A DNA stretch of 64,000 nt from Brachybacterium tyrofermentans (GTDB taxonomy: Bacteria; Actinomycetota; Actinomycetes; Actinomycetales; Dermabacteraceae), in contig NZ_JABUXW010000007.1 in NCBI RefSeq assembly GCF_014897585.1, positions 62,001-126,000 on the forward strand. The letters are read 5' to 3'. Made by a program: the position numbers and the translations under genes. The notes under the pieces are model-generated. The model saw only the letters and a list, made by a program, of their open reading frames with translations. It had not been told where the DNA came from and did no database searches. Positions 1 through 64,000 of the stretch are shown piece by piece (the stretch's first letter is position 1; each line of letters begins with the position of its first letter).

Positions 1-1
1 G

Positions 2-352
2 TTCGGCCATTCGGCGCTGCTGCTCAGCGCCGACGCCGACGGTCTCACGGAGCTGTCGATCCCGGAGGGCACGCCACTGGGACTCTGGGGGGCTGGGGTG
101 GCGGAGCTCGAGAACGTCACTGCGGCGGATGTCGAGGATGCCGCGTTCAACGCGGTGCTGATGGCCGAGCACCCCGATGGTGATGTCCCGCCGGAGATCC
201 CCATCGACTGCACCGTGCTCGACACCGGTGCGCACGCCACCTGCGAGGTCGCCGGAACGACCGACGGGGGCGGTGACGGCACCTGGTACGCCACCGCTCA
301 GTCGGGGTTCGGATCTGACGTCACGTACCTGTTCTCCCAGTTCCCGGTCTGA
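2..352 (+). CDS. C-terminal part of an unidentified protein (5' truncated by window edge)
   Basis: The reading frame is open from the first bases of the window to a TGA at 350-352, so only about the last 116 residues are visible. The GTG at 98 is probably internal, because the frame continues upstream with ordinary coding composition. The tail is acidic and contains two cysteines in an I-D-C-T...T-C-E-V arrangement. This is reminiscent of small extracytoplasmic domains of actinobacterial lipoproteins, but I cannot name the family. No membrane segment is visible. Function unknown. Confidence 0.6.
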   Translation, partial: FGHSALLLSADADGLTELSIPEGTPLGLWGAGVAELENVTAADVEDAAFNAVLMAEHPDGDVPPEIPIDCTVLDTGAHATCEVAGTTDGGGDGTWYATAQSGFGSDVTYLFSQFPV

Positions 353-516
353 CCAGGGTGGGACGGGGTGGGGGCCCCGTCCCGTATCCGCGGTGCGCCG
401 TGCTTCCCGGGGAGGGGGAGGCGCGGCGCATCGTGCTGTCCGGGCTCATGCGGATCCCTCCGGCCCGTCCTGGTCACGACGGCGCGCCGGGTGCGGCTCA
501 CGCCTATGCTCGTCCC

Positions 517-1332
517 ATGGAGCAGCAGCGGGGGACCCCGTCCGGCTACGACTGGGAGCGTGGGTCCCTCCCGTCGGAGACGGAGATCTTCGCGCCAGCG
601 CTCTCGTCCACGCCCGCAGCAGAGCGTCGGTCACCCGGCGCCGCCGGCCCGGATCCGCAGGGCGAACGGCCCTCGCGCGGCTTCCCGCCGTGGGCGATCG
701 TCGCCATCGTCGCGCTGCAGGTGGTGGCGCTGGTCGGCTCCGTCGGCCTGATCGTCGGCGGCGCACTGCGGCTGCTCGATCAGGATCCGGACCCCGACCC
801 GGCCGCGGCGCCCGCCACGCGCTCCGGGCAGACGCAGGAGGCCGCGCCGGACAAGACCCCCGGAGTCGTCACCGATGACCAGGGTGAGGAGCTCTCGGAC
901 GGCACCGGCGGCTTCGACGACCCGGCCGTCGTCGGTGAGCACACCCTCAGCTGGACGACGTGGACCGGCGGCACGATCAGCGTGAGCGCCCTCGCCGTGG
1001 ATCTCGATGCGAGCCTTCCGGGCGCCCGGGGCACGACGGTGGTCGAGGACGGCTACCGGCTGGTCGAGGTGGCCTATCAGGTCGTCTACGACGGGCCGGG
1101 GCAGCTCGCCCCCGTCGAGGAGCTGTGGATCTCCGGGGAGTCCCACCGCGCCTACTACCAGGACATCGCGCAGGGGCTCCTCCCCGATCCGATGCAGGAG
1201 GTGCGGCCGCTCGGCAGCGGGCAGAGCGCCGAGTTCCACAGCCTGCTCCTGCTCCCCGACGACGAGCTCGACGGGCTCCGGCTCGGGGTGGAGACCTACA
1301 GCGGCGAGATCCTCTACTTCGACCCGCGGTGA
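517..1332 (+). CDS. Single-pass membrane protein with extracytoplasmic domain, unknown function
   Basis: I place the start at the ATG of MEQQRGTPSG; the open frame runs further upstream but has no ribosome site there. The 271-residue product has a charged cytoplasmic N-terminus, one hydrophobic segment at about residues 58-84, a short D/P-rich linker and an outer domain of about 170 residues. The outer domain ends in F-D-P-R and contains no cysteine. The topology (short inside tail, one membrane span, beta-rich outer domain) matches the next gene and the one at 4759-5826, which suggests a related set. The domain resembles DUF4352-like immunoglobulin-fold domains of Gram-positive surface proteins; this is inference from pattern only. 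Confidence 0.7.
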   Translation: MEQQRGTPSGYDWERGSLPSETEIFAPALSSTPAAERRSPGAAGPDPQGERPSRGFPPWAIVAIVALQVVALVGSVGLIVGGALRLLDQDPDPDPAAAPATRSGQTQEAAPDKTPGVVTDDQGEELSDGTGGFDDPAVVGEHTLSWTTWTGGTISVSALAVDLDASLPGARGTTVVEDGYRLVEVAYQVVYDGPGQLAPVEELWISGESHRAYYQDIAQGLLPDPMQEVRPLGSGQSAEFHSLLLLPDDELDGLRLGVETYSGEILYFDPR

Positions 1333-1453
1333 CCACTCGCTGCGTCGTCCCGCAGCAGCCCGGGTGCGTTAGCGTTGCCCGAGACGCACGGATCTTCGCC
1401 GCGCGCCGCACGCCACGCTGAGGAGGGGGACCCCGGCGCACGCCCGGCACACC

Positions 1454-2158
1454 ATGGACCAGTCATCTCTGCGCACCCCTGCCCCGACGCCGCGCACCGA
1501 GCCGATGGGCGCCGGCGGGCCCGACGGACAGCGCCCTCGCTCCTCCCGGACGACCTTCTTCGCCGGTATCGGATGCGTCGCCCTGATCCTGGGACTGCTC
1601 CTCGGTGTGGGCGGCTTCTTCGGGGTGCGTGCCGTCACCGGCGGTGACCCGTCGGAGACTGCTGGCACCGAGACCGGCGGGACCGGGGAATCCCTCGAGG
1701 CCGCGCCCGTGGGCAAGGAGGCGGCTGTGCCGATGGGCACCACCTTCCCCGTCGTCTCGCCCGACGAGTACATCGGCGAAGTGCAGGTCGCCGTCACCGA
1801 GATCGACTGGGACGCGACCACGGAGGTCGCGGAGGCCAACACGTTCAACGACGCCCCCGGGTCCGGCGAGAAGTACATGCTGACCACGCTGGAGGCGGCC
1901 TTCCGCGGCGAGGGCACTCTCTCGACCGCGTTCTGGGTGAGCGTGACCTACGTGGCCGAGGACGGCACGGAGTACGGCGACAGCTATGCCATCACGCCCC
2001 TCCAGTCCCAGCTGCCCTGGGAGGTCGCCGACGGGACCGACTTCTCCCAGCAGATCGCCTTCCTGATCCCGCAGGACGCCCCCGAGGGCGGGCACATCGT
2101 GCTCTCCCCGGTCGTCGCCGCGGACCTCGAGGAGGGCACGTGGGTGACTGCGGCCTGA
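1454..2158 (+). CDS. Single-pass membrane protein with DUF4352-like outer domain
   Basis: This 234-residue protein has a proline-rich inner tail, one membrane span at about residues 35-58 and an outer domain containing I-D-W-D-A-T and D-A-P-G-S-G-E-K-Y. The same positions in the protein at 4759-5826 read V-N-W-D-A-T and T-A-P-G-D-D-S-T-Y, and both end in T-W-V-A/T-A. The two are therefore paralogues. The start is not firmly fixed: a GGAGGGGG run lies about 24 bases upstream of this ATG, too far for a normal ribosome site. The family is often called DUF4352-like; the role (surface sensing or binding) is unknown. Confidence 0.7.
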   Translation: MDQSSLRTPAPTPRTEPMGAGGPDGQRPRSSRTTFFAGIGCVALILGLLLGVGGFFGVRAVTGGDPSETAGTETGGTGESLEAAPVGKEAAVPMGTTFPVVSPDEYIGEVQVAVTEIDWDATTEVAEANTFNDAPGSGEKYMLTTLEAAFRGEGTLSTAFWVSVTYVAEDGTEYGDSYAITPLQSQLPWEVADGTDFSQQIAFLIPQDAPEGGHIVLSPVVAADLEEGTWVTAA

Positions 2159-2160
2159 CT

Positions 2161-2240
2161 GTGCCAGGCCGCCCGGGACCCTGCCCGACCGTGCCAGGCC
2201 GCGCGGGAGCATGCCCGGCTGTGCCGGACCCTGCCCGACC
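2161..2240 (+). repeat. 30-bp imperfect tandem repeat, about 2.7 copies
   Basis: Units begin GTGCCAGGCCGC at 2161 and 2191; a shortened third copy begins GTGCCGGACC at 2221. The array starts three bases after the stop codon of the preceding gene and fills most of the gap before the fadB-type gene. It has no open frame of its own and is GC-rich without a T-tract, so it is not an evident terminator. Confidence 0.7.
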
Positions 2241-2296
2241 TCGCCTGAGCGCTGCGGCCGCGGTGGACACCGGGCCGCGCTCTGAGGCATGATCTA

Positions 2297-2317
2297 TCTG
2301 AAACCCGCGGTATCAGA
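2297..2317 (+). promoter_or_regulatory. Candidate repressor operator upstream of the fadB-type gene
   Basis: A 21-bp imperfect palindrome has arms TCTGAAACC and GGTATCAGA around CGC. Each arm has one mismatched position. It lies 54 bases upstream of the ATG at 2371. Beta-oxidation genes are commonly controlled by TetR- or GntR-family repressors that bind such sites. No regulator gene lies next to it here, so the cognate protein is unknown. Confidence 0.4.
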
Positions 2318-2370
2318 CAACCGTGCGGGGATCCGCCACCCCTCGACGAAGAGATCGCGAAAGGTCACTG

Positions 2371-4599
2371 ATGAGCAGCTACACCGAGCACGTCACCCGA
2401 GTCCTCACGGAGGACCGCGAGCACCCAGGCGTCGGCACCGTGGCCGTGCTGACCTTCGCCCCGCCCGAGGGCGAGGAGAAGCGGCCTGCGACCCTCGGTC
2501 CCCGCTCCATCGACGCCGTCACCGGCGCGATCGACGCGGCGCTCGACCGCGCCGAGGCCGGGGAGATCCAGGCCGTCGCCCTGACCGGCACCGGTCGCGT
2601 CTTCCTCGCCGGCGCCGATCTGTCGATGTTCACCGACCCCACCGCCGTCTCGAACGTCGAGGCCATGACCCGCGCCGCCCATGCGCTGCAGATCCGCGTG
2701 CGCACCAGCTCCGTCCCGGTCCTCGCGCACCTCAACGGGGTCGCGCTCGGCGGCGGCCTCGAGGTCGCGCTGATGGCCGACGTCCGCACCGCCCCCGCCG
2801 CTCTGAAGGGGCTCGGCGTGCCCGAGACCAGCCTCGGGATCCTCCCCGGCTGGGGCGGCACGACGCTCCTGCAGTCCGTCGTCGGCCCGGAGACCGCCGT
2901 GCGGATGATCCTCGAGGACCCCGCCCGCGACAAGCAGATCGGCGCCGACGAGGCCCTCGAGATCGGACTGATCGACGAGATCGCCGAGGACCTCGACGAG
3001 GCGCTCGACGAGTTCGCCGCGCTGATCGCCGCACACGTCGACGTCGACGACTCCGATACGGACATCGTCGACCCGAGCGTCGTCGAGGCCGCCGCCGCAC
3101 CCTCGGCGCTCCCCGGTGCCTGGGCCGGCCGCGAGGCGCCCCTGCCCGGGGTCGGCACCCCCGAGGCCGAGGCCTTGCTCGACGCACTCGACGCCGCCCA
3201 CGGCAGCGCCGAGACCCGTCGCACCTGGGCCGCACGGCTCGAGAGCCAGGGTGCGCCGGCCGTCGCCCGCGCCCTCGACCTGCTCCAGAAGCTGCCCGGC
3301 TCCACCCTGGAGGACGCCCTGGCCCGAGAGGCCGACGCGCTCGCCGAGCTCGTCCGCTCCGACGCCGCCGCGGCCTCGATGTACAGCGCCGAGCTGCTGC
3401 GCCGCGGCAAGCCCGACCGTCGGCCCGTCGACGGGGCACGCGAGATCCAGCGCGTCGGCGTGGCCGGCGCGGGACTCATGGCCGCCCAGATCGCCGCCCA
3501 GCTCGCCCTCGGGCTCCAGGTGCCGGTGATCATGCGCGACCTCGACGAGGCCACGGCCGCCAAGGGCCTCGCCGCCGCCCGCGAGGTCATCGCCCAGACC
3601 GCGGCCCGCGGCCGGATCGACGAGGAGACCGCGACGGCGATCGCCGGTGCGCTCGACGCCACCACCGACCTGCAGCAGCTCGCCGACTGCGACCTCGTGC
3701 TCGAGGCGGTCCCCGAGGTCCTCGCGATCAAGAAGTCCGTGTTCGCGGAGCTCGAGGGTGTCCTGTCCGAGGACGCCCTGCTGGTCACGAACACCTCCTC
3801 GCTGTCGGTCACGGCCATGTCCGAGGGCCTGGCCCACCCCGAGCGGGTCGTCGGCCTGCACTTCTTCAACCCCGTCGCCAAGATGCCGCTGGTCGAGGTG
3901 ATCCACACCGAGGCCACCGACGAGGCCACCCTCGCGACCGGCCTCGAGGTGGTGCGCCGGTTGCGGAAGTTCGCGGTGCGCAGCGCCGATGCTCCCGGGT
4001 TCATCGTCAACCGCCTGCTGTTCCGGGTGCTCGGCGGGGTGCTCGCACCGCTCGACGCCGGGGCGGACCCGGCCGAGGTCGACGCCTCCCTCGACGCGCT
4101 CGGCCTGCCGATGCGACCGTTCGCGCTGCTGGACCTCGTGGGCCTCGCCGTCGCCGACCACGTCGGCACCGTGCTCCAGGGCGCGCTCGGCGACCGCTTC
4201 CACGCCTCGCCGGGGCTCTCCGTGATGGCGGAGAGGTCCGCGCACTTCACCGAGCGCAGCAAGGATGCCGTGCACCCGCCCGTCTCCCCGACGGTCGCGG
4301 AGGTCTTCGGGGCCGACGGATCAGGGACGGCAGGTTCGGACGCGCCCGGCGCGGACGGGTCTGCGGCCCTCGTCGGCGACGCTCTGCTGGAGCGGGTCCG
4401 CGACGGGCTCGCGGAGGAGATCGCGATCATGCTGGACGCCGGCGTCGTCGAGCGGCCCGAGCAGATCGACCTGGCGCTCATCCTGGGCGCGGGCTTCCCG
4501 CGGCATCGCGGCGGCATCACCCCGTACCTCGACGCCACCGGCACGTCCCAGCGGGTGGCCGGGCGCAGCTTCCACGGGGAGATGTTCACCCGGGGGTGA
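2371..4599 (+). CDS. fadB: FadB/FadJ-type multifunctional enzyme: enoyl-CoA hydratase plus 3-hydroxyacyl-CoA dehydrogenase
   Basis: The 742-residue protein should hydrate 2-enoyl-CoA and oxidise the resulting L-3-hydroxyacyl-CoA with NAD+ in fatty-acid beta-oxidation. The N-terminal crotonase domain (about 15-200) shows the oxyanion-hole L-A-G-A-D-L motif, G-G-G-L-E-V-A-L and P-E-T-S-L-G-I; the two glutamates match the usual hydratase catalytic pair. The dehydrogenase half starts near residue 361 with G-A-G-L-M-A, where the third glycine of the NAD loop is alanine. It contains the catalytic H-F-F-N-P near residue 497 and A-P-G-F-I-V-N-R. Start chosen at MSSYTEH, with AAAGG upstream. No thiolase gene (fadA) is adjacent, so its partner must be encoded elsewhere. 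Confidence 0.9.
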   Translation: MSSYTEHVTRVLTEDREHPGVGTVAVLTFAPPEGEEKRPATLGPRSIDAVTGAIDAALDRAEAGEIQAVALTGTGRVFLAGADLSMFTDPTAVSNVEAMTRAAHALQIRVRTSSVPVLAHLNGVALGGGLEVALMADVRTAPAALKGLGVPETSLGILPGWGGTTLLQSVVGPETAVRMILEDPARDKQIGADEALEIGLIDEIAEDLDEALDEFAALIAAHVDVDDSDTDIVDPSVVEAAAAPSALPGAWAGREAPLPGVGTPEAEALLDALDAAHGSAETRRTWAARLESQGAPAVARALDLLQKLPGSTLEDALAREADALAELVRSDAAAASMYSAELLRRGKPDRRPVDGAREIQRVGVAGAGLMAAQIAAQLALGLQVPVIMRDLDEATAAKGLAAAREVIAQTAARGRIDEETATAIAGALDATTDLQQLADCDLVLEAVPEVLAIKKSVFAELEGVLSEDALLVTNTSSLSVTAMSEGLAHPERVVGLHFFNPVAKMPLVEVIHTEATDEATLATGLEVVRRLRKFAVRSADAPGFIVNRLLFRVLGGVLAPLDAGADPAEVDASLDALGLPMRPFALLDLVGLAVADHVGTVLQGALGDRFHASPGLSVMAERSAHFTERSKDAVHPPVSPTVAEVFGADGSGTAGSDAPGADGSAALVGDALLERVRDGLAEEIAIMLDAGVVERPEQIDLALILGAGFPRHRGGITPYLDATGTSQRVAGRSFHGEMFTRG

Positions 4600-4758
4600 G
4601 CTCGATCGCCGTCCCATCGTGACCGGATAGCGATCTGGAGGGCGTCTCCCCGCCCGGTCGTCCACGTACGATGTGGCGATCGGGCCCAGGGGGGTTCGGC
4701 CTCACACAGACGTGTCGGGAGAGAGGGGACGGTGCCGGGTACGGCGCCGGAGGAGACT

Positions 4759-5826
4759 ATGTCGCAGCCACCGCAGAACGGATGGGGCCAGCAGCCCCAG
4801 TCCGGTGACCCATTCGGCCAGGATCCGCAGGGCGGCTACGGCCAGCCGTCACCGAACGGTGGATACGGCCAGGGTCAGCAGGACCAGCAAGGGTTCGGGC
4901 AGGACCAGCAGGGCTTTGGCCAGGGTCAGCAGGGCTACGGCCAGGAGTCCGCGAACGGCGGGTACGGCCAGCAGTCCGCGAACGGCGACTACAACCAGCC
5001 GACGCAGCAGGACCAGCCCGGCGGCTTCGGGGATGCTCCGGCCTTCGCGCCGACCTTCGGAGGCGGCGGCCCGGGGCAGACAGAACAGCTGCCCGTGAAG
5101 AAGGGCCCCGGCAAGCTGCCGTTCATCATCGGCGGCTGCTGCGTGCTGCTCGTGCTGGCGCTGATCGTCGTCGGTGGAGGGATCTTCCTCTTCTCGCGCG
5201 GCGGCGAGCCCACCGGCGGCGGTGGCGGCGAGACCACCACCGAGGAGGAGACCACGGAGGAGGAGACCACCACCGAGGAGGAGACCACGGAGGAGGAGAC
5301 TCCCACCGAAGAGGCCACCACCGAGGAGGAGGCGACCTCGGAAGAGGCCACCACCGAGGAGTCCGCCCCGGCGGGCGACGGCAAGGGCACCGAGGACGCC
5401 CCCTACGCACTCGGGGAGACCTTCACGATCGAGGACGGGGACGGCGGCAAGCTCGACGTCACCATCGGTGAGGTGAACTGGGACGCGACCGACGCGGTCA
5501 TGGAGGTCAGCAGCTCCAACACCGCTCCCGGGGACGACTCGACGTACATCCTCGTGCCCGTGAAGATGACGTACCACGGTGACGGCACGGCCGAGCCGGG
5601 CTTCGCGCTGATGGTCGAGTACGTGTCGAGCGCCGGGAACACCTACTCCGACGAGTACGCGATGACGCCCAACGACTGGCTCGACGTCGGCACCCTCCAC
5701 GACGGGGGCACCGGCGAGTGGGACACCGCCATGATCGTCCCCAAGGATCAGATCAAGGACGGCTCCTTCACCGTCGAGGCGCTCCTGGACTTCACGACGG
5801 AACCCACCTGGGTCGCCGCGTCGTGA
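4759..5826 (+). CDS. Membrane protein with Q/G/Y-rich inner tail, TE-rich linker and DUF4352-like outer domain
   Basis: GGAGG at 4749-4753 fixes the ATG at 4759 (MSQPPQNGW) rather than the upstream GTG at 4732. The 355-residue product has a glycine/glutamine/tyrosine-rich cytoplasmic tail (about 1-95) built from GYGQ and GFGQ repeats. A membrane span lies at about residues 117-140, followed by a strongly acidic threonine/glutamate repeat linker and a C-terminal domain homologous to that of the gene at 1454-2158. Low-complexity Q/G/Y tails resemble prion-like or condensate-forming segments, and the TE-rich stalk looks like an extended wall spacer. Both readings are inference. Function unknown. 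Confidence 0.8.
   Translation: MSQPPQNGWGQQPQSGDPFGQDPQGGYGQPSPNGGYGQGQQDQQGFGQDQQGFGQGQQGYGQESANGGYGQQSANGDYNQPTQQDQPGGFGDAPAFAPTFGGGGPGQTEQLPVKKGPGKLPFIIGGCCVLLVLALIVVGGGIFLFSRGGEPTGGGGGETTTEEETTEEETTTEEETTEEETPTEEATTEEEATSEEATTEESAPAGDGKGTEDAPYALGETFTIEDGDGGKLDVTIGEVNWDATDAVMEVSSSNTAPGDDSTYILVPVKMTYHGDGTAEPGFALMVEYVSSAGNTYSDEYAMTPNDWLDVGTLHDGGTGEWDTAMIVPKDQIKDGSFTVEALLDFTTEPTWVAAS
5230..5295 (+). repeat. Perfect 33-bp tandem duplication in the TE-rich linker
   Basis: Two identical 11-codon units (encoding E-T-T-T-E-E-E-T-T-E-E) lie at 5230-5262 and 5263-5295, followed by degenerate copies. Perfect DNA identity suggests recent in-frame expansion by slippage or unequal recombination, which would change linker length without a frameshift. 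Confidence 0.85.
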
Positions 5827-5869
5827 GTCAGCCGCGAGACTGACCGGAGTCCCGTGCACGCACGGTTCG

Positions 5870-5914
5870 AAGAAAGCAGCCTGGCACGCTCAACGCGTGC
5901 CAGGCTGCTTCTTT
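5870..5914. terminator. Bidirectional terminator-like hairpin between converging genes
   Basis: A perfect 14-bp stem (GCAGCCTGGCACGC and its complement) surrounds the loop TCAAC. A-rich and T-rich flanks (AAGAAA and TTCTTT) extend the stem and supply a T-rich end in both directions. It sits between the plus-strand gene ending at 5826 and the minus-strand gene ending at 5940. Confidence 0.85.
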
Positions 5915-5939
5915 CTGCGCCGGGGAACCTCGGGGCTGC

Positions 5940-7163
<1,224 letters not shown>

Positions 7164-7272
7164 GACCCGAGTCTGTCAGAGAGGGGCGCGGTCCGCCCAG
7201 GTGGTCCGGGGCGCGCCCGACGATCTCCGCAGCGTTGGGGGAGCAACGGCAGGGGATTCAACAACGGGGGAT

Positions 7273-8103
7273 TCAACGGCGGGGGAACACGAAGCGTCCA
7301 TAGGTGACGTAGCGGAACGACGTCGAGACGATCTGTCCGATCAGCGTGCCGGAGATGTTGTCGGCCAGCAGCGAGTCCAGCCCCAGCGCGTACCGGGAGA
7401 AGCCCAGGCAGGACAGCTGCAGCCCGGAGGCGATCACGTTGATCAGGATGAACAGCATGATCGACCGGGTGGTGTCCGGGCGCGGGCGGTCGCCGAAGGT
7501 CCACAGGCGGTTGCCGAGGTACGTCAGGCAGGACGCGGCGGCGATCGTGAGCACCTTCGCCGTGAGCGGGTCGGCGTGCATGAGGCCTTCGCCCCATCCC
7601 TGGGTGGGGTGCCAGAACACCAGCAGGTTGTACATCGCGGCGTCCAGGAGGAACACCAGCCCGCCGACCACCAGGAACTTCAGCGTCGAGGCCAGGTGAT
7701 CATCGATCAGGCCGCGAAGGGGAGGACGCTGGGTGCGTGGGGTGCGTGGGGTGCGTGGGGTGCGTGGGGTGCGTGGGGTGCGCGGCGGGCGCTGGGTCGA
7801 CGGACGTGGTCGCCGCCCGGGAGCCTGCCGCTCGTCCGTCCCGGCGAGCTCGAGGGACGAGCAGGAGTCCCAGCCGGGGAAGGGTGTCGACGGATGATCG
7901 CCCGATGCGTGCGCTCCAGCCGCTCGACCGTCCGTCGGCCGGACATCCGTCGTCCCGTCGGTCGACGCCTGCCCGTCGTCCGGTTGCGGGGAGGTGTCGG
8001 TCCCGGGGGTGCTCGGCGCGCCAGACCCGGACGTCAGGGAGCGCGCGGACCGGGCCGGGTCCGCGATATCCGCCGGGGTCTCGGGGGTCAGCACGCCCGG
8101 CAC
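7273..8103 (-). CDS. GtrA-family small membrane protein with long disordered N-terminus
   Basis: The C-terminal half (about residues 135-276) has the GtrA pattern of four membrane helices, opening with F-L-V-V-G-G-L-V-F-L-L-D and containing Y-L-G-N-R-L-W-T-F. GtrA proteins are thought to help move lipid-linked sugars across the membrane for surface-glycan modification. The first 135 residues are proline/threonine/aspartate-rich and include a run of P-R-T repeats. Family members are usually 130-170 residues, so the extension is unusual. The GTG start has no clear ribosome site and the real start could be elsewhere. No glycosyltransferase partner is adjacent. Confidence 0.75.
   Translation of the reverse strand: MPGVLTPETPADIADPARSARSLTSGSGAPSTPGTDTSPQPDDGQASTDGTTDVRPTDGRAAGAHASGDHPSTPFPGWDSCSSLELAGTDERQAPGRRPRPSTQRPPRTPRTPRTPRTPRTPRTQRPPLRGLIDDHLASTLKFLVVGGLVFLLDAAMYNLLVFWHPTQGWGEGLMHADPLTAKVLTIAAASCLTYLGNRLWTFGDRPRPDTTRSIMLFILINVIASGLQLSCLGFSRYALGLDSLLADNISGTLIGQIVSTSFRYVTYGRFVFPRR
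7732..7785 (+). repeat. 9-bp tandem repeat GGTGCGTGG, five perfect plus one variant copy
   Basis: Six contiguous units lie inside the GtrA-family gene. On the coding (minus) strand each gives proline-arginine-threonine. The last unit differs by one T-to-C change. Unit length is a multiple of three, so copy-number change would keep the frame. Confidence 0.9.
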
Positions 8104-8176
8104 TGTACCCGAGGCGTTAGGATCGGCCTCCTGTCGCAGCGACGGGTCGGAGGCACCTCACATCGAGGCCTCAGGA

Positions 8177-8243
8177 CCCTGGGAGCGCGCGGCATGACCG
8201 TTGCGACGGGTCCGGCACTGCCCGGCGCCCTGGGAGCGCGCGG
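8177..8243 (+). repeat. 16-bp direct repeat upstream of pdxK
   Basis: CCCTGGGAGCGCGCGG occurs at 8177-8192 and 8228-8243 in the divergent gap between the GtrA-like gene and pdxK. A possible -10 element TAGGAT lies at about 8116-8121. Whether the repeat is a paired regulator site or repeat expansion is not clear. Confidence 0.5.
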
Positions 8244-8371
8244 TCACGGCCGCCGCGTCGGCCCCGTCGTCCGTCCGGACGCTCGCCCCGCCGGGCGACC
8301 CCGTCGGACGGCCCCGTCGGACCGATCGCCGTGCGGCGCACACGATCACCACCTCGCAGGAAGAGAACGCC

Positions 8372-9172
8372 ATGACCCACGTCGCCCTCACCATCGCCGG
8401 CTCCGAGACCACCGGAGGCGCCGGGGCGCAGACCGACCTGAAGACCTTCCATCAGCTGGGGACCTTCGGAACCGCGGCCCTGACCTGCATCGTGTCCTTC
8501 GACCCGAAGAACGACTGGGGGCACCGCTTCGTGCCCGTGGAGCCGCAGGTCATCGCCGACCAGATCGAGGCCACCACCGCGGTGCACGACATCGACACCG
8601 TGAAGATCGGCATGCTCGGCACCCCCGCCACGATCGACACCGTCGCCGCCTCGCTCGCCGAGCGCAGCTTCACCAACGTGGTCCTGGACCCGGTGCTGAT
8701 CTGCAAGGGCCAGGAGCCCGGTGCCGCCCTGGACACCGACAACGCGCTTAAGGAGAAGATGCTGCCGCTGGCCACCTTCGTCACCCCGAACCACTTCGAG
8801 GCCCTCGCCCTGTCGGGCATGGAGTCCATCGAGAGCGTCGAGGAGCTCACCGAGGCTGCGAAGCGCATCCACGACACCTACGACGTGATCGTGCTGGCCA
8901 AGGGCGGCGTGGTGCTCGAGGGCGAGGACGCGGTGGACGTGTTCTACGACGGTGAGCAGACCGTCGAGCTGCGCAGCCCCAAGATCGGCCAGGAGCGGGT
9001 CTCCGGCGCGGGCTGCACGCTCGCCGCCGCCGTCACCGCCGAGCTGGCCAAGGGCGCCACCCCGCTCGAGGCCGCCCGCGTGGCCAAGGACGTCGTGGTC
9101 AGCTCCATCGAGAACCGTCAGGGCGGCCATGCGCCCTTCGAGGCCGTCTACCAGGGCAACTACCGGGCCTGA
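8372..9172 (+). CDS. pdxK: Pyridoxal/pyridoxine kinase, CLiK clade (ThiD-like fold)
   Basis: This 266-residue ribokinase-fold enzyme should phosphorylate pyridoxal, pyridoxine or pyridoxamine with ATP in vitamin B6 salvage. It carries T-I-A-G-S-E-T-T-G-G-A-G at the N-terminus, F-D-P-K-N near residue 45, V-T-P-N-H-F-E-A near 138 and R-V-S-G-A-G-C-T near 209-216. A cysteine (Cys215) where most ribokinases have the GTGD aspartate is the mark of the Gram-positive PdxK clade, as in the Bacillus subtilis enzyme. The last also shows some hydroxymethylpyrimidine kinase activity, which could apply here. AGGAAGAG precedes the ATG. It is monocistronic. Confidence 0.88.
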   Translation: MTHVALTIAGSETTGGAGAQTDLKTFHQLGTFGTAALTCIVSFDPKNDWGHRFVPVEPQVIADQIEATTAVHDIDTVKIGMLGTPATIDTVAASLAERSFTNVVLDPVLICKGQEPGAALDTDNALKEKMLPLATFVTPNHFEALALSGMESIESVEELTEAAKRIHDTYDVIVLAKGGVVLEGEDAVDVFYDGEQTVELRSPKIGQERVSGAGCTLAAAVTAELAKGATPLEAARVAKDVVVSSIENRQGGHAPFEAVYQGNYRA

Positions 9173-9504
9173 TCTGCTGGTTGGCTGGCCTGTTGGCCTG
9201 TTGGCCTGTTGGCCTGTTGGCCTGTTGGCCTGTTGGGCTGCTGGTCTGCCGGTCGGCTGGCCTGCCGGTCTGCAGGGCTGCTGGATCGCCGAGTTGCTGA
9301 CTCGGCCGGCCTGGCTGGGCGGGGCCGTCTGGGCGCATCGCATCCACTGGCGGGCAGTGTGCAGGGAGCCGCTATATGGCGGATCCTGGGCACCTGGCGC
9401 CCGTGGGTGCGCAGGGTGACGCCCCTGGTCACGAAATCGTTCCGACATGCGATCGATCGAGGCCTGATCTGGACAGATGCCCCGATTCCGCGCATTCTCG
9501 GACC
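9173..9504 (+). other. Intergenic region between pdxK and gluA, with octamer repeat
   Basis: This 332-base gap holds the octamer array at 9187-9234, then a degenerate CTGG/CCGG-rich stretch and a less repetitive 120 bases before gluA. I found no convincing open frame, terminator with T-tract or tRNA. The gluA promoter should lie in the last 120 bases, but no clear -35/-10 pair stands out. Confidence 0.6.
9187..9234 (+). repeat. 8-bp tandem repeat GGCCTGTT, six perfect copies
   Basis: Six exact head-to-tail copies begin 15 bases after the pdxK stop codon, with degenerate copies continuing downstream. The unit is not a multiple of three, which fits its non-coding position. Copy number is likely variable between strains. 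Confidence 0.95.
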
Positions 9505-10449
9505 ATGAGTGACAGCAGCAAGCCCACGGGAGCGCACCGCGCGGAGACGCCGGCAGCGCGTGGCGCGGAGACTCCGGCAGCGCACGACGCTGGGCGGTCC
9601 GACCCCGGGACGGACAGTTCCGGCACCGCCAGGACGGTCGGGCCCACGGACGGTTCCGGCACCGCCCGGACGCCCCGCGCCTCCCGTTCCGGCGGCGCCC
9701 CGAAGGAGATCGGCGAGGCGCTGATCTCGCTGCGCGGCGTCGACAAGTTCTTCGGCGACTTCCAGGCGCTGAAGACCATCGACCTCGACATCCACCGCGG
9801 TGAGGTGGTCGCGCTGATCGGGGCGTCCGGCTCAGGCAAGTCCACCCTGTGCCGCTGCATCAACCGCCTCGAGACCATCAGCGACGGGGAGATCACGATC
9901 GATGGCGAGCGTCTGCCCGAGGAGGGCAAGGACCTCACCCGGCTGCGCAGCGACGTGGGCATGGTGTTCCAGAGCTTCAACCTCTTCCCGCACCTCAAGG
10001 CGATCGACAACGTGACCCTCGGCCCGCGCAAGGTGCGCGGCGCGAGCAAGGCGGAGGCCGAGCAGCAGGCCCGGGAGCTCCTCGAGCGCGTGGGACTCGC
10101 CGACAAGGCGAACTCCCTGCCCACCGCGCTCTCGGGCGGTCAGCAGCAACGCGTGGCCATCGCCCGCGCCCTGGCGATGAAGCCCAAGGCGCTGCTCTTC
10201 GACGAGCCCACCTCCGCCCTGGATCCCGAGGTCATCAATGAGGTGCTCGACGTGATGGGCGAGCTCGCGGAGCAGGGCATGACGATGCTCGTCGTGACCC
10301 ACGAGATGGGTTTCGCCCGCCATGTCTGCGACCGCGTCGTCTACATGGACCAGGGCGAGATCGTCGAGCAGGGCGAGCCCGAGGAGTTCTTCACCGCCCC
10401 GCGCAGCGACCGCGCCAAGGCCTTCCTGTCCAAGATCCTCGCGCACTGA
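9505..10449 (+). CDS. gluA: Glutamate-type ABC transporter ATP-binding protein
   Basis: The ATPase of a polar amino-acid importer, 314 residues. Walker A is G-A-S-G-S-G-K-S-T, the Q-loop reads [10 protein letters not shown], the signature is L-S-G-G-Q-Q-Q-R, Walker B is L-L-F-D-E-P-T-S and the switch histidine is in V-T-H-E-M-G. The C-terminus [13 protein letters not shown] is almost that of Corynebacterium glutamicum GluA. I use the ATG at 9505 (MSDSSKPTG). The first 70 residues are a disordered tail with repeated G-T-A-R-T segments that standard GluA proteins lack. Gene order ATPase, binding protein, permease, permease equals gluABCD. Confidence 0.88.
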
Positions 10450-10545
10450 CAGTCCGCCCCGTCTGCAGCGCCCGACCCGCAGTGCCAGACCTTCAGCACC
10501 AGACCTTCAGCTCCGCCGGAGCGACCCGAGAGACCGGAGAGATCC

Positions 10546-11526
10546 ATGACCCCCACCCCCTTCCGACCCGGCCGACGCGCCGTCGTCGCCGCAGCGGCAG
10601 CCCTGCCCGTCGGCATCGCCCTGGCCGCCTGCTCGAGCGACACCGGCGCCGGCCCTGACCTGGGCGGCGGCTCCGACGACGGCGGCGCGGGCAGCCCCTT
10701 CGGTGACGCGGTCGCCTCCGGTCCGGTCGCCGCGGACGACGTCGTCTCCGGCAGCGCCTGGGCCACCGCCATCAAGGAGAAGGACAAGCTGGTGCGCGGC
10801 GGAACCCTCGCCAACCAGGTGTTCTCCCTGGCCAGCACCTCCGGTGGGCAGCCGACCGGTTTCGACGCGGGCCTCACCCAGCTGCTTGCGCAGTACATCC
10901 TCGGTGACGGGGGAGCAGAGAAGGTCGAGTACATCGACACCACCGTCGAGACCCGCGAGACCCTCGTCGAGAACGGCACCGTGGACTGCGTGATCGCGAC
11001 CTACTCGATCACCCCCGAGCGCCTCGAGGTCATCAACTTCGCTGGCCCGTACTACCTCTCCGGCACCGCCATCCAGGTGCGCACCGAGGACAAGGACACG
11101 ATCTCCGGCCCCAAGGACCTCACCGGGCTGAAGATCGTCACCCAGTCGAACTCGACCGGTGTGCAGGCCGCCGAGGAGAACATCCCGGACTACGACGAGT
11201 CGCTCGTCCAGACCCTCCCGGACAACGAGTCCTGCGTCGCCGCGCTCAAGCAGGGGCGGGCCGACGCCTACGTCCTGGATCAGGGCGTCCTGCTCGGCAA
11301 CTCCGCCGCGGACCCCGAGGTCACCGTCGTCGGCGATCCCTTCGTCGACGACCCGTACGGCGTCGGCCTGTCGAAGGATGACGACGACGCGCTCGAGTTC
11401 GTGAACACCTTCCTGCAGGAGATCATCGACTCCGGCACCTGGAAGGACCTGTGGACCGCCACCATCGGCGAGGTCATCGACGGCGAGGCCCCTGAGCCTC
11501 CCGTCCCGGGCGATCTCCCCGCCTGA
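10546..11526 (+). CDS. gluB: Glutamate-type ABC transporter substrate-binding lipoprotein
   Basis: A 326-residue class 3 solute-binding lipoprotein. The signal has twin arginines (G-R-R-A-V-V), a hydrophobic core and the lipobox L-A-A-C, followed by a G/D-rich linker. The conserved binding-domain segment D-C-V-I-A-T-Y-S-I-T and N-F-A-G-P-Y-Y corresponds closely to GluB of C. glutamicum. It should hand glutamate or a related acidic amino acid to GluCD at the outer membrane face. Ligand specificity is inferred from operon type only. The ribosome site GGAGAG precedes the ATG. Confidence 0.85.
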   Translation: MTPTPFRPGRRAVVAAAAALPVGIALAACSSDTGAGPDLGGGSDDGGAGSPFGDAVASGPVAADDVVSGSAWATAIKEKDKLVRGGTLANQVFSLASTSGGQPTGFDAGLTQLLAQYILGDGGAEKVEYIDTTVETRETLVENGTVDCVIATYSITPERLEVINFAGPYYLSGTAIQVRTEDKDTISGPKDLTGLKIVTQSNSTGVQAAEENIPDYDESLVQTLPDNESCVAALKQGRADAYVLDQGVLLGNSAADPEVTVVGDPFVDDPYGVGLSKDDDDALEFVNTFLQEIIDSGTWKDLWTATIGEVIDGEAPEPPVPGDLPA

Positions 11527-11534
11527 TCCGTCGC

Positions 11535-11570
11535 CGGTGCGGCGGGCCCCGCACGGAGCCCGCCGCGCCG
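11535..11570 (+). promoter_or_regulatory. Intra-operon hairpin between gluB and gluC
   Basis: CGGTGCGGCGGGC pairs with GCCCGCCGCGCCG (13 pairs, one G-U) around a 10-base loop, starting 9 bases after the gluB stop. No T-tract follows, so it is more likely an mRNA-stability or partial-attenuation element that favours binding protein over permease. Confidence 0.55.
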
Positions 11571-11598
11571 ACCGACCTCCCCGTCCCGAGAGGCACCG

Positions 11599-12297
11599 AT
11601 GCAAGCCATCGCCGAGAACATCCCCCTGCTGGTGCAGGGCATCGCGTACACCGTCGCGCTGACCCTGCTCGGCTACGTGCTCGCGCTGATCGTCGGCACC
11701 GTCCTCGCCGTGTGCCGGGTCAGCCCGATCCCGCCGCTGCGCTGGGCCGCGACCATCTACGTCGAGATCTTTCGCAACATCCCGCTGCTGAGCCTGCTGA
11801 TCCTCATCGCCTTCGGCCTGCCGGACGTGGGCCTGCGCCTGCCCTACTTCTGGTGCGGCGTGCTGGGGCTGACCCTCTCGTCGGCCGCCTTCGTGTGCGA
11901 GAACGTGCGCTCGGGCATCAACACCGTGCCCGTGGGCCATGCGGAGGCCGCGCGCTCCATCGGCCTCGGATTCTTCGGGACCCTGCGCTACGTGGTGCTC
12001 CCGCAGGCCTTCCGCACCATGATCCAGCCGCTGGTGAACGTGTTCATCGGCACCGTGATCGGCTCCGCGCTCTGCTCGGCGATCGCGGTCAGCGAGATCA
12101 CCTGGGTCACCCAGACCCTCAATATCCAGTACGCACAGGCCGTGATCATGTTCCTGGTCGCCGGCGCCGTCTACCTCGGGATGTCGCTGGGCGGCTCCGC
12201 CCTCGGCGGAGCCCTCGAGCGGGCCGTCTCCCCGGACCCCCACGGCTCCTCGCGCCGCCGGAACACTCTGGACGTCACGGCAGGAGCGCAGGCATGA
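11599..12297 (+). CDS. gluC: Glutamate-type ABC transporter permease, first subunit
   Basis: A 232-residue HisM/GlnP-type membrane subunit. The ATPase-contact EAA loop is visible as G-H-A-E-A-A-R-S-I-G-L-G-F near residues 114-126. It is preceded by R-N-I-P-L-L, the typical segment of amino-acid permeases. About five membrane helices are expected. Its last four bases overlap the start of the next permease (ATGA), showing translational coupling. The two permeases should form the heterodimeric channel. Confidence 0.87.
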   Translation: MQAIAENIPLLVQGIAYTVALTLLGYVLALIVGTVLAVCRVSPIPPLRWAATIYVEIFRNIPLLSLLILIAFGLPDVGLRLPYFWCGVLGLTLSSAAFVCENVRSGINTVPVGHAEAARSIGLGFFGTLRYVVLPQAFRTMIQPLVNVFIGTVIGSALCSAIAVSEITWVTQTLNIQYAQAVIMFLVAGAVYLGMSLGGSALGGALERAVSPDPHGSSRRRNTLDVTAGAQA

Positions 12298-13169
12298 GCG
12301 CCTCCACAGCACCCGCCGCCCCCGCCTCCCGCGCCACCCGCCCCCGACGCACCTCCAGCACCGCGACGCAGGTGCTCTTCGACGCGCCGGGCCCCAAGGG
12401 GCGGGCGCGCATCGCGCTGCTGTCGATCCTCAGCTCCGTCGCGATACTGGCCGTGATCGGCCTCGGGCTCTGGCAGTTCCAGAAGAACGGGCAGCTGGAC
12501 CCGAACAAGTGGGTCGTCTACCTGCGGGCCGACTACCTGGCGTTCCTCGGCCGCGGACTCCTGGGCACGCTCAAGGTCACGGCCGTCGCCGCCGTGGTCG
12601 CCTTCCCCTTCGGCCTGCTGCTCGCCCTGGCGCGGCTGTCCCGGTTCGGGGCGCTGAGCAGGGCGGCGACCGTCTGGATCGAGTTCTTCCGCGGCATCCC
12701 GATGCTGCTGGTGGTCTACGCCTTCCTGCTGGCCCTGCCCGCCTACGGCGTCACCGTCCCGCGGTTCTGGATGCTGGTGATCCCGATGATCCTGGTCTCC
12801 GCCGCGACCACCGCCGAGGTGTTCCGTGCCGGCATCAAGGCCGTGGACGTCGGGCAGCACGAGGCGGCTGCCGCGATCGGTCTGGGCCGACGCGATGCGC
12901 TGCTCAGCGTGATCCTGCCGCAGGCCGTGCGACTGGTCCTGCCCAGCCTGATCCTCGCCCTGGTCACCCTGCTCAAGGACTCCACCCTCGGCTACGTGGT
13001 CAGCTACAACGAGCTCCAGTTCCAGGGCAAGACGATGGTCTCGATCACCCGCTACCTGGTGCAGACCTACGTGGTCGTCTCGATCATCTACATCGCGCTG
13101 AACTTCCTGCTCACCCGGATCGCGCTCGCGCTGGATGCGCGGATGAAGGCGCGAGCCTCGGCGAGCTGA
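12294..13169 (+). CDS. gluD: Glutamate-type ABC transporter permease, second subunit
   Basis: A 291-residue permease with a 35-residue alanine/threonine-rich cytoplasmic tail before the first helix. F-R-G-I-P-M-L near the middle and the EAA loop G-Q-H-E-A-A-A-A-I-G-L-G-R identify the HisM/GlnP family. Its ATG overlaps the gluC stop codon. It completes the gluABCD arrangement. A 262-base gap separates it from the next ABC operon, so a new promoter is likely there. Confidence 0.87.
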   Translation: MSASTAPAAPASRATRPRRTSSTATQVLFDAPGPKGRARIALLSILSSVAILAVIGLGLWQFQKNGQLDPNKWVVYLRADYLAFLGRGLLGTLKVTAVAAVVAFPFGLLLALARLSRFGALSRAATVWIEFFRGIPMLLVVYAFLLALPAYGVTVPRFWMLVIPMILVSAATTAEVFRAGIKAVDVGQHEAAAAIGLGRRDALLSVILPQAVRLVLPSLILALVTLLKDSTLGYVVSYNELQFQGKTMVSITRYLVQTYVVVSIIYIALNFLLTRIALALDARMKARASAS

Positions 13170-13431
13170 GGGAGTTGAGCGCGCTGAACAGGCTGAGCGG
13201 GCCGAACAGGTGAGCGAAGGCCTCGGGACGGCCTGCCCGTCGGCGGGGTCGGCGAGCCGTTCGGTCGGTCGGGGTCCGATTTAGGCGGTGCACGCCCCAC
13301 GCCGTGTGTCGGACCGATACCGTACTGTCCTGTGCTCCGGGCACCCGCCCGGCGGCCCCGATGCCCACGGGCACCGGACCGGTCGGCGTCCGCCGCCGCT
13401 GCCCTCGACGACCCGTGATGGGGGATTGTCC

Positions 13432-14376
13432 GTGATCGGATTCGAGAACGTCCGCAAGGAGTATCCCGGCGGCACGCTAGCCGTCGAGGACTTCAGCCTG
13501 GAGATCGCCTCCCACGAGGCCCTCGTGCTGGTGGGAACCTCGGGCTCCGGCAAGACGACCCTGATGCGGATGATCAACCGCATGGTGGATCCGACGTCGG
13601 GCCGCGTGCACATCGACGGCGACGACGTGGCGAGCCTGGACCCGGTGCAGCTGCGCCGCAGCGTCGGCTACGTCATGCAGGCCTCGGGTCTGCTGCCCCA
13701 CCGCACCGTGCTCGACAACATCGCCACCGTGCCCGTGCTGCGCGGCACCTCGAAGAACGAGGCCCGTCGGCGCGCCCACGAGCTCATGGAGACCGTTGGC
13801 CTGGACGCGGCGCTGGCCCGCCGCTACCCCGGGCAGCTCTCCGGCGGCCAGCAGCAGCGGGTGGGCGTGGCCCGCGGCCTCGCGGCCGACCCGAACATCC
13901 TGCTCATGGACGAGCCCTTCGGTGCCGTGGACCCCATCGTGCGCCGGGAGCTGCAGCAGGAGCTGATGCACCTGCAGCGGGATCTGAAGAAGACGATCGT
14001 GTTCGTCACCCACGACATCGACGAGGCCTTCCTCGTCGGCGATCGCGTGGTGCTCCTCAAGCCCGGCGGCGTCATCGCCCAGATCGGCACCCCGCAGGAG
14101 ATCCTCTCAGATCCGGCCGACGACTTCGTGGCGAGCTTCGTGGGCGCGGACCGCGGGATCCGCGCCCTGCACGTCGAGCGGGTCGACGGGCGCGACGTCG
14201 TGGTCGATGCCGACGGGCGCGCCGCCGGCGTGCTGGAGTCCCGCGCCGCCGCAGGACGTGGGCCGGCGGGTGACGGGCCGACGGGGGAGAGCACCCGGGG
14301 CGGCCAGCCGATCAGTGACCAGCCGGCCAGTGACACGCCGACCGGTGGCCAGCCGAGGGGGGCGACCTCGCCGTGA
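13432..14376 (+). CDS. OpuC/OsmF-type (glycine betaine/choline) ABC transporter ATP-binding protein
   Basis: ATPase of a quaternary-amine importer, 314 residues. The start is the GTG in V-I-G-F-E-N-V, preceded at proper distance by GGGGGA. Walker A is G-T-S-G-S-G-K-T-T, the signature L-S-G-G-Q-Q-Q-R and Walker B L-L-M-D-E-P-F-G-A-V-D; the 'EPFGAxD' form is typical of the ProV/OpuCA group. Only part of a CBS-like regulatory tail remains. The last 45 residues are a low-complexity G/P/T/Q extension made of short imperfect repeats. The stop overlaps the next gene (GTGA). Substrates in the family are osmoprotectants such as betaine, carnitine and choline. Confidence 0.85.
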   Translation: MIGFENVRKEYPGGTLAVEDFSLEIASHEALVLVGTSGSGKTTLMRMINRMVDPTSGRVHIDGDDVASLDPVQLRRSVGYVMQASGLLPHRTVLDNIATVPVLRGTSKNEARRRAHELMETVGLDAALARRYPGQLSGGQQQRVGVARGLAADPNILLMDEPFGAVDPIVRRELQQELMHLQRDLKKTIVFVTHDIDEAFLVGDRVVLLKPGGVIAQIGTPQEILSDPADDFVASFVGADRGIRALHVERVDGRDVVVDADGRAAGVLESRAAAGRGPAGDGPTGESTRGGQPISDQPASDTPTGGQPRGATSP

Positions 14377-15125
14377 GCTGGGTGCTCGAGAACCTCGACG
14401 TGATCGCGGGCTACACCGGCTCTCATCTGCTGCAGGCCATCCCGCCGATCCTGGTCGCGTTCGTGCTGTCGCTGCCGCTCGCGAAGCTGGCCAACTCCCG
14501 GGGCTGGCTGCGCACCGGTGTCACCACCACCGCCGGGCTGATGTACGCCATCCCCTCGCTGCCGCTGTTCGTGCTGCTGCCCGGCCTGCTCGGCACCGGC
14601 GTGCGCAGCCCGCTGAACATCTCGATCGCCCTGTCGCTGTACGGGCTCGCGCTCATGGTGCCGGCGGCGTCGGACGCCTTCCGGTCCGTGAGCCGGGACG
14701 TGCTCGGCTCGGCGACCGCCCAGGGGTATGCGCCGTCGGCCCGCTTCCTGCAGGTCGAGCTGCCGCTGGCGGGCCCCGTGCTGCTGGCCGGGGTGCGCGT
14801 CGTCGCGGTCAGCACGATCTCGCTGGTCACCGTCGGCGGTGTGCTCGGCGTTCCCAGTCTCGGCATGCTCTTCGTGGATGGGTTCCGCCGCGGCATCCTC
14901 GCCGAGATCGGGGCCGGCGTGGTGCTCACCGCAGTGCTCGCGCTGCTCACCGACGCCCTGCTGGTGCTGCTGGGAAGGGCGCTCATGCCGTGGTCACGGA
15001 CCAGCACCCGACCCCGCACCAGGGCCCGACCCCGTACGCAGGCGCAGACCCAGCCCCAGACCGGGCCCCAGACGCAGGCCGGGTCCCCGTCGCCGGCGCA
15101 GAGCAATGCGGGGAGGCAGTCATGA
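14373..15125 (+). CDS. OpuC-type ABC transporter permease, first subunit
   Basis: A 250-residue permease starting at a GTG that overlaps the previous stop. The EAA-like loop is A-T-A-Q-G-Y-A-P-S-A-R-F-L. About six membrane helices fill residues 5-205. The C-terminal 45 residues are an R/T/Q/P-rich cytoplasmic tail of repeated R-T-R and Q-T-Q segments, encoded by short imperfect DNA repeats, and not expected in the family. Its ATGA overlap with the next permease shows translational coupling. Confidence 0.82.
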   Translation: MSWVLENLDVIAGYTGSHLLQAIPPILVAFVLSLPLAKLANSRGWLRTGVTTTAGLMYAIPSLPLFVLLPGLLGTGVRSPLNISIALSLYGLALMVPAASDAFRSVSRDVLGSATAQGYAPSARFLQVELPLAGPVLLAGVRVVAVSTISLVTVGGVLGVPSLGMLFVDGFRRGILAEIGAGVVLTAVLALLTDALLVLLGRALMPWSRTSTRPRTRARPRTQAQTQPQTGPQTQAGSPSPAQSNAGRQS

Positions 15126-15793
15126 ACGGCAACCCGTACCTCGAAGCCTTCGCCTGGCTCGGGGATCCCACGCACTGGTCCGGGCCCTCCGGGATCCCGA
15201 TGCGCACCCTCGAGCACCTCGGCTACACCGTGCTGGGCGTGGCCGTCGCCGCCCTGATCGCCATCCCGCTGGGCCTGTTCGTGGGCCACACGGGGATCGG
15301 CAAGGGGATCGCGGTGACCGCCGCCGGTGCCGCCCGAGCCCTGCCCACCCTGGGCCTGGTCACCCTGTTCGCCCTGATGGTGGGGATCGGGCTCACCGCG
15401 CCGATGCTCGCCTTCGTGATCCTCGCGATCCCGTCCCTGCTGGCCGGGGCCTCCTCGGCCGTCGAATCCGCGGATCCGGCCACTGTCGATGCCGCCCGCG
15501 CGCAGGGGATGACCGAATGGCAGATCCTCACGCGGGTCGAGGTGCCGCTGGGGATGCCGCTGATCGTCGGCGGTTTCCGCGGGGCGACCGTGCAGGTCGT
15601 GGCCACGGCGATGCTCGCCGCCTACGTCGGGAACGGGGGCTTGGGCCGCTACATCTTCCTGGGGCTCGGCTCCCAGGACTACCCGCAGATGATCGCCGGG
15701 TCCGTGCTGGTGATCGCCCTCGCCCTCGTGCTCGACCTCGCCCTGCTGCTGACCCAGCGACTGACCCTGCCCCGCGGCACCCGTCCCGCCTGA
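15122..15793 (+). CDS. OpuC-type ABC transporter permease, second subunit
   Basis: A 223-residue membrane subunit with five to six helices. R-A-L-P-T-L-G-L-V-T-L-F-A and A-R-A-Q-G-M-T-E-W-Q-I-L are hallmarks of OpuCB/OpuCD- and YehW-type permeases. G-N-G-G-L-G-R-Y-I-F follows, as in betaine/choline permeases. Together with the preceding gene it should form the channel served by the binding protein encoded immediately downstream. Confidence 0.85.
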   Translation: MNGNPYLEAFAWLGDPTHWSGPSGIPMRTLEHLGYTVLGVAVAALIAIPLGLFVGHTGIGKGIAVTAAGAARALPTLGLVTLFALMVGIGLTAPMLAFVILAIPSLLAGASSAVESADPATVDAARAQGMTEWQILTRVEVPLGMPLIVGGFRGATVQVVATAMLAAYVGNGGLGRYIFLGLGSQDYPQMIAGSVLVIALALVLDLALLLTQRLTLPRGTRPA

Positions 15794-15877
15794 CCGCCCG
15801 CCCGCCTGACTGCCTGATCGCCCGCCCACTCGATTGCCCACCACGATCGCAAAGCCCCGCCTGTCTCAAGGAGAATC

Positions 15878-16825
15878 ATGTCCATCCACAGCACCCGTCG
15901 TCACCTGCTCGGCGCGCTCGGTCTCGGCGGCGTCGCACTCGGCGCGGCCGCCTGCAGCTCCTCGGATCCCTTCGCGGAGGAGGACGGCGCCGGCGGCGGC
16001 TCATCGGACGGCGGCGGTTCGGCCGATGCCGGCACGATCGTCGTCGGCTCGCAGGCGTACTACTCCAACGAGATCATCGCCGAGCTGTTCGCCCAGGTGC
16101 TCGAGAAGGCCGGCCTCACCGTCGACCGCCAGTACCAGATCGGCCAGCGCGAGGTGTACCTCCCCGAGCTCGAGAGCGGCGCGCTCGATGTGATGCCCGA
16201 GTACACGGGCAACCTGCTGCAGAACTACGAGCCCGACGCGGAGTCCGCGAGCCCCGAGGAGATCCACTCGGCGCTGTCCGAGGTGCTCCCGGACGGGCTG
16301 CGCCTGCTGCCCTTCGCGCAGGCCACCGACCAGGATTCGTACACCACGACCTCCGACTTCGCGAGCTCGAACTCCCTGACCACGATCGCGGACCTCGCCG
16401 GCCTCAAGGACCTGAAGATCGCCGCCAACAGCGAGTTCGAGGTGCGCCCCTATGGTCCCGAGGGCGTCAAGACGGTCTACGGCGTGGACGTCACCGTGGT
16501 CCCCGTCGAGGACGGCGGCGGGCCGCTGACCGTCCAGGCCCTGACCGACGGGGACGTGCAGCTCGCGGACCTCTACACCTCCGACCCCGCGATCATCGCG
16601 AACGATCTGGTGCCGCTCGAGGATCCCGAATCGCTGATCCTCCCGCAGAACGTGGTGCCGGTCGTCTCGAAGAAGGTCGACGATGATGCCGCGGCGGCGA
16701 TCACCACGGTGATCGAGGCGCTCAGCGCCGACGACCTCGTCGAGCTGAACCGGCGCAGCGTCGAGGAGCAGGCGAGCTCCGCGGACATCGCGAAGGGCTG
16801 GCTGGGGGAGAAGGGCCTGGTCTGA
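15878..16825 (+). CDS. OpuCC/OsmF-type substrate-binding lipoprotein
   Basis: A 315-residue binding lipoprotein for the preceding importer. The signal has twin arginines (T-R-R-H-L-L) and the lipobox A-A-A-C, followed by a G/S/D-rich linker. The mature part starts I-V-V-G-S-Q-A-Y-Y and contains D-V-M-P-E-Y-T-G, the conserved segment of OpuCC/ProX/OsmF proteins, which bind quaternary ammonium compounds in an aromatic cage. Ribosome site AAGGAG precedes the ATG. The stop overlaps the next start (TGATG), so the oxidoreductase gene is translated in the same unit. Confidence 0.85.
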   Translation: MSIHSTRRHLLGALGLGGVALGAAACSSSDPFAEEDGAGGGSSDGGGSADAGTIVVGSQAYYSNEIIAELFAQVLEKAGLTVDRQYQIGQREVYLPELESGALDVMPEYTGNLLQNYEPDAESASPEEIHSALSEVLPDGLRLLPFAQATDQDSYTTTSDFASSNSLTTIADLAGLKDLKIAANSEFEVRPYGPEGVKTVYGVDVTVVPVEDGGGPLTVQALTDGDVQLADLYTSDPAIIANDLVPLEDPESLILPQNVVPVVSKKVDDDAAAAITTVIEALSADDLVELNRRSVEEQASSADIAKGWLGEKGLV

Positions 16826-17670
16826 TGCGTATCGCGGTCACGGGAGCCACCGGGAAGGTCGGCGGGGAGGTCGCGCGCCTGCTCACGATCGAGGCCGACG
16901 GAGAGGGCCGGCTGCGCCTGATCGTCCGGGACGCGGCACGGGCCCCGCGGGAGCCCGGCGCGGAGATCGCGGTCGCGGACTTCTCCGACGCCGCAGCCTG
17001 TCGCGCCGCGTTCGCGGACGTCGACGCCCTCCTGCTGGTCTCGGCCGGGGAGGCCGTGGACCGCATCGAGCAGCATCGCACCGCGATCACGGCCGCCGCG
17101 GAGGCCGGGGTGGGCCATATCGTCTACACCTCGTTCCTCGGGGCGTCGCCGAGCGCCGAGTTCACGCTCGCCCGTGATCATGGCGCCACCGAGCAGCTGC
17201 TCCGGGACTCGGGCGTGGCCTGGACGTTCCTGCGCGACAGCTTCTACGCCGACGTGCTGCTCGACTTCGCCGGCGAGGAACGCCTGATCCGTGGCCCGGC
17301 CGGGGTGGGCCGCTGCGCGTACGTGGCCCGCGCGGACGTCGCCGAGGTCGCTGCGAGGATCCTGCGCGACCCTGCCCCGTGGGCTGGGCGGGCCCTGGAC
17401 CTCACCGGCCCGGTCGCCGTCACCCTCGGGGAGGCCGCGCTGCTGATGACCCGGGCGCGCGGTGCCGAGTACGAGTACGTCGACGAGACGCTCGAGGAGG
17501 CGCGTGCCTCCCGGGCCCCGTACGGAGCCCCCGACTGGCAGGTCGACGCCTGGATCAGCACGTACACCGCGATCGGATCCGGCGAGCTCGACGTGGTCAG
17601 CGGGGACGTCGAGCTCGTGCTGGGCCGGGCTCCCCGCACGCTCGAGGAGACCGTCGCGGATCCGCTGTGA
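16825..17670 (+). CDS. NmrA-like/atypical SDR NAD(P)-binding oxidoreductase
   Basis: A 281-residue extended SDR protein. It begins with the dinucleotide motif V-T-G-A-T-G-K-V-G-G and continues with I-V-R-D-A-A-R and Y-T-S-F-L-G, the pattern of NmrA/QorB-type quinone reductases and redox sensors. A classical YxxxK catalytic pair is not clear, so enzymatic activity is uncertain. Its ATG overlaps the stop of the binding-protein gene, an odd coupling for an osmolyte importer. A role in oxidising an imported compound or in redox sensing is possible, but inferred only from position. Confidence 0.75.
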   Translation: MRIAVTGATGKVGGEVARLLTIEADGEGRLRLIVRDAARAPREPGAEIAVADFSDAAACRAAFADVDALLLVSAGEAVDRIEQHRTAITAAAEAGVGHIVYTSFLGASPSAEFTLARDHGATEQLLRDSGVAWTFLRDSFYADVLLDFAGEERLIRGPAGVGRCAYVARADVAEVAARILRDPAPWAGRALDLTGPVAVTLGEAALLMTRARGAEYEYVDETLEEARASRAPYGAPDWQVDAWISTYTAIGSGELDVVSGDVELVLGRAPRTLEETVADPL

Positions 17671-17757
17671 TCGCCCCGGATCTGCTATGACCAGCGGCGA
17701 TGACCGGGCGGTCGGCTCGCGGATGACATCGCCCCGTCGACGCGGCACAGTGAAGGC

Positions 17758-18246
17758 ATGACGAGCAACGAGACCCATGTGACCGTGACCCGCACCATCG
17801 ACGCCCCCGCGAAGGACCTGTTCAGCCTGCTGACGCTGCCTGCGCGGCACCACGAGTTCGACGGCTCGGGCACCGTCCGGAACTCGGACGACACCGAGCG
17901 CATCGACAAGTCCGGCGAGAAGTTCGTGATGAACATGCACCGCGACGCGATGGGCGGCGACTACCGCACCCACAACTTCGTCACCGCGTACGACGAGAAC
18001 AAGATGGTCGGCTGGCAGCCCGCACCCGAGGCGGACGATGGCACCGCCCCCACCGAGCCCCTCGGCTGGGAGTGGCTCTACGAGCTCAAGTCCCAGGGCG
18101 CGGACTCCACCGAGGTGAGCCTGACCTACGACTGGTCCAAGGTCACCGACGAGAAGCTCCTGAAGCAGGTCGGCTTCCCGGCCATCCCCGAGGAAGACCT
18201 CGAGCAGTCGCTCAACCTGCTCGCCGCGGCGGTCACCAACCCCTGA
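17758..18246 (+). CDS. SRPBCC (START-like) superfamily protein
   Basis: This 162-residue protein starts T-V-T-R-T-I-D-A-P-A, the usual opening strand of polyketide-cyclase/START-like domains. D-G-S-G-T-V follows, with a D/E-rich middle and a C-terminal helix. Such proteins have a deep hydrophobic cavity and bind lipids or aromatic ligands; the ligand cannot be named. It is unrelated in detail to the two SRPBCC genes downstream, and is followed by a strong hairpin, suggesting its own transcript. Confidence 0.75.
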   Translation: MTSNETHVTVTRTIDAPAKDLFSLLTLPARHHEFDGSGTVRNSDDTERIDKSGEKFVMNMHRDAMGGDYRTHNFVTAYDENKMVGWQPAPEADDGTAPTEPLGWEWLYELKSQGADSTEVSLTYDWSKVTDEKLLKQVGFPAIPEEDLEQSLNLLAAAVTNP

Positions 18247-18281
18247 TCGCGCCCGGGCAACGGCTTGATCGGCCCTGCGCA

Positions 18282-18319
18282 GCACGGCGGCGCCTCCCGA
18301 ACGGGAGGCGCCGCTGTGC
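18282..18319 (+). terminator. Strong GC hairpin after the SRPBCC gene
   Basis: A perfect 12-bp stem GCGGCGCCTCCC/GGGAGGCGCCGC with a GAAC tetraloop is extended by five further pairs (one G-U) on the outside. It lies 36 bases after the stop. The T-tract is missing, as is common in high-GC actinobacteria. Confidence 0.7.
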
Positions 18320-18543
18320 GTGTGGGTGATGCAGAGCCATGGATGATGCGGAGCTGCGCGCCACTGCGGGACTGCGCGCCGATGCGGAGCTGCGCGCCGA
18401 CCTCCAGGCTGGCACAGCGACGGCGCGGTCAGCAGAGGGCGCCCGGACACGCCGAGAGGGTCGGTCTTGACTGCGGGCCGGACTCTGTCACTCTGGGGGA
18501 CAGGCGGCACCGTGGCCGCTCACCGAGCACGAGGAGCTCCATC

Positions 18544-19044
18544 ATGCGTGTTGCCGACACCCACGCCACCTCGAATGACGTCCCTGATGAGATCAAGCGC
18601 AGCATCCGCATCAGAGCGACCGCCGAGACCGTCTTCGCGATCGTGCGCGAGCCTGGCTGGTTCATCAACGACGGCGAGTACCGCAAGCACGAGGTGCGGA
18701 CCGCCGGCGGGATCTCCCGGATCAAGGACTCCGTGTACGGAATCTGCAGTCTGTCGGCCACGGTGCACGAGCCGCCGAACAAGGTCGGCTTCCGCTGGCT
18801 GGGAGGAGGCATCGGGGCGATCTCCGACGCCTCCAACAGCGTCGTGTTCACCATCGATCCCGTCGGCTCTTCGCGGTCCGACGAGGTGCGGCTGACCGTC
18901 CAGGAGAGCGGATTCGCCCGGCTCGGAGAGGACGTCGCGGTGCGTCGGAAGAACTATGAGGAGAACGCCCTCGGCTGGGACCAGCAGCTCGAACTGGCAC
19001 GCGACCTGGCCGAGAGGCGTTCGGATCCTCGCGGGCGCGACTGA
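18544..19044 (+). CDS. SRPBCC protein, AHSA1-like, tandem paralogue 1
   Basis: The 166-residue product shares D-V-P-D-E-I-(K/E)-R-S-I and A-T-A-E-T-V-F-A-I-V with the next gene, then E-P-G-W-(F/Y)-I-N-D-G-E-Y-R, so the two arose by tandem duplication. The family is AHSA1/SRPBCC; in actinobacteria such proteins often pair with an ArsR regulator that represses them. Ribosome site GAGGAG precedes the ATG; the longer upstream frame is not used. Ligand unknown. Confidence 0.75.
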   Translation: MRVADTHATSNDVPDEIKRSIRIRATAETVFAIVREPGWFINDGEYRKHEVRTAGGISRIKDSVYGICSLSATVHEPPNKVGFRWLGGGIGAISDASNSVVFTIDPVGSSRSDEVRLTVQESGFARLGEDVAVRRKNYEENALGWDQQLELARDLAERRSDPRGRD

Positions 19045-19174
19045 CGGCTGACCGGACCGTCCTCGGCGTGCCGTCCAACGCGGGTGCAACCATAGGGTTG
19101 CACCCCGGTCCGTCGTCTGGCACGCTGTGGGGAAGCGGTCGTCGCGGCCGCGCCCCCACGCCGAGGAGCAGGTC

Positions 19175-19669
19175 ATGACCGACCACGACCCCCGTCTCAC
19201 CACGGACGACGTCCCGGACGAGATCGAGCGCAGCATCCATATCGACGCCACAGCCGAGACCGTCTTCGCGATCGTCTGCGAGCCGGGGTGGTACATCAAC
19301 GACGGGGAGTACCGCGAGCACGAGGTGACCACCGACGGTGCCGTGTCCACTGTCGTCGACCCCGTGCACGGCACGTTCTCGATCGTGACCGAGGCGCTCG
19401 AGCCGCCCCATCGTGCGGTGTTCCGCTGGCTCAGCGGTGCGTCGGCCGGAGCCGCGGACGACGCCGATGCCTCGTCCACAGTCGTCGAGTTCACGATCCG
19501 CCCCGACGGTCCGACCGCGGCAGACGGTGTGCAGCTCACCGTGCGCGAGCACGGTTTCTCGACGATGAGCGCCGACGCAGCGGTGCGTCGCACGACCTTC
19601 GAGGAGAACTCCCGGGGATGGATCGAGGAGCTCGAGGTCGCGCGCACGGTGGCGGAAGCCGCGAGGTGA
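19175..19669 (+). CDS. SRPBCC protein, AHSA1-like, tandem paralogue 2
   Basis: The 164-residue paralogue of the preceding gene. The start is the ATG of MTDHDPRL with GAGGAG upstream. It has the same opening block and a conserved C-terminal block V-R-R-(T/K)-(T/N)-(F/Y)-E-E-N, with the middle clearly diverged. Its stop codon overlaps the GTG start of the ArsR gene, the usual coupling of an AHSA1-type protein to its repressor. Function unknown beyond ligand binding by the fold. Confidence 0.78.
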   Translation: MTDHDPRLTTDDVPDEIERSIHIDATAETVFAIVCEPGWYINDGEYREHEVTTDGAVSTVVDPVHGTFSIVTEALEPPHRAVFRWLSGASAGAADDADASSTVVEFTIRPDGPTAADGVQLTVREHGFSTMSADAAVRRTTFEENSRGWIEELEVARTVAEAAR

Positions 19670-20094
19670 GCCCGCGCCCCGAACCGGACCGCCGGCTGTT
19701 CCCGACGGACCCAGCGGGGGCGCCGGACCCGTCGGATGGTCTGCTCGGTCCGGGTGCTGACGCCGTCTTCACCGCGCTCGCGGACCGCACCCGCCGGCAG
19801 ATCCTGGTGCGCCTGGCGGAGAAGCCCGATGACGCGGGCGCCGTGGCTCGCGATCTGGGACTGTCCCGGCAGGCCGTCGCGAAGCAGCTGCGGATCCTGG
19901 AGACCGCCGGGATGGTCGACGCCCAGCGGGTATCGGCGAGAAGGGTGCACTCGGTCGAGCCGTCGCGGATCCTCGCGGTCTCCGATCTGCTCGGGACCGT
20001 GGGCGGCGGTTGGGATCGCCGGCTCGCACGGATCAAGGAGCTGGCCGAAGCGGGGGAGGGGCCCGACCGCGGCGAGGAACCACCGCGCAGGTGA
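19666..20094 (+). CDS. ArsR-family winged-helix transcriptional regulator
   Basis: A 142-residue ArsR/SmtB-type repressor starting at a GTG that overlaps the preceding stop. The winged helix spans about residues 35-115, with A-L-A-D-R-T-R-R-Q-I-L at helix 1 and L-G-L-S-R-Q-A-V-A-K-Q-L-R-I-L as recognition helix region. No metal-binding cysteine pair (CxC) is present, so it belongs to the metal-independent group that accompanies SRPBCC proteins. It most likely controls its own operon, including one or both SRPBCC genes. Confidence 0.85.
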   Translation: MSPRPEPDRRLFPTDPAGAPDPSDGLLGPGADAVFTALADRTRRQILVRLAEKPDDAGAVARDLGLSRQAVAKQLRILETAGMVDAQRVSARRVHSVEPSRILAVSDLLGTVGGGWDRRLARIKELAEAGEGPDRGEEPPRR

Positions 20095-20112
20095 GCGGTC
20101 TATCCTCGGAGG

Positions 20113-20985
20113 ATGGGCAGGGTCACCGACACCACGCGGATCCGCACCGTCCGGGTGCGTGAGGGCACGCTGTACGCCGGTCGCAAGGGCGACCACGTCG
20201 CCGTCGAAGAGCCCTTGGACATCCGAGTGAACGGCCAGCAGCTGTCGCTGACCATGCGCACACCCGGCCACGACGTCGAGCTCATCCACGGCTTCCTGCA
20301 CGGCGAGGCCGTGATCCGCGACCGCGAGGACATCGTCGAGGCCCGCTACTGCGACGGCGCCGTGGTGGACGACGGCAGCGGCTTCGCGCGCAACACGTAC
20401 AACGTCATGGACTTCACGACCTCCCGGCCGCAGCTGCTGCCCCTGGTCACGAAGAACTTCACCACCACCTCCGCGTGCGGGGTCTGCGGCTCCGAGAGCA
20501 TCGACGCGGTCCGGCAGAAGAGCCGCTACACGCTGCTGCGCAGCTGGGCCATCGATCCCCGCGCGATCCTCTCCGCCGCCCGCGAGCTCACCGATCACCA
20601 GCCCGTCTTCGCCCGCACCGGCGGTGTGCACGCCGCTGCACTCGTCGACCTCGAGGGGAACCTCCTCGTGGTGCGTGAGGACGTGGGCCGTCACAACGCC
20701 GTGGACAAGGTGATCGGCTGGGCCCTGCTCGAGGACCGGCTGCCTCTGCGTGACTGCTTCCTGCTGGTCTCCTCCCGAGCCAGCTTCGAGATCGCCCAGA
20801 AGGCGTATATGGCCGGTATCCCGATGCTGGCCTGCGTCTCCGCAGCGACTTCGCTCGCCGTGGAGACCGCCGAGGAGTTCGGGATGACGCTCGTCGGCTT
20901 CACCCGCGCGGCCGAGGACGGCGACGGCCGCATGAACGTCTATACCCACCCCGATCGCCTCGACCTCTCCGCCGTCGAAGGCTAA
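20113..20985 (+). CDS. fdhD: Formate dehydrogenase accessory sulfurtransferase FdhD
   Basis: A 290-residue FdhD protein, which passes sulfur from a cysteine desulfurase to the molybdenum cofactor so that formate dehydrogenase becomes active. The catalytic C-G-V-C loop is Cys122-Gly-Val-Cys125, within S-A-C-G-V-C-G. R-E-D-V-G-R-H-N-A-V-D-K and S-R-A-S-F-E-I follow as expected. Length is normal. No formate dehydrogenase or molybdopterin gene is adjacent; its client should be encoded elsewhere. Confidence 0.93.
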   Translation: MGRVTDTTRIRTVRVREGTLYAGRKGDHVAVEEPLDIRVNGQQLSLTMRTPGHDVELIHGFLHGEAVIRDREDIVEARYCDGAVVDDGSGFARNTYNVMDFTTSRPQLLPLVTKNFTTTSACGVCGSESIDAVRQKSRYTLLRSWAIDPRAILSAARELTDHQPVFARTGGVHAAALVDLEGNLLVVREDVGRHNAVDKVIGWALLEDRLPLRDCFLLVSSRASFEIAQKAYMAGIPMLACVSAATSLAVETAEEFGMTLVGFTRAAEDGDGRMNVYTHPDRLDLSAVEG

Positions 20986-21016
20986 TCGGGGCTGCGGGGC
21001 TGCGGGACCGGCGGGG

Positions 21017-21132
21017 ACAACGGGCAACGGCGCAACGGCGCAACGGGGAACGGCGCAACGGGGCACCGTGGCCAGTAGGGCCAGCAGGACCAGTAGGGCC
21101 AGCAGGACCGGCGAGATCAGCAAGGCCAGCGA
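21017..21132 (+). repeat. Two runs of short imperfect tandem repeats
   Basis: The first run (about 21017-21062) iterates GGCAACGGC/CGCAACGG. The second (about 21070-21132) iterates GCCAGCAGGACC and GCCAGTAGG. They fill the gap after fdhD. No hairpin of note and no open frame. Confidence 0.7.
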
Positions 21133-21200
21133 GACAGGAAGGTGCCGCCGAGACGATCACTTCACTGGTCACGCTGGAAATCTACCGATAGCGTCTCAGG

Positions 21201-21668
21201 GTGAACACCACTGAGCATTACGACTTCTGGGCACAGGCCCGCACCGCCCATCCGGACCTCCCGCCTGAGCCTCCGGAGGCCTGGGCCTTCGGCGCCACGG
21301 CTGAGCAGGCCGACGAGCTGCTGGCTCTGGTGCTCGCGGGCATCAAGACCGCCACGGCCTCCTCGCTGCAGGACTACGCCGATGACGGTGAGCCGCTGCC
21401 CGCGGTCGGGGACCTGTCGATCGTGCTCGACGGAGCCGGGGCGCCGAGCGCCGTGCTCGAGGTGGTCGCGGTCGAGGTGACGCCCTTCGACAAGGTCACC
21501 GAGGAGCATGCCCGCGCCGAAGGGGAGGAGGACCGGACCCTGGCCAGCTGGCGCCGTCTCCACGAGCAGTTCTGGCGGGAGCACTCAGCCCACGGCTTCG
21601 CCTCGGACATGCCGGTGGTCTGCGAGAGCTTCCGAGTGCTGCACGCGGCATCCCCGCGACGTTCCTGA
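21201..21668 (+). CDS. ASCH-domain protein
   Basis: A 155-residue single-domain protein starting at GTG. W-A-F-G-A-T-A-E-Q-A-D-E-L-L near residue 28 and G-I-K-T-A-T-A-S (G-x-K-x-x-T) are the ASCH signature, followed by P-x-V-G-D. ASCH domains share the PUA-like fold and are thought to bind RNA or nucleosides; some relatives hydrolyse N4-acetylcytidine. Which applies here is open. It stands alone between repeat-rich gaps. Confidence 0.82.
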   Translation: MNTTEHYDFWAQARTAHPDLPPEPPEAWAFGATAEQADELLALVLAGIKTATASSLQDYADDGEPLPAVGDLSIVLDGAGAPSAVLEVVAVEVTPFDKVTEEHARAEGEEDRTLASWRRLHEQFWREHSAHGFASDMPVVCESFRVLHAASPRRS

Positions 21669-21968
21669 TGCCGCACTGCGCCGAGGAGGGTCGGCGGTCG
21701 CTGCACTGGGCAGGCCGATGGTGATGTGACGTGGAGATATCGCCACGGCTCATCACCAGAGGCCCGGCGCCGACTCGGCACCGTGCCTCAGGGCCGGGCC
21801 GGGCCGAGTGGGGCCGGGTCGAGTGGGGCTGGGCTAGGCCGGGTCGGGTCGAGTGGGGTGGTATCTGGTGGCGTGAGGTGTGCGGGGTGGCCGGATATAG
21901 CGGAGCCTGCACACCTGGTGCCGGTGGACGCGAGCGGCCGCGGCTACGGGCGAGCGGCTGCGGGTGGA
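21669..21968 (+). other. Intergenic region with GTCGAGTGGGG repeats, no gene seen
   Basis: The central 80 bases (about 21795-21875) iterate GCCGGGTCGAGTGGG-like units. The rest is ordinary GC-rich sequence between the converging ASCH gene and the minus-strand regulator. The short open frames in it overlap each other and lack ribosome sites. A terminator for both genes should be here, but no clean stem with a T-tract is seen. Confidence 0.5.
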
Positions 21969-22928
21969 TCAGCGCAGCGCGAGCAGGCTCATCGCGGTGA
22001 CCTCGTCGATGACCAGGTCGGTGGCGACGCCGGCCCGCAGCGCGGCCCGCAGGGGAAGGGCCTTGCGGGTGCCGGCCGCGAGCAGCAGGCGACGGGGGAT
22101 CCGTGCCAGCTGGGAGGGGTCCGGGCCGGAGCAGCGGGCGTTCATCGCGATGTCCCGGTAGGTGCCGTCCGCGCGCAGGAAGACGGTGCACACGTCCCCG
22201 ACCGCCCCGTCGGCCCGCAGCGACCGCAGGTCCTCGCCGGTCAGGTAGTTGTTGGTGTAGACGTGGCTGGGCACGGCCGCATCGAAGGCACCCACCCCGA
22301 ACACGGCCAGGGTGCACTGCTGCTGGGTCTCCAGCACCCGGTGCACGGAGCGCTCGTGCCACATCGCATCCCGGGTCGCGGCGTAGTCGAAGAAGGCGGG
22401 CACCGGGAAGTGGTGCACGGTCGCGTCCCAGAGCGCGGCGGCGCGGGAGAGCACCGTGGAGACGTAGGTGAGGCCCGAGCCCTCGGTGTTGATCGCCCCG
22501 TTGAGCTGCACGATCCGCAGCCCCGGCACCGGGCGCGGTTGCAGTGACCCCACCAGGGCGGCGATCGTGGTGCCCCAGGCCATCCCGATCGTCATCCCCG
22601 GCTCGAGCATCTCGTCGAGCATCGTGGCGCCGGCGTCGGCCACCGCCTGCAGGCGCTCGCGCTCGTCCTCGGTGGCGCCGGCGGCGATCACGTGCGCCTG
22701 GACGCCGTACAGCTGGGAGATCCGCCGGCGCAGCTCCTCGACCCGGTGCGCTCCGGGCGGACGCAGCGAGATCTGCACCAGTCCGGCCTCCCGGGCATCG
22801 CGCAGCATCCGCGAGACGGTCGACCGCGAGACGGACAGGGCGCTCGCGATGGCTTCCATCGTCTGGCTCTCGCCGTAGTACATCCGTGCAGCCGTGAAGG
22901 CCGTTTCGAGGCGGTCGTCGGGGGTCAT
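21969..22928 (-). CDS. SorC-family (DeoR/CggR-like) transcriptional regulator, glycerol-locus type
   Basis: A 319-residue SorC-type regulator. The N-terminal HTH reads M-E-A-I-A-S-A-L-S-V-S-R-S-T-V-S-R-M-L-R, followed by the large sugar-phosphate-binding domain (about 60-319) with G-M-A-W-G-T-T-I and V-F-G-V-G-A-F. I start it at MTPDDRLE because the upstream extension is low-complexity and lacks a ribosome site. It diverges from glpD, so it is the best candidate controller of glpD-glpF-glpK. Family members respond to phosphorylated sugars, so glycerol 3-phosphate or dihydroxyacetone phosphate is a plausible effector (inference). A palindrome just upstream suggests autoregulation. Confidence 0.88.
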   Translation of the reverse strand: MTPDDRLETAFTAARMYYGESQTMEAIASALSVSRSTVSRMLRDAREAGLVQISLRPPGAHRVEELRRRISQLYGVQAHVIAAGATEDERERLQAVADAGATMLDEMLEPGMTIGMAWGTTIAALVGSLQPRPVPGLRIVQLNGAINTEGSGLTYVSTVLSRAAALWDATVHHFPVPAFFDYAATRDAMWHERSVHRVLETQQQCTLAVFGVGAFDAAVPSHVYTNNYLTGEDLRSLRADGAVGDVCTVFLRADGTYRDIAMNARCSGPDPSQLARIPRRLLLAAGTRKALPLRAALRAGVATDLVIDEVTAMSLLALR

Positions 22929-22939
22929 GCCCTCAGTGT

Positions 22940-22953
22940 TGCACGTTCGTGCA
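22940..22953. promoter_or_regulatory. Candidate SorC operator between regulator gene and glpD
   Basis: TGCACGTTCGTGCA is a perfect 14-bp palindrome ending 12 bases from the regulator start. A further GTGCAC lies at 22970-22975. The core GCAC-N4-GTGC recurs at 34541 near the second SorC gene and at 42269 before the polyol transporter gene. Position suits autorepression; glpD starts 205 bases further on. Confidence 0.6.
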
Positions 22954-23158
22954 CGCGGCTTGCGTGATGGTGCACGGAGGTTCCACGATGGCTCCGGGTG
23001 CCGCAGCCAACGGCGGCCCCCACTGCGACGGCTCCGGCACCAGGATGCTCGGCCCCGACGGCCCGATCTCTGAGGATCGATCCCGAGGTCCGACGTCGAG
23101 GACCGGACCTGAGGAATCAGCCGTCGCGGCGCAGACGTCACGGCAAAGGAGCACCCAC

Positions 23159-24901
23159 GTGTCCGATCAGCATCGGTCAGAACTCACCCCGGGGAACCGG
23201 GCGGAGCATCTCTCGCGTCTTCGCGCCGCGACCCCCCAGAACCCGCTCGACGTGCTCGTCGTCGGCGGCGGCGTCAACGGCGCCGGCGCGGCCTTCGACG
23301 CCGCGACGCGAGGGCTCAGCGTGGGCCTGGTGGAGACCCGCGACTGGGCCAGCGGCACCTCCTCGCGCTCCTCGAAGCTCATGCACGGCGGCCTGCGCTA
23401 CCTCCAGATGCTCGACTTCAAGCTGGTCGCCGAGGCTCTGCGCGAGCGCGACCTGCTCATCCAGCACACGGCTCCGCACCTGGTGAAGCCCATCAAGTTC
23501 GTCTTCCCCTTCTTCAAGAAGGTCGTGGACCGGGCGTTCATCGGCTCCGGCGTGATGCTCTACGACGCGATGCAGTCCGTGGGCCGCAAGCGCGCCGTGC
23601 CGATGCACCGCCACCTCCTGCACGACAAGATGCTCGACGTCTTCCCGGCCCTGGACGGCGAGAAGGCCGTGGGCGCGCTGGAGTACTACGACGCGCAGGT
23701 GGACGACGCCCGCTTCGTGATGATGCTGGTGCGCTCCGCCGCGCAGCACGACGCCTCGGTCGCCAACTACACGAGCGTCGTCGACTACCTCCACGAGGGC
23801 ACCCGCGTGATCGGCGCCCGGGTGCGCGACGAGGAGACCGGCGAGGAGTTCGAGGTCCACGCCCGCGACACCATCCTGGCCGGCGGCGTCTGGACCCAGG
23901 ACCAGCAGGACCTCGCCGGGGCCGACGCCGGCCTCGAGGTGCTCGCGTCCAAGGGCATCCACATCACGATCGCCCGCGACCGCATCCCCGCCGTCCCGGA
24001 CACCGGCATCATCACCCAGACCGAGAAGTCCGTCCTGTTCATCATCCCGTGGGACGAGTACTGGGTCATCGGCACCACCGACACCCCGTGGACCCAGGAC
24101 CCCCGCGACGTGGGCGCGACCGCCGAGGACATCGAGTACGTGCTCGAGCACGCCAACGCCGTGCTCGCCGACGATCTCACCCGTGAGGACGTCATCGGCG
24201 TCTACTCCGGCCTGCGCCCGCTGCTGCAGCCGGTGCGCAAGAACTCCGAGGGCGGGTCCACCAAGGTCTCTCGCGAGCACACCGTGATGGAGATCGAGCC
24301 GGGCCTGTCCGCGATCGCCGGCGGCAAGTACACCACCTACCGGGTGATGGCCGAGGACGTCGTCGACTTCGCGATCAAGGACACCCAGCCCGGCCGCCCG
24401 AGCCTGACCCGTTCGGTGCCCGTGATCGGCGCCCAGGGCTACGAGTCCCTCGTGCGAGACAAGCAGGAGATCGGCCGACGCTACGGCCTCGACGAGATCC
24501 GGGTGGATCGTCTGCTCTTCCGCTACGGCGCCCTGCTCTCGGACGTGCTCGCGCTGATCGACGAGGACCCCTCGCTCGGCACCCCGCTCGAGCACGCGCC
24601 CCGCTACCTGCGCGCCGAGGTCCTCTACGCCGTGCGCGCCGAGGGCGCCCGCCACCTCATCGACGTGCTCCAGCGCCGCACGCGCCTGGACTACGAGACT
24701 CGCGACCGCGGCGTCCACGCGGCGCCCGAGGTCGCCGCGCTCGTCGGCCCTGAGCTGGGCTGGGACGACGCCACGCGCGACCGCGAGGTCGAGACCTACC
24801 GGGACTTCATCGCCGCCCGTCTGGACGGCGAACACACCACCAGCGATGAGCAGGCCGCGGCTCGCCTCGCCGACGCCCCGGAGGTGCCCTCCCGACGATG
24901 A
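23159..24901 (+). CDS. glpD: Glycerol-3-phosphate dehydrogenase (FAD-dependent, quinone-linked)
   Basis: The 580-residue flavoprotein oxidises sn-glycerol 3-phosphate to dihydroxyacetone phosphate and feeds electrons to the respiratory quinone pool at the inner membrane face. The FAD loop V-V-G-G-G-V-N-G-A-G is near residue 37. It is followed by S-G-T-S-S-R-S-S-K-L-M-H-G-G-L-R-Y-L, the classic GlpD block, and I-G-T-T-D-T-P-W and A-G-G-K-Y-T-T-Y further on. I start it at the GTG of V-S-D-Q-H-R, with AAAGGAG at 23145-23151. With glpF and glpK downstream it makes a complete glycerol uptake and oxidation set. Confidence 0.95.
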   Translation: MSDQHRSELTPGNRAEHLSRLRAATPQNPLDVLVVGGGVNGAGAAFDAATRGLSVGLVETRDWASGTSSRSSKLMHGGLRYLQMLDFKLVAEALRERDLLIQHTAPHLVKPIKFVFPFFKKVVDRAFIGSGVMLYDAMQSVGRKRAVPMHRHLLHDKMLDVFPALDGEKAVGALEYYDAQVDDARFVMMLVRSAAQHDASVANYTSVVDYLHEGTRVIGARVRDEETGEEFEVHARDTILAGGVWTQDQQDLAGADAGLEVLASKGIHITIARDRIPAVPDTGIITQTEKSVLFIIPWDEYWVIGTTDTPWTQDPRDVGATAEDIEYVLEHANAVLADDLTREDVIGVYSGLRPLLQPVRKNSEGGSTKVSREHTVMEIEPGLSAIAGGKYTTYRVMAEDVVDFAIKDTQPGRPSLTRSVPVIGAQGYESLVRDKQEIGRRYGLDEIRVDRLLFRYGALLSDVLALIDEDPSLGTPLEHAPRYLRAEVLYAVRAEGARHLIDVLQRRTRLDYETRDRGVHAAPEVAALVGPELGWDDATRDREVETYRDFIAARLDGEHTTSDEQAAARLADAPEVPSRR

Positions 24902-24906
24902 CGTTC

Positions 24907-24961
24907 CGGTGCCCGGCGACAAGAGCCGGGCACCGTGCGGGGCGCGCACCGTGCGCGCCCC
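24907..24961 (+). terminator. Paired hairpins between glpD and glpF
   Basis: Hairpin 1 has an 11-bp perfect stem CGGTGCCCGGC/GCCGGGCACCG with a GACAAGA loop, starting 5 bases after the glpD stop. Hairpin 2 (24939-24961) has a perfect 10-bp stem GGGGCGCGCA/TGCGCGCCCC. Both contain GCACCGTGC. There is no T-tract. They may end the glpD transcript or moderate read-through into glpFK. Confidence 0.65.
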
Positions 24962-25155
24962 AGCGGAGCTCCCTCGGGGCTCCGCGACCGGTCGATCAGG
25001 GTTCCGCCCGACGCGCCCCCGCTCCACGACGAGCGGCAGGGCTGCGCCACCCGAGGGGCATGCCGCGTCCATCGACGCCGCGGCGCCCCTCCCAGGGACC
25101 CGGGCTCGACCGGATCCCGATCCGCACCGACGCGGATCGCTAAGGAGAACACCTG

Positions 25156-25887
25156 ATGGAAACGATCGGAACGATCCTGCTGTCGGAGATCGCGGGCACC
25201 GCGATGCTGACGCTGATGGGTGGTGGCGTGGTCGCCAATGCCATCCTCGGCAAGACCAAGGGCAACGGCGGCGGCTGGCTGATGATCAACTTCGGCTGGG
25301 GCCTCGCGGTCTTTGCCGGTGTGTGGGTCGCCTTCAAGACCGGCGCCCACCTCAACCCCGCCGTCACCCTCGGCCTGCTCTTCAGCGAGGCCACGGAGTA
25401 CGCGCCGGGCATCCCGATGACGGTCGGCACCACCCTCACGTACTTCCTCGCCGAGCTGATCGGCGCGTTCCTCGGCGCCGTGCTGGCCTGGCTCGCCTAC
25501 AAGACCCACTACGACCAGGAGACGGACCCCGGCACTATCCTGGGCACCTTCTCCACCGGCCCGGAGATCCGCTCCAAGGGCTGGAACCTGGTCACCGAGA
25601 TCATCGCGACCTTCGTGCTCGTGTTCGTGATCATCATGTTCGGCAACACCCCGAACGAGCTCGGCCCGCTCTCGGTCGCGCTGCTGGTGCTCGCGATCGG
25701 CGCCTCCCTCGGCGGTCCGACGGGGTACGCCATCAACCCGGCCCGAGACCTCGGCCCGCGCCTGGCGCATGCAATCCTGCCGATCAGGAACAAGGGCGGC
25801 TCGGACTGGGGATACTCGTGGGTACCGGTCGCCGGGCCCCTGATCGGCGGCGCGCTCGCGGGCGTAGCCTCGATCGTCTACTTCTGA
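25156..25887 (+). CDS. glpF: Glycerol uptake facilitator (aquaglyceroporin)
   Basis: A 243-residue MIP-family channel with six expected membrane helices that lets glycerol enter by diffusion. The two pore motifs are H-L-N-P-A-V (Asn67) and A-I-N-P-A-R-D (Asn194). The aspartate directly after the NPAR arginine is characteristic of glycerol-conducting members rather than strict water channels. AAGGAGA at 25142-25148 precedes the ATG. glpK follows 100 bases downstream, so imported glycerol is trapped by phosphorylation. Confidence 0.93.
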   Translation: METIGTILLSEIAGTAMLTLMGGGVVANAILGKTKGNGGGWLMINFGWGLAVFAGVWVAFKTGAHLNPAVTLGLLFSEATEYAPGIPMTVGTTLTYFLAELIGAFLGAVLAWLAYKTHYDQETDPGTILGTFSTGPEIRSKGWNLVTEIIATFVLVFVIIMFGNTPNELGPLSVALLVLAIGASLGGPTGYAINPARDLGPRLAHAILPIRNKGGSDWGYSWVPVAGPLIGGALAGVASIVYF

Positions 25888-25949
25888 TCATCCGATCCGA
25901 CCGACTCAGCGGCCTCGCGACGGAACGTGGCGCTGCGACCTCATGACAG

Positions 25950-25977
25950 CTCATCCATGACGACTCATCCATGACGA
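25950..25977 (+). repeat. Perfect 14-bp tandem duplication before glpK
   Basis: CTCATCCATGACGA occurs twice head to tail, ending 10 bases before the glpK ATG and running up to its AAGGAG ribosome site. Each copy carries an out-of-frame ATG. A slippage event is the simplest origin; an effect on glpK translation is possible. Confidence 0.75.
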
Positions 25978-25987
25978 AGGAGTTCCG

Positions 25988-27532
25988 ATGAACGACGACA
26001 CCATGTACATCATGTCCATCGACCAGGGCACCACCTCCACCCGCGCGATCGTCTTCGACCACGGCGGCCAGATCGTCGCCAGCGGCCAGAAGGAGCACGA
26101 GCAGATCTTCCCGAAGTCGGGCTGGGTCGAGCACGATCCCAAGGAGATCTGGAAGAACACCCGCGACGTGGTCGGCAAGGCGCTCGTGGAGGCCGACATC
26201 AACCGCCACCAGCTGGCGGCCGTGGGCATCACCAACCAGCGCGAGACCGCGGTGGTGTGGGACAAGAACACCGGCGAGCCGGTCTACAACGCGATCGTCT
26301 GGCAGGACACCCGCACCCAGAAGATCTGCAACGAGCTCGCGGGCGACGAGGGCGCCGACAAGTACAAGGAGCGCGTGGGCCTGCCCCTGGCCACCTACTT
26401 CTCCGGCCCCAAGGTGAAGTGGATCCTCGACAACGTCGACGGCGCCCGGGAGAAGGCCGAGGCCGGCGACCTGCTGTTCGGCAACACCGACGCCTGGCTG
26501 CTGTGGAATCTCACCGGCGGCACCAGCGGCGGCGTGCACGTCACCGACGTCACCAACGCCTCGCGCACGATGCTCATGAACATCGACACCCTGGACTGGA
26601 ACGAGGACATCGCGAAGGACATGGGCATCCCGCTGTCCATGCTCCCGGAGATCAGGTCCTCCTCCGAGGTGTACGGGAAGGGTCGCAAGAACGACCTGCT
26701 CATCGACACCCCGATCGCGGGCATCCTCGGCGACCAGCAGGCGGCCACCTTCGGCCAGGCCTGCTTCGAGGTGGGCCAGGCCAAGAACACCTACGGCACC
26801 GGCAACTTCATGCTGATCAACACCGGCGAGGACCTGGTGCGCTCCGAGAACGGGCTGCTCACCACCGTCGCCTACAAGATCGGCGACAACAAGCCGGTCT
26901 ACGCCCTCGAGGGATCGATCGCCGTGACCGGCTCGCTCGTGCAGTGGGTGCGCGACAACCTGGGCCTGATCAAGGACGCCCCCGAGATCGAGGACCTCGC
27001 CAAGAAGGTCGACGACAACGGCGGCCTGTTCATCGTCCCGGCCTTCTCGGGCCTCTTCGCCCCGCACTGGCGCTCCGACGCCCGCGGCGCGATGGTGGGC
27101 ATGACCCGCTTCCACAACAAGAACCACATCGCCCGGGCCACCCTGGAGGCCACGGCCTTCCAGTCCCGTGAGGTGCTGGACGCGATGGTCGCCGACGCCG
27201 AGAGCGAGGGCGTCGAGCTCTCCGAGCTCAAGGTCGACGGCGGCATGGTCATGAACGAGACCCTCATGCAGTTCCAGGCCGACATCCTCGGCGTGCCCGT
27301 CGTGCGCCCGAAGGTCATCGAGACCACGGCGCTCGGTGCCGCCTACGCGGCCGGCATCGCCGTGGGCTTCTGGGACGGCGAGCAGGACGTCATCGACAAC
27401 TGGGCCGAGGACAAGCGCTGGGAGCCCGCGATGGACGACGAGACCCGCGACCGCTACCTGCGCCTGTGGAAGAAGGCCGTCGAGCGCACCCTGGACTGGG
27501 TCGACGACGACACCGAGGCGCTGTACAGCTGA
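25988..27532 (+). CDS. glpK: Glycerol kinase
   Basis: A 514-residue FGGY-family kinase making sn-glycerol 3-phosphate from glycerol and ATP. The N-terminal phosphate loop [26 protein letters not shown], the substrate segment W-Q-D-T-R-T and the C-terminal signature with D-G-G-M-V-M-N are typical of GlpK. Length is normal. GAAGGAG precedes the ATG. Its product is the substrate of GlpD and a plausible effector for the locus regulator. A 16-bp hairpin follows the gene. Confidence 0.95.
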
Positions 27533-27963
27533 TCGACGAACTGCGAACGCGGAGCAGTCGGCGAGGTACGAGCCAGCCGTGCAGTGTTCGCGGGAGGGGA
27601 TCAGCAGTTCCACACAGCTGAACCAGCCGACTGTGACCACGCCAGTGCGCGCTGGGCTCCCATCGAGGGAAGCCCAGCGCGCACTGTCATGGGCGGGGCG
27701 GGTGATCGCGGGGCATGTCACCGTCTGGCAACGGAGGGCGTCTTCGGCCGGGACGGGGCGTATCCTCGGCGTCACCCTTCAGCACCGACGCCCGCACGGC
27801 GTCCCGTCACCATGTCCCCGAGCCGGCCCCGCGCCGCCGCCGGGTTATGACGGGGCCCCGTGCCCCGATCCGCAGCGTTCGTCCCGAGCGCGCTCCGTCC
27901 GACCGTCCGCCCCTCGACCCCCATCCCGACCACCTTCCCCACCCCAGAGATCGGAGTCCTCTC
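27533..27963 (+). other. Intergenic region between glpK and putP
   Basis: The 431-base gap contains the glpK terminator hairpin at 27643-27686. After it come about 270 bases that should include the putP promoter and leader. I saw no supported gene; the long open frames here are extensions or antisense shadows of putP and glpK. A -10/-35 pair could not be assigned with confidence. Confidence 0.55.
27643..27686 (+). terminator. glpK terminator hairpin
   Basis: A perfect 16-bp stem CAGTGCGCGCTGGGCT and its complement surround a 12-base loop, starting 111 bases after the glpK stop. A short T-containing tail (GTCAT) follows, not a full T-tract. It is the longest uninterrupted stem in the window. 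Confidence 0.8.
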
Positions 27964-29538
27964 ATGGATCTCGTCTTCAAGATCATCGCCCTGACGGTGT
28001 ATTTCGCCGCCATGATCGCCATCGGCCTGTACGCCTTCCGCAAGACCTCGGACGGCGAGGACTACATGCTCGGCGGGCGCCAGCTGCACCCCTTCACCGC
28101 GGCGCTCTCCGCCGGCGCGTCCGACATGTCCGGCTGGCTGCTGATGGGCCTGCCCGGCGCGCTGTACATGAACGGTCTGGTCGAGGGGTGGATGGCCATC
28201 GGCCTCACGCTCGGTGCCGGCTTGAACTGGGCGTTCGTCGCGCCGCGCCTGCGTCAGTACACGCAGATCGCCGGCAACTCGATCACCGTGCCGAGCTTCT
28301 TCGGCAACCGTCTGCATGACCGCACGAACATCCTGCGCGTCGCGGCGGGCGTGATCATCCTGGTGTTCTTCACCTTCTACGTCTCCTCCGGCATGGTCGC
28401 CGGCGGCGTGTTCTTCGAGTCGACGTTCGGCGGCTCCTACCTCATGGGCATGCTGCTGGTCGCGGGCGTCACCATCTTGTACACGCTGTTCGGCGGGTTC
28501 CTCGGGGCCAGCTACACCGACGTCGTCCAGGGCATCATCATGATGATCTCCCTGATCGCGGTCCCCATCACCGCGATGATCGTCGTCGGCGGACCGGTGG
28601 CGATGTTCGAGTCCGTGCGCGAGGTCAACTCCACCTTCGGCTCCCTGACCGCCGGCGGCACCTTCATCGGCATCGTCTCCTCGGCCGCATGGGGCCTGGG
28701 CTACTTCGGCCAGCCGCACATCATCGTGCGCTTCATGGCGCTGCGCTCCTCGCGCGACGCGAAGTACGGCCTGGTCGTGGGCATGAGCTGGATGATCATC
28801 TGCGTCCTCGGCGCCGTGTTCACCGCGCTCGCCGGCCTGGCCTACTTCCAGCAGAACGCCGATGCGGTCCTCACCGACGCCACCAACGGCGAGTCGGTGT
28901 TCCTGGACCTCTCGCAGCTCCTGTTCCACCCGCTGATCGCCGGCTTGCTGCTGGCCGCGGTGCTGGCGGCGATCATGTCCACGATCTCCTCGCAGCTGAT
29001 CGTCTCCAGCTCCGCGCTGATCGAGGACCTCCTGGGCGGCGTGGGCATCAAGCTCAGCGCCAAGGGTGCCCTGTGGGGCGGCCGCATCGGCGTGCTCGCC
29101 GTCGCGGTGATCGCGCTGATCCTGGCCATGAACCCGGACAGCTCCGTGCTGGGCCTGGTCGGCTTCGCCTGGGCCGGTTTCGGCGCCGCCTTCGGACCGA
29201 TCGTGCTGCTGTCGCTGTTCTGGCGCCGGCTCACCATGGCCGGTGCGGCCGTGGGCATGGTCGCCGGCGCTGCGGTGGTCTTCATCTGGGGCCAGTTCAC
29301 GCCCGACGTCGCCTGGGGCCTGTTCGGCGATCAGCATCTCTACGAGATCGTCCCCGGCTTCCTGGTCTGCCTCGTGCTGGCGATCGTGATCAGCATGATC
29401 ACTCCTCAGCCGCCGGCGAAGGCGATGGAGGAGTTCGACGAGATGCTCGGCTCCCTCAAGACCGGAGAATTCATCGATCATTCGGCCGACGCGGAGCCTG
29501 CCGGCTCCGGCGCGACCGGTTCCGGCTCGGCGGTCTGA
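27964..29538 (+). CDS. putP: Sodium/proline symporter
   Basis: A 524-residue SSS-family transporter with about 13 membrane helices that imports proline with Na+. Family hallmarks are D-Y-M-L-G-G-R near residue 36, A-S-D-M-S-G-W-L-L-M-G-L-P-G near residue 54, Y-F-G-Q-P-H-I-I-V-R-F-M-A and S-T-I-S-S-Q-L-I-V-S-S. The PutP-type match is strong, though other solutes cannot be excluded. The ATG follows the segment A-G-A-G-A-T-C-G-G-A-G-T (SD GGAG). A perfect hairpin follows the stop. No putA gene is nearby. Confidence 0.9.
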   Translation: MDLVFKIIALTVYFAAMIAIGLYAFRKTSDGEDYMLGGRQLHPFTAALSAGASDMSGWLLMGLPGALYMNGLVEGWMAIGLTLGAGLNWAFVAPRLRQYTQIAGNSITVPSFFGNRLHDRTNILRVAAGVIILVFFTFYVSSGMVAGGVFFESTFGGSYLMGMLLVAGVTILYTLFGGFLGASYTDVVQGIIMMISLIAVPITAMIVVGGPVAMFESVREVNSTFGSLTAGGTFIGIVSSAAWGLGYFGQPHIIVRFMALRSSRDAKYGLVVGMSWMIICVLGAVFTALAGLAYFQQNADAVLTDATNGESVFLDLSQLLFHPLIAGLLLAAVLAAIMSTISSQLIVSSSALIEDLLGGVGIKLSAKGALWGGRIGVLAVAVIALILAMNPDSSVLGLVGFAWAGFGAAFGPIVLLSLFWRRLTMAGAAVGMVAGAAVVFIWGQFTPDVAWGLFGDQHLYEIVPGFLVCLVLAIVISMITPQPPAKAMEEFDEMLGSLKTGEFIDHSADAEPAGSGATGSGSAV

Positions 29539-29564
29539 CCCGCCCAGAACGCCTGATCGACACC

Positions 29565-29602
29565 CGGCGCCCGCCCGACGAAGGACCGTCGGGCGGGCGC
29601 CG
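29565..29602 (+). terminator. putP terminator hairpin
   Basis: A 16-bp stem built from CGGCGCCCGCCCGACG and its complement encloses the loop AAGGAC, 26 bases after the putP stop and 36 bases before the end of the converging SMP-30 gene. It can serve putP and possibly both strands. Confidence 0.8.
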
Positions 29603-29637
29603 TCCTGTGTGCGCGCTGCTGGATCGGTTCCTGCGGA

Positions 29638-30489
29638 TCAGGCGGCGAACAGCCGCTCGTCGACAGGGCCCGCCACGCCGGGCCGCACCGAGAACAGGGA
29701 CCCGGCCTGCGGATCCTCACCCTCGGGGAGGTTCTCCCGGCTGGTGGTGATGAACAGGGTGCCGCGGTCCTCGCCGCCGAAGGTGCAGGCCGTGACCTGC
29801 CGCGCCGGGACCTCGATCCGGGCGGCGACCGCTCCGCGCCCGTCGAGGCCCAGCACCTGGCTGCCGCCGTGCATCGCGACCCATACGTTGCCCGCCGCGT
29901 CGAGCGTGAGCCCGTCGGGGGAGCCGTCCTGGTCGGTGAGATCGGCGAAGGGCCGGCGATGGGTCAGACCGTCCGCGTCGGACCAGTCGAACAGGTCGAC
30001 CCGGTTCGTCGGGGTGTCGACGTAGTACGCGAGAGTGCCGTCGGCGGAGAAGGCGAGCCCGTTGGAGATGGTGAGGTCGCCGACCTCGCGGCGGGTGGTG
30101 CCGTCGGGCAGCAGGCGCCACATGGAGGCGCCGCCGGGGCGGCCGTCATAGGCCATCGAGCCGCACAGGAACGAGCCGTCGGGCGCGATCGCCCCCTCGT
30201 TCATCCGCACATCCTCGTCCCACAGGGGCGGGAGCAGGCTCATCGAGCCGTCGGGATCCTCGAGGCCGAAGCCCTTCTCGAGGGCGAGCACCGCGCCCCC
30301 GCTCGAGGCGGGGCGCACGCAGGCCACCACCGGGCTGGGGGTGGAGAGCCGTTGCACCGTGCCGTCGGCGGCGAGGTGCATGAGGTCGCCGGCGAGCATG
30401 TCGACCCAGCGCAGCCCGCCCCAGGTGTCGGACCAGTACGGGCCCTCGGCGTGATAGCAGATCGAGTCGGTGAGGCGGTCGGCGTGCAT
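29638..30489 (-). CDS. SMP-30/gluconolactonase-family (beta-propeller) protein
   Basis: A 283-residue six-bladed beta-propeller hydrolase. The metal-site motifs are visible as A-E-G-P-Y-W near the N-terminus, I-S-N-G-L-A-F-S in the middle and S-P-D-G-L-T-L-D-A-A-G-N-V-W-V-A. The family opens sugar lactones (glucono-, xylono-, arabinonolactone), giving aldonic acids; the specific lactone is not evident. I use the ATG of MHADRL with GGAG just upstream, rejecting a long low-complexity extension. It is the last gene of a minus-strand group with the GDE-type glycosidase and the FGGY kinase. Confidence 0.85.
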   Translation of the reverse strand: MHADRLTDSICYHAEGPYWSDTWGGLRWVDMLAGDLMHLAADGTVQRLSTPSPVVACVRPASSGGAVLALEKGFGLEDPDGSMSLLPPLWDEDVRMNEGAIAPDGSFLCGSMAYDGRPGGASMWRLLPDGTTRREVGDLTISNGLAFSADGTLAYYVDTPTNRVDLFDWSDADGLTHRRPFADLTDQDGSPDGLTLDAAGNVWVAMHGGSQVLGLDGRGAVAARIEVPARQVTACTFGGEDRGTLFITTSRENLPEGEDPQAGSLFSVRPGVAGPVDERLFAA

Positions 30490-30608
30490 GAGGGCTCCAT
30501 TCGCTCGGAACTGCGGTGCGGCCCACCGTACGGGGTGCAGCTGGTGACGGGTACCCGCGGAGGGAGGAGCAACGGGCTGGCGAGGGCTGGGCGGCGGGCC
30601 GCCGCTAC

Positions 30609-32786
30609 TCAGCGCGGCAGCGCTCCGAGGGCCTGCGCGACCGGGACGGCGCTCGCCGCGGCCCAGGCCTGGGGCCGGCACGCGGCGGGATAGGGGAGCG
30701 GCGGATCGACATCGTCGCCGCTCGTGCCCCCGAACAGCTCGGGCAGGCGCTGGTCGAAGCCGTCGGCCGCGCGGAGCAGTCCCCGGGCCACGACCTGCGC
30801 CTCCGCGTCGAACCCCGCGCGGAGCAGACCGCGCAGGATGTACCCGGTGTCATGGGTCCACACGCTGCCTCCGTGGTACCGCAGCGGCCCGTAGGCGCCG
30901 TTGGTCGTGGACAGGGTGCGGATCCCGAAGCCGGAGAACAGGCTCAGATGCAGCAGACGGTCCACCACCTGGCGCTCCTGCGCCGCATCGAGGATCCCGG
31001 TGCCGAGCAGGTGGCCCATGTTCGAGGCGACCCCGGTGACCGGGTGCTTCTCGCCGTCGAGGGCGAGCGCCACGAAGGGCCCCAGCTCGTCCTCGCACCA
31101 GAACGTCTCGTGGAAGCGTGCGTGCAGGCGCTCGGCCCAGGCGCGGAGGCGGCCGGGGAGGCTGGTGCTGGAACCGTCCCTGGACCCCTCGAGCAGTGTC
31201 GACTTCTCGACCGGGCCCGACTCCTCGAGCAGATCTGGCTCCTCCAGCAGATCCGACTCCTCCAGCAGATCCGCGGCGTGCCGGGCTGCGGCATAGGCGT
31301 ATCCCTGCACCTCGGCCGGGGCGATCGCCCCGGTGGCGACGGAGCCGTCGGCGAAGCGGATCGAGTCCCCGGAGTCCTTCCAGCCCTGATTCGCCAGGCC
31401 GTGCCCGGAGTCGTCGAGGTACTCCAGCAGAGCGTCCCCGTCGGCGTCGGCGTGCTCGAGCAGCCAGAGCGACGCCGCCTCCAGCGCGGGCCGCAGCTCG
31501 GCGAGGACCGCGTCATCCAGCCCCGCGCGCCGGGCGTCGTGGAGCAGCTCGATCCACAGCGGGGTGGCGTCGATCGTCCCGTAGTAGACCGGCGGCAGAC
31601 GCGTCTCCACCATGTCCATGCCCTGGGCGCGCACCTCGTGGAGGATCTTCCCGGGCTGCTGCGCGGTCTCCACGTCGACGATCGTCCCCTGGTGACGGGC
31701 CAGGGTGCGCAGGGTGCCCTCGGCGATCGAGCGGTCCACCGGCAGCGCGAGAGAGGCGGCGATCAGCGCATCACGCCCGAAGAGGGTGAAGAACCACGGG
31801 GCGCCGGCGGCGAAGAAGGTCTGGGCGGGCTCGCCCGGCACCTGCAGACGCAGTGCGTCGAGGTCCGACAGGGAGCTGCGCAGCAGGCGGTCGACGGCGC
31901 GGGACTCCGGGGTGGGGGCCGTTGCGGTGCCGGGCTCGATCGAGGCGGCGGGATCGGTCGAGGCGACGGGATCGGTCACCGCGGCCGACGGCGCGATGGC
32001 GCCGGCCCACGGCTCGCTCGCTGCCTCGAAGGGGACCGACGGATCGTCCAGGTCGAGGCGCCAGGAGGCGAGCGCCTCCCCGCGGGCCGGCGCCTCGAGC
32101 GCAACGGTCCAGGTCACGATGGGCCCGTCGGCCGAGAGGACCTCGTCGGGACCGCGCGAGACTGTTCCGGCACCCACGGTCAGCCGTGCGCGACCGCCCT
32201 CAGTCCCGATCGGCCACCGGGCCGTGCCCGGCTCGAGGGTGACAGCCGGGCGGGCCTCGCCCTCGGCGAGCGCGAGGCGATGGTCCTTCACCGCGGACAT
32301 CGACATCCCGTCGGCGATCAGCGCGAGGCGGAGCACCACGCGGCGGGGACGGTCGTCGTCGGAGACCAGGCGCAGCTGCTCCCGGAACCCGTCGGCGTGC
32401 GCCGTGCGGGTGCGTTCGAGGGTCAGCAGCGGATCGCCCGCTCTGTCCGCCGTGGAGACGACATCACGATGGACGATCTCGTCGGCGGCCCGCACCTGCA
32501 CGCCCAGTGGGGAGAGGTCCGCGGCCCGGGCATCGCAGCGCAGGTCGGAGACCACCCGGGTGTCCCCGAGGTAGATGCCCTCGGCGCCTGCGCCGAGCAT
32601 GGCGCCGTCGGGCCGCGACCAGGCCTGGACCGGCGCGCGGAGCACGCCGACGAGATCGTGGACGAACGGCTGGTGCCGCGGGATCGGGCGCTGGGCGTCC
32701 AGGGGCGGCAGGGCGGTCGAGGCTGCCCCATCTGTCGGTCTGCCCGCGTCCTCGGAGTGCAGGCCGGGCGAGGTGCTCTCGTGCAT
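30609..32786 (-). CDS. GDE-type (amylo-alpha-1,6-glucosidase-like) six-hairpin glycosidase
   Basis: A 725-residue cytoplasmic protein with an N-terminal glycogen-debranching beta domain (about 35-290) and a C-terminal (alpha/alpha)6 barrel (about 310-720). Typical segments are G-I-Y-L-G-D-T-R near residue 70, F-F-T-L-F-G-R-D and N-Q-G-W-K-D-S-G-D-S. Members are annotated as glycogen debranching enzymes but several act on other oligosaccharides. An in-frame D-L-L-E-E repeat interrupts the barrel near residue 505. The gene starts 36 bases after the kinase stop and is probably co-transcribed with it. Confidence 0.82.
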   Translation of the reverse strand: MHESTSPGLHSEDAGRPTDGAASTALPPLDAQRPIPRHQPFVHDLVGVLRAPVQAWSRPDGAMLGAGAEGIYLGDTRVVSDLRCDARAADLSPLGVQVRAADEIVHRDVVSTADRAGDPLLTLERTRTAHADGFREQLRLVSDDDRPRRVVLRLALIADGMSMSAVKDHRLALAEGEARPAVTLEPGTARWPIGTEGGRARLTVGAGTVSRGPDEVLSADGPIVTWTVALEAPARGEALASWRLDLDDPSVPFEAASEPWAGAIAPSAAVTDPVASTDPAASIEPGTATAPTPESRAVDRLLRSSLSDLDALRLQVPGEPAQTFFAAGAPWFFTLFGRDALIAASLALPVDRSIAEGTLRTLARHQGTIVDVETAQQPGKILHEVRAQGMDMVETRLPPVYYGTIDATPLWIELLHDARRAGLDDAVLAELRPALEAASLWLLEHADADGDALLEYLDDSGHGLANQGWKDSGDSIRFADGSVATGAIAPAEVQGYAYAAARHAADLLEESDLLEEPDLLEESGPVEKSTLLEGSRDGSSTSLPGRLRAWAERLHARFHETFWCEDELGPFVALALDGEKHPVTGVASNMGHLLGTGILDAAQERQVVDRLLHLSLFSGFGIRTLSTTNGAYGPLRYHGGSVWTHDTGYILRGLLRAGFDAEAQVVARGLLRAADGFDQRLPELFGGTSGDDVDPPLPYPAACRPQAWAAASAVPVAQALGALPR
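31219..31272 (+). repeat. 18-bp tandem repeat, three copies, in the GDE-type gene
   Basis: Units at 31219, 31237 and 31255 differ by one to three bases. They encode D-L-L-E-E-S/P on the coding strand and are followed by degenerate copies. The insertion sits between helices of the barrel and is probably a surface loop or an added acidic helix. Confidence 0.85.
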
Positions 32787-32822
32787 GGATCCTCCGATCG
32801 ACGGCAGGCCGGTGCCTGACGG

Positions 32823-34313
32823 TCAGCCCTCGCTCTGCATGCTCGCGAGGGAGTGGGCGATGTCGCGGGTCGCGGGGTAGAGCTCGCGGTACATCCGGTA
32901 GAGCTCGTCGTAGCGCGCCGTGGCGGCGGGGTCCGGCACGCAGACGCGATCGATCGAGTTCCAGGCGTCGGTGTCCTGGCCGTGGACCGCGCGCGCGGCG
33001 AGCATGGACGTGCCGTAGGAGGCACCGACGGTGCGGCGCGGGATCTCCTGGGCGAGGCCCGTGACGTCGGAGACGATCTGCGGCCACAGCTCGTTCTGGG
33101 TGCCGCCGCCCACGGCGACCACCCGCTCGACGCGCACACCCGCTGCGCGCAGCTCCTCGAGGTGATGGCGCACGCCGTAGGCGGCGGCCTCGAGGGTGGC
33201 CCGGTAGAGATCGCCGCGCGTGTGCGAGAGGGTCAGCCCGGCGATCACGCCGCGGGCCGACGGGTCGTGCATCGGGGAGCGCTCCCCGGCGAAGTAGGGG
33301 AGCATGAGCAGGCCGTTCGCGCCGACGCCGCTCGCTGCCGCCTCCAGGACCAGGTCCTCGAAGTCGGCCCCTCCGGTCAGATCGCGCATCCATCCGGTGA
33401 TCGCCCCGGAGCTCGCCATCCCGCCGGACAGGGTGAAGGTGCCCGGCGTGGTCCCGGCGGTCACCCACATCGCACGGCTCGGGGCCGGCTCGGCCGTGAT
33501 CGCGACCAGGAACGTCGTGGTGCCGTACATGAGCATGACGTCTCCGGGCGCAGTGGCGCCCACACTGATCGCCTCGGCCCAGGCGTCGGTGCTGCCGGCG
33601 ACCACGGGCGTGCCCGCCTCGATGCCGCTGAGCCCCTGGGCGGCAACGGCCGTCACGGTGCCGGCGACGTCGCCGGACCAGGCCAGCGGCGGCAGCTCCA
33701 GTCCCGGCGCGACCTGCTCGGCCCAGGGTCGATGCCAGTCCAGGGTCTCGGTGTCGTAGAGCGGGGTGACCATGCTGGCGCTCGCGTGATCGAGCACGTA
33801 CTCGCCGGTGAGGCGGAACGCGAGATAGGACGACGGCATGAACAGGTGCGTCGCCCGGGAGAAGACGTCGGGCTCGTGATCGGCGACCCAGCGGATCTTC
33901 GGGCCGGCGGCCTGGGAGGAGAGCACGCAGCCGCTGCGGGCGAGGATCTCGTCCTCGCCGAAGCAGTCGGTGAGCTCCTGGATCTGCCGCTCGGCGCGGG
34001 TGTCGACCCCGTAGAGGATCGCGGGGCGCACGGGCTCCCCGGCGTCGTCGGCCAGCACCACGCACGGGCCCATCCCCGACACGCCGATCCCGGTGACGCG
34101 AACATCTGTGCCGGCGGTGAGCTCGGCGGAGATCCCGACGAACTCCTCCCACCACACCCGGGCGTCCATCTCGACATGGCCGGGCGCGGGACGCTCGACG
34201 GCGTGCTCCCGGGTCGCCGTGCGCAGGATCGTCCCGTCGAGCGCGACGAGCACCCCCTTGGCGCTGGACGTGCCGATATCGACGCCGAGCACAGCCTCCT
34301 CGTACTTCGTCAT
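32823..34313 (-). CDS. FGGY-family carbohydrate kinase (xylulokinase/gluconokinase/EryA-like), substrate unassigned
   Basis: A 496-residue ATP-dependent sugar or polyol kinase. The N-terminal phosphate loop G-V-D-I-G-T-S-S-A-K-G-V-L, G-I-G-V-S-G-M-G-P-C and the C-terminal V-G-G-G-T-Q-N-E-L-W define the FGGY family. The start is the ATG of MTKYEEA with AAAGGG upstream. It diverges from a SorC-type regulator beside the erythritol genes. Brucella-type erythritol kinase EryA is also FGGY, so a tetritol or keto-sugar substrate is possible, as are xylulose and related sugars. Sequence alone does not decide. It heads the minus-strand group with the GDE-type and SMP-30 genes. Confidence 0.87.
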   Translation of the reverse strand: MTKYEEAVLGVDIGTSSAKGVLVALDGTILRTATREHAVERPAPGHVEMDARVWWEEFVGISAELTAGTDVRVTGIGVSGMGPCVVLADDAGEPVRPAILYGVDTRAERQIQELTDCFGEDEILARSGCVLSSQAAGPKIRWVADHEPDVFSRATHLFMPSSYLAFRLTGEYVLDHASASMVTPLYDTETLDWHRPWAEQVAPGLELPPLAWSGDVAGTVTAVAAQGLSGIEAGTPVVAGSTDAWAEAISVGATAPGDVMLMYGTTTFLVAITAEPAPSRAMWVTAGTTPGTFTLSGGMASSGAITGWMRDLTGGADFEDLVLEAAASGVGANGLLMLPYFAGERSPMHDPSARGVIAGLTLSHTRGDLYRATLEAAAYGVRHHLEELRAAGVRVERVVAVGGGTQNELWPQIVSDVTGLAQEIPRRTVGASYGTSMLAARAVHGQDTDAWNSIDRVCVPDPAATARYDELYRMYRELYPATRDIAHSLASMQSEG

Positions 34314-34540
34314 CGACCAGCCCTTTCGTCGCCGCCTCGGCGTGATGGCCCGGTCGGATCCGCCGATGGGCCTGCTCCATACTGCCACTGACCGCGCCCC
34401 GATATGCGTCGCTCCGGCACCGCGGCCCGGACCCGTACCCGGGCTCGGATCGCCTCCCGGGAGGGGGCCCGATCTGCTCGGCGTGGGCGCGCCCGGCTCC
34501 GACGTCGATAGGATCGGCAGGCAGAACATATGTGACCCGG

Positions 34541-34552
34541 GCACATCCGTGC
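34541..34552. promoter_or_regulatory. Candidate SorC operator in the kinase/regulator divergent region
   Basis: GCACATCCGTGC is a perfect GCAC-N4-GTGC inverted repeat, the same core as at 22941-22952 and 42269-42280. On the kinase (minus) strand TATGTTCTG follows 10 bases later, as it does 6 bases after the site at 42269. It lies 79 bases before the regulator start. Confidence 0.55.
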
Positions 34553-34578
34553 CTCGACGCAGGGGTCGGGGACGGACC

Positions 34579-34620
34579 GACGACGAGACCGGACTGACGA
34601 CGAGACCGGACTGACGACGA
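34579..34620 (+). repeat. 17-bp tandem repeat GACGACGAGACCGGACT, 2.4 copies
   Basis: Two perfect units and an 8-base partial unit run up to the AAAGGAG ribosome site of the SorC-type gene. The unit length differs from the codon period and the array is in the untranslated leader. Confidence 0.85.
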
Positions 34621-34631
34621 AAGGAGCGGGC

Positions 34632-35582
34632 ATGCTCGAATCGACCATGGATCCGCAGCTCCTGCACCGCGCGGCGTCCGCGTACTACCTCGACAACCTG
34701 CGCCAGGCGGAGGTGGCCGAGCACCTGGGGGTCTCCCGCCCGACGGTCAGCAAGCTGCTCACCGAGGCCCGGCGCATCGGGATGGTGCGCTTCGAGGTCC
34801 TCGACGTCTCCGGCCCCGATGTCACCGATCTGGAGAAGCGGCTGCGGGACCTGCTGGGCATCGACCGGGTGCGGATCGCCCCCGGCGATCAGCGCGAGCG
34901 GGAGTTCCGCGGCATCGGTGACCTGCTGGGGGAGGAGCTGCGCCGGCTCGAGCTGCGGCGCGGCGACGTGCTCCTCATCTCCTCGGGCACGACCACGCGC
35001 GCCGTGAGCAGGATGCCCGGCATGCCCGAGCTGCGCGGCGTGATCATCGCTCCCACCGTCGGCGGTCAGCAGGAGTCGGATCCCGTCTTCCAGACCAACG
35101 AGATCGTGCGGAACCTCGCCGACCGCACCGGCGGCGACCCGCGTTTCATCTTCGCCCCGGCCCTGCCCAGCCCCAGCCTGTGGCGCTCGCTGCAGGCCGA
35201 TCCGAGCTTCATGAGCATCACCGACCTGTGGACCCGGGCCTCCGTGCTGGTCTCCGGCATCGGCGCCCCGTACTCGAGCCGTGAGTCCCTGACGTCCGTG
35301 GTCCCGCGCGATGACCCGTCGCTGCGCAGCGCGGTGGGCGACGTGTGCCTGCATTTCTACGACGCCGACGGGAACACCCTGGTCTACCCCGGCTCGGACC
35401 GTCTGGTGCGTCCCTCGGCGGAGGTCCTGCGCGCCATCCCCACCTCGATCGCGCTCGCCGCCGGGCGCGGCAAGGCCCTGTCGATCCGGGCCGGGGCGAA
35501 GGCCGCGCTGTTCACCACGCTGATCACGGACGCGCCGACGGCAGAAGCCGTTCTCGCCGACACGGAGTCCGAACAGGGCTGA
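34632..35582 (+). CDS. SorC-family transcriptional regulator of the polyol island
   Basis: A 316-residue SorC-type regulator. HTH: R-Q-A-E-V-A-E-H-L-G-V-S-R-P-T-V-S-K-L-L. The effector domain (about 60-310) contains I-S-S-G-T-T-T-R and V-S-G-I-G-A-P-Y, typical of the family. AAAGGAG directly precedes this ATG; an in-frame ATG five codons later is less well placed. It sits between the FGGY kinase (divergent) and eltD (same strand), so it is the natural controller of both. Family members bind phosphorylated sugars; D-erythrulose 4-phosphate or D-erythrose 4-phosphate would be reasonable effectors (inference). Confidence 0.88.
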   Translation: MLESTMDPQLLHRAASAYYLDNLRQAEVAEHLGVSRPTVSKLLTEARRIGMVRFEVLDVSGPDVTDLEKRLRDLLGIDRVRIAPGDQREREFRGIGDLLGEELRRLELRRGDVLLISSGTTTRAVSRMPGMPELRGVIIAPTVGGQQESDPVFQTNEIVRNLADRTGGDPRFIFAPALPSPSLWRSLQADPSFMSITDLWTRASVLVSGIGAPYSSRESLTSVVPRDDPSLRSAVGDVCLHFYDADGNTLVYPGSDRLVRPSAEVLRAIPTSIALAAGRGKALSIRAGAKAALFTTLITDAPTAEAVLADTESEQG

Positions 35583-35906
35583 TCGGGACAGGGCGGGACG
35601 GAACGGGGGCTGAGTAGGACGGAACGGGACTGAGCAGGTCTGGGCGGATCGTCGCCCGCCCTTGGGTCTGTCCTGGTGTCCGCCCCTATGCCTGCCACAG
35701 TGCCTGCCTCTGCCCCCGCCTCTGCGCACGCCACGTGCCGACATCACGGTCGAACATTTGTGCTTGACGAATGTGCGTCCTGTGCCTAGGCTCACAGGTG
35801 ACCGGCTTCTGCGGCCCGGGGTGGCCAGGCCCTCCGAGCGGATCCGTGGACGGCGGCCGCCGGTGCCGCGCAGTGAGCCTGAACGTAGTGAAGGAGAAGT
35901 GTCGAG
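35583..35906 (+). other. Intergenic region upstream of eltD
   Basis: The first 60 bases after the regulator gene iterate GGACGGAACGGG/GGGACTGAGCAGG units. A pyrimidine-rich stretch of TGCCTGCCTCTGCC type follows at 35670-35725. The operator and promoter lie at 35754-35792. About 110 bases of untranslated leader then precede the eltD ribosome site. No gene is seen. Confidence 0.6.
35754..35792 (+). promoter_or_regulatory. eltD promoter with embedded operator
   Basis: ACATTTGTGCTTGACG followed by AATGT contains the -35 hexamer TTGACG (35764-35769). A 17-base spacer leads to TAGGCT (35787-35792) as -10. The 21-bp block matches that before the polyol MFS gene (42271-42291) at 20 positions. The block has weak dyad symmetry (ACATT...AATGT) spanning the -35, so a bound repressor would block polymerase. 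Confidence 0.72.
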
Positions 35907-36995
35907 ATGACCGATGTCCCCAAGACCATGCAGGCCGTGGTGATGCACGCGCCCGAGGACTACCGCCTCGAGGACAAGGACGTGCCCACCCCCGCCGCCG
36001 ATGAGCTGCTGATCCGGGTCGAGGCCGTCGGCGTCTGCGCGAGCGACCTGAAGGCATACGCCGGTGCCGCCAAGTTCTGGGGCGACGAGAACCGTGAGCG
36101 CTGGGTCGAGCCCGGCATCACCCCCGGCCACGAGATCACCGGCCTGGTCGTCACCGGGTCCGACGAGGCGCTCGCGCTGCATGGCGTGAAGCTCGGGGAC
36201 AGGATCGTCGTCGAGCAGATCGTGCCCTGTGAGGAGTGCATGTACTGCAAGCGCGGCTGGTACTGGATGTGCGGCCCGCACGACATGTTCGGCTTCAAGC
36301 ACTACGACGGCGGCATGGCCGAGTACATGATCGTGCCCTCGCTCGCCCGCGCCCACACGATCTCCCCCGAGATCCCGCCGCACCACGCCGCGTTCGCCGA
36401 GCCCCTGAGCTGCTCGCTGCACGCCGTCGAGCGCGCGCAGCTCACCTTCGACGACGTCGTGGTCGTCGCCGGCGCCGGCCCGATCGGCCTCGGCGCGATC
36501 ATCGGTGCCTCGCACAAGACCCCCAAGATGGTCATCGCCCTCGACTTCGACGAGCACAAGCTCGAGCTCGCGAAGAAGTGCGGAGCGGACCTCACCCTGA
36601 ACCCCTCGAAGGTCGATGTCTACGAGGAGATCCGCGCCCTGACCGGCGGCTATGGGGCCGACGTGTACATCGAGTGCACCGGCCACCCCAGTGCGGTCTC
36701 GCAGGGACTGAACCTGCTGCGCAAGCTGGGCCGCTACGTCGAGTACTCGGTGTTCAAGGAGAACGTGTCGGTGGACTGGTCGATCATCTCCGACGACAAG
36801 GAGCTCGACGTGCTCGGCGCCCACCTCGGCCCGCACTGCTGGCCCGCCGCCATCAAGATCATCGAGTCCGGCGTGCTGCCGCTCGACGAGATCTGCACCC
36901 ACCAGTTCGGCCTGAAGGACGTCCAGAAGGCCCTCGACACCGTCGCCGACTCCGCCGGCGCCTCGATCAAGGTCTCGATCCTCCCCGGAACCTGA
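35907..36995 (+). CDS. eltD: Erythritol/L-threitol dehydrogenase, zinc-dependent, NAD-linked
   Basis: A 362-residue medium-chain dehydrogenase very close in pattern to the Mycobacterium smegmatis EltD, which oxidises erythritol to D-erythrulose and L-threitol to L-erythrulose. Catalytic zinc ligands are Cys44 (V-C-A-S-D-L-K), His75-Glu76 (G-H-E) and Glu165 (F-A-E-P-L-S-C-S-L-H-A-V-E-R). Structural zinc cysteines are 108, 111, 114 and 122. The NAD loop is G-A-G-P-I-G at 189-194. S-I-I-S-D-D-K-E-L-D-V-L-G-A-H-L-G-P is shared with that enzyme. AAGGAG precedes the ATG. It supplies D-erythrulose to the kinase encoded at 43819. Confidence 0.88.
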   Translation: MTDVPKTMQAVVMHAPEDYRLEDKDVPTPAADELLIRVEAVGVCASDLKAYAGAAKFWGDENRERWVEPGITPGHEITGLVVTGSDEALALHGVKLGDRIVVEQIVPCEECMYCKRGWYWMCGPHDMFGFKHYDGGMAEYMIVPSLARAHTISPEIPPHHAAFAEPLSCSLHAVERAQLTFDDVVVVAGAGPIGLGAIIGASHKTPKMVIALDFDEHKLELAKKCGADLTLNPSKVDVYEEIRALTGGYGADVYIECTGHPSAVSQGLNLLRKLGRYVEYSVFKENVSVDWSIISDDKELDVLGAHLGPHCWPAAIKIIESGVLPLDEICTHQFGLKDVQKALDTVADSAGASIKVSILPGT

Positions 36996-37001
36996 CCCGT
37001 C

Positions 37002-37030
37002 CGGCCGCGGTGCCGACGGCTCCGCGGCCG
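37002..37030 (+). terminator. Hairpin after eltD
   Basis: CGGCCGCGG and its complement CCGCGGCCG form a perfect 9-bp stem around an 11-base loop, 7 bases after the eltD stop. No T-tract follows. It may be a terminator or an attenuating element. Confidence 0.5.
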
Positions 37031-37118
37031 CCGACGCCGACGTCGTGGTCGGAGCGTCCCGCCTGACGCTCCGGCCACGGGGTCCCGGCGATCAGCCGCT
37101 GCCCATCCCACCTACGAG

Positions 37119-37240
37119 CCTTCCGGATCGCAGTCGTTCCGGACCACCTCACCCCTAGTCGTTCCGGACCGCAGCCGTTCCGGATCACTTCACCCCGCTG
37201 GGCGTTCCGGACCGCAGCCGCTCCGGATCACCAGCTGTCG
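37119..37240 (+). repeat. 41-43 bp direct repeat, three copies, rich in TTCCGGA
   Basis: Copies begin at about 37119, 37160 and 37203. Each carries two TTCCGGA- or CTCCGGA-type palindromes about 14 bases apart, followed by a CAC-rich half. The second and third copies share CGTTCCGGACCGCAGCCG exactly. Regular spacing of half-palindromes could serve a regulator, but simple repeat expansion is equally possible. Confidence 0.75.
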
Positions 37241-37414
37241 ATCAGCACCACGGACGTCCGGTGAGCTCGACGCCGAGCTCGCCATCCCGCCGCACACGGC
37301 CCGCCGATGAGGGCAGGCCCGCGCCTCCCATCCAGGCCACCGCGTGGTCTGCCCCCGGTCCCGTCGCCGCCCGCAGCAGACGGCCCGCCGGGCCCCTCCA
37401 GAGGAAGGCTCTCC

Positions 37415-38089
37415 ATGAGCACAGCAGCAGTCGCCGAGCACGGGAGCCGCCCCCGCCCGGCGCGCCCGCCGAAGAGGCACCTGGGCCGGTGGATCGCCGC
37501 CGCGCTCACGGTGCTCGCCCTTCTCGTCGTGGTCCTGGGCACCAAGGTGGTGCCCGACGGGCAGGAGGAGGTCGCCGGGCCCGCCGCGTTCGACAAGGCC
37601 ACCTTCGGAGCGCAGGAGTTCCCGACGGTGCAGAAGCAGGTCACCGAGCAGGCGGTCCCCGCGACGGAGCTGGCCGCGGCGATCGCCGCGGACCCGAAGG
37701 CTGCCGCCGCGGACCATGGCGTCGAGGCGGCCGGCAACACCGTGTACAGCACCACCTTCACCGGCACGGTCGGGGAGGGGCAGGCCGGTATCTACGACGT
37801 CGCCATCGAGGGCATGCCGAAGAACGTCACCGTGCGGATCCAGACCGGCCCGGCCATCAACGGCACCGAGCTCCGCGACGCCACCGGGAACTACGGCTTC
37901 GGCCAGTTCACGAACCAGATCGAGTTCCAGGACGCCGGCGCCGCCCTCAACGAGGAGATGAAGAAGCAGGTCCTGGATCCGGTCGATCCGAGCACGCTGA
38001 GCGGGAAGACGGTCACCGTGACCGGTGCCTTCACCGCCATCAACCCCGAGGGCTGGCTCGTCACCCCCGTCTCCCTGGAGGTGGCATGA
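37415..38089 (+). CDS. DUF2291 family exported protein of a sugar ABC transporter operon
   Basis: A 224-residue protein with an inner tail, one membrane or signal segment at about residues 26-44 and an outer domain. The domain carries D-G-Q-E-E-V-A-G-P-A-A-F-D-K and G-P-A-I-N-G-T-E-L-R-D-A, typical of DUF2291. The family almost always lies in front of ribose-type ABC genes and is thought to be periplasmic, with no known activity. It has no lipobox cysteine here. AGGAAGG precedes the ATG. Its end overlaps the ATPase gene (ATGA), so the two are translated together. Confidence 0.82.
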   Translation: MSTAAVAEHGSRPRPARPPKRHLGRWIAAALTVLALLVVVLGTKVVPDGQEEVAGPAAFDKATFGAQEFPTVQKQVTEQAVPATELAAAIAADPKAAAADHGVEAAGNTVYSTTFTGTVGEGQAGIYDVAIEGMPKNVTVRIQTGPAINGTELRDATGNYGFGQFTNQIEFQDAGAALNEEMKKQVLDPVDPSTLSGKTVTVTGAFTAINPEGWLVTPVSLEVA

Positions 38090-39639
38090 GCACCGCGACC
38101 GGGTCCGTCGCACCGGAGGACAGTACCCGTGGCGACAGGGTGCTGGAGGCCCGTGACATCGTGAAGACCTACGGCGGCACCCGGGCGCTGAAGGGCGTGA
38201 ACTTCGAGATCCACCGCGGCGAGGTCACCACCTTGTTCGGGGAGAACGGGGCCGGCAAGTCCACGCTCATGAAGATCCTCTCCGGCGTGGAGCAGCCCAC
38301 CTCGGGGCAGATCGTCCTCGAGGGCGAGCCGGTCACCTTCGCCACCACGAACGACGCGCGCGACCACGGCATCGCGATCATCCATCAGGAGCTGAGCCTC
38401 GCCCCGAACCTCTCGGTGCGCGACAACATCTTCCTGGGCCGCGAGATCACCAGAAACGGGGGAGTGGACTTCGCCGAGGAGACCCGGCAGACCGCCGCGC
38501 TCCTGGCGGAGATGCACCTGGACGTGGACCCCTCCACGATGGTCGGGGACCTGCGGGTGGGCCAGCAGCAGATCATCGAGATCGCGCGCGCCCTGTCGAT
38601 CGACGCCCGCATCCTCATCATGGACGAGCCGACGTCGGCCCTCGCCGCCCGCGAGGTCGAGATCCTGTTCGAGATCATCGAGGACCTCACCTCCCGTGGC
38701 GTCTCCCTGGTCTACATCTCGCACCACCTCGAAGAGGCTCTGCGGGTCACCGACCATGCGGTGGTGCTGCGGGACGGCTCCATGACCGCCCGCGGCCGAC
38801 GCGAGGAGATCGACCTGGACTGGATCGTGCGGCACATGGTCGGCGAGAACTTCGACCTCGGCACCGCCCCGCAGGGCTACGACTTCGGGGAACCGGTGCT
38901 GGAGATCCAGGAGCTCACGGTGCTGGACCCCGAGAATCCTGAGCGCGCGGTCGTGGATCAGCTGTCCCTCGAGGTCCGCGAGGGTGAGATCGTCTGCGTC
39001 TACGGCCTCATGGGGGCCGGTCGCACGGAGCTGCTCGAGGCCGTCGCCGGTCGCGGGGAGATCGCCGGGGGCCGGATCCTGTTCCGCGGCGAGGAGCTCG
39101 GCACCGAATCGATCCGCGATCGCCTCGCGATGGGCATCGGCCTGGTCCCCGAGGACCGTCAGCGCGACGGATTGGTGCCGACGATGACCGTCGGCCAGAA
39201 CCTCACCCTGGCGAGCATCACGCAGTTCCTGCGTCGCGGCTTGACCTCGCGTCGTGCGGAGACGTCCCTGGCCACAGGGTTGATCCACGACGTCACCGTG
39301 AAGGCGCCCGGGCCCGACGTCAGCATCGGGTCGCTCTCCGGCGGCAACCAGCAGAAGGTCGTCATCGGCAAGATCCTCGCGACCCGGCCCGGCGTGATGC
39401 TGCTGGACGAGCCCAGCCGCGGCATCGACATCGGCGCCAAGTCCGAAGTCTTCGGCCTGCTCGCGGACCGTGCCCGCGAAGGGCTGGCCGTCGTGTTCTC
39501 CACCTCCGAGATCGAGGAGTGCTTCGGCATCGCCCATCGCATCGTCGTGCTGCACCGCGGCCGCATCTCCGCCGAGTTCGGGCCCGACGCCGAGAAGGCC
39601 GACGTCATGGCCGCCTCCGGCGAAGTCGTCTCCTCCTGA
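38086..39639 (+). CDS. Ribose-type (RbsA) sugar ABC transporter ATP-binding protein
   Basis: A 517-residue duplicated ATPase of the CUT2 class. The N-terminal cassette has Walker A G-E-N-G-A-G-K-S-T and Walker B L-I-M-D-E-P-T-S-A-L-A. Its signature region is V-G-Q-Q-Q, degenerate as usual for RbsA. The second cassette has the atypical Walker A G-L-M-G-A-G-R-T-E and signature L-S-G-G-N-Q-Q-K with D-E-P-S-R-G-I-D. It should drive uptake of a pentose, tetritol or similar solute by the permease and binding protein encoded next. Substrate is inferred from the neighbouring eltD and derK-type genes. Confidence 0.9.
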   Translation: MSTATGSVAPEDSTRGDRVLEARDIVKTYGGTRALKGVNFEIHRGEVTTLFGENGAGKSTLMKILSGVEQPTSGQIVLEGEPVTFATTNDARDHGIAIIHQELSLAPNLSVRDNIFLGREITRNGGVDFAEETRQTAALLAEMHLDVDPSTMVGDLRVGQQQIIEIARALSIDARILIMDEPTSALAAREVEILFEIIEDLTSRGVSLVYISHHLEEALRVTDHAVVLRDGSMTARGRREEIDLDWIVRHMVGENFDLGTAPQGYDFGEPVLEIQELTVLDPENPERAVVDQLSLEVREGEIVCVYGLMGAGRTELLEAVAGRGEIAGGRILFRGEELGTESIRDRLAMGIGLVPEDRQRDGLVPTMTVGQNLTLASITQFLRRGLTSRRAETSLATGLIHDVTVKAPGPDVSIGSLSGGNQQKVVIGKILATRPGVMLLDEPSRGIDIGAKSEVFGLLADRAREGLAVVFSTSEIEECFGIAHRIVVLHRGRISAEFGPDAEKADVMAASGEVVSS

Positions 39640-39665
39640 CCCTGCTCCCTGAACGGATACGCCTC

Positions 39666-40985
39666 ATGACCTCCACCGCCGCAGGCGACGCGCCCCGGAT
39701 GCCCGACAGCCCGACCCCCGACAGTCCGACGCCCGACAGCTCGAAGCGGGGCTCGTCGACATCTGGCTCCTCGACGCGGGAGCGCTCCTCGCTCGACATC
39801 TCCAAGGTCCTCATCGAGAGTCGGGCCTTCCTGGCCCTCGCGCTGATCATCGTCATCTTCTCGCTGCTGTCCCCGAACTTCCTCACGGTCGACAACCTCC
39901 TGATCATGTCCTCCCACGTGGCGATCTTCGCGCTGCTCTCCCTGGGGCAGCTGCTCGTGGTGCTCACGGGCGGCATCGACCTGTCCGTCGGCTCGATCCT
40001 CGGCTTCACCGCCGTGATCGGCGGCTTCCTGCTGCGCGGCGTGCCGCTGAGCATGTTCGGGGTGACGCTGTACCCCAGCGTCCCGGCGGCCGTGCTCATC
40101 GCGATCGTGCTCGGCGGGGCGCTGGGTCTGATCAACGGCGTGCTCGTGGCGAAGTTCAAGGTCGCGCCCTTCGTGGCGACCCTGGGCATGCTCTACGTGG
40201 TGCGCGGCTTCGCCCTGCTGATGACCAACGGACGCACGATCAACGACCTCTCGGGCGAGGAGGCGCTGGGCAACACGGGCTTCGAATGGCTCGGGTTCAA
40301 CCGCATCCTCGGCATCCCTGCCGGCGTGCTCATCATGGCGGTGATCGCCCTGGTCATCGCGGTGGTGCTGGGTCGCACCACCTTCGGTCGGTGGTTGTAC
40401 GCGACCGGCGGCAACGAGCGCGCCGCGCAGCTGTCCGGGGTGCCCGTGCGCACGGTGACCGTGTGGGTGTACGTCATCTCCGGGCTGTGCTCGGCGGTCG
40501 CGGGCATCATCCTCGCCTCGACCCTGACCAGCGCGAGCCCCACCGCCGGCAACACCTATGAGCTGACCGCCATCGCCGGCGTGGTGATCGGCGGCGCCGC
40601 GCTCTCGGGAGGTCGCGGCACGGTGCGCGGCACCCTGCTCGGCGCCTTCGTGATCGGCTTCCTCTCCGACGGGCTCGTGCTCATCGGCGTCTCCGCCTAC
40701 TGGCAGACGGTCTTCGTGGGCGCGGTCATCGTGGTCGCGGTGCTGCTGAACACCCTGCAGTACGGCCGCCCCGGCGGCTCGAAGCGCAGGGCCCGACGGA
40801 AGCCCGGGACGGACACGGGCGCCTCGCCGGAATCCCCGTCGGCGCAGAACTCCTCGCCCCAGCGCTCCCCGTCCGATCCCCCGCTGGCTGAGCCCTCGTC
40901 GACTGAAACCCCGTCGACCGAACCCTCGTCGACCGAACCCTCGTCGACCGAGCCTCCGCGCCGGGGGTCACCACCGACCGACTGA
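39666..40985 (+). CDS. Ribose-type (RbsC) sugar ABC transporter permease with repetitive termini
   Basis: A 439-residue CUT2 permease. The membrane core (about 55-360, roughly 10 helices) shows L-T-G-G-I-D-L-S-V-G and Y-A-T-G-G-N-E-R-A-A and G-V-V-I-G-G-A-A-L-S-G-G-R-G-T, all standard for RbsC. Both ends are low-complexity: an N-terminal P-D-S-P-T repeat tail and a C-terminal tail of about 75 residues ending in P-S-S-T-E repeats. These tails should be cytoplasmic and are not part of the family. Start at MTSTAAG, 26 bases after the ATPase stop, without a strong ribosome site. Confidence 0.87.
   Translation: MTSTAAGDAPRMPDSPTPDSPTPDSSKRGSSTSGSSTRERSSLDISKVLIESRAFLALALIIVIFSLLSPNFLTVDNLLIMSSHVAIFALLSLGQLLVVLTGGIDLSVGSILGFTAVIGGFLLRGVPLSMFGVTLYPSVPAAVLIAIVLGGALGLINGVLVAKFKVAPFVATLGMLYVVRGFALLMTNGRTINDLSGEEALGNTGFEWLGFNRILGIPAGVLIMAVIALVIAVVLGRTTFGRWLYATGGNERAAQLSGVPVRTVTVWVYVISGLCSAVAGIILASTLTSASPTAGNTYELTAIAGVVIGGAALSGGRGTVRGTLLGAFVIGFLSDGLVLIGVSAYWQTVFVGAVIVVAVLLNTLQYGRPGGSKRRARRKPGTDTGASPESPSAQNSSPQRSPSDPPLAEPSSTETPSTEPSSTEPSSTEPPRRGSPPTD
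40893..40952 (+). repeat. 15-bp tandem repeat CCCTCGTCGACCGAA, four copies
   Basis: Four units with one to three changes encode P-S-S-T-E or T-P-S-T-E at the C-terminus of the permease. In-frame and probably variable in copy number. Confidence 0.85.
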
Positions 40986-41167
40986 TCCAACCTCCGACCC
41001 CTCGACCCAGCTCTCCATCCACCCAGTCTTCTCCATCCACTCAGTCCTCTCCACCCGCTCGCTTCTCTCCACCCGCTCACTCCTCTCCATCCATCCGGCT
41101 CGCCGCATCTCGCGCACGAGCTCCGACGCCTCCCGATCGGGAGACGTCGCCCTGAAAGGAACACATC

Positions 41168-42187
41168 ATGGAACGCAGGCATTTCCTCTCCGCACTCGGC
41201 ATCGGGGCCGCAGCGGCCGGTCTCGCAGCGTGCTCCGGAAGCTCTGACGACGCCGGAGGAGGCTCCGGCGGCGGGTCGTCCGACGGCGGCAGCGATGGAG
41301 GCGGCGGGGGCACGGACGGCGGTCTGATCACGATCATCGTCAACGACCCCTCGAACCCGTACTGGAAGATCGAGGGCGACGTCGCCGCGGCGAAGGCCGA
41401 GGAGCTCGGCTACACGACCACCATCGGCGCCCACAAGGGCGACACCAACACCGAGAACACCCTGGTCGACACCGCGATCTCCAACAAGTCCGTGGCCCTG
41501 ATCATGGACCCCGCGAACGCCGACGGCTCGATCGGCACCATCAAGAAGGCCATCCAGGCCGAGATCCCCGTCTTCCTCATCAACGCGGAGATCAACGAGG
41601 CCGGCCTCGTCAAGGCGCAGCTGGTCTCCAACAACGCCCAGGGTGCCGCCCTCGGCGCCCAGGAGTGGGTGAAGCAGATGGGGGAGAAGGGTCAGTACGT
41701 CGAGCTGTTCGGACTGCCCTCGGACAACAACGCCCAGACCCGTTCCAACGGCTTCACCACCACGATCAGCCAGTACCCGGATCTGGAGAAGGTCGGCGAG
41801 GAGGTTGCGGACTGGGACCGCACCAAGGGGCATGACAAGGCCCAGTCGCTGCTCCAGGCCAACCCCGATATCACCGGCCTGATCTCGGGCAACGACGAGA
41901 TGGCGCTGGGAGCGATCGCGGCCTTCAAGGAGGCCGGGGCGCTCGAGGGGATCATCGTCGGCGGCTTCGACGGCTCGCCGGACGCCATCGAGGCGATCAA
42001 GAACGGCGAGCTCGCCTACACGGTGCTGCAGCCGGTCGCGACGTTCGCGGAGCTGGTCATCGAGATGGCCGATGACCTGCTGCGCAACGGCACCGAGCCG
42101 GAGACCGAGAAGCAGGCGCTGGACTGCATCCTCGTGACCGAGGACAACGTGGACAAGATGACCGCGCCGTTCACCTACACCGAGTGA
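41168..42187 (+). CDS. Ribose-type (RbsB) sugar-binding lipoprotein
   Basis: A 339-residue type 1 periplasmic-binding-protein homologue. The signal peptide M-E-R-R-H-F-L-S-A-L-G-I has a textbook twin-arginine motif (RRxFL), followed by the lipobox L-A-A-C and a G/S/D linker. The mature part starts I-T-I-I-V-N-D-P-S-N-P-Y-W and contains N-N-A-Q-G-A-A-L-G-A and S-G-N-D-E-M-A-L-G-A, standard for RbsB/XylF-like proteins. AAAGGAA precedes the ATG. It is preceded by a 180-base pyrimidine-rich gap of CTCTCCATCCACC-type repeats. Confidence 0.88.
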   Translation: MERRHFLSALGIGAAAAGLAACSGSSDDAGGGSGGGSSDGGSDGGGGGTDGGLITIIVNDPSNPYWKIEGDVAAAKAEELGYTTTIGAHKGDTNTENTLVDTAISNKSVALIMDPANADGSIGTIKKAIQAEIPVFLINAEINEAGLVKAQLVSNNAQGAALGAQEWVKQMGEKGQYVELFGLPSDNNAQTRSNGFTTTISQYPDLEKVGEEVADWDRTKGHDKAQSLLQANPDITGLISGNDEMALGAIAAFKEAGALEGIIVGGFDGSPDAIEAIKNGELAYTVLQPVATFAELVIEMADDLLRNGTEPETEKQALDCILVTEDNVDKMTAPFTYTE

Positions 42188-42192
42188 GGCCG

Positions 42193-42225
42193 GGCGCCGC
42201 CGCGCCGCGAGGCGCGTGCGGCGCC
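42193..42225 (+). terminator. Hairpin ending the DUF2291-ABC operon
   Basis: GGCGCCGCCGCGCC pairs with GGCGCGTGCGGCGCC (14 pairs, one bulged base) around a GCGA loop, 5 bases after the binding-protein stop. It separates this operon from the MFS promoter 45 bases downstream. Confidence 0.65.
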
Positions 42226-42268
42226 TGATCGTCATCGCCCCACCGATGATGCACGTCGGTTCCCAGTG

Positions 42269-42310
42269 GCACATTTGTGCTTGACGTATGTTCTGGATTC
42301 GGCCTATGGT
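42269..42310 (+). promoter_or_regulatory. Promoter/operator of the polyol MFS-derK-derI operon
   Basis: GCACATTTGTGC (42269-42280) is a perfect GCAC-N4-GTGC inverted repeat that runs directly into the -35 TTGACG (42281-42286). TATGGT (42305-42310) is an acceptable -10 at 18 bases. The 21-bp block from 42271 is nearly identical to the one before eltD, so both promoters should respond to the same regulator. Confidence 0.75.
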
Positions 42311-42398
42311 CGTGCCGATCCTCGGCCCGCTTCGCCGAGCCCGGGGTCGCGTTCGAAGGTCGGGGATCCGGCCGCGCCCACACGAAGGAGTGTCCTGT

Positions 42399-43775
42399 AT
42401 GAGTTCGGCGACGCAGGCAGCCGGTCCGATCGGTGGAACAGGCGGTCGGGAGACCTTCCTGGACCGCCTCGGCATCCCCCACGTGCTGCGCTGGGGCTTC
42501 CTCGGCGTGCTCGTGTTCATGACCGGCAACGGCATCGAGTCGAACTTCGTCTCCCCGCACATCGCGCAGGCCTTCGGCGGCGGCGACGACAAGATCGACC
42601 TCGCGGCGAAGATCATCACCGCCTACAGCCTCGCAGTGCTCATCGGCTCCTACCTCGCCGGGGCCCTCTCCGACCTCATCGGCCCGCGCCGCGTGATGGC
42701 CCTGGGCGTGGCTGTGTGGGTCGTGTTCCAGCTCGCCTTCCTCGGCTCCCTCCAGCTCGAGTCGGTGCCGCTCATCGCGATCTCCTACTTCCTGCGCGGC
42801 TTCGGGTTCCCCCTGTTCGCCTTCGCGTTCCTGGTATGGATCAACGCCGTGATCGACAAGGAGCGCAACGGCGCCGGCGTCGGCTGGTTCTACGTCATGT
42901 TCACCGGCGGCTTCCCAACCCTGGGCTCGATCGTCGCCGTCTTCCTGATCGGCGGCTTCGGCGGCGGCCACACCGGGCAGACCGGGGCGATGGCTGCCTC
43001 CACGGCAGTGGTCGTGGCCGGCTTCCTCATCGCCTGGTTCGGGGTGCGCGAGAAGCACGGCTCCATGCGCCTGGCGCCCCAGGGCGAGTCCTCCGCGGGC
43101 GTGATCCTCTCCGGCCTGCGCCTGACCTTCACCAACAAGCGCATCGCGATGGGCTTCCTGACCCGGTTGATCAACACCGCCCCCGAGTTCGGCATGTTCA
43201 TCATCCTGCCCAACGTCATCGCCGGGTCGATCGACGACGGCGGCCTCGGCTGGAGCCAGTCGCAGTGGCTGGTCATGACCGCGATCGTGTACGCCGGGAA
43301 CATCCTGTTCAACGCTGCCTTCGGCACGCTCGGCGACAAGTGGGGCTGGACGAAGACGGTGCGCTGGTTCGGCATCGTCGGCTCCGCCATCGGCCTGCTG
43401 CTGTGGTGGTACGTGCCGCACATGGTCCCGGCCGGCTCCGACTGGGGCTTCGTGGTCTCCGTCGCCGCGGGCACCGTCTTCGGCATCCTGCTCGCCGGCT
43501 TCGTGCCGCTGGGCGCGATCATGCCCGCGATCGCCCCGAAGCACACCGGCGCCGCGATGGCGATGTACACGACGGCTGCGGGCGGCGCGACCTTCCTCGG
43601 CTCCGCCGTGGTCGCGATCGTGCGTCCGCTCGCCGGGAACGTCGGCGTGGTCTGGGCCTTCATCCTGCTGTACGCCTGCGCCTTCACGATGACCTTCTTC
43701 TTCAAGGTGCACCAGCCCCGCCTGCACGGCGAGCAGGTGCAGGATGAGGCCGACGCGAGCACCGCGGCGTCCTGA
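42399..43775 (+). CDS. Polyol MFS transporter, RbtT/DalT/CsbX-like
   Basis: A 458-residue major-facilitator protein with about 12 membrane helices. The opening F-L-D-R-L-G-I-P-H-V-L-R-W-G-F-L and G-N-G-I-E-S-N-F-V-S-P-H are characteristic of the ribitol/D-arabinitol transporter group. D-L-I-G-P-R-R-V-M-A-L-G is the family A-motif loop. The substrate is probably a polyol; erythritol or threitol is inferred from the neighbours. GAAGGAG precedes the ATG. The kinase gene follows after 43 bases. A second importer (the ABC system) lies upstream, so uptake is doubled or divided between two related polyols. Confidence 0.87.
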   Translation: MSSATQAAGPIGGTGGRETFLDRLGIPHVLRWGFLGVLVFMTGNGIESNFVSPHIAQAFGGGDDKIDLAAKIITAYSLAVLIGSYLAGALSDLIGPRRVMALGVAVWVVFQLAFLGSLQLESVPLIAISYFLRGFGFPLFAFAFLVWINAVIDKERNGAGVGWFYVMFTGGFPTLGSIVAVFLIGGFGGGHTGQTGAMAASTAVVVAGFLIAWFGVREKHGSMRLAPQGESSAGVILSGLRLTFTNKRIAMGFLTRLINTAPEFGMFIILPNVIAGSIDDGGLGWSQSQWLVMTAIVYAGNILFNAAFGTLGDKWGWTKTVRWFGIVGSAIGLLLWWYVPHMVPAGSDWGFVVSVAAGTVFGILLAGFVPLGAIMPAIAPKHTGAAMAMYTTAAGGATFLGSAVVAIVRPLAGNVGVVWAFILLYACAFTMTFFFKVHQPRLHGEQVQDEADASTAAS

Positions 43776-43818
43776 TCCAGCCCCCGTCCGTCCCCGCCTC
43801 CGACCGAAAGAGACTCCG

Positions 43819-45531
43819 ATGACCTACCTCTTCGATGATCCGAAGTCCTTCCCCGCCGACGCCGTCGAGGGCCTCGTGGCCGCCCACCCCGAGGAGCTGC
43901 TGCAGGTCCACGGTGGTGTGGTGCGCAAGAACGCCACCGTGAAGGGCCAGCCGGCGCTCGTGGTCGGCGGCGGCTCCGGGCACTACCCGGCCTTCGCCGG
44001 CTGGGTGGGCCCGGGCTTCGCGCACGGCGCCCCCTGCGGCAACATCTTCTCCTCGCCGTCCTCCGACCAGGTCTACTCGGTGGCGAAGAACGCCGAGAAC
44101 GGCGGGGGAGTGATCCTCGGCTTCGGCCACTACGCGGGCGACGTGCTCCACTTCGGCGTCGCCGCGGAGAAGCTGCGCGCCGAGGGCATCGATGTGCGCA
44201 TCGTCGCGGTCAGCGACGACGTGGCCTCCGGGGCGAAGGGGGACCACCGCGACCGCCGCGGCATCGCCGGCGACCTCACGGTGTTCAAGATCGCCGGCGC
44301 CGCGATCCAGGCCGGCGCGGACCTCGAGGAGGCCGAGCGCCTGGCCTGGAAGGCGAACGACGCCACGCGGTCCCTCGGGGTCGCGTTCGACGGCTGTACG
44401 CTGCCCGGCGCCGACGATGCGCTGTTCCACGTCCCCGAGGGGAAGATGGCCATCGGCCTGGGCATCCACGGCGAGCCCGGGATCGACGAGGTGGACATGC
44501 CGTCGGCCGCGGAGCTCGCGAAGGTGCTCGTGGACGGCGTGCTGAAGGAGACCCCCGAGTTGGACTCCGACCGTGTCGCCGTGGTCCTCAACGGCTTGGG
44601 CACCGTGAAGTACGAGGAGATGTTCGTGGTGTGGAAGCATGCCTCGGCGCTCCTCGCCGACGCCGGCCTCACGCTGGTGCGACCGGAAGTCGGCGAGCAC
44701 GTGACCAGCCTCGACATGGCCGGGCTCTCGCTCACCGTGATGCGCCTGGACGAGGAGCTCGAGCAGCACTGGCTGGCCCCGGCCGACACCCCCGCCTTCC
44801 GTCGCGGCGGCACGGTGGGCGGCGACCTGGGGGAGGAGCGCGGGGAGCTGTACACCCCCGGCGAGGACCCGATCCCCGAGGCCTCCGAGGGGTCCCGCGG
44901 CAGCGCCGAGCGGATCACCGCGATCCTCGGCGAGGTCGAGGCCCTGCTGGGTGAGCTCGAGCCGGAGCTGGGCCGGATGGACGCGGTCGCCGGCGATGGC
45001 GACCACGGCCAGGGCATGGTGCTCGGCATCCGCGCCGCGCAGGCCACCGCGCAGCGCGTCACCGAGTCCGGCGCCGGGGCACGCACCGTGCTCGTGCAGG
45101 CCGGGGCGTCCTGGTCCGCCGAGGCCGGCGGCACGTCCGGTGCGCTGTGGGGCGCGGCCCTGACCAGCCTCGGCAGCGCCTTCGCCGACGAGGAGCCCGT
45201 GAGCGACGAGCAGCTCCTCACCGGTCTCGTGCAGGCCGTCGAGGCCGTCGAGCGGCTGGGCCGTGCGAAGCCCGGCGACAAGACGATGGTCGACGCCGCG
45301 GTGCCCTTCCGGGAAGCCCTCGCCGACGCGAAGGATGCGGCAGGTTCTGCGGCCGACGCGGTCGTCGCGGCGGCCGAGAAGGCCACCGCCGCCGCCGAGG
45401 CCACGGCGGACATCGCCGCCACCATGGGCCGGGCCCGCAACCACGGTGACAAGTCCGTGGGCACCCCGGACCCGGGCGCGATCTCCTTCTCGAAGATCGT
45501 GACCCTCCTCGGGGAGCAGCTCAGCAGCTGA
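43819..45531 (+). CDS. derK: Dihydroxyacetone-kinase-family D-erythrulose kinase (DerK type)
   Basis: A 570-residue fusion of a DhaK substrate domain (about 1-335) and a DhaL ATP domain (about 370-570). Active-site residues of the DhaK fold are present: His55 (G-S-G-H-Y-P), Asp108 (Y-A-G-D-V-L) and the covalent substrate histidine His217 (G-I-H-G-E-P-G-I). The DhaL Mg-ATP motif D-G-D-H-G is at about 393-397. In M. smegmatis such fusions phosphorylate D-erythrulose at C4 (DerK) or L-erythrulose at C1 (LerK). Next to EltD and an RpiB-type isomerase, the DerK role fits best. Dihydroxyacetone remains a possible side substrate. Confidence 0.78.
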   Translation: MTYLFDDPKSFPADAVEGLVAAHPEELLQVHGGVVRKNATVKGQPALVVGGGSGHYPAFAGWVGPGFAHGAPCGNIFSSPSSDQVYSVAKNAENGGGVILGFGHYAGDVLHFGVAAEKLRAEGIDVRIVAVSDDVASGAKGDHRDRRGIAGDLTVFKIAGAAIQAGADLEEAERLAWKANDATRSLGVAFDGCTLPGADDALFHVPEGKMAIGLGIHGEPGIDEVDMPSAAELAKVLVDGVLKETPELDSDRVAVVLNGLGTVKYEEMFVVWKHASALLADAGLTLVRPEVGEHVTSLDMAGLSLTVMRLDEELEQHWLAPADTPAFRRGGTVGGDLGEERGELYTPGEDPIPEASEGSRGSAERITAILGEVEALLGELEPELGRMDAVAGDGDHGQGMVLGIRAAQATAQRVTESGAGARTVLVQAGASWSAEAGGTSGALWGAALTSLGSAFADEEPVSDEQLLTGLVQAVEAVERLGRAKPGDKTMVDAAVPFREALADAKDAAGSAADAVVAAAEKATAAAEATADIAATMGRARNHGDKSVGTPDPGAISFSKIVTLLGEQLSS

Positions 45532-45584
45532 GCAGCTGAGCAGCTGAGTGGCTGAGTGGCTGGCCGCCAGCACCGATCCCGCCA

Positions 45585-45669
45585 CGAACACCACGTCGAC
45601 CCGAACACCACGTCGACCCGAACACCCCGACGACCCGAACACCACGTCGACCCGAACACCCCGACGTCA
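45585..45669 (+). repeat. 17-bp tandem repeat CGAACACCACGTCGACC, five copies
   Basis: Contiguous units start at 45585, 45602, 45619, 45636 and 45653. The third and fifth carry a CCCCGACG variant half, so long and short variants alternate. The array fills the gap between the derK stop and the AAGGAG ribosome site of the isomerase gene. The unit is not a multiple of three. Confidence 0.92.
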
Positions 45670-45691
45670 CGACCACTACGAAGGAGCAGTC

Positions 45692-46162
45692 ATGGGCTGG
45701 AAGATCATCACCGGATCCGACAATGCCGGGTACGGCCACAAGAGCGCGCTGAAGGAGCTTCTCGAGAGCGACCCCCGCGTCGACTCGGTCGTCGATGTCG
45801 GCGTCACCGGTCGTGAGGACGGCACGTACTACCCGAACGTCGCCGTCGAGGCCGCGGAGAAGATCGCCGCCGGTGTGGCGGACCGAGCACTGCTGGTCTG
45901 CGGCACGGGCCTCGGTGTCGCGATCGCGGCCAACAAGGTCTCCGGTATCCGCGCCGTGACCGCGCACGATCTGTACTCGGTGCAGCGCTCGGTGCTCTCG
46001 AACAACGCCCAGGTGCTGTGCATGGGTGAGCGGGTGATCGGGCTCGAGCTCGCGAAGGAGCTGGTCAAGGTGTGGCTGGACCTCGAGTTCGACCCGGAGT
46101 CCTCCTCCGCGGCGAAGGTCGACGCCATCTGCGCCTACGACGGCTCCCTCGACGAGGCCTGA
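45692..46162 (+). CDS. derI: RpiB-family sugar-phosphate isomerase, D-erythrulose 4-phosphate isomerase type
   Basis: A 156-residue RpiB/LacAB-family isomerase. The catalytic cysteine is Cys70 in [12 protein letters not shown], and the ring-opening histidine is His92 in A-V-T-A-H-D. The N-terminal motif reads G-S-D-N-A-G-Y, with asparagine where ribose-5-phosphate isomerase B usually has histidine (G-S-D-H-A-G), suggesting a changed substrate. After DerK it should turn D-erythrulose 4-phosphate into D-erythrose 4-phosphate, which enters the pentose phosphate pathway. I use the ATG of MGWKII with AAGGAG upstream; the longer frame is repeat DNA. Confidence 0.8.
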
Positions 46163-46181
46163 TCGACCCCGGGGCGCCCGT

Positions 46182-46276
46182 CCGGCTCGGCCCCGCCCGG
46201 CCGGCTCGGCCCCGCCTGGCCGGCTCGGCCCCGCCTGGCCGGCTCAGCCCCGCCTGGCCGGGACGGCCCCGTCTGA
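46182..46276 (+). repeat. 19-bp tandem repeat CCGGCTCGGCCCCGCCTGG, five copies
   Basis: Units begin at 46182, 46201, 46220, 46239 and 46258; the first four differ by at most one base and the fifth is degenerate. The array lies between the converging isomerase and MFS genes. No other terminator is visible there. Confidence 0.92.
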
Positions 46277-46343
46277 TCGGCTCGGCGCCCGCCCGCCCGG
46301 CACGGCCAGACCCCTGTCATCCGGCTGCGCCGATGCGCGCCCG

Positions 46344-47756
46344 CTACTCCGCGAGCGCGCGTCCGCGCTGTTCGGGGAGGGTGAAGGCGGCGGCCGCGGC
46401 GAGGGCGAAGGCGATCGCGAAGGCCACGAACGCCAGCACCTGCCCGCCCGCGACGACCAGCACCGGCACCAAGAACGGCGCGAGCATCGAGGCGACCCGC
46501 CCGAACGCCGCGGCCGCGCCGGTGCCCGTGCCGCGCACCGCCGTCGGGTACAGCTCCGGGCCGATCGCGTACAGCGCGCCCCAGGCGCCGAGGTTGAAGA
46601 AGCTCAGCGCGCAGCCGGCAGCGATGATCGTCGCCTCCGAGTCGGCCAGCCCATAGCAGGTGGCGGCCACGGCGGAGCCCGCGAGGAACACGGTGAGGGT
46701 CCAGCGCCTGCCGAGCACCTCGATCAGCCAGGCGGCCACCGCATAGCCGGGAATCTGGGCGAGCGTGATGATCAGGGTGAAGGTGAACGACTGGGTGAGG
46801 GAGAACCCGCGCTCCACCAGCAGCGTCGGGATCCAGATGAAGGCGCCGTAGTAGGCCAGGTTGATGCAGAACCACACCGCCCACAGCCCGGCCGTGCGCG
46901 CACGCAGGGCCTTCGACCAGATCCCTCCCGTGCGCACGGCGTCGGCTGCTGGGACCTCACCCACTGCGGCGGGCGCCACGGCGCTCACCGTGGTGGATGC
47001 CCCGGCAACGGGATCTGTCGCCGAACCAGTTCCCGGGCCCGCCGACTCCTCGAAGGTGCGCACCACGGACTCGGCCTCGTCGTGACGGCCCTTCTGCTCG
47101 AGGAACCGCACCGATTCGGGCGTGCCCCACCGCACCACCAGCGAATATGCCGCGGGGACGAGGCCCACCGCGAGGGCCCAGCGCCATCCCGTCGGCCCCG
47201 AGGCGGCCACGAAGGTGCCGATCACGGCGGCGAGGATCCAGCCCAGGGCCCAGAACGCCTCGAGCCACACGATCACCCGGCCGCGGATCCGGGCCGGGGC
47301 GAATTCGCTCATCAGCGTCGAGGCGACCGGCAGCTCGGCCCCGAGGCCCAGCCCCACCACGAAGCGCAGCGCGATCAGCGCGCCGACGCCCATCGCGAGC
47401 GCGGAGGCGCCCGTGGCCAGGCCGTAGACCAGGAGCGTCAGGGCGAAGACGCTGCGTCGGCCGATCCGGTCGGCGAGCAGACCGCCCACACTCGCGCCGA
47501 TCGCCATCCCGGCGAAGCCCGCCGAGGCGATGAGGGAGCCGTCGCCCTTGGAGATCCCCCAGTGGACGCTGAGCGCGGCGATCACGAAGGAGATCAGGCC
47601 GACGTCCATCGCGTCCAGCGCCCAGCCGATGCCGGAGGCCCCCAGCAGCTTCCCGTGCTTGCGGGTGAAGGGCAGGCGATCCAGGCGCTGCGACCTGGTC
47701 AGGGTGCTGCCCGGGTCCACGAGGGACTCGTCGGGCGAAGCGGGGGCGGGGCTCAT
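46344..47756 (-). CDS. niaP: NiaP-like MFS nicotinate/nicotinamide transporter
   Basis: A 470-residue MFS protein of about 12 helices. The opening G-W-A-L-D-A-M-D-V-G-L-I-S-F and L-G-L-G-A-E-L-P-V-A-S-T-L and F-F-N-L-G-A-W-G-A-L-Y-A follow Bacillus subtilis NiaP closely. Nicotinate uptake for NAD salvage is therefore the likely role, although related aromatic-acid carriers exist. The central cytoplasmic loop (about 225-280) is expanded with an A/T/V-rich stretch. The start is the ATG preceded by GGAG at six bases; an in-frame ATG two codons upstream overlaps that ribosome site. Confidence 0.75.
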   Translation of the reverse strand: MSPAPASPDESLVDPGSTLTRSQRLDRLPFTRKHGKLLGASGIGWALDAMDVGLISFVIAALSVHWGISKGDGSLIASAGFAGMAIGASVGGLLADRIGRRSVFALTLLVYGLATGASALAMGVGALIALRFVVGLGLGAELPVASTLMSEFAPARIRGRVIVWLEAFWALGWILAAVIGTFVAASGPTGWRWALAVGLVPAAYSLVVRWGTPESVRFLEQKGRHDEAESVVRTFEESAGPGTGSATDPVAGASTTVSAVAPAAVGEVPAADAVRTGGIWSKALRARTAGLWAVWFCINLAYYGAFIWIPTLLVERGFSLTQSFTFTLIITLAQIPGYAVAAWLIEVLGRRWTLTVFLAGSAVAATCYGLADSEATIIAAGCALSFFNLGAWGALYAIGPELYPTAVRGTGTGAAAAFGRVASMLAPFLVPVLVVAGGQVLAFVAFAIAFALAAAAAFTLPEQRGRALAE

Positions 47757-47823
47757 CGTCATCTCCGGGAGGGGCAGGAAGGTCCGGGGGACATCTTGAC
47801 GCATGGTGGCGCCCGGCGGGGCG

Positions 47824-48315
47824 TCAGCGGTGGGCGTGCGCGGTGAGGTCGGGCAGCGCCTCGCCGCGCAGCACGGCGAGCGCGCGTCGGGCACGGGCGC
47901 CGCCCCAGGGGGAGAGGATGTCCGCGTCGGCCTCGTCGATCAGGGCCCAGTCGTCGAGCTCCTCGACCTGCGGGATCACCGTCGCTTCGAGCTGGGCGCG
48001 CGGGATCATTCCGGCGTCGAACACGAAGTGCACGCCCATCGGGGCGCTCCGCACGGCGCTCGAGGGCATCCAGTCGATCGCGAGCACACGGCCCACCTCG
48101 ACGTCCAGGCCGAGCTCCTCGGCGACCTCGCGCTGCGCGCAGAGTCGGGGATCTTCGCCGGGGTCGACGCCGCCGCCGGGCAGCAGCCAGTGGTCGCGGT
48201 AGTTCGGCTTCTCGACCACGAAGCGGCCGTCCTCGTCGCGCAGGATCACCGCGCCGGAGCTGATCACCGTGGGCAGGGAGGCGAAGTAGGCGGGGTCCGG
48301 GAGCAGTCGGGGCAT
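47824..48315 (-). CDS. NUDIX hydrolase
   Basis: A 163-residue NUDIX-fold protein. The NUDIX box runs from G-G-G-V-D-P-G-E-D to R-E-V-A-E-E-L-G-L and has all consensus residues (Gx5Ex7REUxEExGU). Metal-dependent hydrolysis of a nucleoside diphosphate linked to another group is expected. It is 67 bases upstream of niaP on the same strand, so an NAD-related or ADP-ribose substrate is thinkable, but this rests on position only. Start at MPRLLPD. Confidence 0.83.
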   Translation of the reverse strand: MPRLLPDPAYFASLPTVISSGAVILRDEDGRFVVEKPNYRDHWLLPGGGVDPGEDPRLCAQREVAEELGLDVEVGRVLAIDWMPSSAVRSAPMGVHFVFDAGMIPRAQLEATVIPQVEELDDWALIDEADADILSPWGGARARRALAVLRGEALPDLTAHAHR

Positions 48316-48361
48316 GACCCCATCGTGGCACCATCGGCGCCTTCGGGGCAGGGGCAGTCCG

Positions 48362-50383
48362 TCAGCGGGCGGATCCTGCTGCCGGCGTGAAGCGCACCGA
48401 GGTGCCGGGTGCCGCCTGGGCCAGTCGGTCCAACCCCGCACGGGTCACGACGGCGACCACGGGATACCCGCCCGTGGTGGGGTGGTCCGGGCCGAACACG
48501 ACCGGCAGGCCCGACGGGGGGACCTGGATCGCGCCGGGCACCATCGCCTCGCTGGGCAGCGACCCCGTTCCCTCGGGGACCGGCAGCGGCGGACCGTCCA
48601 ACCGCACGCCCACCCGGTCCGAGTCCGAGCGCACCGTCCACTCAGCTCGGAGCAGGGCGTCGAGCACGCCGCGGCCCAGGAGATCGTCGCGAGGTCCGGT
48701 GTGCATCGGGATCTCGAGCAGGTGGCGGCTGGGAGATCCTGCCCCGCCATCGTCCGCACGGGTGGTCGCGTCGTCGGCCGCAGCGTCGGCTGCATCGTCG
48801 ACCGGGCCGTCCTCATCGGTCCGGGGAACGGCATCCGGTACGGCATCGAGCCCCTGCTCGCGGCCGACGGTCAGCACGTCGCCCGTGCGCAGCGGCGCCG
48901 GTCCGAGCCCCGAGAGCGTGTCGTGCGAGAGGGAGCCGAGGAACAGGGAGTCCGAGGTCTGCTGCTCGTGGTCGGCGGTTCCGGCAGCGTGATCAGTTCC
49001 GGCAGGGTGCACCGCCGCGTCGGACGCCCGTTTCACGCCGCAGATCCCTCCGCGCACCGCGACCAGGCGGCGCAGACCCTGCAGCGGAACGCCCAGCGTC
49101 AGGACGTCGCCGGGATCCAGGGCGATCGCCCGATCCAGACCCTGGCCGGCGTCGAGCTCGAGCGCTGTGCCCTCGGGATCCGCCCGGCGCACGGTGATCT
49201 CTCCCGCTCCGCCGGCGACCGCCAGGACGGTCGGGGCGAGGGCGCGCAGCCGCACCGGCCCCAGCAGCGCCTCCAGGGCGGTCGCATGGGTCCGATTGCC
49301 GACCGCGGCGTCGGCCCGGGCCAGCGCTCCCCGATCGAAAGCCCCCGACGGGCTCACCCCGATCGCCCCGTGGCCGGGCCGTCCGGCATCCTGCAGCAGC
49401 AGCTGCGGTCCGGGAGAGAGCACCTCGAGCGCCGGGTCGCCGGGCGGCGGGAGCGTCGCTGCGGCATCACGACGACGGCCCAGCCGACGAGGTGCCGCTG
49501 CGACCCCTGACCTCGCCCTGGCCAGGACAGATGCTCTGGTCGTCGTGGAGGACGTGGAGGACGTGGACGTCGTAGAGGACGTGGTTGGTGTGGGAGCCGT
49601 GGCGGCGGCCCGCACGGACGGTCGACGGGCGACGAAGCGCACCCGTGATCCGGGGAGGAGCAGCGCGGGCGGCGTGCGTTCCGGGTCGAACAGCTCGGCG
49701 TCGGTACGCCCGATCAGCTGCCACCCGCCCGGGGAGGGCCGGGGATAGATGCCGCAGTACCGGGCAGCCAGGCCGACGGCGCCCGCGGGAACGGAGGTGC
49801 GCGGCTCTCCTCGGCGCGGAACGTCCCAGGGCGGGCCGCCGGCAGGGCGTCCGTCGGCGCCCGACTCCTCAGCGACCGGCTCCGCGGTTCTCGGCTCCTC
49901 GGCGACCAGGTACGGGAACCCCGGGGCGAATCCGCCGAACGCCACGGTCCACAGTGCTCCGGTGTGCGCGGCGATCAGGGCATCGGTGCTCATCGAGAGC
50001 AGGTCTGCCACCTCGGCGAGGTCCGCCCCGTCGTAGACCACGGCAAGGGTGTGCTCCGCAGCGTCGGCCTGCTCCTCGGCCGCTGCGGGCAGGGTGCTCA
50101 GCAGGTCGGCGAGCTCGTGGCGATCGCGCGGCGCCGCACCGACCAGCAGCAGCGTGCGTTCCGCGGGGACGAGGTCCACCAGATGCGAGGGGGCAAGAGC
50201 TCGCAGAGCGGCGGCCGCGGCGAGCACGGCGCCCGTGTCCGGATACTCGGCCAGGATCGAGACCTCCCCGGCCTGGTGCACCGCCGAGGGCGGCCCCAGC
50301 AGCTCAGGCGCTCCGGCTCCGTCAGAACCGCTGCCCACAGAACCGCTGCCCACAGAATCTCTGCCCACAGAATCCCTGGTCAC
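48362..50383 (-). CDS. Fused 5-oxoprolinase subunits PxpB-PxpC (allophanate-hydrolase-like family)
   Basis: A 673-residue fusion of two proteins that are usually separate. The N-terminal part (about 40-290) is PxpB/KipI-like, with A-F-G-G-F-A-P-G-F-P-Y-L and P-A-G-A-V-G-L-A. The C-terminal part (about 345-673) is PxpC/KipA-like, with L-L-L-Q-D-A-G-R-P-G-H and G-P-D-H-P-T-T-G-G-Y-P-V. A serine/threonine-rich linker of about 50 residues joins them. With PxpA they cleave 5-oxo-L-proline to L-glutamate using ATP. The GTG start overlaps the pxpA stop. The first 25 residues are encoded by a 15-bp repeat, and a D/A-rich insert lies near residue 560. Confidence 0.85.
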   Translation of the reverse strand: MTRDSVGRDSVGSGSVGSGSDGAGAPELLGPPSAVHQAGEVSILAEYPDTGAVLAAAAALRALAPSHLVDLVPAERTLLLVGAAPRDRHELADLLSTLPAAAEEQADAAEHTLAVVYDGADLAEVADLLSMSTDALIAAHTGALWTVAFGGFAPGFPYLVAEEPRTAEPVAEESGADGRPAGGPPWDVPRRGEPRTSVPAGAVGLAARYCGIYPRPSPGGWQLIGRTDAELFDPERTPPALLLPGSRVRFVARRPSVRAAATAPTPTTSSTTSTSSTSSTTTRASVLARARSGVAAAPRRLGRRRDAAATLPPPGDPALEVLSPGPQLLLQDAGRPGHGAIGVSPSGAFDRGALARADAAVGNRTHATALEALLGPVRLRALAPTVLAVAGGAGEITVRRADPEGTALELDAGQGLDRAIALDPGDVLTLGVPLQGLRRLVAVRGGICGVKRASDAAVHPAGTDHAAGTADHEQQTSDSLFLGSLSHDTLSGLGPAPLRTGDVLTVGREQGLDAVPDAVPRTDEDGPVDDAADAAADDATTRADDGGAGSPSRHLLEIPMHTGPRDDLLGRGVLDALLRAEWTVRSDSDRVGVRLDGPPLPVPEGTGSLPSEAMVPGAIQVPPSGLPVVFGPDHPTTGGYPVVAVVTRAGLDRLAQAAPGTSVRFTPAAGSAR
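50323..50382 (+). repeat. 15-bp tandem repeat CAGAACCGCTGCCCA, four copies
   Basis: Units start at 50323, 50338, 50353 and 50368; the latter two carry T changes. The array spans the very 5' end of pxpBC, including its start codon region, and encodes the repeated D-S-V-G/G-S-V-G segments. Confidence 0.85.
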
Positions 50384-51150
50384 AGAGCCGCCTCGAGCCG
50401 CACGCCGACGTCCTCGAGACGGTCGCGGACCGCGCGGGCGAGCGTCACCGCGCCGGGGGTGTCCCCGTGCAGACACAGGGAGCGGACGGGGAGATCGACC
50501 CACGTCCCGTCGTCAGCGCGCACGCGGCGCCCGGTCGCGATCTCCAGCGCCTGGTCGACGACGGCGTTCGTGTCGGTGAGCACGGAGCCCGGGCGACTGC
50601 GCGGCAGGAGCGTCCCGTCGGAGAGGTACGCCCGGTCGGCGAATCCTTCGAGCACCACGTTGATCCCGGCCGTGCGTGCCGGCGCGAGGACGGCCGCCCC
50701 GGGAGCGGCGAGCAGCGACAGCTCCCCGCCGAGCTCCCGCAGGGCCTGCACCACGGCGGCGGCCTGCGCGTCGTGGTGGGCCAGGGCGTTGTACAGCGCC
50801 CCGTGCGGCTTCACCCCGCGCACCGTGGTCCCCTCGGCCCGCGCCATCGCCTGCAAGCCGCCCACCTGCACGATCACGAGATCCGTGAGCTCGGTCGGGG
50901 AGATGTCGAGGAAGCGTCGGCCGAAGCCCTGCAGGTCCGGATAGGCGACGTGCGCCGTGACCGCGACGCCCCGGGCGGCCGCGCCGCGCAGGGCCGAACG
51001 CATCGTGCCGGGGTCCCCGGCATGCCCGCCGCAGGCGATGTTCGCCGTGGTCACGACGTCGAGCATGGCGGCGTCATCCCCCATCGACCAGTCACCGAAG
51101 CCCTCCCCGAGATCGGCGTTGAGGTCGAGCAGCACGGGGTCAGCGGTCAT
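50380..51150 (-). CDS. pxpA: 5-oxoprolinase subunit PxpA (LamB/YcsF family)
   Basis: A 256-residue LamB/YcsF protein. It shows L-N-A-D-L-G-E-G-F-G-D-W near the N-terminus, A-N-I-A-C-G-G-H-A-G-D in the middle, and V-K-P-H-G-A-L-Y-N and S-L-C-L-H-G-D-T later, all family signatures. PxpA carries the catalytic site for 5-oxoproline ring opening and needs PxpB and PxpC. AAGGAGA lies upstream of the ATG. The pxpA-pxpBC pair overlaps by four bases. 5-Oxoproline arises spontaneously from glutamine and glutamate, so this is damage repair feeding the glutamate pool. Confidence 0.92.
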   Translation of the reverse strand: MTADPVLLDLNADLGEGFGDWSMGDDAAMLDVVTTANIACGGHAGDPGTMRSALRGAAARGVAVTAHVAYPDLQGFGRRFLDISPTELTDLVIVQVGGLQAMARAEGTTVRGVKPHGALYNALAHHDAQAAAVVQALRELGGELSLLAAPGAAVLAPARTAGINVVLEGFADRAYLSDGTLLPRSRPGSVLTDTNAVVDQALEIATGRRVRADDGTWVDLPVRSLCLHGDTPGAVTLARAVRDRLEDVGVRLEAAL

Positions 51151-51340
51151 CGGTGATCGTCTCCTTCACACGGGGCGGAGGTGCACTTCCCTTGCCGGCC
51201 TCTCTCTGGCTGGCCTTTCCATTGTCGGCCCTTCCATTGTCGGCCCTGCGGCCGCGGGGCGACAGCCGACGTCAGTCCGCCAGGTCGTGCGGTCCCTCGG
51301 CCCACACCGGAAGCGGGTGCCTGGCCGATAGTGTCGAGGT

Positions 51341-52252
51341 ATGAGCCAGACCCCCGCCGACCAGCCCGAACCTTCCCGAGCAGGCCCGTCGGGAGCATCC
51401 GATCCCGCGGGGCCCGGGGCGGTCCCTGACCTCCCTGCCGGCCTCGGCTCGAGCGACCCCGAGGCCCCCATCGCCTATTCCGCGGCCGACGCCGCCGCTG
51501 CCGCGGACGTGCTGGACCGTGCGGGAGAGAGCGATCCGGAGATGCTGGTCGCCCTGAGCGATGAGCAGCTCGCGGCGCTGGACGGCTACGCGCGAGCGCA
51601 GTTCACGGCGACCCCGTGGCTCGACGAGCACGCTGATCAGCGCCGATTCGCCGCCGGGGTGGGGCTGCGGTCGCTGATCGCCGCCGGTCAGGTGAGCGGG
51701 GGGATCGAGCCGAGCATCGGACGCCAGCAGTGGACAGCGGAGCCGATGATCGCCGGCTGTCTGGTGCTGCGGCGCACCGCGACCCTGTTCACCACCGCCG
51801 AGCGCACCGTGCAGACCGCGCAGGGTCCCGAGGTGCAGCGGCTCCACTATTACGTGCATCAGGGTGGAGTGCTCGAGGAGGAGGTCACCCCGCTCGGCAT
51901 CCACCGCTTCACGTCCTTGCGTGCAGCGCAGGTCAATGCCCGTCTGCTGGCTGTCGTGGACCCTGCCGGGGTCGCCGCCGACGGCGGGGAGCCGATCCAG
52001 GTTCGTGCCTCCGAGCTCGCGGCGAGCCCGCTCGCGCAGCGGCTCGCCGCCACGCGCGCGCTGACCGTGTTCACGATCGTCACCACGGCGGACGGCGGAG
52101 TGAGCCAGGCGAGCGTGTATGCGACCGGCGACGAGGTGCTCGTCATGGAGGCCCTCGATCCGGGAGCGGACGATCCTGTGCTGGAGTTCCGCAGCGTCGA
52201 CTCCGCGGAGCTGCACGCGCTGGCCACCGTGCTGGTGGGTGCCGCGGGCTGA
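51341..52252 (+). CDS. Hypothetical protein with acidic/proline-rich N-terminus
   Basis: A 303-residue protein I do not recognise. The first 45 residues are disordered (P/S/G-rich), and the remainder (about 50-303) looks like one globular domain of mixed helix and strand with W-L-D-E-H-A-D-Q-R-R-F and H-Y-Y-V-H-Q-G-G-V-L-E-E-E-V-T-P-L-G. No signal peptide or membrane segment is visible. The composition fits a cytosolic actinobacterial protein. It is monocistronic between the divergent pxpA gene and the converging sirtuin gene, so context gives no function. Confidence 0.65.
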   Translation: MSQTPADQPEPSRAGPSGASDPAGPGAVPDLPAGLGSSDPEAPIAYSAADAAAAADVLDRAGESDPEMLVALSDEQLAALDGYARAQFTATPWLDEHADQRRFAAGVGLRSLIAAGQVSGGIEPSIGRQQWTAEPMIAGCLVLRRTATLFTTAERTVQTAQGPEVQRLHYYVHQGGVLEEEVTPLGIHRFTSLRAAQVNARLLAVVDPAGVAADGGEPIQVRASELAASPLAQRLAATRALTVFTIVTTADGGVSQASVYATGDEVLVMEALDPGADDPVLEFRSVDSAELHALATVLVGAAG

Positions 52253-52319
52253 CGCTCGGCGGACCAGTGGAGTGCAGCGGAGCAGTGCACGTCAGCGCAG
52301 CGCAGCGGACCAGTGCAGG

Positions 52320-53552
52320 TCAGTCGGGATATCTTGCATGCCGCCGCCTGCCCGGGACGTTCGTGCGGGGTCGTTCGGCGCTGGGCGTTCCAGCATTCCA
52401 GCGTTCGAGCACGTCCTCGAGCCGGCCGTGCAGGCGCATGGTCGCGTCGGGGTCGGCGCGCGTGGGTCCGTCGTTGAGGATCACGACCGGTGTGCCCTGC
52501 TTGCCGGCGGCGCGCACGAACCGCAGTCCGGACTGCACGGTGAGGCTCGAGCCGAGCACCAGCAGCGCCTCCGCCTGGTCGAGAGCGGTGAAAGCGGCGG
52601 CCACCACTTCGGGGCGTGCCGATTCCCCGAAGAACACCACGTCGGGTTTGAGGATCCCTCCGCACAGCGGGCACGGCGGATAGCGGAAAGAGCTGGTGCG
52701 ATCCACCTCGGCGTCCCCGTCGGGCGCCTGGGCGGCGTCGGCCGCGAGATCGGGCAGCCGTGCCGCGAGCTCAGGGTTCATCGAGAGCATCCGCGAGTGC
52801 AGCGCCGCGCGGGAGGAGAGGGCGTCGCAGCTCTGACAGCGCACCCGGTCCAGTCGACCGTGGAGGTCGAGCACCGGGGAGGAGCCGGCGGCCTGGTGCA
52901 GTCCGTCGACGTTCTGGGTGATCACCGCGGGGGTGGAGAACAGGGTGTGGCCGAGTCGGGCGAGCAGCAGATGGGCGTGGCCCGGGCGGGCACGGTTGAA
53001 CTGCTCCCAGCCGACGGTGGAGCGTGCCCAATAGCGGCGTCTGGCCAGGTCATGCCCCATGAATTCCTGGTAGGTCATGGGGGAGCGGGGCACGGCGTCG
53101 CGGCCTCGGTAGTCGGGCAGCCCGGAGCCGGTGGACATCCCCGCGCCGGTCAGCACCGCGACCGGGCGTCCGCGCAGCAGGTCGCGGGCGGCGTCGACCT
53201 CGTCGGACGGGCTCTGCAGGCCGTATTCGCTGCTCTCCATGGGACCCCAGGCGGGCAGGCGCGGTCCTCGTCGCCGACCGGTGGATCCCGCGACAGGGGC
53301 TGCGGTCGAGAACCAGCGGCCGACGTCCGCCGCTGGGCCGATGTCCGCAGCTACACCGGCGTCCGCAGCTGCACCGGCGTCCTCCGCCGGGTCGATCTCT
53401 GCCGTCGGGCCGGTGTCTGCCGCCCGGCCGGTGCGGCCTCGGGTGCCCAGCGCACGTGCAGGGTCGGTCGGGCCCCGGGTACCGGATGTTCCCGTCGGCT
53501 CACCGTGATCGGACCGGCCCGGCGGTTCCCCGGTGACCGAATCGCTGTTCAT
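52320..53552 (-). CDS. Sir2-family NAD-dependent protein deacylase (sirtuin) with disordered N-terminus
   Basis: A 410-residue protein whose last 290 residues are a sirtuin. It shows G-A-G-M-S-T-G-S-G-L-P-D-Y-R-G, T-Q-N-V-D-G-L-H, the catalytic histidine in L-H-G-R-L and two zinc-binding pairs C-Q-S-C and C-P-L-C. It should remove acyl groups from protein lysines using NAD+. The ATG overlaps the stop of the DedA gene (ATGA), which supports this start. An internal ATG at 53240 would give a 306-residue protein of usual length and lacks a good ribosome site. The first 100 residues are A/D/G/P-rich imperfect repeats. Confidence 0.85.
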   Translation of the reverse strand: MNSDSVTGEPPGRSDHGEPTGTSGTRGPTDPARALGTRGRTGRAADTGPTAEIDPAEDAGAAADAGVAADIGPAADVGRWFSTAAPVAGSTGRRRGPRLPAWGPMESSEYGLQSPSDEVDAARDLLRGRPVAVLTGAGMSTGSGLPDYRGRDAVPRSPMTYQEFMGHDLARRRYWARSTVGWEQFNRARPGHAHLLLARLGHTLFSTPAVITQNVDGLHQAAGSSPVLDLHGRLDRVRCQSCDALSSRAALHSRMLSMNPELAARLPDLAADAAQAPDGDAEVDRTSSFRYPPCPLCGGILKPDVVFFGESARPEVVAAAFTALDQAEALLVLGSSLTVQSGLRFVRAAGKQGTPVVILNDGPTRADPDATMRLHGRLEDVLERWNAGTPSAERPRTNVPGRRRHARYPD

Positions 53553-54196
53553 CCCTCGAGCGTAGGTGCTGGGTGGGGGTCCGTGTCGGGAGACCCGCGT
53601 CGGGCCCGGCGTCGGCGGGCGATGAGGCCTACCGCAGCAAGCAGTCCTGCCCCGGCAACGGCGACGGAGTAGACCCGCACGAAGCTTTCCAGGGTGTCCC
53701 CGCCGGCCTGGCCGAAGGCATATCCGGCGATCACGAAGACGGCATTCCAGATTCCCGACCCGAGCCCTGTGGCCAGGGCGAACAGGCCGACGTGCATCCT
53801 CTCGATGCCCGCTGGGATCGAGATGAAGGTGCGCACCATCGGCACGAAGCGGGCGATCACGACGGCAGGGAATCCCCAGCGGTCGAAGAATCGCAGAGCC
53901 GCGTCGACGTCGCCCTGCTCCAGCAGCGGGAGGCGGGCGATGACCGCCCTGGTGCGGCGAAGTCCGAGTCCTCGGCCGACGGCATACACCCCGAGGCCAC
54001 CGATCACCGACCCGGCGGTCGTCCACGTCAGCGGGACCAGCACGTTCTGTCCGTCCGACGCCGCGGCGACTCCGGCGAAGGGCAGCAGGATCTCCCCGGG
54101 GATCGGCGGGAAGATGGCCTCGGCGGCGATGACCAGTGCCGTGCCCGGCCCGCCGAGGAGCTCCATGAGGCCGATGGCCCACGCGGTGATGTCCAC
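53549..54196 (-). CDS. DedA-family membrane protein
   Basis: A 215-residue DedA/SNARE-associated (VTT-domain) protein, with a GTG start preceded by AAGGAGG. E-A-I-F-P-P-I-P-G-E and F-D-R-W-G-F-P-A-V-V-I-A-R-F-V-P-M-V-R-T are the conserved DedA segments, including the essential glutamate and arginines. Relatives act as lipid scramblases or flippases, for example for undecaprenyl phosphate, and affect envelope stability. It is translationally coupled to the sirtuin gene, an uncommon pairing. Confidence 0.88.
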   Translation of the reverse strand: MDITAWAIGLMELLGGPGTALVIAAEAIFPPIPGEILLPFAGVAAASDGQNVLVPLTWTTAGSVIGGLGVYAVGRGLGLRRTRAVIARLPLLEQGDVDAALRFFDRWGFPAVVIARFVPMVRTFISIPAGIERMHVGLFALATGLGSGIWNAVFVIAGYAFGQAGGDTLESFVRVYSVAVAGAGLLAAVGLIARRRRARRGSPDTDPHPAPTLEG

Positions 54197-54316
54197 GGCC
54201 GCCTCCTTCCGCCGGATGAGCGCGACGCTAACCGCCAGGAATGGCGGGATGGTGAACAGTGCATGGCGATGGGTCGCATGAGGTGGGTGCTGCGCGGGCA
54301 GCTGGACAGCGCGAGA

Positions 54317-56017
54317 TCAGTCGGGACGGTCGACGGTGCCGTCGGTGTAATCGGTGCCGTCGGTGCTGCTCGGCCCGCTTCCCTCGCCGAGGTTCCCTTC
54401 GACGTCACGCTGAGCCTGCTCCTCCTGCGGAGGTGGTGTGTCCGATGAACTCGTGAGCTCAGGTGGTGGCTCGATCCGAGGCCCCGTGAGGGCTGTGGGC
54501 CCGGTAGTCCTCACGGTGCCTCCCCGGCTGGTCCAGGTCACCTGATGGCCGGGGCTCTCGGTGGAGAGCTCGACGGAGGTGGTCTGCTGTTCCTTGTCGT
54601 TGCAGAAGGCGCAGAGCCCCTGCCCGTTGTCCAAGCAGGTGTGGCCGCCGGCCGCGTAGGGCCGGATGTGGTCGCTGTGCCGGATCGGGGCGTTGCAGAA
54701 CGGGCCCCGGCACGTCACGTCGCGCCAGCGGATGAATCTGGCCAACGCGCGGGGGAACTCACGCGCCACGGAGTCGACCGCGACGAGCTCACCGGTGGTG
54801 GGATGCGTGTAGAGCCTGCGGAGGGCGAGCCTGACCGCGGGGGCGTCGGCCCCGAACGCGTCGTCCAGCCCGCGGGTCTCCACCGCTACAGGGTCGAGGT
54901 CGGTGGGTCCCGCGGCAGCATTCTGCGTTCCCGGGCCGCCGGTCGGGACGGCCGGCGCACGATCCTGAGCGAGCTCGCGCAAGGGCCCGGAGAGCTCGTG
55001 ACGCAGTGCTTCGACGGGCACGGGGCCGTACCCCTCGACGTGGGCGAGCTCGCCCTGTCCCGGATGCAGCAGCGCCCGGTCCGTGATGATCACGCCGATA
55101 TCGAGGTCGGTGCGGTCCATGCCGTCCTCTGCGCCGAGGAGGGACGCGATGAACGAATCCGCCTGGATCTGCTGATGGCCGCGCCGGTCGCCGCTCGCCC
55201 GGAGCCGCTCGGCCTCCAGGGAGAGGCGCTTGCGGATCTTCATCGCGTCCAGGGCGGGCAGGCGCGCCGAGACCACCGCCATCCCGTGCTCGCCACGGCG
55301 CACGGTCACGCTGCGAGTTCCCCGGGCATGCTCGTGCCGACGGCTTTCGCCCTCCGCATCGGACGCTGCGATCGCTGCAGCCACCGCGCCCTTCCACTCC
55401 TCGGTTCCGCACCCGTCGAGTGCGGCGAGGCGGGTCCCGAGCAGGGCATCGACCTGTTCGCGCTGGGCAGGTGCCAGCGGCGCGACCGAGGCGGCCATGG
55501 CCCGGACGGCGCTCTCGCTGAGCAGGCCCGTGGCCAGGGCTCGAAGCATCGTCGGCATCGACTCCACGAGGCGTCGCGCAGAGGCGAGCGTCCTGCTGGC
55601 CAGGTCCGGGGAGCGACGGGTGCTCATCGAGACGTCGCGCGCTGCAGCGCGGTCCGCACGCCGGTCCGTGTCCTCCTCCGGCTCGACGGCCTCCAGCTCG
55701 TACGCGGCATCGGCCTGCGCGGCGGCACGGTCCTCGTCCCGCAGCGCATCCGCCAGGGCGACCATGCACCGCGTCTCCAGGGCGTCCATCGCGGAGCGCT
55801 GCTCCTGCAGGCGTCGGATCACGGCGGAGTACTGCCCCGAGGAGCCGGGCGCCGGCGAGAAGAGGCCACCGGGCTCGGTGGCCAGCTCGACCAGGAGGAA
55901 TCCTTGGTCCCCCAGGAGCTCGGCGAGCGCCGTCGGCCCCTCCGCGCGAAGCGCATCGAGCAGCTGCTGGGCGGGATCGCCCTCCGCTGCCTCGGTGTTC
56001 TCCGCGTAATCGTTCAT
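54317..56017 (-). CDS. DUF222/HNH endonuclease-like protein (13E12 type)
   Basis: A 566-residue protein with an N-terminal helical DUF222 region (about 60-330) and a C-terminal HNH domain (about 440-510). The HNH core has C-R-G-P-F-C, H-S-D-H-I-R-P-Y, G-G-H-T and L-C-A-F-C-N, so zinc-binding cysteines and the metal-binding D-H pair are all present. Actinobacterial genomes often carry many copies of this family. It has been linked to mobile or repeat elements, but its role is unsettled. The final 60 residues are low-complexity. The start could be this ATG or one three codons upstream. Confidence 0.85.
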   Translation of the reverse strand: MNDYAENTEAAEGDPAQQLLDALRAEGPTALAELLGDQGFLLVELATEPGGLFSPAPGSSGQYSAVIRRLQEQRSAMDALETRCMVALADALRDEDRAAAQADAAYELEAVEPEEDTDRRADRAAARDVSMSTRRSPDLASRTLASARRLVESMPTMLRALATGLLSESAVRAMAASVAPLAPAQREQVDALLGTRLAALDGCGTEEWKGAVAAAIAASDAEGESRRHEHARGTRSVTVRRGEHGMAVVSARLPALDAMKIRKRLSLEAERLRASGDRRGHQQIQADSFIASLLGAEDGMDRTDLDIGVIITDRALLHPGQGELAHVEGYGPVPVEALRHELSGPLRELAQDRAPAVPTGGPGTQNAAAGPTDLDPVAVETRGLDDAFGADAPAVRLALRRLYTHPTTGELVAVDSVAREFPRALARFIRWRDVTCRGPFCNAPIRHSDHIRPYAAGGHTCLDNGQGLCAFCNDKEQQTTSVELSTESPGHQVTWTSRGGTVRTTGPTALTGPRIEPPPELTSSSDTPPPQEEQAQRDVEGNLGEGSGPSSTDGTDYTDGTVDRPD

Positions 56018-56141
56018 GCCCACCATGATTCGCGGGACCCGCGGCCGAGGGAACCGGCGAGTCACGATGGTGGAAAACCACCCGCTGTGGAGGAAAGGTC
56101 GGCATGGAGCCGAGCCCGGCAGCAGGCCTGCACCTCGTTCA

Positions 56142-56214
56142 CGGCGCGGTCGCACCAGCGTGGCGGCACGACTCACGGCGCGGTCGCCGCACCCACGTGG
56201 CGGCACGACTCACG
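56142..56214 (+). repeat. 37-bp direct repeat, two copies, upstream of the HNH gene
   Basis: GGCGCGGTCGC plus CGTGGCGGCACGACTCACG recurs with a period of 37 bases (second block exact at 56159-56177 and 56196-56214). It lies in the 248-base gap between the HNH gene start and the end of the orphan binding-protein gene, about 125 bases upstream of the HNH start. Confidence 0.75.
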
Positions 56215-56265
56215 TCTCGACCGCACTCATGTCGCGACCTCCGTCGAAGCGCGGGGCACGTGTGC

Positions 56266-57588
56266 TCAACCCTCGGGCTGCATGCCCTCCAGGACGCTCA
56301 GGAGCTCGTCGGCGACATCGGCCAGGGGCCGGTTCCCGAACAGGGACTCCTCGCCGAGGCGGGAGAGCTCATCGCCGAAGCCGACGCCGGAGGCGGGCGT
56401 GACCAGGGGAGGTCGCACCACCTCGGCCTGCATGTCGCGGGCGAAGTCGAGCGAGACCATCTCGTTGTCATCGAGCACGGTCGCGATCTCGTCCTGCAGC
56501 TCGGGGAACGAGGTCACGCCGCGTTCGATCTTGAGGATCTTCGCGGCCTCCGGATCGCGCAGCAGGAAGTCCACGAGCGTCGCGGCGGAGTCCACAGCCT
56601 TCGAGCCGGCGGCGATCGACCAGTACATCGAGGCCTTGTTGACCATCTGCGGGTCGCCGCTGGTGCGGGCGGGCAGGCGCAGCAGCTGTAGGGGCGCCCC
56701 GGTGGACTTCTGGAAGGTCTGCACCTGGGTGTGGAACTGGAGATGGAAGGCGGCGCGGCTGGTCCCGAACCGGCCCTGCTCCACGCCGGCGGCGAAGTCC
56801 TCGATCTGCTCCGAGGGGCCGACGACAGCGCCGGACTCGACCAGCGCGAGGGCGTACTCGAGGTAGGCGACGATGGTGTCCTTGCTGATCAGCGTCTCGT
56901 CCTCGCGAGGGAACAGCTGCTCGCCGCTCTGGCGGGCCCAGGCGCCGAGCTCGGCCGCGCTGGTGCCGAAGAAGTCGAAGCCGATGATGTCCTCGTCGGC
57001 CTCCTTCGCCCAGTCGCTCACTGCGCCGGTGATCTCGGCGAAGTCGTCCCAGGTCCACGAGGTGTCGTCCGGCATGTCGAGGCCGGCCTGCTCGAGGATC
57101 TCCGGGTTCACGCCGACGGAGAAGATCCCGACGCCCAGCGGTGCGCCGACGAGCGTGCCGTCGGCCAGGCGCCCGGTGTCCAGCACCGCTTCGTCCATCG
57201 CGCTGAGGTCCAGCAGATCGGTGACGGTCTCGAGGTCGAGCAGCGAGTTCCGGGTGCCGTAGGAGTCGATGTAGGCCTCGTCCATCTGCAGCACGTCCGG
57301 GGCGTCACCGCCGGCGAACTGGGTGGCGAGCTTGTCCCAGTACCCCGTCCACTCGCTGTACTCCGGGCTGACGGAGATGTCGTCGTGGGCCGACGAGAAC
57401 AGATCCAGCGCGTCGCGGGTGAGACCGTTGCGCAGGTCGCCGCCCCACCAGTAGATCCTGACGGCGCCGCCGTCCTCTCCTGAACCGCCGGAGCCCCCTG
57501 ACCCACCGGCGGCGTTGGGGCCGCAGGCGGCGAGGACGGGCAGGGTTCCGGCGGCGAGCAGTCCGAGGGTGCGTCGGCGGGTGATCAT
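56266..57588 (-). CDS. Orphan CUT1-type sugar-binding lipoprotein
   Basis: A 440-residue family 1 solute-binding lipoprotein. The signal peptide has M-I-T-R-R-R-T-L-G-L and the lipobox L-A-A-C, followed by a G/S linker. The mature part begins V-R-I-Y-W-W-G-G and shares W-(T/S)-G-Y-W-D-K-L-A-T-Q and G-G-D-x-P-D-V-x-Q-M-D-E with the binding protein encoded divergently at 58216. The two are paralogues. It has no permease genes of its own and presumably uses the permeases at 59623-61462, widening the substrate range. GGAAGGA precedes the ATG. Confidence 0.82.
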   Translation of the reverse strand: MITRRRTLGLLAAGTLPVLAACGPNAAGGSGGSGGSGEDGGAVRIYWWGGDLRNGLTRDALDLFSSAHDDISVSPEYSEWTGYWDKLATQFAGGDAPDVLQMDEAYIDSYGTRNSLLDLETVTDLLDLSAMDEAVLDTGRLADGTLVGAPLGVGIFSVGVNPEILEQAGLDMPDDTSWTWDDFAEITGAVSDWAKEADEDIIGFDFFGTSAAELGAWARQSGEQLFPREDETLISKDTIVAYLEYALALVESGAVVGPSEQIEDFAAGVEQGRFGTSRAAFHLQFHTQVQTFQKSTGAPLQLLRLPARTSGDPQMVNKASMYWSIAAGSKAVDSAATLVDFLLRDPEAAKILKIERGVTSFPELQDEIATVLDDNEMVSLDFARDMQAEVVRPPLVTPASGVGFGDELSRLGEESLFGNRPLADVADELLSVLEGMQPEG

Positions 57589-58215
57589 CGTCGATCCTTC
57601 CGGCAGGGCTCAGGTCGTCGGGTCCACGTCCGCGGAGTCTCGACGCGCTGAGTCGTTTCAGGGCGAGCTGTGCGGTCACAGTAGCCGGGCGTTCGCAGCG
57701 CGGACAAGAGGCGCGGGCACCCGCGTCACCTGGTCGATGCCGGCCTCGGGTGCGGGGTGGCGTCGGGGTGCGTGCGGCGTGACATGCAACGTTGGAGGTC
57801 TCGCGTCATGGCGAGGGTGCGAGTGCAACGCAACTGCAACGCGACTGCAACGCGAGCGCCGCATCGTCGTGACGCAGCCGTAACGCCGACATGACGCGGA
57901 CGGGTTGACAAGGAGGGTTGTCAAGCGCTTTCCTGAGGTGTGTCGCCCAGCGGCCACCATCCCGTTCGCGGGTCGGCGGAGAGCGGGCGGCCAGGAGAGA
58001 GGAATGAAACCTTTCACCGCCGCAGTGCCCTGGTGCAGTGCCCTGGCGCGCGCCGTCGTGCGTGCCGGGTCGCAGCGGGCAGGATTCCAGCGGTCCGGGT
58101 CCCGGGCCGACGGGCCCGCCCGAGCATCGCCCCCGATCCGGGCCGACCATGGTGGTCGACCCGAGGACCTCGCTACGGCGCTCTGGATGCGCAGTCGAAG
58201 ATCACAGGAGATCTC
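57589..58215. other. Divergent regulatory region of the CUT1 binding-protein genes
   Basis: This 627-base gap carries three CTGCAACGCGA-type repeats at about 57810-57860, the inverted repeat TTGACAA-N6-TTGTCAA at 57905-57924 and an AAGCGCTT core at 57923-57930. About 280 bases of leader then precede the ribosome site CAGGAG at 58205. Frames open through the leader are extensions of the binding-protein gene. No gene is seen and no regulator is adjacent. Confidence 0.6.
57905..57935. promoter_or_regulatory. Candidate LacI-type operator and inverted repeat before the CUT1 operon
   Basis: TTGACAA and TTGTCAA form a perfect 7-bp inverted repeat with a 6-base spacer. It overlaps TCAAGCGCTTTCC, whose AAGCGCTT centre is the usual core of LacI-family operators for sugar importers. 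TTGACA could also be a -35. The regulator is not encoded in this window. Confidence 0.6.
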
Positions 58216-59520
58216 ATGTTCACTCGACGTTCAGCACTTGCCCTCGGCCTCGCCGTCCCCGGCCTCGCGGGTCTCGCGGCCTGCGGCCCCAACGCCTCCG
58301 GCGGCTCCGGGGGAGGCGGCGGAGAAGGCGGCGCCTCGACGCTCCGCCTCGCCTGGTGGGGCAACCCCACCCGGGACGAGAACACGAAGAAGGTGGTCGA
58401 GGCCTACAAGGAGGTCGACGACGCCGTCACCATCAACCTCGAGCCGGGCGAGTGGAGCGGCTACTGGGACAAGCTCGCCACCCAGACCGCCGGCGGCGAC
58501 TTCCCCGACGTGGTCCAGATGGACGAGAAGTACCTGGCCGAGTACGGAGACCGCGGTGCGCTGCTCGACCTCGCGGGGGCGGGCCTGAAGACGGACGACT
58601 TCGTGCCGGGATCGGTCGAGGTGGGCGAGCTGCCGGACGTCGGCCTCGCCGCGATCAACGCCGGTCTGAACGCCTTCGCGTTCCTCATCAACCCCATGGT
58701 CTTCGAGGAGGCCGGGGTCGATATCCCCGACGACACCACCTGGACCTGGGACGACCTGATCGACACCGCGGTGAAGATCTCCGAGAACACCGACAAGGGC
58801 ACCTACGGCATGACCCAGATGGGCACCGTGCAGGGCCTGTTCCAGGTGTTCGTGCGCCAGGCCGGCCAGGATCAGTACAAGGACGGCGCCGCAGGATTCG
58901 ACGTCGACACCGCGACGAAGTGGTTCGAGTGGGGCAAGAAGATCCAGGATTCCGGGGCCGGCCCCGGAGCGAGCGTCGCGGTCGAGGACGGGGCGCAGGC
59001 GCTGGACCAGTCCCTGTTCGCCACCGGGAAGACCGCGATGACCGTGGCCTGGTCGAACCAGGTCGTCGCCCATGACGGGCTCGTCCCCGAGGGCGTCACC
59101 GTGCTGCGGCCGCCGTCGATGACGGGCTCCGCGGCCGACGCCGAGCTCTGGTACAAGGCGTCCATGTACTGGGCCGTCTCGGCGAAGGCGTCGGATCCCG
59201 AAGCCGCGGTCGCGTTCGTGGACTTCCTCGTGAACTCCCCGGACGCCGGCAAGATCCTCTCGGTCGAGCGCGGCGTGCCCGGCAACATGTCGGTGCGCGA
59301 GGCGATCGTCCCGGACCTCGACGAGGCCAACAAGAAGGCCGTGGACTTCCTCGAGTCCATCGAGAGCGAGCTCGGCGACGCCCCGGAGATCACCCCGCAG
59401 GGCGGCGGCCAGTTCGAGGACATCCTCACCCGCGCCGGCGAGGACATGCTCTTCGGCAAGCTCACGCCCGAGGAGGCCGCCCAGCGTGTGCTCGACGACC
59501 TCACCTCCGCGCTTGGCTGA
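58216..59520 (+). CDS. CUT1 sugar ABC transporter substrate-binding lipoprotein
   Basis: A 434-residue family 1 binding lipoprotein. The signal M-F-T-R-R-S-A-L-A-L has paired arginines and the lipobox L-A-A-C. The mature protein opens L-R-L-A-W-W-G-N-P-T-R and contains W-S-G-Y-W-D-K-L-A-T-Q and W-T-W-D-D-L, both usual for oligosaccharide-binding CUT1 proteins. The start is the ATG of MFTRRS with CAGGAG upstream. It heads an operon with two permeases and two Gfo/Idh/MocA genes, suggesting an unusual sugar or inositol-like ligand. The exact ligand is unknown. Confidence 0.85.
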   Translation: MFTRRSALALGLAVPGLAGLAACGPNASGGSGGGGGEGGASTLRLAWWGNPTRDENTKKVVEAYKEVDDAVTINLEPGEWSGYWDKLATQTAGGDFPDVVQMDEKYLAEYGDRGALLDLAGAGLKTDDFVPGSVEVGELPDVGLAAINAGLNAFAFLINPMVFEEAGVDIPDDTTWTWDDLIDTAVKISENTDKGTYGMTQMGTVQGLFQVFVRQAGQDQYKDGAAGFDVDTATKWFEWGKKIQDSGAGPGASVAVEDGAQALDQSLFATGKTAMTVAWSNQVVAHDGLVPEGVTVLRPPSMTGSAADAELWYKASMYWAVSAKASDPEAAVAFVDFLVNSPDAGKILSVERGVPGNMSVREAIVPDLDEANKKAVDFLESIESELGDAPEITPQGGGQFEDILTRAGEDMLFGKLTPEEAAQRVLDDLTSALG

Positions 59521-59554
59521 GTCGACCGACGCTGGGACAACCCGTGCCGCAGCG

Positions 59555-59590
59555 CCCTGCCGGGAGGGGAGCAGTCCTCTCCCGGCAGGG
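59555..59590 (+). promoter_or_regulatory. Intra-operon hairpin between binding protein and permease genes
   Basis: A perfect 12-bp stem CCCTGCCGGGAG/CTCCCGGCAGGG encloses a 12-base loop that can itself pair in part. It begins 35 bases after the binding-protein stop. With no T-tract it probably protects the upstream message or partly attenuates transcription into the permease genes. Confidence 0.65.
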
Positions 59591-59622
59591 ACCTCCGGCG
59601 GAACGATGAAGGGAAGGGACCG

Positions 59623-60561
59623 ATGAGTGCAGTCGGCGAACTGACACAGATGGTGTCCAACCGCAAGAAGGGGGGTGCGAAGGAGAAGCATCCCGACAAC
59701 AAACCGGCGCTGGTGTTCATGCTGCCCTGGCTGGTGGGGCTGCTGGGCATCACGCTGATCCCGATGGTCGCGTCGTTCGTGCTCGCGTTCACCGACTACA
59801 GCCTGCTGGCTCCGCCGGAGTTCGTCGGCCTGGCGAACATCAAGGAGATGATCGGCGACACCCGCCTGCACAACTCGCTGGTGGTCACCTTCATCTATGT
59901 GTTCGTGGGGACCCCGCTGCAGCTGGTCATGGCGCTGCTGCTCGCGGTGGTGCTGAACCAGGGCATCAAGGGCCTGGCGTTCTACCGCTCGATCTTCTAC
60001 CTGCCCTCGCTGCTGGGCGGCTCGGTGGCCATCGCCATCCTGTGGCGCCAGATGTTCGGCGCCAACGGCCTGATCAACCAGGTCGCCGGGATGTTCGGTC
60101 TCACGGACCTGCCGGGCTGGGTCTCGAACCCCGACACTGCGCTGGGCACGATCATCCTCCTGCACGTGTGGACCTTCGGCTCGCCGATGATCATCTTCCT
60201 CGCGGGCCTGCGCCAGATCCCCGAGATGTACTACGAGGCGGCGTCCGTGGACGGCGCCTCGAAGGTCGCGCAGTTCTTCAAGATCACGATCCCGCTGCTC
60301 ACGCCGATCATCTTCTTCAACGTGGTGCTGCAGGTCATCAACGCGTTCCAGTCGTTCACGCAGGCGTTCGTGGTCTCGGGCGGCACGGGCGGACCGTCGG
60401 ACTCCACGATGTTCTACACGCTGTACCTCTACCAGAAGGGCTTCACCCAGTTCGACATGGGCTATGCCTCCGCGATGGCGTGGCTGCTGCTGATCATCGT
60501 CGCGATCTTCACCGCCATCAACTTCTTCGTCTCCAAGTTCTGGGTGTTCTACGATGACTGA
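59623..60561 (+). CDS. CUT1 sugar ABC transporter permease, MalF type
   Basis: A 312-residue permease with six to seven helices. The EAA loop E-A-A-S-V-D-G-A-S-K-V-A-Q-F-F lies near residues 205-219, the usual CUT1 form. The opening P-A-L-V-F-M-L-P-W-L-V-G-L is the standard first helix. GGAAGGGA precedes the ATG. Its last eight bases overlap the next gene. It forms the channel with the MalG-type partner. Confidence 0.88.
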   Translation: MSAVGELTQMVSNRKKGGAKEKHPDNKPALVFMLPWLVGLLGITLIPMVASFVLAFTDYSLLAPPEFVGLANIKEMIGDTRLHNSLVVTFIYVFVGTPLQLVMALLLAVVLNQGIKGLAFYRSIFYLPSLLGGSVAIAILWRQMFGANGLINQVAGMFGLTDLPGWVSNPDTALGTIILLHVWTFGSPMIIFLAGLRQIPEMYYEAASVDGASKVAQFFKITIPLLTPIIFFNVVLQVINAFQSFTQAFVVSGGTGGPSDSTMFYTLYLYQKGFTQFDMGYASAMAWLLLIIVAIFTAINFFVSKFWVFYDD

Positions 60562-61462
60562 TCTGCAGAGCCGACCGACCTCCGCCGAGGCCCCGGGCAC
60601 CGACGCCGCGGCACCGACGCGCCGCCCCCGACGGAACCACCTGGTGCGCCGCGGCGTGCGCCACGCGATCATGATCATCGCGTCGATCGTGATGATCTAT
60701 CCGCTGCTGTGGATGGTGGTCTCCTCGCTGCGACCCAATGACGAGATCTTCCGCAACCCCAGCATCTTCCCGATCAGCCTGGACTTCTCGAACTACGCAC
60801 GCGGCTGGGAATCCCTCGCGCAGCCGTTCTCGCACTACCTGATGAACTCGACGCTGCTGGTGCTGGGCTGCGTGATCGGCAACCTCATCGCCTGCTCGCT
60901 GACGGCCTACGCGTTCGCGCGGCTGAAGTTCTGGGGCCGCAACATCGCCTTCGCGGTCATGCTCATGACGCTGATGCTGCCGATCCACGTGGTGATCGTG
61001 CCGCAGTACATCATGTTCAGCCAGACCGGCTGGGTGAACACGATGCTCCCGCTGATCCTGCCGAAGTTCCTGGCCACGGACGCCTTCTTCGTGTTCCTCA
61101 TGGTCCAGTTCATCCGCGGCATCCCCCGGGAGCTCGACGAGGCGGCCCGCATCGACGGCGCCGGACACTTCCGCACCTTCTTCCAAGTGATCCTGCCGCT
61201 CATGCTGCCGGCGTTGGCGACGACGACGATCTTCACCTTCATGTGGATGTGGAACGACTTCTTCGGCTCCCTCATCTACCTCACAACCCCGGACAACTTC
61301 ACGGTGCCGCTGGCGCTGAAGTCGTTCCTGGACACCCAGGGCTCCTCCGACTGGGGCGCCATGTTCGCCATGTCGGTCGTCTCCCTGATCCCGCTGTTCC
61401 TCGTGTTCCTGTTCGGTCAGCGATTCCTCGTCAAGGGCTTCGCGACCACCGGCATCAAGTAG
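60554..61462 (+). CDS. CUT1 sugar ABC transporter permease, MalG type
   Basis: A 302-residue permease with a charged 35-residue inner tail. The first helix contains I-Y-P-L-L-W-M-V-V-S-S-L-R, and the EAA loop is E-A-A-R-I-D-G-A-G-H-F-R-T-F-F. The eight-base overlap with the MalF-type gene shows coupling. No ATPase gene follows; actinobacterial CUT1 systems usually share one MsiK-type ATPase encoded elsewhere. Confidence 0.88.
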   Translation: MTDLQSRPTSAEAPGTDAAAPTRRPRRNHLVRRGVRHAIMIIASIVMIYPLLWMVVSSLRPNDEIFRNPSIFPISLDFSNYARGWESLAQPFSHYLMNSTLLVLGCVIGNLIACSLTAYAFARLKFWGRNIAFAVMLMTLMLPIHVVIVPQYIMFSQTGWVNTMLPLILPKFLATDAFFVFLMVQFIRGIPRELDEAARIDGAGHFRTFFQVILPLMLPALATTTIFTFMWMWNDFFGSLIYLTTPDNFTVPLALKSFLDTQGSSDWGAMFAMSVVSLIPLFLVFLFGQRFLVKGFATTGIK

Positions 61463-61587
61463 TCGCCGAGCAGTCGCAGAGCCACCACCGAGCAGCCACC
61501 GGGTGGGCCGACGGGGTTCCGACCCCGTCGGCCGCCCGGCTCCCGCACCCCGCCCCACCCGCTCGACCACCCCCAGCCAGGAGAGTC

Positions 61588-62937
61588 ATGCCCACCCGCT
61601 ATGCCCTGATCGGTTCCGGTCACCGTGCTCAGATGTACCTCGACGCGATCGCCGGCCCCCACGCCGACGTCGCCGAGCTGGTGGCGCTGCTGGATGTGAA
61701 CCCGGCCCGCCGCGAGTTCCACCGCGACCGCATCCCGGCCTTCGCCGACGTGGTCCTCGCCGGACCCGAGCAGCTCGAGGACATCATCCGCGAGCAGCAG
61801 GTGGACCGCGTGATCGTCACCAGCGTGGATCGTCTGCACGCCGAGCACGTGGTGCGCGCGCTCGAGGCGGGGGCCGACGTCATCGTCGAGAAGCCCCTGA
61901 CCATCGACGCCCCGTCGGCCCGCGCCATCCAGGACGCCATCGACCGCACCGGGGGCAGCGTGGTGGTGACCTTCAACTACCGCTACAGCCCCCGCAACAC
62001 CGCGCTCAAGCAGGTCATCGCCTCCGGGGAGATCGGCGACGTGGTCTCGGTGAGCTTCGAGTGGGTGCTGGACACCCAGCACGGCGCGGACTACTTCCGA
62101 CGCTGGCACCGCGACAAGACCAACAGCGGCGGGCTGTTCATCCACAAGGCCGCGCACCACTTCGACCTCGTGAACTGGTGGATCGCCGATACCCCGGCAC
62201 GGGTCTACGCCCGCGGCGGCCTGCGCTTCTACGGGCAGGACAACGCCGTCGCCCGCGGCCGGGCACCCCTGCCCGAGCGCGGCACCCATGACGGCGCGCA
62301 CGATCCCTTCGAGCTGGACCTGCGCTCCGACGAACGCCTCGAGGCGCTCTACCTGCAGGCTGAGCAGCACGACGGCTACCAGCGCGACCGCTCCGTGTTC
62401 GACGCCGGCATCACCACCGAGGACAACCTCACCGCGATCGTCGACTATGCCGGCGGGCCCGTGCTCACCTACGCCCTGAACGCCCACAGCCCGTGGGAGG
62501 GCTACCGGGTGGCGATCAACGGCACCGCCGGCCGCGCCGAGCTCGAGGTGATCGAGCGCGCGGAGGTGATCGCGCAGGACGAGGACGGCCACGCCCACGT
62601 CGACCCCAGCGCCGTCGCCGTCACCGCGCCCGACGCCGGGGTGCGCGAGCGCGGGGAGCGCCTCGTGGTGCAGAAGCACTTCGAGCCCGCCCGCCGGGTC
62701 GAGATCCCCGAGGGCGTGGGCGGCCACGGCGGCGGCGACGCCCTGCTGCTTCGCGATGTCTTCGTGGGGCCCACGCAGGATGAGCTGGGACGACCCTCCG
62801 ATCACCGCGACGGGCTGCGCGCGATCAGCGTGGGCATCTGCGGCAACGAGTCCCTCGCCACCGGGCTGCCCGTCGGCGTCACGGAGTTCCTGGGCCTGGA
62901 CCTCACCCGCGACGATGCGGTGGAGGCCGCCCGATGA
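61588..62937 (+). CDS. Gfo/Idh/MocA-family NAD(P)-dependent oxidoreductase
   Basis: A 449-residue sugar dehydrogenase-type protein. The Rossmann start is Y-A-L-I-G-S-G-H-R-A, the family lysine lies in V-I-V-E-K-P-L-T, and the C-terminal alpha/beta domain contains G-G-L-F-I-H-K-A-A-H-H-F-D, where family members place catalytic residues. The length exceeds the common 330-390 residues owing to a larger C-terminal region. It should oxidise or epimerise a sugar or cyclitol brought in by the preceding importer. GGAGAG precedes the ATG. The stop overlaps the next start (ATGA). Confidence 0.87.
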   Translation: MPTRYALIGSGHRAQMYLDAIAGPHADVAELVALLDVNPARREFHRDRIPAFADVVLAGPEQLEDIIREQQVDRVIVTSVDRLHAEHVVRALEAGADVIVEKPLTIDAPSARAIQDAIDRTGGSVVVTFNYRYSPRNTALKQVIASGEIGDVVSVSFEWVLDTQHGADYFRRWHRDKTNSGGLFIHKAAHHFDLVNWWIADTPARVYARGGLRFYGQDNAVARGRAPLPERGTHDGAHDPFELDLRSDERLEALYLQAEQHDGYQRDRSVFDAGITTEDNLTAIVDYAGGPVLTYALNAHSPWEGYRVAINGTAGRAELEVIERAEVIAQDEDGHAHVDPSAVAVTAPDAGVRERGERLVVQKHFEPARRVEIPEGVGGHGGGDALLLRDVFVGPTQDELGRPSDHRDGLRAISVGICGNESLATGLPVGVTEFLGLDLTRDDAVEAAR

Positions 62938-64000
62938 CCACGAGCCCCACAGGTCCCACGAGCCCCGCAGCTCCTTCCGACCCGGCCCGGATCGCGCTGA
63001 TCGGCACCCGCGGCTTCGGCGCCGTGCACCTGCGCGCCCTCGCCCGGCTCGAGGCGGCAGGGACCGCCCGCCTGGTGGGCGTCGTCGATGTGGCCGAGCC
63101 GCCCGAGGAGCTGCGCGCGATCCACCACCGCTCCCTCGCCGAGCTGCTGGACGCCGTGAGCGCGGAGGACCAGCCCGAGATCGCCATCATCGCCACCCCG
63201 ATCGACACCCACGTGCCGTTCGCGACCGAGGCGCTCGCCGTCGGGCTGGACGTCTATCTGGAGAAGCCCCCGGCGCCCGCGCTCGAGGACCACTGGGCCC
63301 TTCTCGCCGCGGCGGACTCGGCCGGGCGCTCCGTGCAGGTGGGCTTCCAGGCCCGCGGCGGCGCGGGCGTGGACGTGCTGCGCGAGGAGGTCGCGACCGG
63401 CGCCCTCGGGCACGTGGACACCGTGCGGGCGTACGGGGCCTGGCAGCGCGATCGCGCGTACTACAACCGCTCGGCCTGGGCCGGCAGGCGCCGCCTGAAC
63501 GGCCGACGGGTGGCCGACGGGGTCGCGACGAACCCGCTCGCCCACGCCGTGCACGCGGCCCTGGTCATCGCGGGGATCCAGGAGGTCTCCGACATCGCGC
63601 GGGTGACGACCGAGCTGCGCCGGGCCCACGACATCGAGGCCGACGACACGACCTTCCTGCGCATCGACCCCACGGGAGACGGCCCCTCGGTGCTCTGCGC
63701 CCTGACCACCACGGCTCCCGGCCAGAGCGCGCCGTGGGTCGAGATCGTCGGGACCGAGGGCAGCCATCGGCTGCGGTACACCGATGACACCTCCGTGCGC
63801 ACCCCTGGCGAGGAGCTCTCCCACCAGCGCCTCGACCTGCTGGAGAACCTCATCGCGCACGTCCGCGAGCGCAGCGTCGAGCTGATCTCGCCGCTCAGCT
63901 CGACCGGTGCGTTCAGCGCTGTGCTCGAAGCGATCCAGTCCGCCCCGGATCCCACTCCGATCGCCGCCGACTCGGTCGACTGGCAGGGCGAGGGCGATGC
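62934..64000 (+). CDS. Second Gfo/Idh/MocA-family oxidoreductase (3' end beyond window)
   Basis: The frame is open from the ATG at 62934 to the window end, giving at least 355 residues. After a P/S/T-rich start of about 20 residues the Rossmann motif reads I-A-L-I-G-T-R-G-F-G, where the third glycine position is shifted. The family lysine is in V-Y-L-E-K-P-P-A-P. The C-terminal domain continues with A-T-N-P-L-A-H-A-V-H, which supplies the expected histidines. The four-base overlap with the previous gene indicates joint translation. The two probably catalyse successive or reverse oxidations in one pathway. Confidence 0.85.
   Translation, partial: MTTSPTGPTSPAAPSDPARIALIGTRGFGAVHLRALARLEAAGTARLVGVVDVAEPPEELRAIHHRSLAELLDAVSAEDQPEIAIIATPIDTHVPFATEALAVGLDVYLEKPPAPALEDHWALLAAADSAGRSVQVGFQARGGAGVDVLREEVATGALGHVDTVRAYGAWQRDRAYYNRSAWAGRRRLNGRRVADGVATNPLAHAVHAALVIAGIQEVSDIARVTTELRRAHDIEADDTTFLRIDPTGDGPSVLCALTTTAPGQSAPWVEIVGTEGSHRLRYTDDTSVRTPGEELSHQRLDLLENLIAHVRERSVELISPLSSTGAFSAVLEAIQSAPDPTPIAADSVDWQGEGD

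Follow-up and report, generated by a model that had tools for sequence, protein, structure and literature searches.

Two genes for regulators of the SorC/DeoR subfamily lie in the Brachybacterium DNA analysed here, a stretch of 64,000 nt (the window), one beside genes for glycerol use and the other among genes of a tetritol pathway (Table 1). GlpD adjoins the glycerol regulator, on the opposite strand, in 30/30 loci of the genus. In the tetritol locus, the name EltD is our assumption from locus content; no NCBIfam model scored above its cut-off with this protein, and the RpiB-family isomerase scores 152.5 bits with the DerI model NF051858, under the cut-off of 240.

Table 1. Genes and predicted regulatory sites of the glycerol and tetritol loci (window coordinates; matrix scores are explained in the text)
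Feature	Position	Strand	Basis or remark
SorC/DeoR-subfamily regulator, glycerol locus (319 aa)	21969..22928	-	PF04198, E 2e-60
Predicted glycerol-type operator TGCACGTTCGTGCA	22940..22953	.	24 bp 5' of regulator start; conserved TGCAC-N4-GTGCA
Putative second, degenerate glycerol site GCACGGAGGTTC	22972..22983	.	31 bp from first site
GlpD, glycerol-3-phosphate dehydrogenase/oxidase	23159..24901	+	PF01266, PF16901
GlpF, MIP channel	25156..25887	+	PF00230
GlpK, glycerol kinase	25988..27532	+	TIGR01311, 735 bits, above cut-off
FGGY-family kinase, tetritol locus	32823..34313	-	PF00370, PF02782
Tetritol-type site GAACATCTGTGC in kinase gene	34100..34111	.	~210 bp past start; tetritol matrix 13.9
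Tetritol-type site GAACATATGTGA, kinase/regulator divergent region	34524..34535	.	tetritol matrix 17.5, glycerol -5.2
Hybrid site GCACATCCGTGC 5' of tetritol regulator	34541..34552	.	tetritol matrix 6.1, glycerol 5.6
SorC/DeoR-subfamily regulator, tetritol locus (316 aa)	34632..35582	+	PF04198, E 1e-42 (1.3e-42)
Predicted composite element GAACATTTGTGC-TTGACG-AATGTGC, eltD promoter	35752..35776	+	conserved in relatives
EltD-like zinc alcohol dehydrogenase	35907..36995	+	PF00107, PF08240
Sugar ABC transporter substrate-binding protein	41168..42187	+	PF13407
GCACGTCGGTTC, relaxed match	42251..42262	.	18 bp 5' of MFS element; matrix scores 2.2 and -2.9
Predicted composite element GCACATTTGTGC-TTGACG-TATGTTC, polyol MFS promoter	42269..42293	+	conserved; tetritol matrix 22.9, glycerol 7.1
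RbtT/DalT/CsbX-family MFS polyol transporter	42399..43775	+	TIGR00897, 455 bits, above cut-off
Dihydroxyacetone-kinase-family kinase, LerK/DerK-like by context	43819..45531	+	PF02733, PF02734; NF011049 above cut-off
RpiB-family isomerase, DerI-like by context	45692..46162	+	TIGR02133 above cut-off

Both regulators carry the C-terminal sugar-binding effector domain PF04198, above cut-off, and a short N-terminal helix-turn-helix of 50-60 residues, homeodomain-like rather than winged as in CggR; this assignment comes from matches to DeoR (8r7y) that begin near the N-terminus and to the DNA-binding domain of DeoR (7bhy). The glycerol regulator matches DeoR 8r7y over its full length (phmmer, E 7e-41) and 3nze in its effector domain (E 1e-63), and the tetritol regulator matches SorC 2w48 and DeoR 8r7y over its full length. 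As the scores with the NCBIfam DeoR equivalog model (205 and 104 bits) fall below its cut-off of 420, the proteins are best regarded as relatives of DeoR, not DeoR itself. Their recognition helices differ, SRP against SRS, in 29/29 and 53/53 homologues with aligned DNA-binding regions. The idea that this difference accounts for GAAC versus GCAC operator arms was dropped, as a third SorC regulator, encoded beside deoC and associated with GGCACATACGTGCC, combines SRP with GCAC arms. No such palindrome lies within the 220-270 bases upstream of the remaining three SorC genes. In L004, GCACGAGGGTGC and GCACGTCCGTGA occur inside the SorC gene itself.

The preliminary description drew attention to the palindrome GCAC-N4-GTGC at 22941, 34541 and 42269, and all three copies are indeed there, outside assigned genes. 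Scanning the window for exact GCACNNNNGTGC gives these and two more, at 14593, which is within a called gene, and at 48394. Further features that the preliminary description did not mention are the palindrome GAACATATGTGA at 34524 next to the 34541 copy, the site at 34100 within the kinase gene, the second half of each composite element (35752 and 42269) and the partial second site at 22972. Five copies compare with a mean of 2.49 in shuffled sequence, where at least five were reached in 8/100 shuffles, and the 4.6-Mb genome holds 300 copies against 108 of the reversed control (2.8x). The count of the bare word is therefore not significant and is uninformative. Its placement is mildly significant: 4/5 exact matches (P 0.006) and 9/11 matches to the relaxed GMACNNNNGTKC (P 1.6e-5) fall outside called genes, under a rough gene model based on codon position that gives an intergenic fraction of 0.196 and may miss genes near 48394, 49789 and 30508. 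An abundant word, a window total within reach of shuffling and a copy inside a gene might all be read as chance or codon-driven palindromes in a genome of 71% G+C. The palindromes exceed chance because they are conserved across genomes, position and sequence being kept in 30/30 glycerol and 20/20 eltD loci although most of the surrounding intergenic DNA is variable. This conservation argues against chance at 22941, 35752 and 42269 and makes it an extremely improbable account of the sites as a group; those at 42251 and 34524 may have arisen in that way.

In the glycerol locus, the conserved form is TGCAC-N4-GTGCA, found at -24/-25 from the SorC gene in every one of the 30 Brachybacterium genomes compared (L122-L124, three more genomes of the genus with the glycerol site, are not among the 30). 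The 14-bp word TGCACGWWCGTGCA is present in 20 of them, one copy each and always 5' of the glycerol regulator, and the single copy in the genome under study is the predicted operator. The second site is less constant. GAAC-N4-GTGC, read in the direction of the regulator, recurs at -55/-54 in 8/30 genomes and its GTGC half, at most one base off register, in 28/30. Of 149 genomes sampled from the order, 76 encode a homologue of the glycerol regulator, 66 of these being outside the genus. Among the 20 best loci from those 66 genomes, the site is present in 17, exactly those in which GlpD (at least 55% identity) or GlpF and GlpK adjoin. The spacer of these sites may be ATAT, AGAT or ACAT. With TGCACATATGTGCA or TGCACAGATGTGCA, some of them come near the tetritol core, so that the inner base pair cannot be relied on to tell the two types apart. 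Elsewhere in the home genome, no extension of the glycerol regulon was seen: the other five GCACGWWCGTGC sites lack the outer T and/or A, and the other six TGCAC-N4-GTGCA sites carry different spacers.

In the tetritol type, the -35 hexamer is embedded in an element of 25 bp, GAACATTTGTGC-TTGACG-AATGTTC. GAACATTTGTGC abuts the predicted eltD -35 (TTGACG, 35764-35769) and the 42269 site abuts the predicted MFS -35 (TTGACG, 42281-42286); the candidate -10 hexamers are TAGGCT (35787-35792) and CTATGG (42304-42309), all of these hexamers having been picked by eye. The eltD variant was correctly recognized, but it occupies 35752-35763 and so starts one base ahead of where it had been placed. The composite element is present in 20/20 readable eltD promoters, at loci with an EltD match, and in 12/13 genomes with a separate MFS promoter, being missing from L073 (L078, with 153 bases at a contig end, was left out of both counts, and L021 and L030 extend past the ends of their contigs). 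An A at position 2, giving GAACA-NN-TGTGC fused to TTGAC, is found in 28/32 tetritol promoters. The MFS site has the exact GCAC-N4-GTGC form in the home genome, L067 and L069, and GAAC in the other 9/12.

Searching 396 genomes of the order for the tetritol DNA word matched 22, of which 16 belong to the 27 of the genus and six lie outside it; in five of the latter, the match falls between a SorC homologue (40-46% identity) and EltD (65-70%). Five loci of other genera carry elements similar to the eltD composite. Five genomes of the genus that were covered by both the regulator search and the word search (G004, G007, G012, G020 and G026) encode no close tetritol-regulator orthologue and lack the tetritol word; G005, with a partial regulator match only, was counted neither way, and G002 was scored as a miss because its eltD site differs (GAACAAATGTTC), though the regulator is present. 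The home genome has 11 copies of GMACANNTGTKC, three of them in the 8-kb tetritol locus, and none of the eight outside the window is followed by TTGAC. Long frames whose third positions look coding hold three of these eight (L159, L160 and L163), and a 384-aa frame with a third-position G+C of 0.84 holds another (L148:7845); the remaining four (L148:4257, L161, L162 and L164) may or may not be coding.

Single sites in the tetritol locus are less well conserved. An equivalent of the 34524 site was sought in 23 other tetritol loci and none was found. Either GCACATCCGTGC or GCACATCTGTGC lies 5' of the regulator in 7/24 loci (at -57/-58 in six relatives and at -91 here), in a further seven a site of the G(A)AC type lies elsewhere 5' of the regulator, and in 10/24 no relaxed-type site is present there. 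One half of the 34541 hybrid is tetritol-like and the other glycerol-like. The site in the kinase gene uses the codons ACA (2/266 Thr), GAT (36/273 Asp) and GTT (4/354 Val); across 23 aligned kinases, it is identical in L009, one base off in L008 and absent in 20. The 42251 match is probably not functional, with partial likeness in L068 only among the 22 bases shown 5' of the element in relatives.

Are there one operator or two? Because the GCAC-N4-GTGC core is common to three places, the preliminary description proposed that both SorC regulators share a near-identical operator and co-regulate the glycerol and tetritol genes, with the spacer tuning preference. Weight matrices were built from 30 composite promoters of relatives and 29 glycerol sites, the home genome being excluded; they are narrow and derived from close relatives, so a low cross-score is no proof of absent binding. 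The glycerol operator at 22941 scores 25.5 with its own matrix and 0.3 with the tetritol matrix, and the eltD element 23.0 with its own and 0.7 with the glycerol matrix. The MFS element and the half-and-half hybrid at 34541 do score with the glycerol matrix, as cross-talk would have it, but the former falls below an unrelated window match (8.6), and the tetritol score of the latter is below that of another unrelated match (6.9). Relatives keep the two forms apart, TGCAC-N4-GTGCA at one locus and GAACA-NN-TGTGC plus TTGAC at the other, and most of them do not have GCAC at the MFS site. Furthermore, in the five genomes that have no close tetritol regulator, the glycerol operator keeps its usual form (GCACGAACGTGC in four, GCACATTCGTGC in one). 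The inner A/T pair possible in glycerol sites of other genera gives a shared operator some room, but such sharing seems unlikely to us, and separate local circuits are more likely, with a distinct form of the site at each gene set. Only 34541 and 42269 could plausibly be shared. As for the spacer, that suggestion is at best partly right: since the spacers of glycerol sites outside the genus vary, better candidates for telling the two types apart seem to be the outer T/A, position 2 and second half-site. What survives of the original proposal is the pairing of operator-like sites with two SorC-family regulators.

TGTGC and GCACA halves resemble parts of CRP-type sites, and together with the promoter location of the palindromes this could point to a global regulator, for example of the CRP/GlxR type, acting at both loci by happenstance. 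Such a regulator would be expected to have sites recurring elsewhere in the genome. Instead, the refined words occur almost only beside SorC genes (the 14-bp word in 20/20 genomes that have it, the tetritol word in 5/6 matches from other genera), and each of three SorC loci has its own version, which leaves this explanation very improbable. The refuting observation named at the outset, a motif no commoner at promoters than within genes, does not apply to the refined words; the bare word by itself cannot speak to it.

The palindromes probably serve as operators for two separate repressors of the SorC/DeoR subfamily, each acting locally, a reading built on what was directly observed, namely the sequences, their conservation and their linkage to the regulator genes. 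The glycerol regulator would bind TGCACG-NN-CGTGCA between its own gene and glpD, giving autoregulation and control of glpD. The tetritol regulator would bind the 25-bp element as two 12-bp palindromes of 4-4-4 design, 13 bp apart, and since the second contains the -35, we propose that, with repressor in place, RNA polymerase is blocked at both eltD and the MFS gene. Its kinase and regulator genes might be controlled through the further sites at 34524 and 34541 and perhaps 34100. Each repressor is assumed to be released by a pathway intermediate. The likeness of the operators would then reflect the GnAC half-site of the subfamily, which is also seen at the deoC-side regulator, and no common circuit. 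Binding, repression, effector and lack of cross-talk are what we infer. A bolder version is tentative and on balance doubtful: three SorC regulators would share the GCAC-N4-GTGC core and be set apart chiefly by the pairs around it, by position 2 and by second-site spacing (31 bp for glycerol, 13 bp for tetritol), the 13-bp element would be a new promoter grip of a SorC tetramer with the -35 inside, and 34541 would be a junction where the glycerol or deo-type SorC modulates the tetritol regulator gene.

With GnAC/GTnC arms, a 4-bp spacer and a place near predicted promoters, the sites belong by their sequence to the known SorC/DeoR kind of operator. The partial text of PMC11229326 describes the DeoR operator of the Bacillus subtilis dra-nupC-pdp operon as a palindrome 5' of the -35 with a degenerate second half-operator 3' of it. 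DeoR has the same domain layout, by sequence, as both regulators here, and in our own reading of the sequence given there its operator is also of 4-4-4 design, GAAC-AAAA-TTTC plus TTAC-ATAT-GTTC, with GAAC/GTTC arms. Unlike that operator, the tetritol element has the -35 within its second palindrome. CggR of B. subtilis (SorC/CggR subfamily), reported to bind two half-operators as a tetramer (PMC11229326), has an effector domain of the same family as both regulators, but differs in its winged-helix DNA-binding domain, GGGAC arms and an operator 3' of the transcription start, as far as that text goes. Counted from the sequences in the same source, the palindromes are 22 bp apart for DeoR and ~20 bp for CggR; no second half-operator at 20-22 bp was found here, the spacings being 13 bp (tetritol) and 31 bp (glycerol).

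GylR is a regulator of the IclR family. In Streptomyces, according to the accessible part of PMC9732521, it controls glycerol genes, and so it likewise regulates glp genes, although its family differs from that of the SorC regulator here. The Brachybacterium tetritol locus shares with Mycobacterium smegmatis a dehydrogenase, a DhaK-type kinase and an RpiB-type isomerase in one locus; an FGGY kinase and an MFS carrier of the RbtT/DalT/CsbX family are additional here. Tetritol catabolism of M. smegmatis was reportedly worked out by Huang et al. in 2015. Its enzymes are given as EltD, LerK, LerI and DerI in the portion of PMC10733421 available. No description of these operators, including that of the tetritol regulator, was found in the literature searched, which was mostly without subscription papers.

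The analysis supplies predicted operators for two regulators whose relatives are found in further genera of the same order, and with them the glycerol and erythritol/threitol regulons become testable. The two repressors, with the third beside deoC, would be a natural set of related proteins with similar yet distinct sites in one cell, in which the avoidance or acceptance of cross-binding by SorC proteins could be studied. The 13-bp element within the promoter would also put to the test the tetramer model of SorC proteins, which, in the available text of PMC11229326, is based on two Bacillus operators.

The window, part of a contig of 175,642 bases in a 4.6-Mb genome, holds two of the six PF04198 proteins of Brachybacterium tyrofermentans, both of which align with DeoR across both domains. 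The substrate name ‘tetritol’ for the second locus is putative, taken from its gene content. None of the tested proteins of this locus passes a tetritol-specific model (the DerI model gives 152.5 bits, its cut-off being 240); PMC6090031 reports acid from erythritol and fermentation of glycerol for strains of the genus.

Loci and candidate operators in the window (genes from a rough gene model with Pfam/NCBIfam; scores from matrices of relatives' sites)
Feature	Position	Strand	Glycerol score	Tetritol score	Content
Glycerol locus, SorC regulator	21969-22928	minus			with GlpD, GlpF, GlpK
Tetritol locus					FGGY kinase, SorC regulator, EltD-like dehydrogenase, ABC transporter, RbtT/DalT-type MFS carrier, DhaK-type kinase, RpiB-type isomerase
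Glycerol operator	22941		25.5	0.3
Second glycerol site; relaxed match upstream of MFS element	22972 and 42251		2.2	-2.9
Site inside kinase gene	34100-34111		-2.3	13.9	GAACATCTGTGC
Kinase/regulator divergent region	34524		-5.2	17.5
Kinase/regulator divergent region	34541		5.6	6.1
eltD element	35752		0.7	23.0
MFS element	42269		7.1	22.9

The palindromes reported in the preliminary description are all present in the window sequence. The bare word GCAC-N4-GTGC occurs five times there (shuffle mean 2.5; 8 of 100 shuffles reach five) and 300 times across the genome, where the reversed control gives 108; it sits outside genes mildly more than expected (P 0.006, rough gene model). This count by itself is insufficient to carry the operator finding. 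The observation is real and stands on firmer ground than the preliminary description could know; sequence, conservation and linkage to the regulators are shown directly.

The glycerol regulator has an orthologue (59-100% identity) in all 30 genus genomes taken. In every one GlpD adjoins it on the opposite strand and GCAC-N4-GTGC stands at position -24 or -25 relative to the aligned regulator start, flanked by an outer T and A in DNA that is otherwise variable. The spacers differ, GAAC being commonest, with GGAC, GAAT, GGAT, AAAC, ATAC and ATTC also found. The word TGCACGWWCGTGCA is present as a single copy per genome in 20 of the 30, always upstream of this gene. Homologues at E 1e-60 or better occur in 76 of 149 genomes of the order (10 in the genus, 66 outside), and the best 30 loci were examined, 20 of them outside the genus. 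Among these 20, the site is present in 17, at a distance of 20 to 72 bp before the aligned start, and 16 of the 17 share the outer T and A; these 17 are exactly the loci adjoined by GlpD at at least 55% (13) or by GlpF and GlpK (4); the three of the 20 lacking it have no such neighbours, or a 27% GlpD match at most. A second, degenerate site, GAAC-N4-GTGC when read in the regulator direction, lies upstream of the first at a distance of 31 bp; it is complete in 8 of the 30 genus genomes, and its GTGC half is present to within one base of this register in 28. Elsewhere in the B. tyrofermentans genome, contig 14 has three tandem TGCAC-N4-GTGCA words with a 15-bp period (46450-46493, loci L153-L155).

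Clear orthologues of the tetritol regulator (66-100% identity) were found at 24 genus loci, and GAACATTTGTGC or a close variant stands immediately upstream of TTGAC in 22; L021 and L030 run off their contigs. The site in the preliminary description is there, as part of a longer element than had been seen, of 25 bp in 32 promoters (20 eltD, 12 MFS): G(A28/C4)ACA-WW-TGT(G31/T1)(C29/T3)-TTGAC-(G31/C1), two A/T positions (A or T in 31 and then all 32), and TGT-(T20/G12)-(C31/T1). The search pattern itself fixed bases up to TTGAC and left the downstream TGT free, and this TGT is invariant across the 32. Within the element, GAAC-ATTT-GTGC and TGAC-GAAT-GTTC form two palindromes of 4-4-4 layout at a distance of 13 bp, and the predicted -35 hexamer overlaps the latter. 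Where a substrate-binding protein gene separates eltD from MFS, the MFS element is found in 12 of 13 genomes, the exception being a metagenome-assembled relative (L073); in L076, L077, L079, L080, L081 and L085, which have no substrate-binding protein match, MFS directly follows eltD without its own operator. Nine of the 24 loci (L008, L010-L013, L015, L017, L021, L030) also have a CTATAGGATCG block, possibly a promoter -10 region, in the roughly 190 bp preceding the regulator gene.

Searched as a DNA word in 396 genomes of the order, GMACANNTGTGCTTGAC was found in 22: six from outside the genus and 16 of the 27 genus genomes. Five of these six outside matches sit between a tetritol-regulator homologue (40-46% identity) and EltD (65-70%). 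L109, the remaining one, lacks both neighbours and by eye resembles coding sequence. Regulator look-up covered six of the 11 genus genomes lacking the word (leaving aside G057, G155, G169, G183 and G362): G004, G007, G012, G020 and G026 lack a close orthologue, and G002 has a variant site. GMACANNTGTKC occurs at 11 sites in the B. tyrofermentans genome, three within the 8-kb tetritol locus; TTGAC directly follows none of the other eight, four of which look coding. The site inside the kinase gene is spelled with ACA (2/266), GAT (36/273) and GTT (4/354; usage in ten window genes). Two relatives keep it, L009 (identical) and L008 (GTG for GTT), and of the 23 aligned kinases the remaining 20 lack it; it resembles an operator gained recently, a single putative case.

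The main inference of the preliminary description, cross-talk between the two loci, finds no support. Symmetric matrices that leave out the own genome and draw on relatives alone (29 sites for the glycerol type, 30 promoters for the tetritol type) separate the two operator types, the best unrelated matches in the window scoring 8.6 (glycerol) and 6.9 (tetritol). The scores therefore point to a clear address for each regulator, with putative insulation of the two; the only candidates for sharing would be 42269 and 34541, at background level. Against this, the matrices are narrow, and glycerol sites outside the genus include TGCACATATGTGCA and TGCACAGATGTGCA, close to the tetritol core. Furthermore, in the five genomes that lack a close tetritol regulator, the glycerol operator keeps its usual form (four GCACGAACGTGC, one GCACATTCGTGC), so there is no sign of selection against cross-binding.

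A third SorC regulator of this genome adjoins a DeoC-family aldolase gene (PF01791), and an operator-like palindrome, TGGCACATACGTGCCA, lies between the two, upstream of the deoC-type gene (L006:1437-1448, contig 89). Its inner 14 bases differ by one from 34541 with its flanks. The two orthologues of this regulator in the 30 genomes (55-57% identity) each have CGGCACATATGTGCCG after the gene, and no deoC match was found in their loci. A common core at three of six SorC loci thus fits a subfamily-wide half-site.

The kind of system is already known. The DeoR operator, as printed in PMC11229326, can be read (our reading) as GAAC-AAAA-TTTC and TTAC-ATAT-GTTC, 22 bp apart, whereas the spacing here is 13 bp (tetritol), no whole number of turns, and 31 bp (glycerol), about three turns. 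In the likeliest mechanism, each regulator would bind as a tetramer to its own palindrome and the neighbouring weaker site; the bound tetramer would block the promoter, and a pathway intermediate would release it from the operator.
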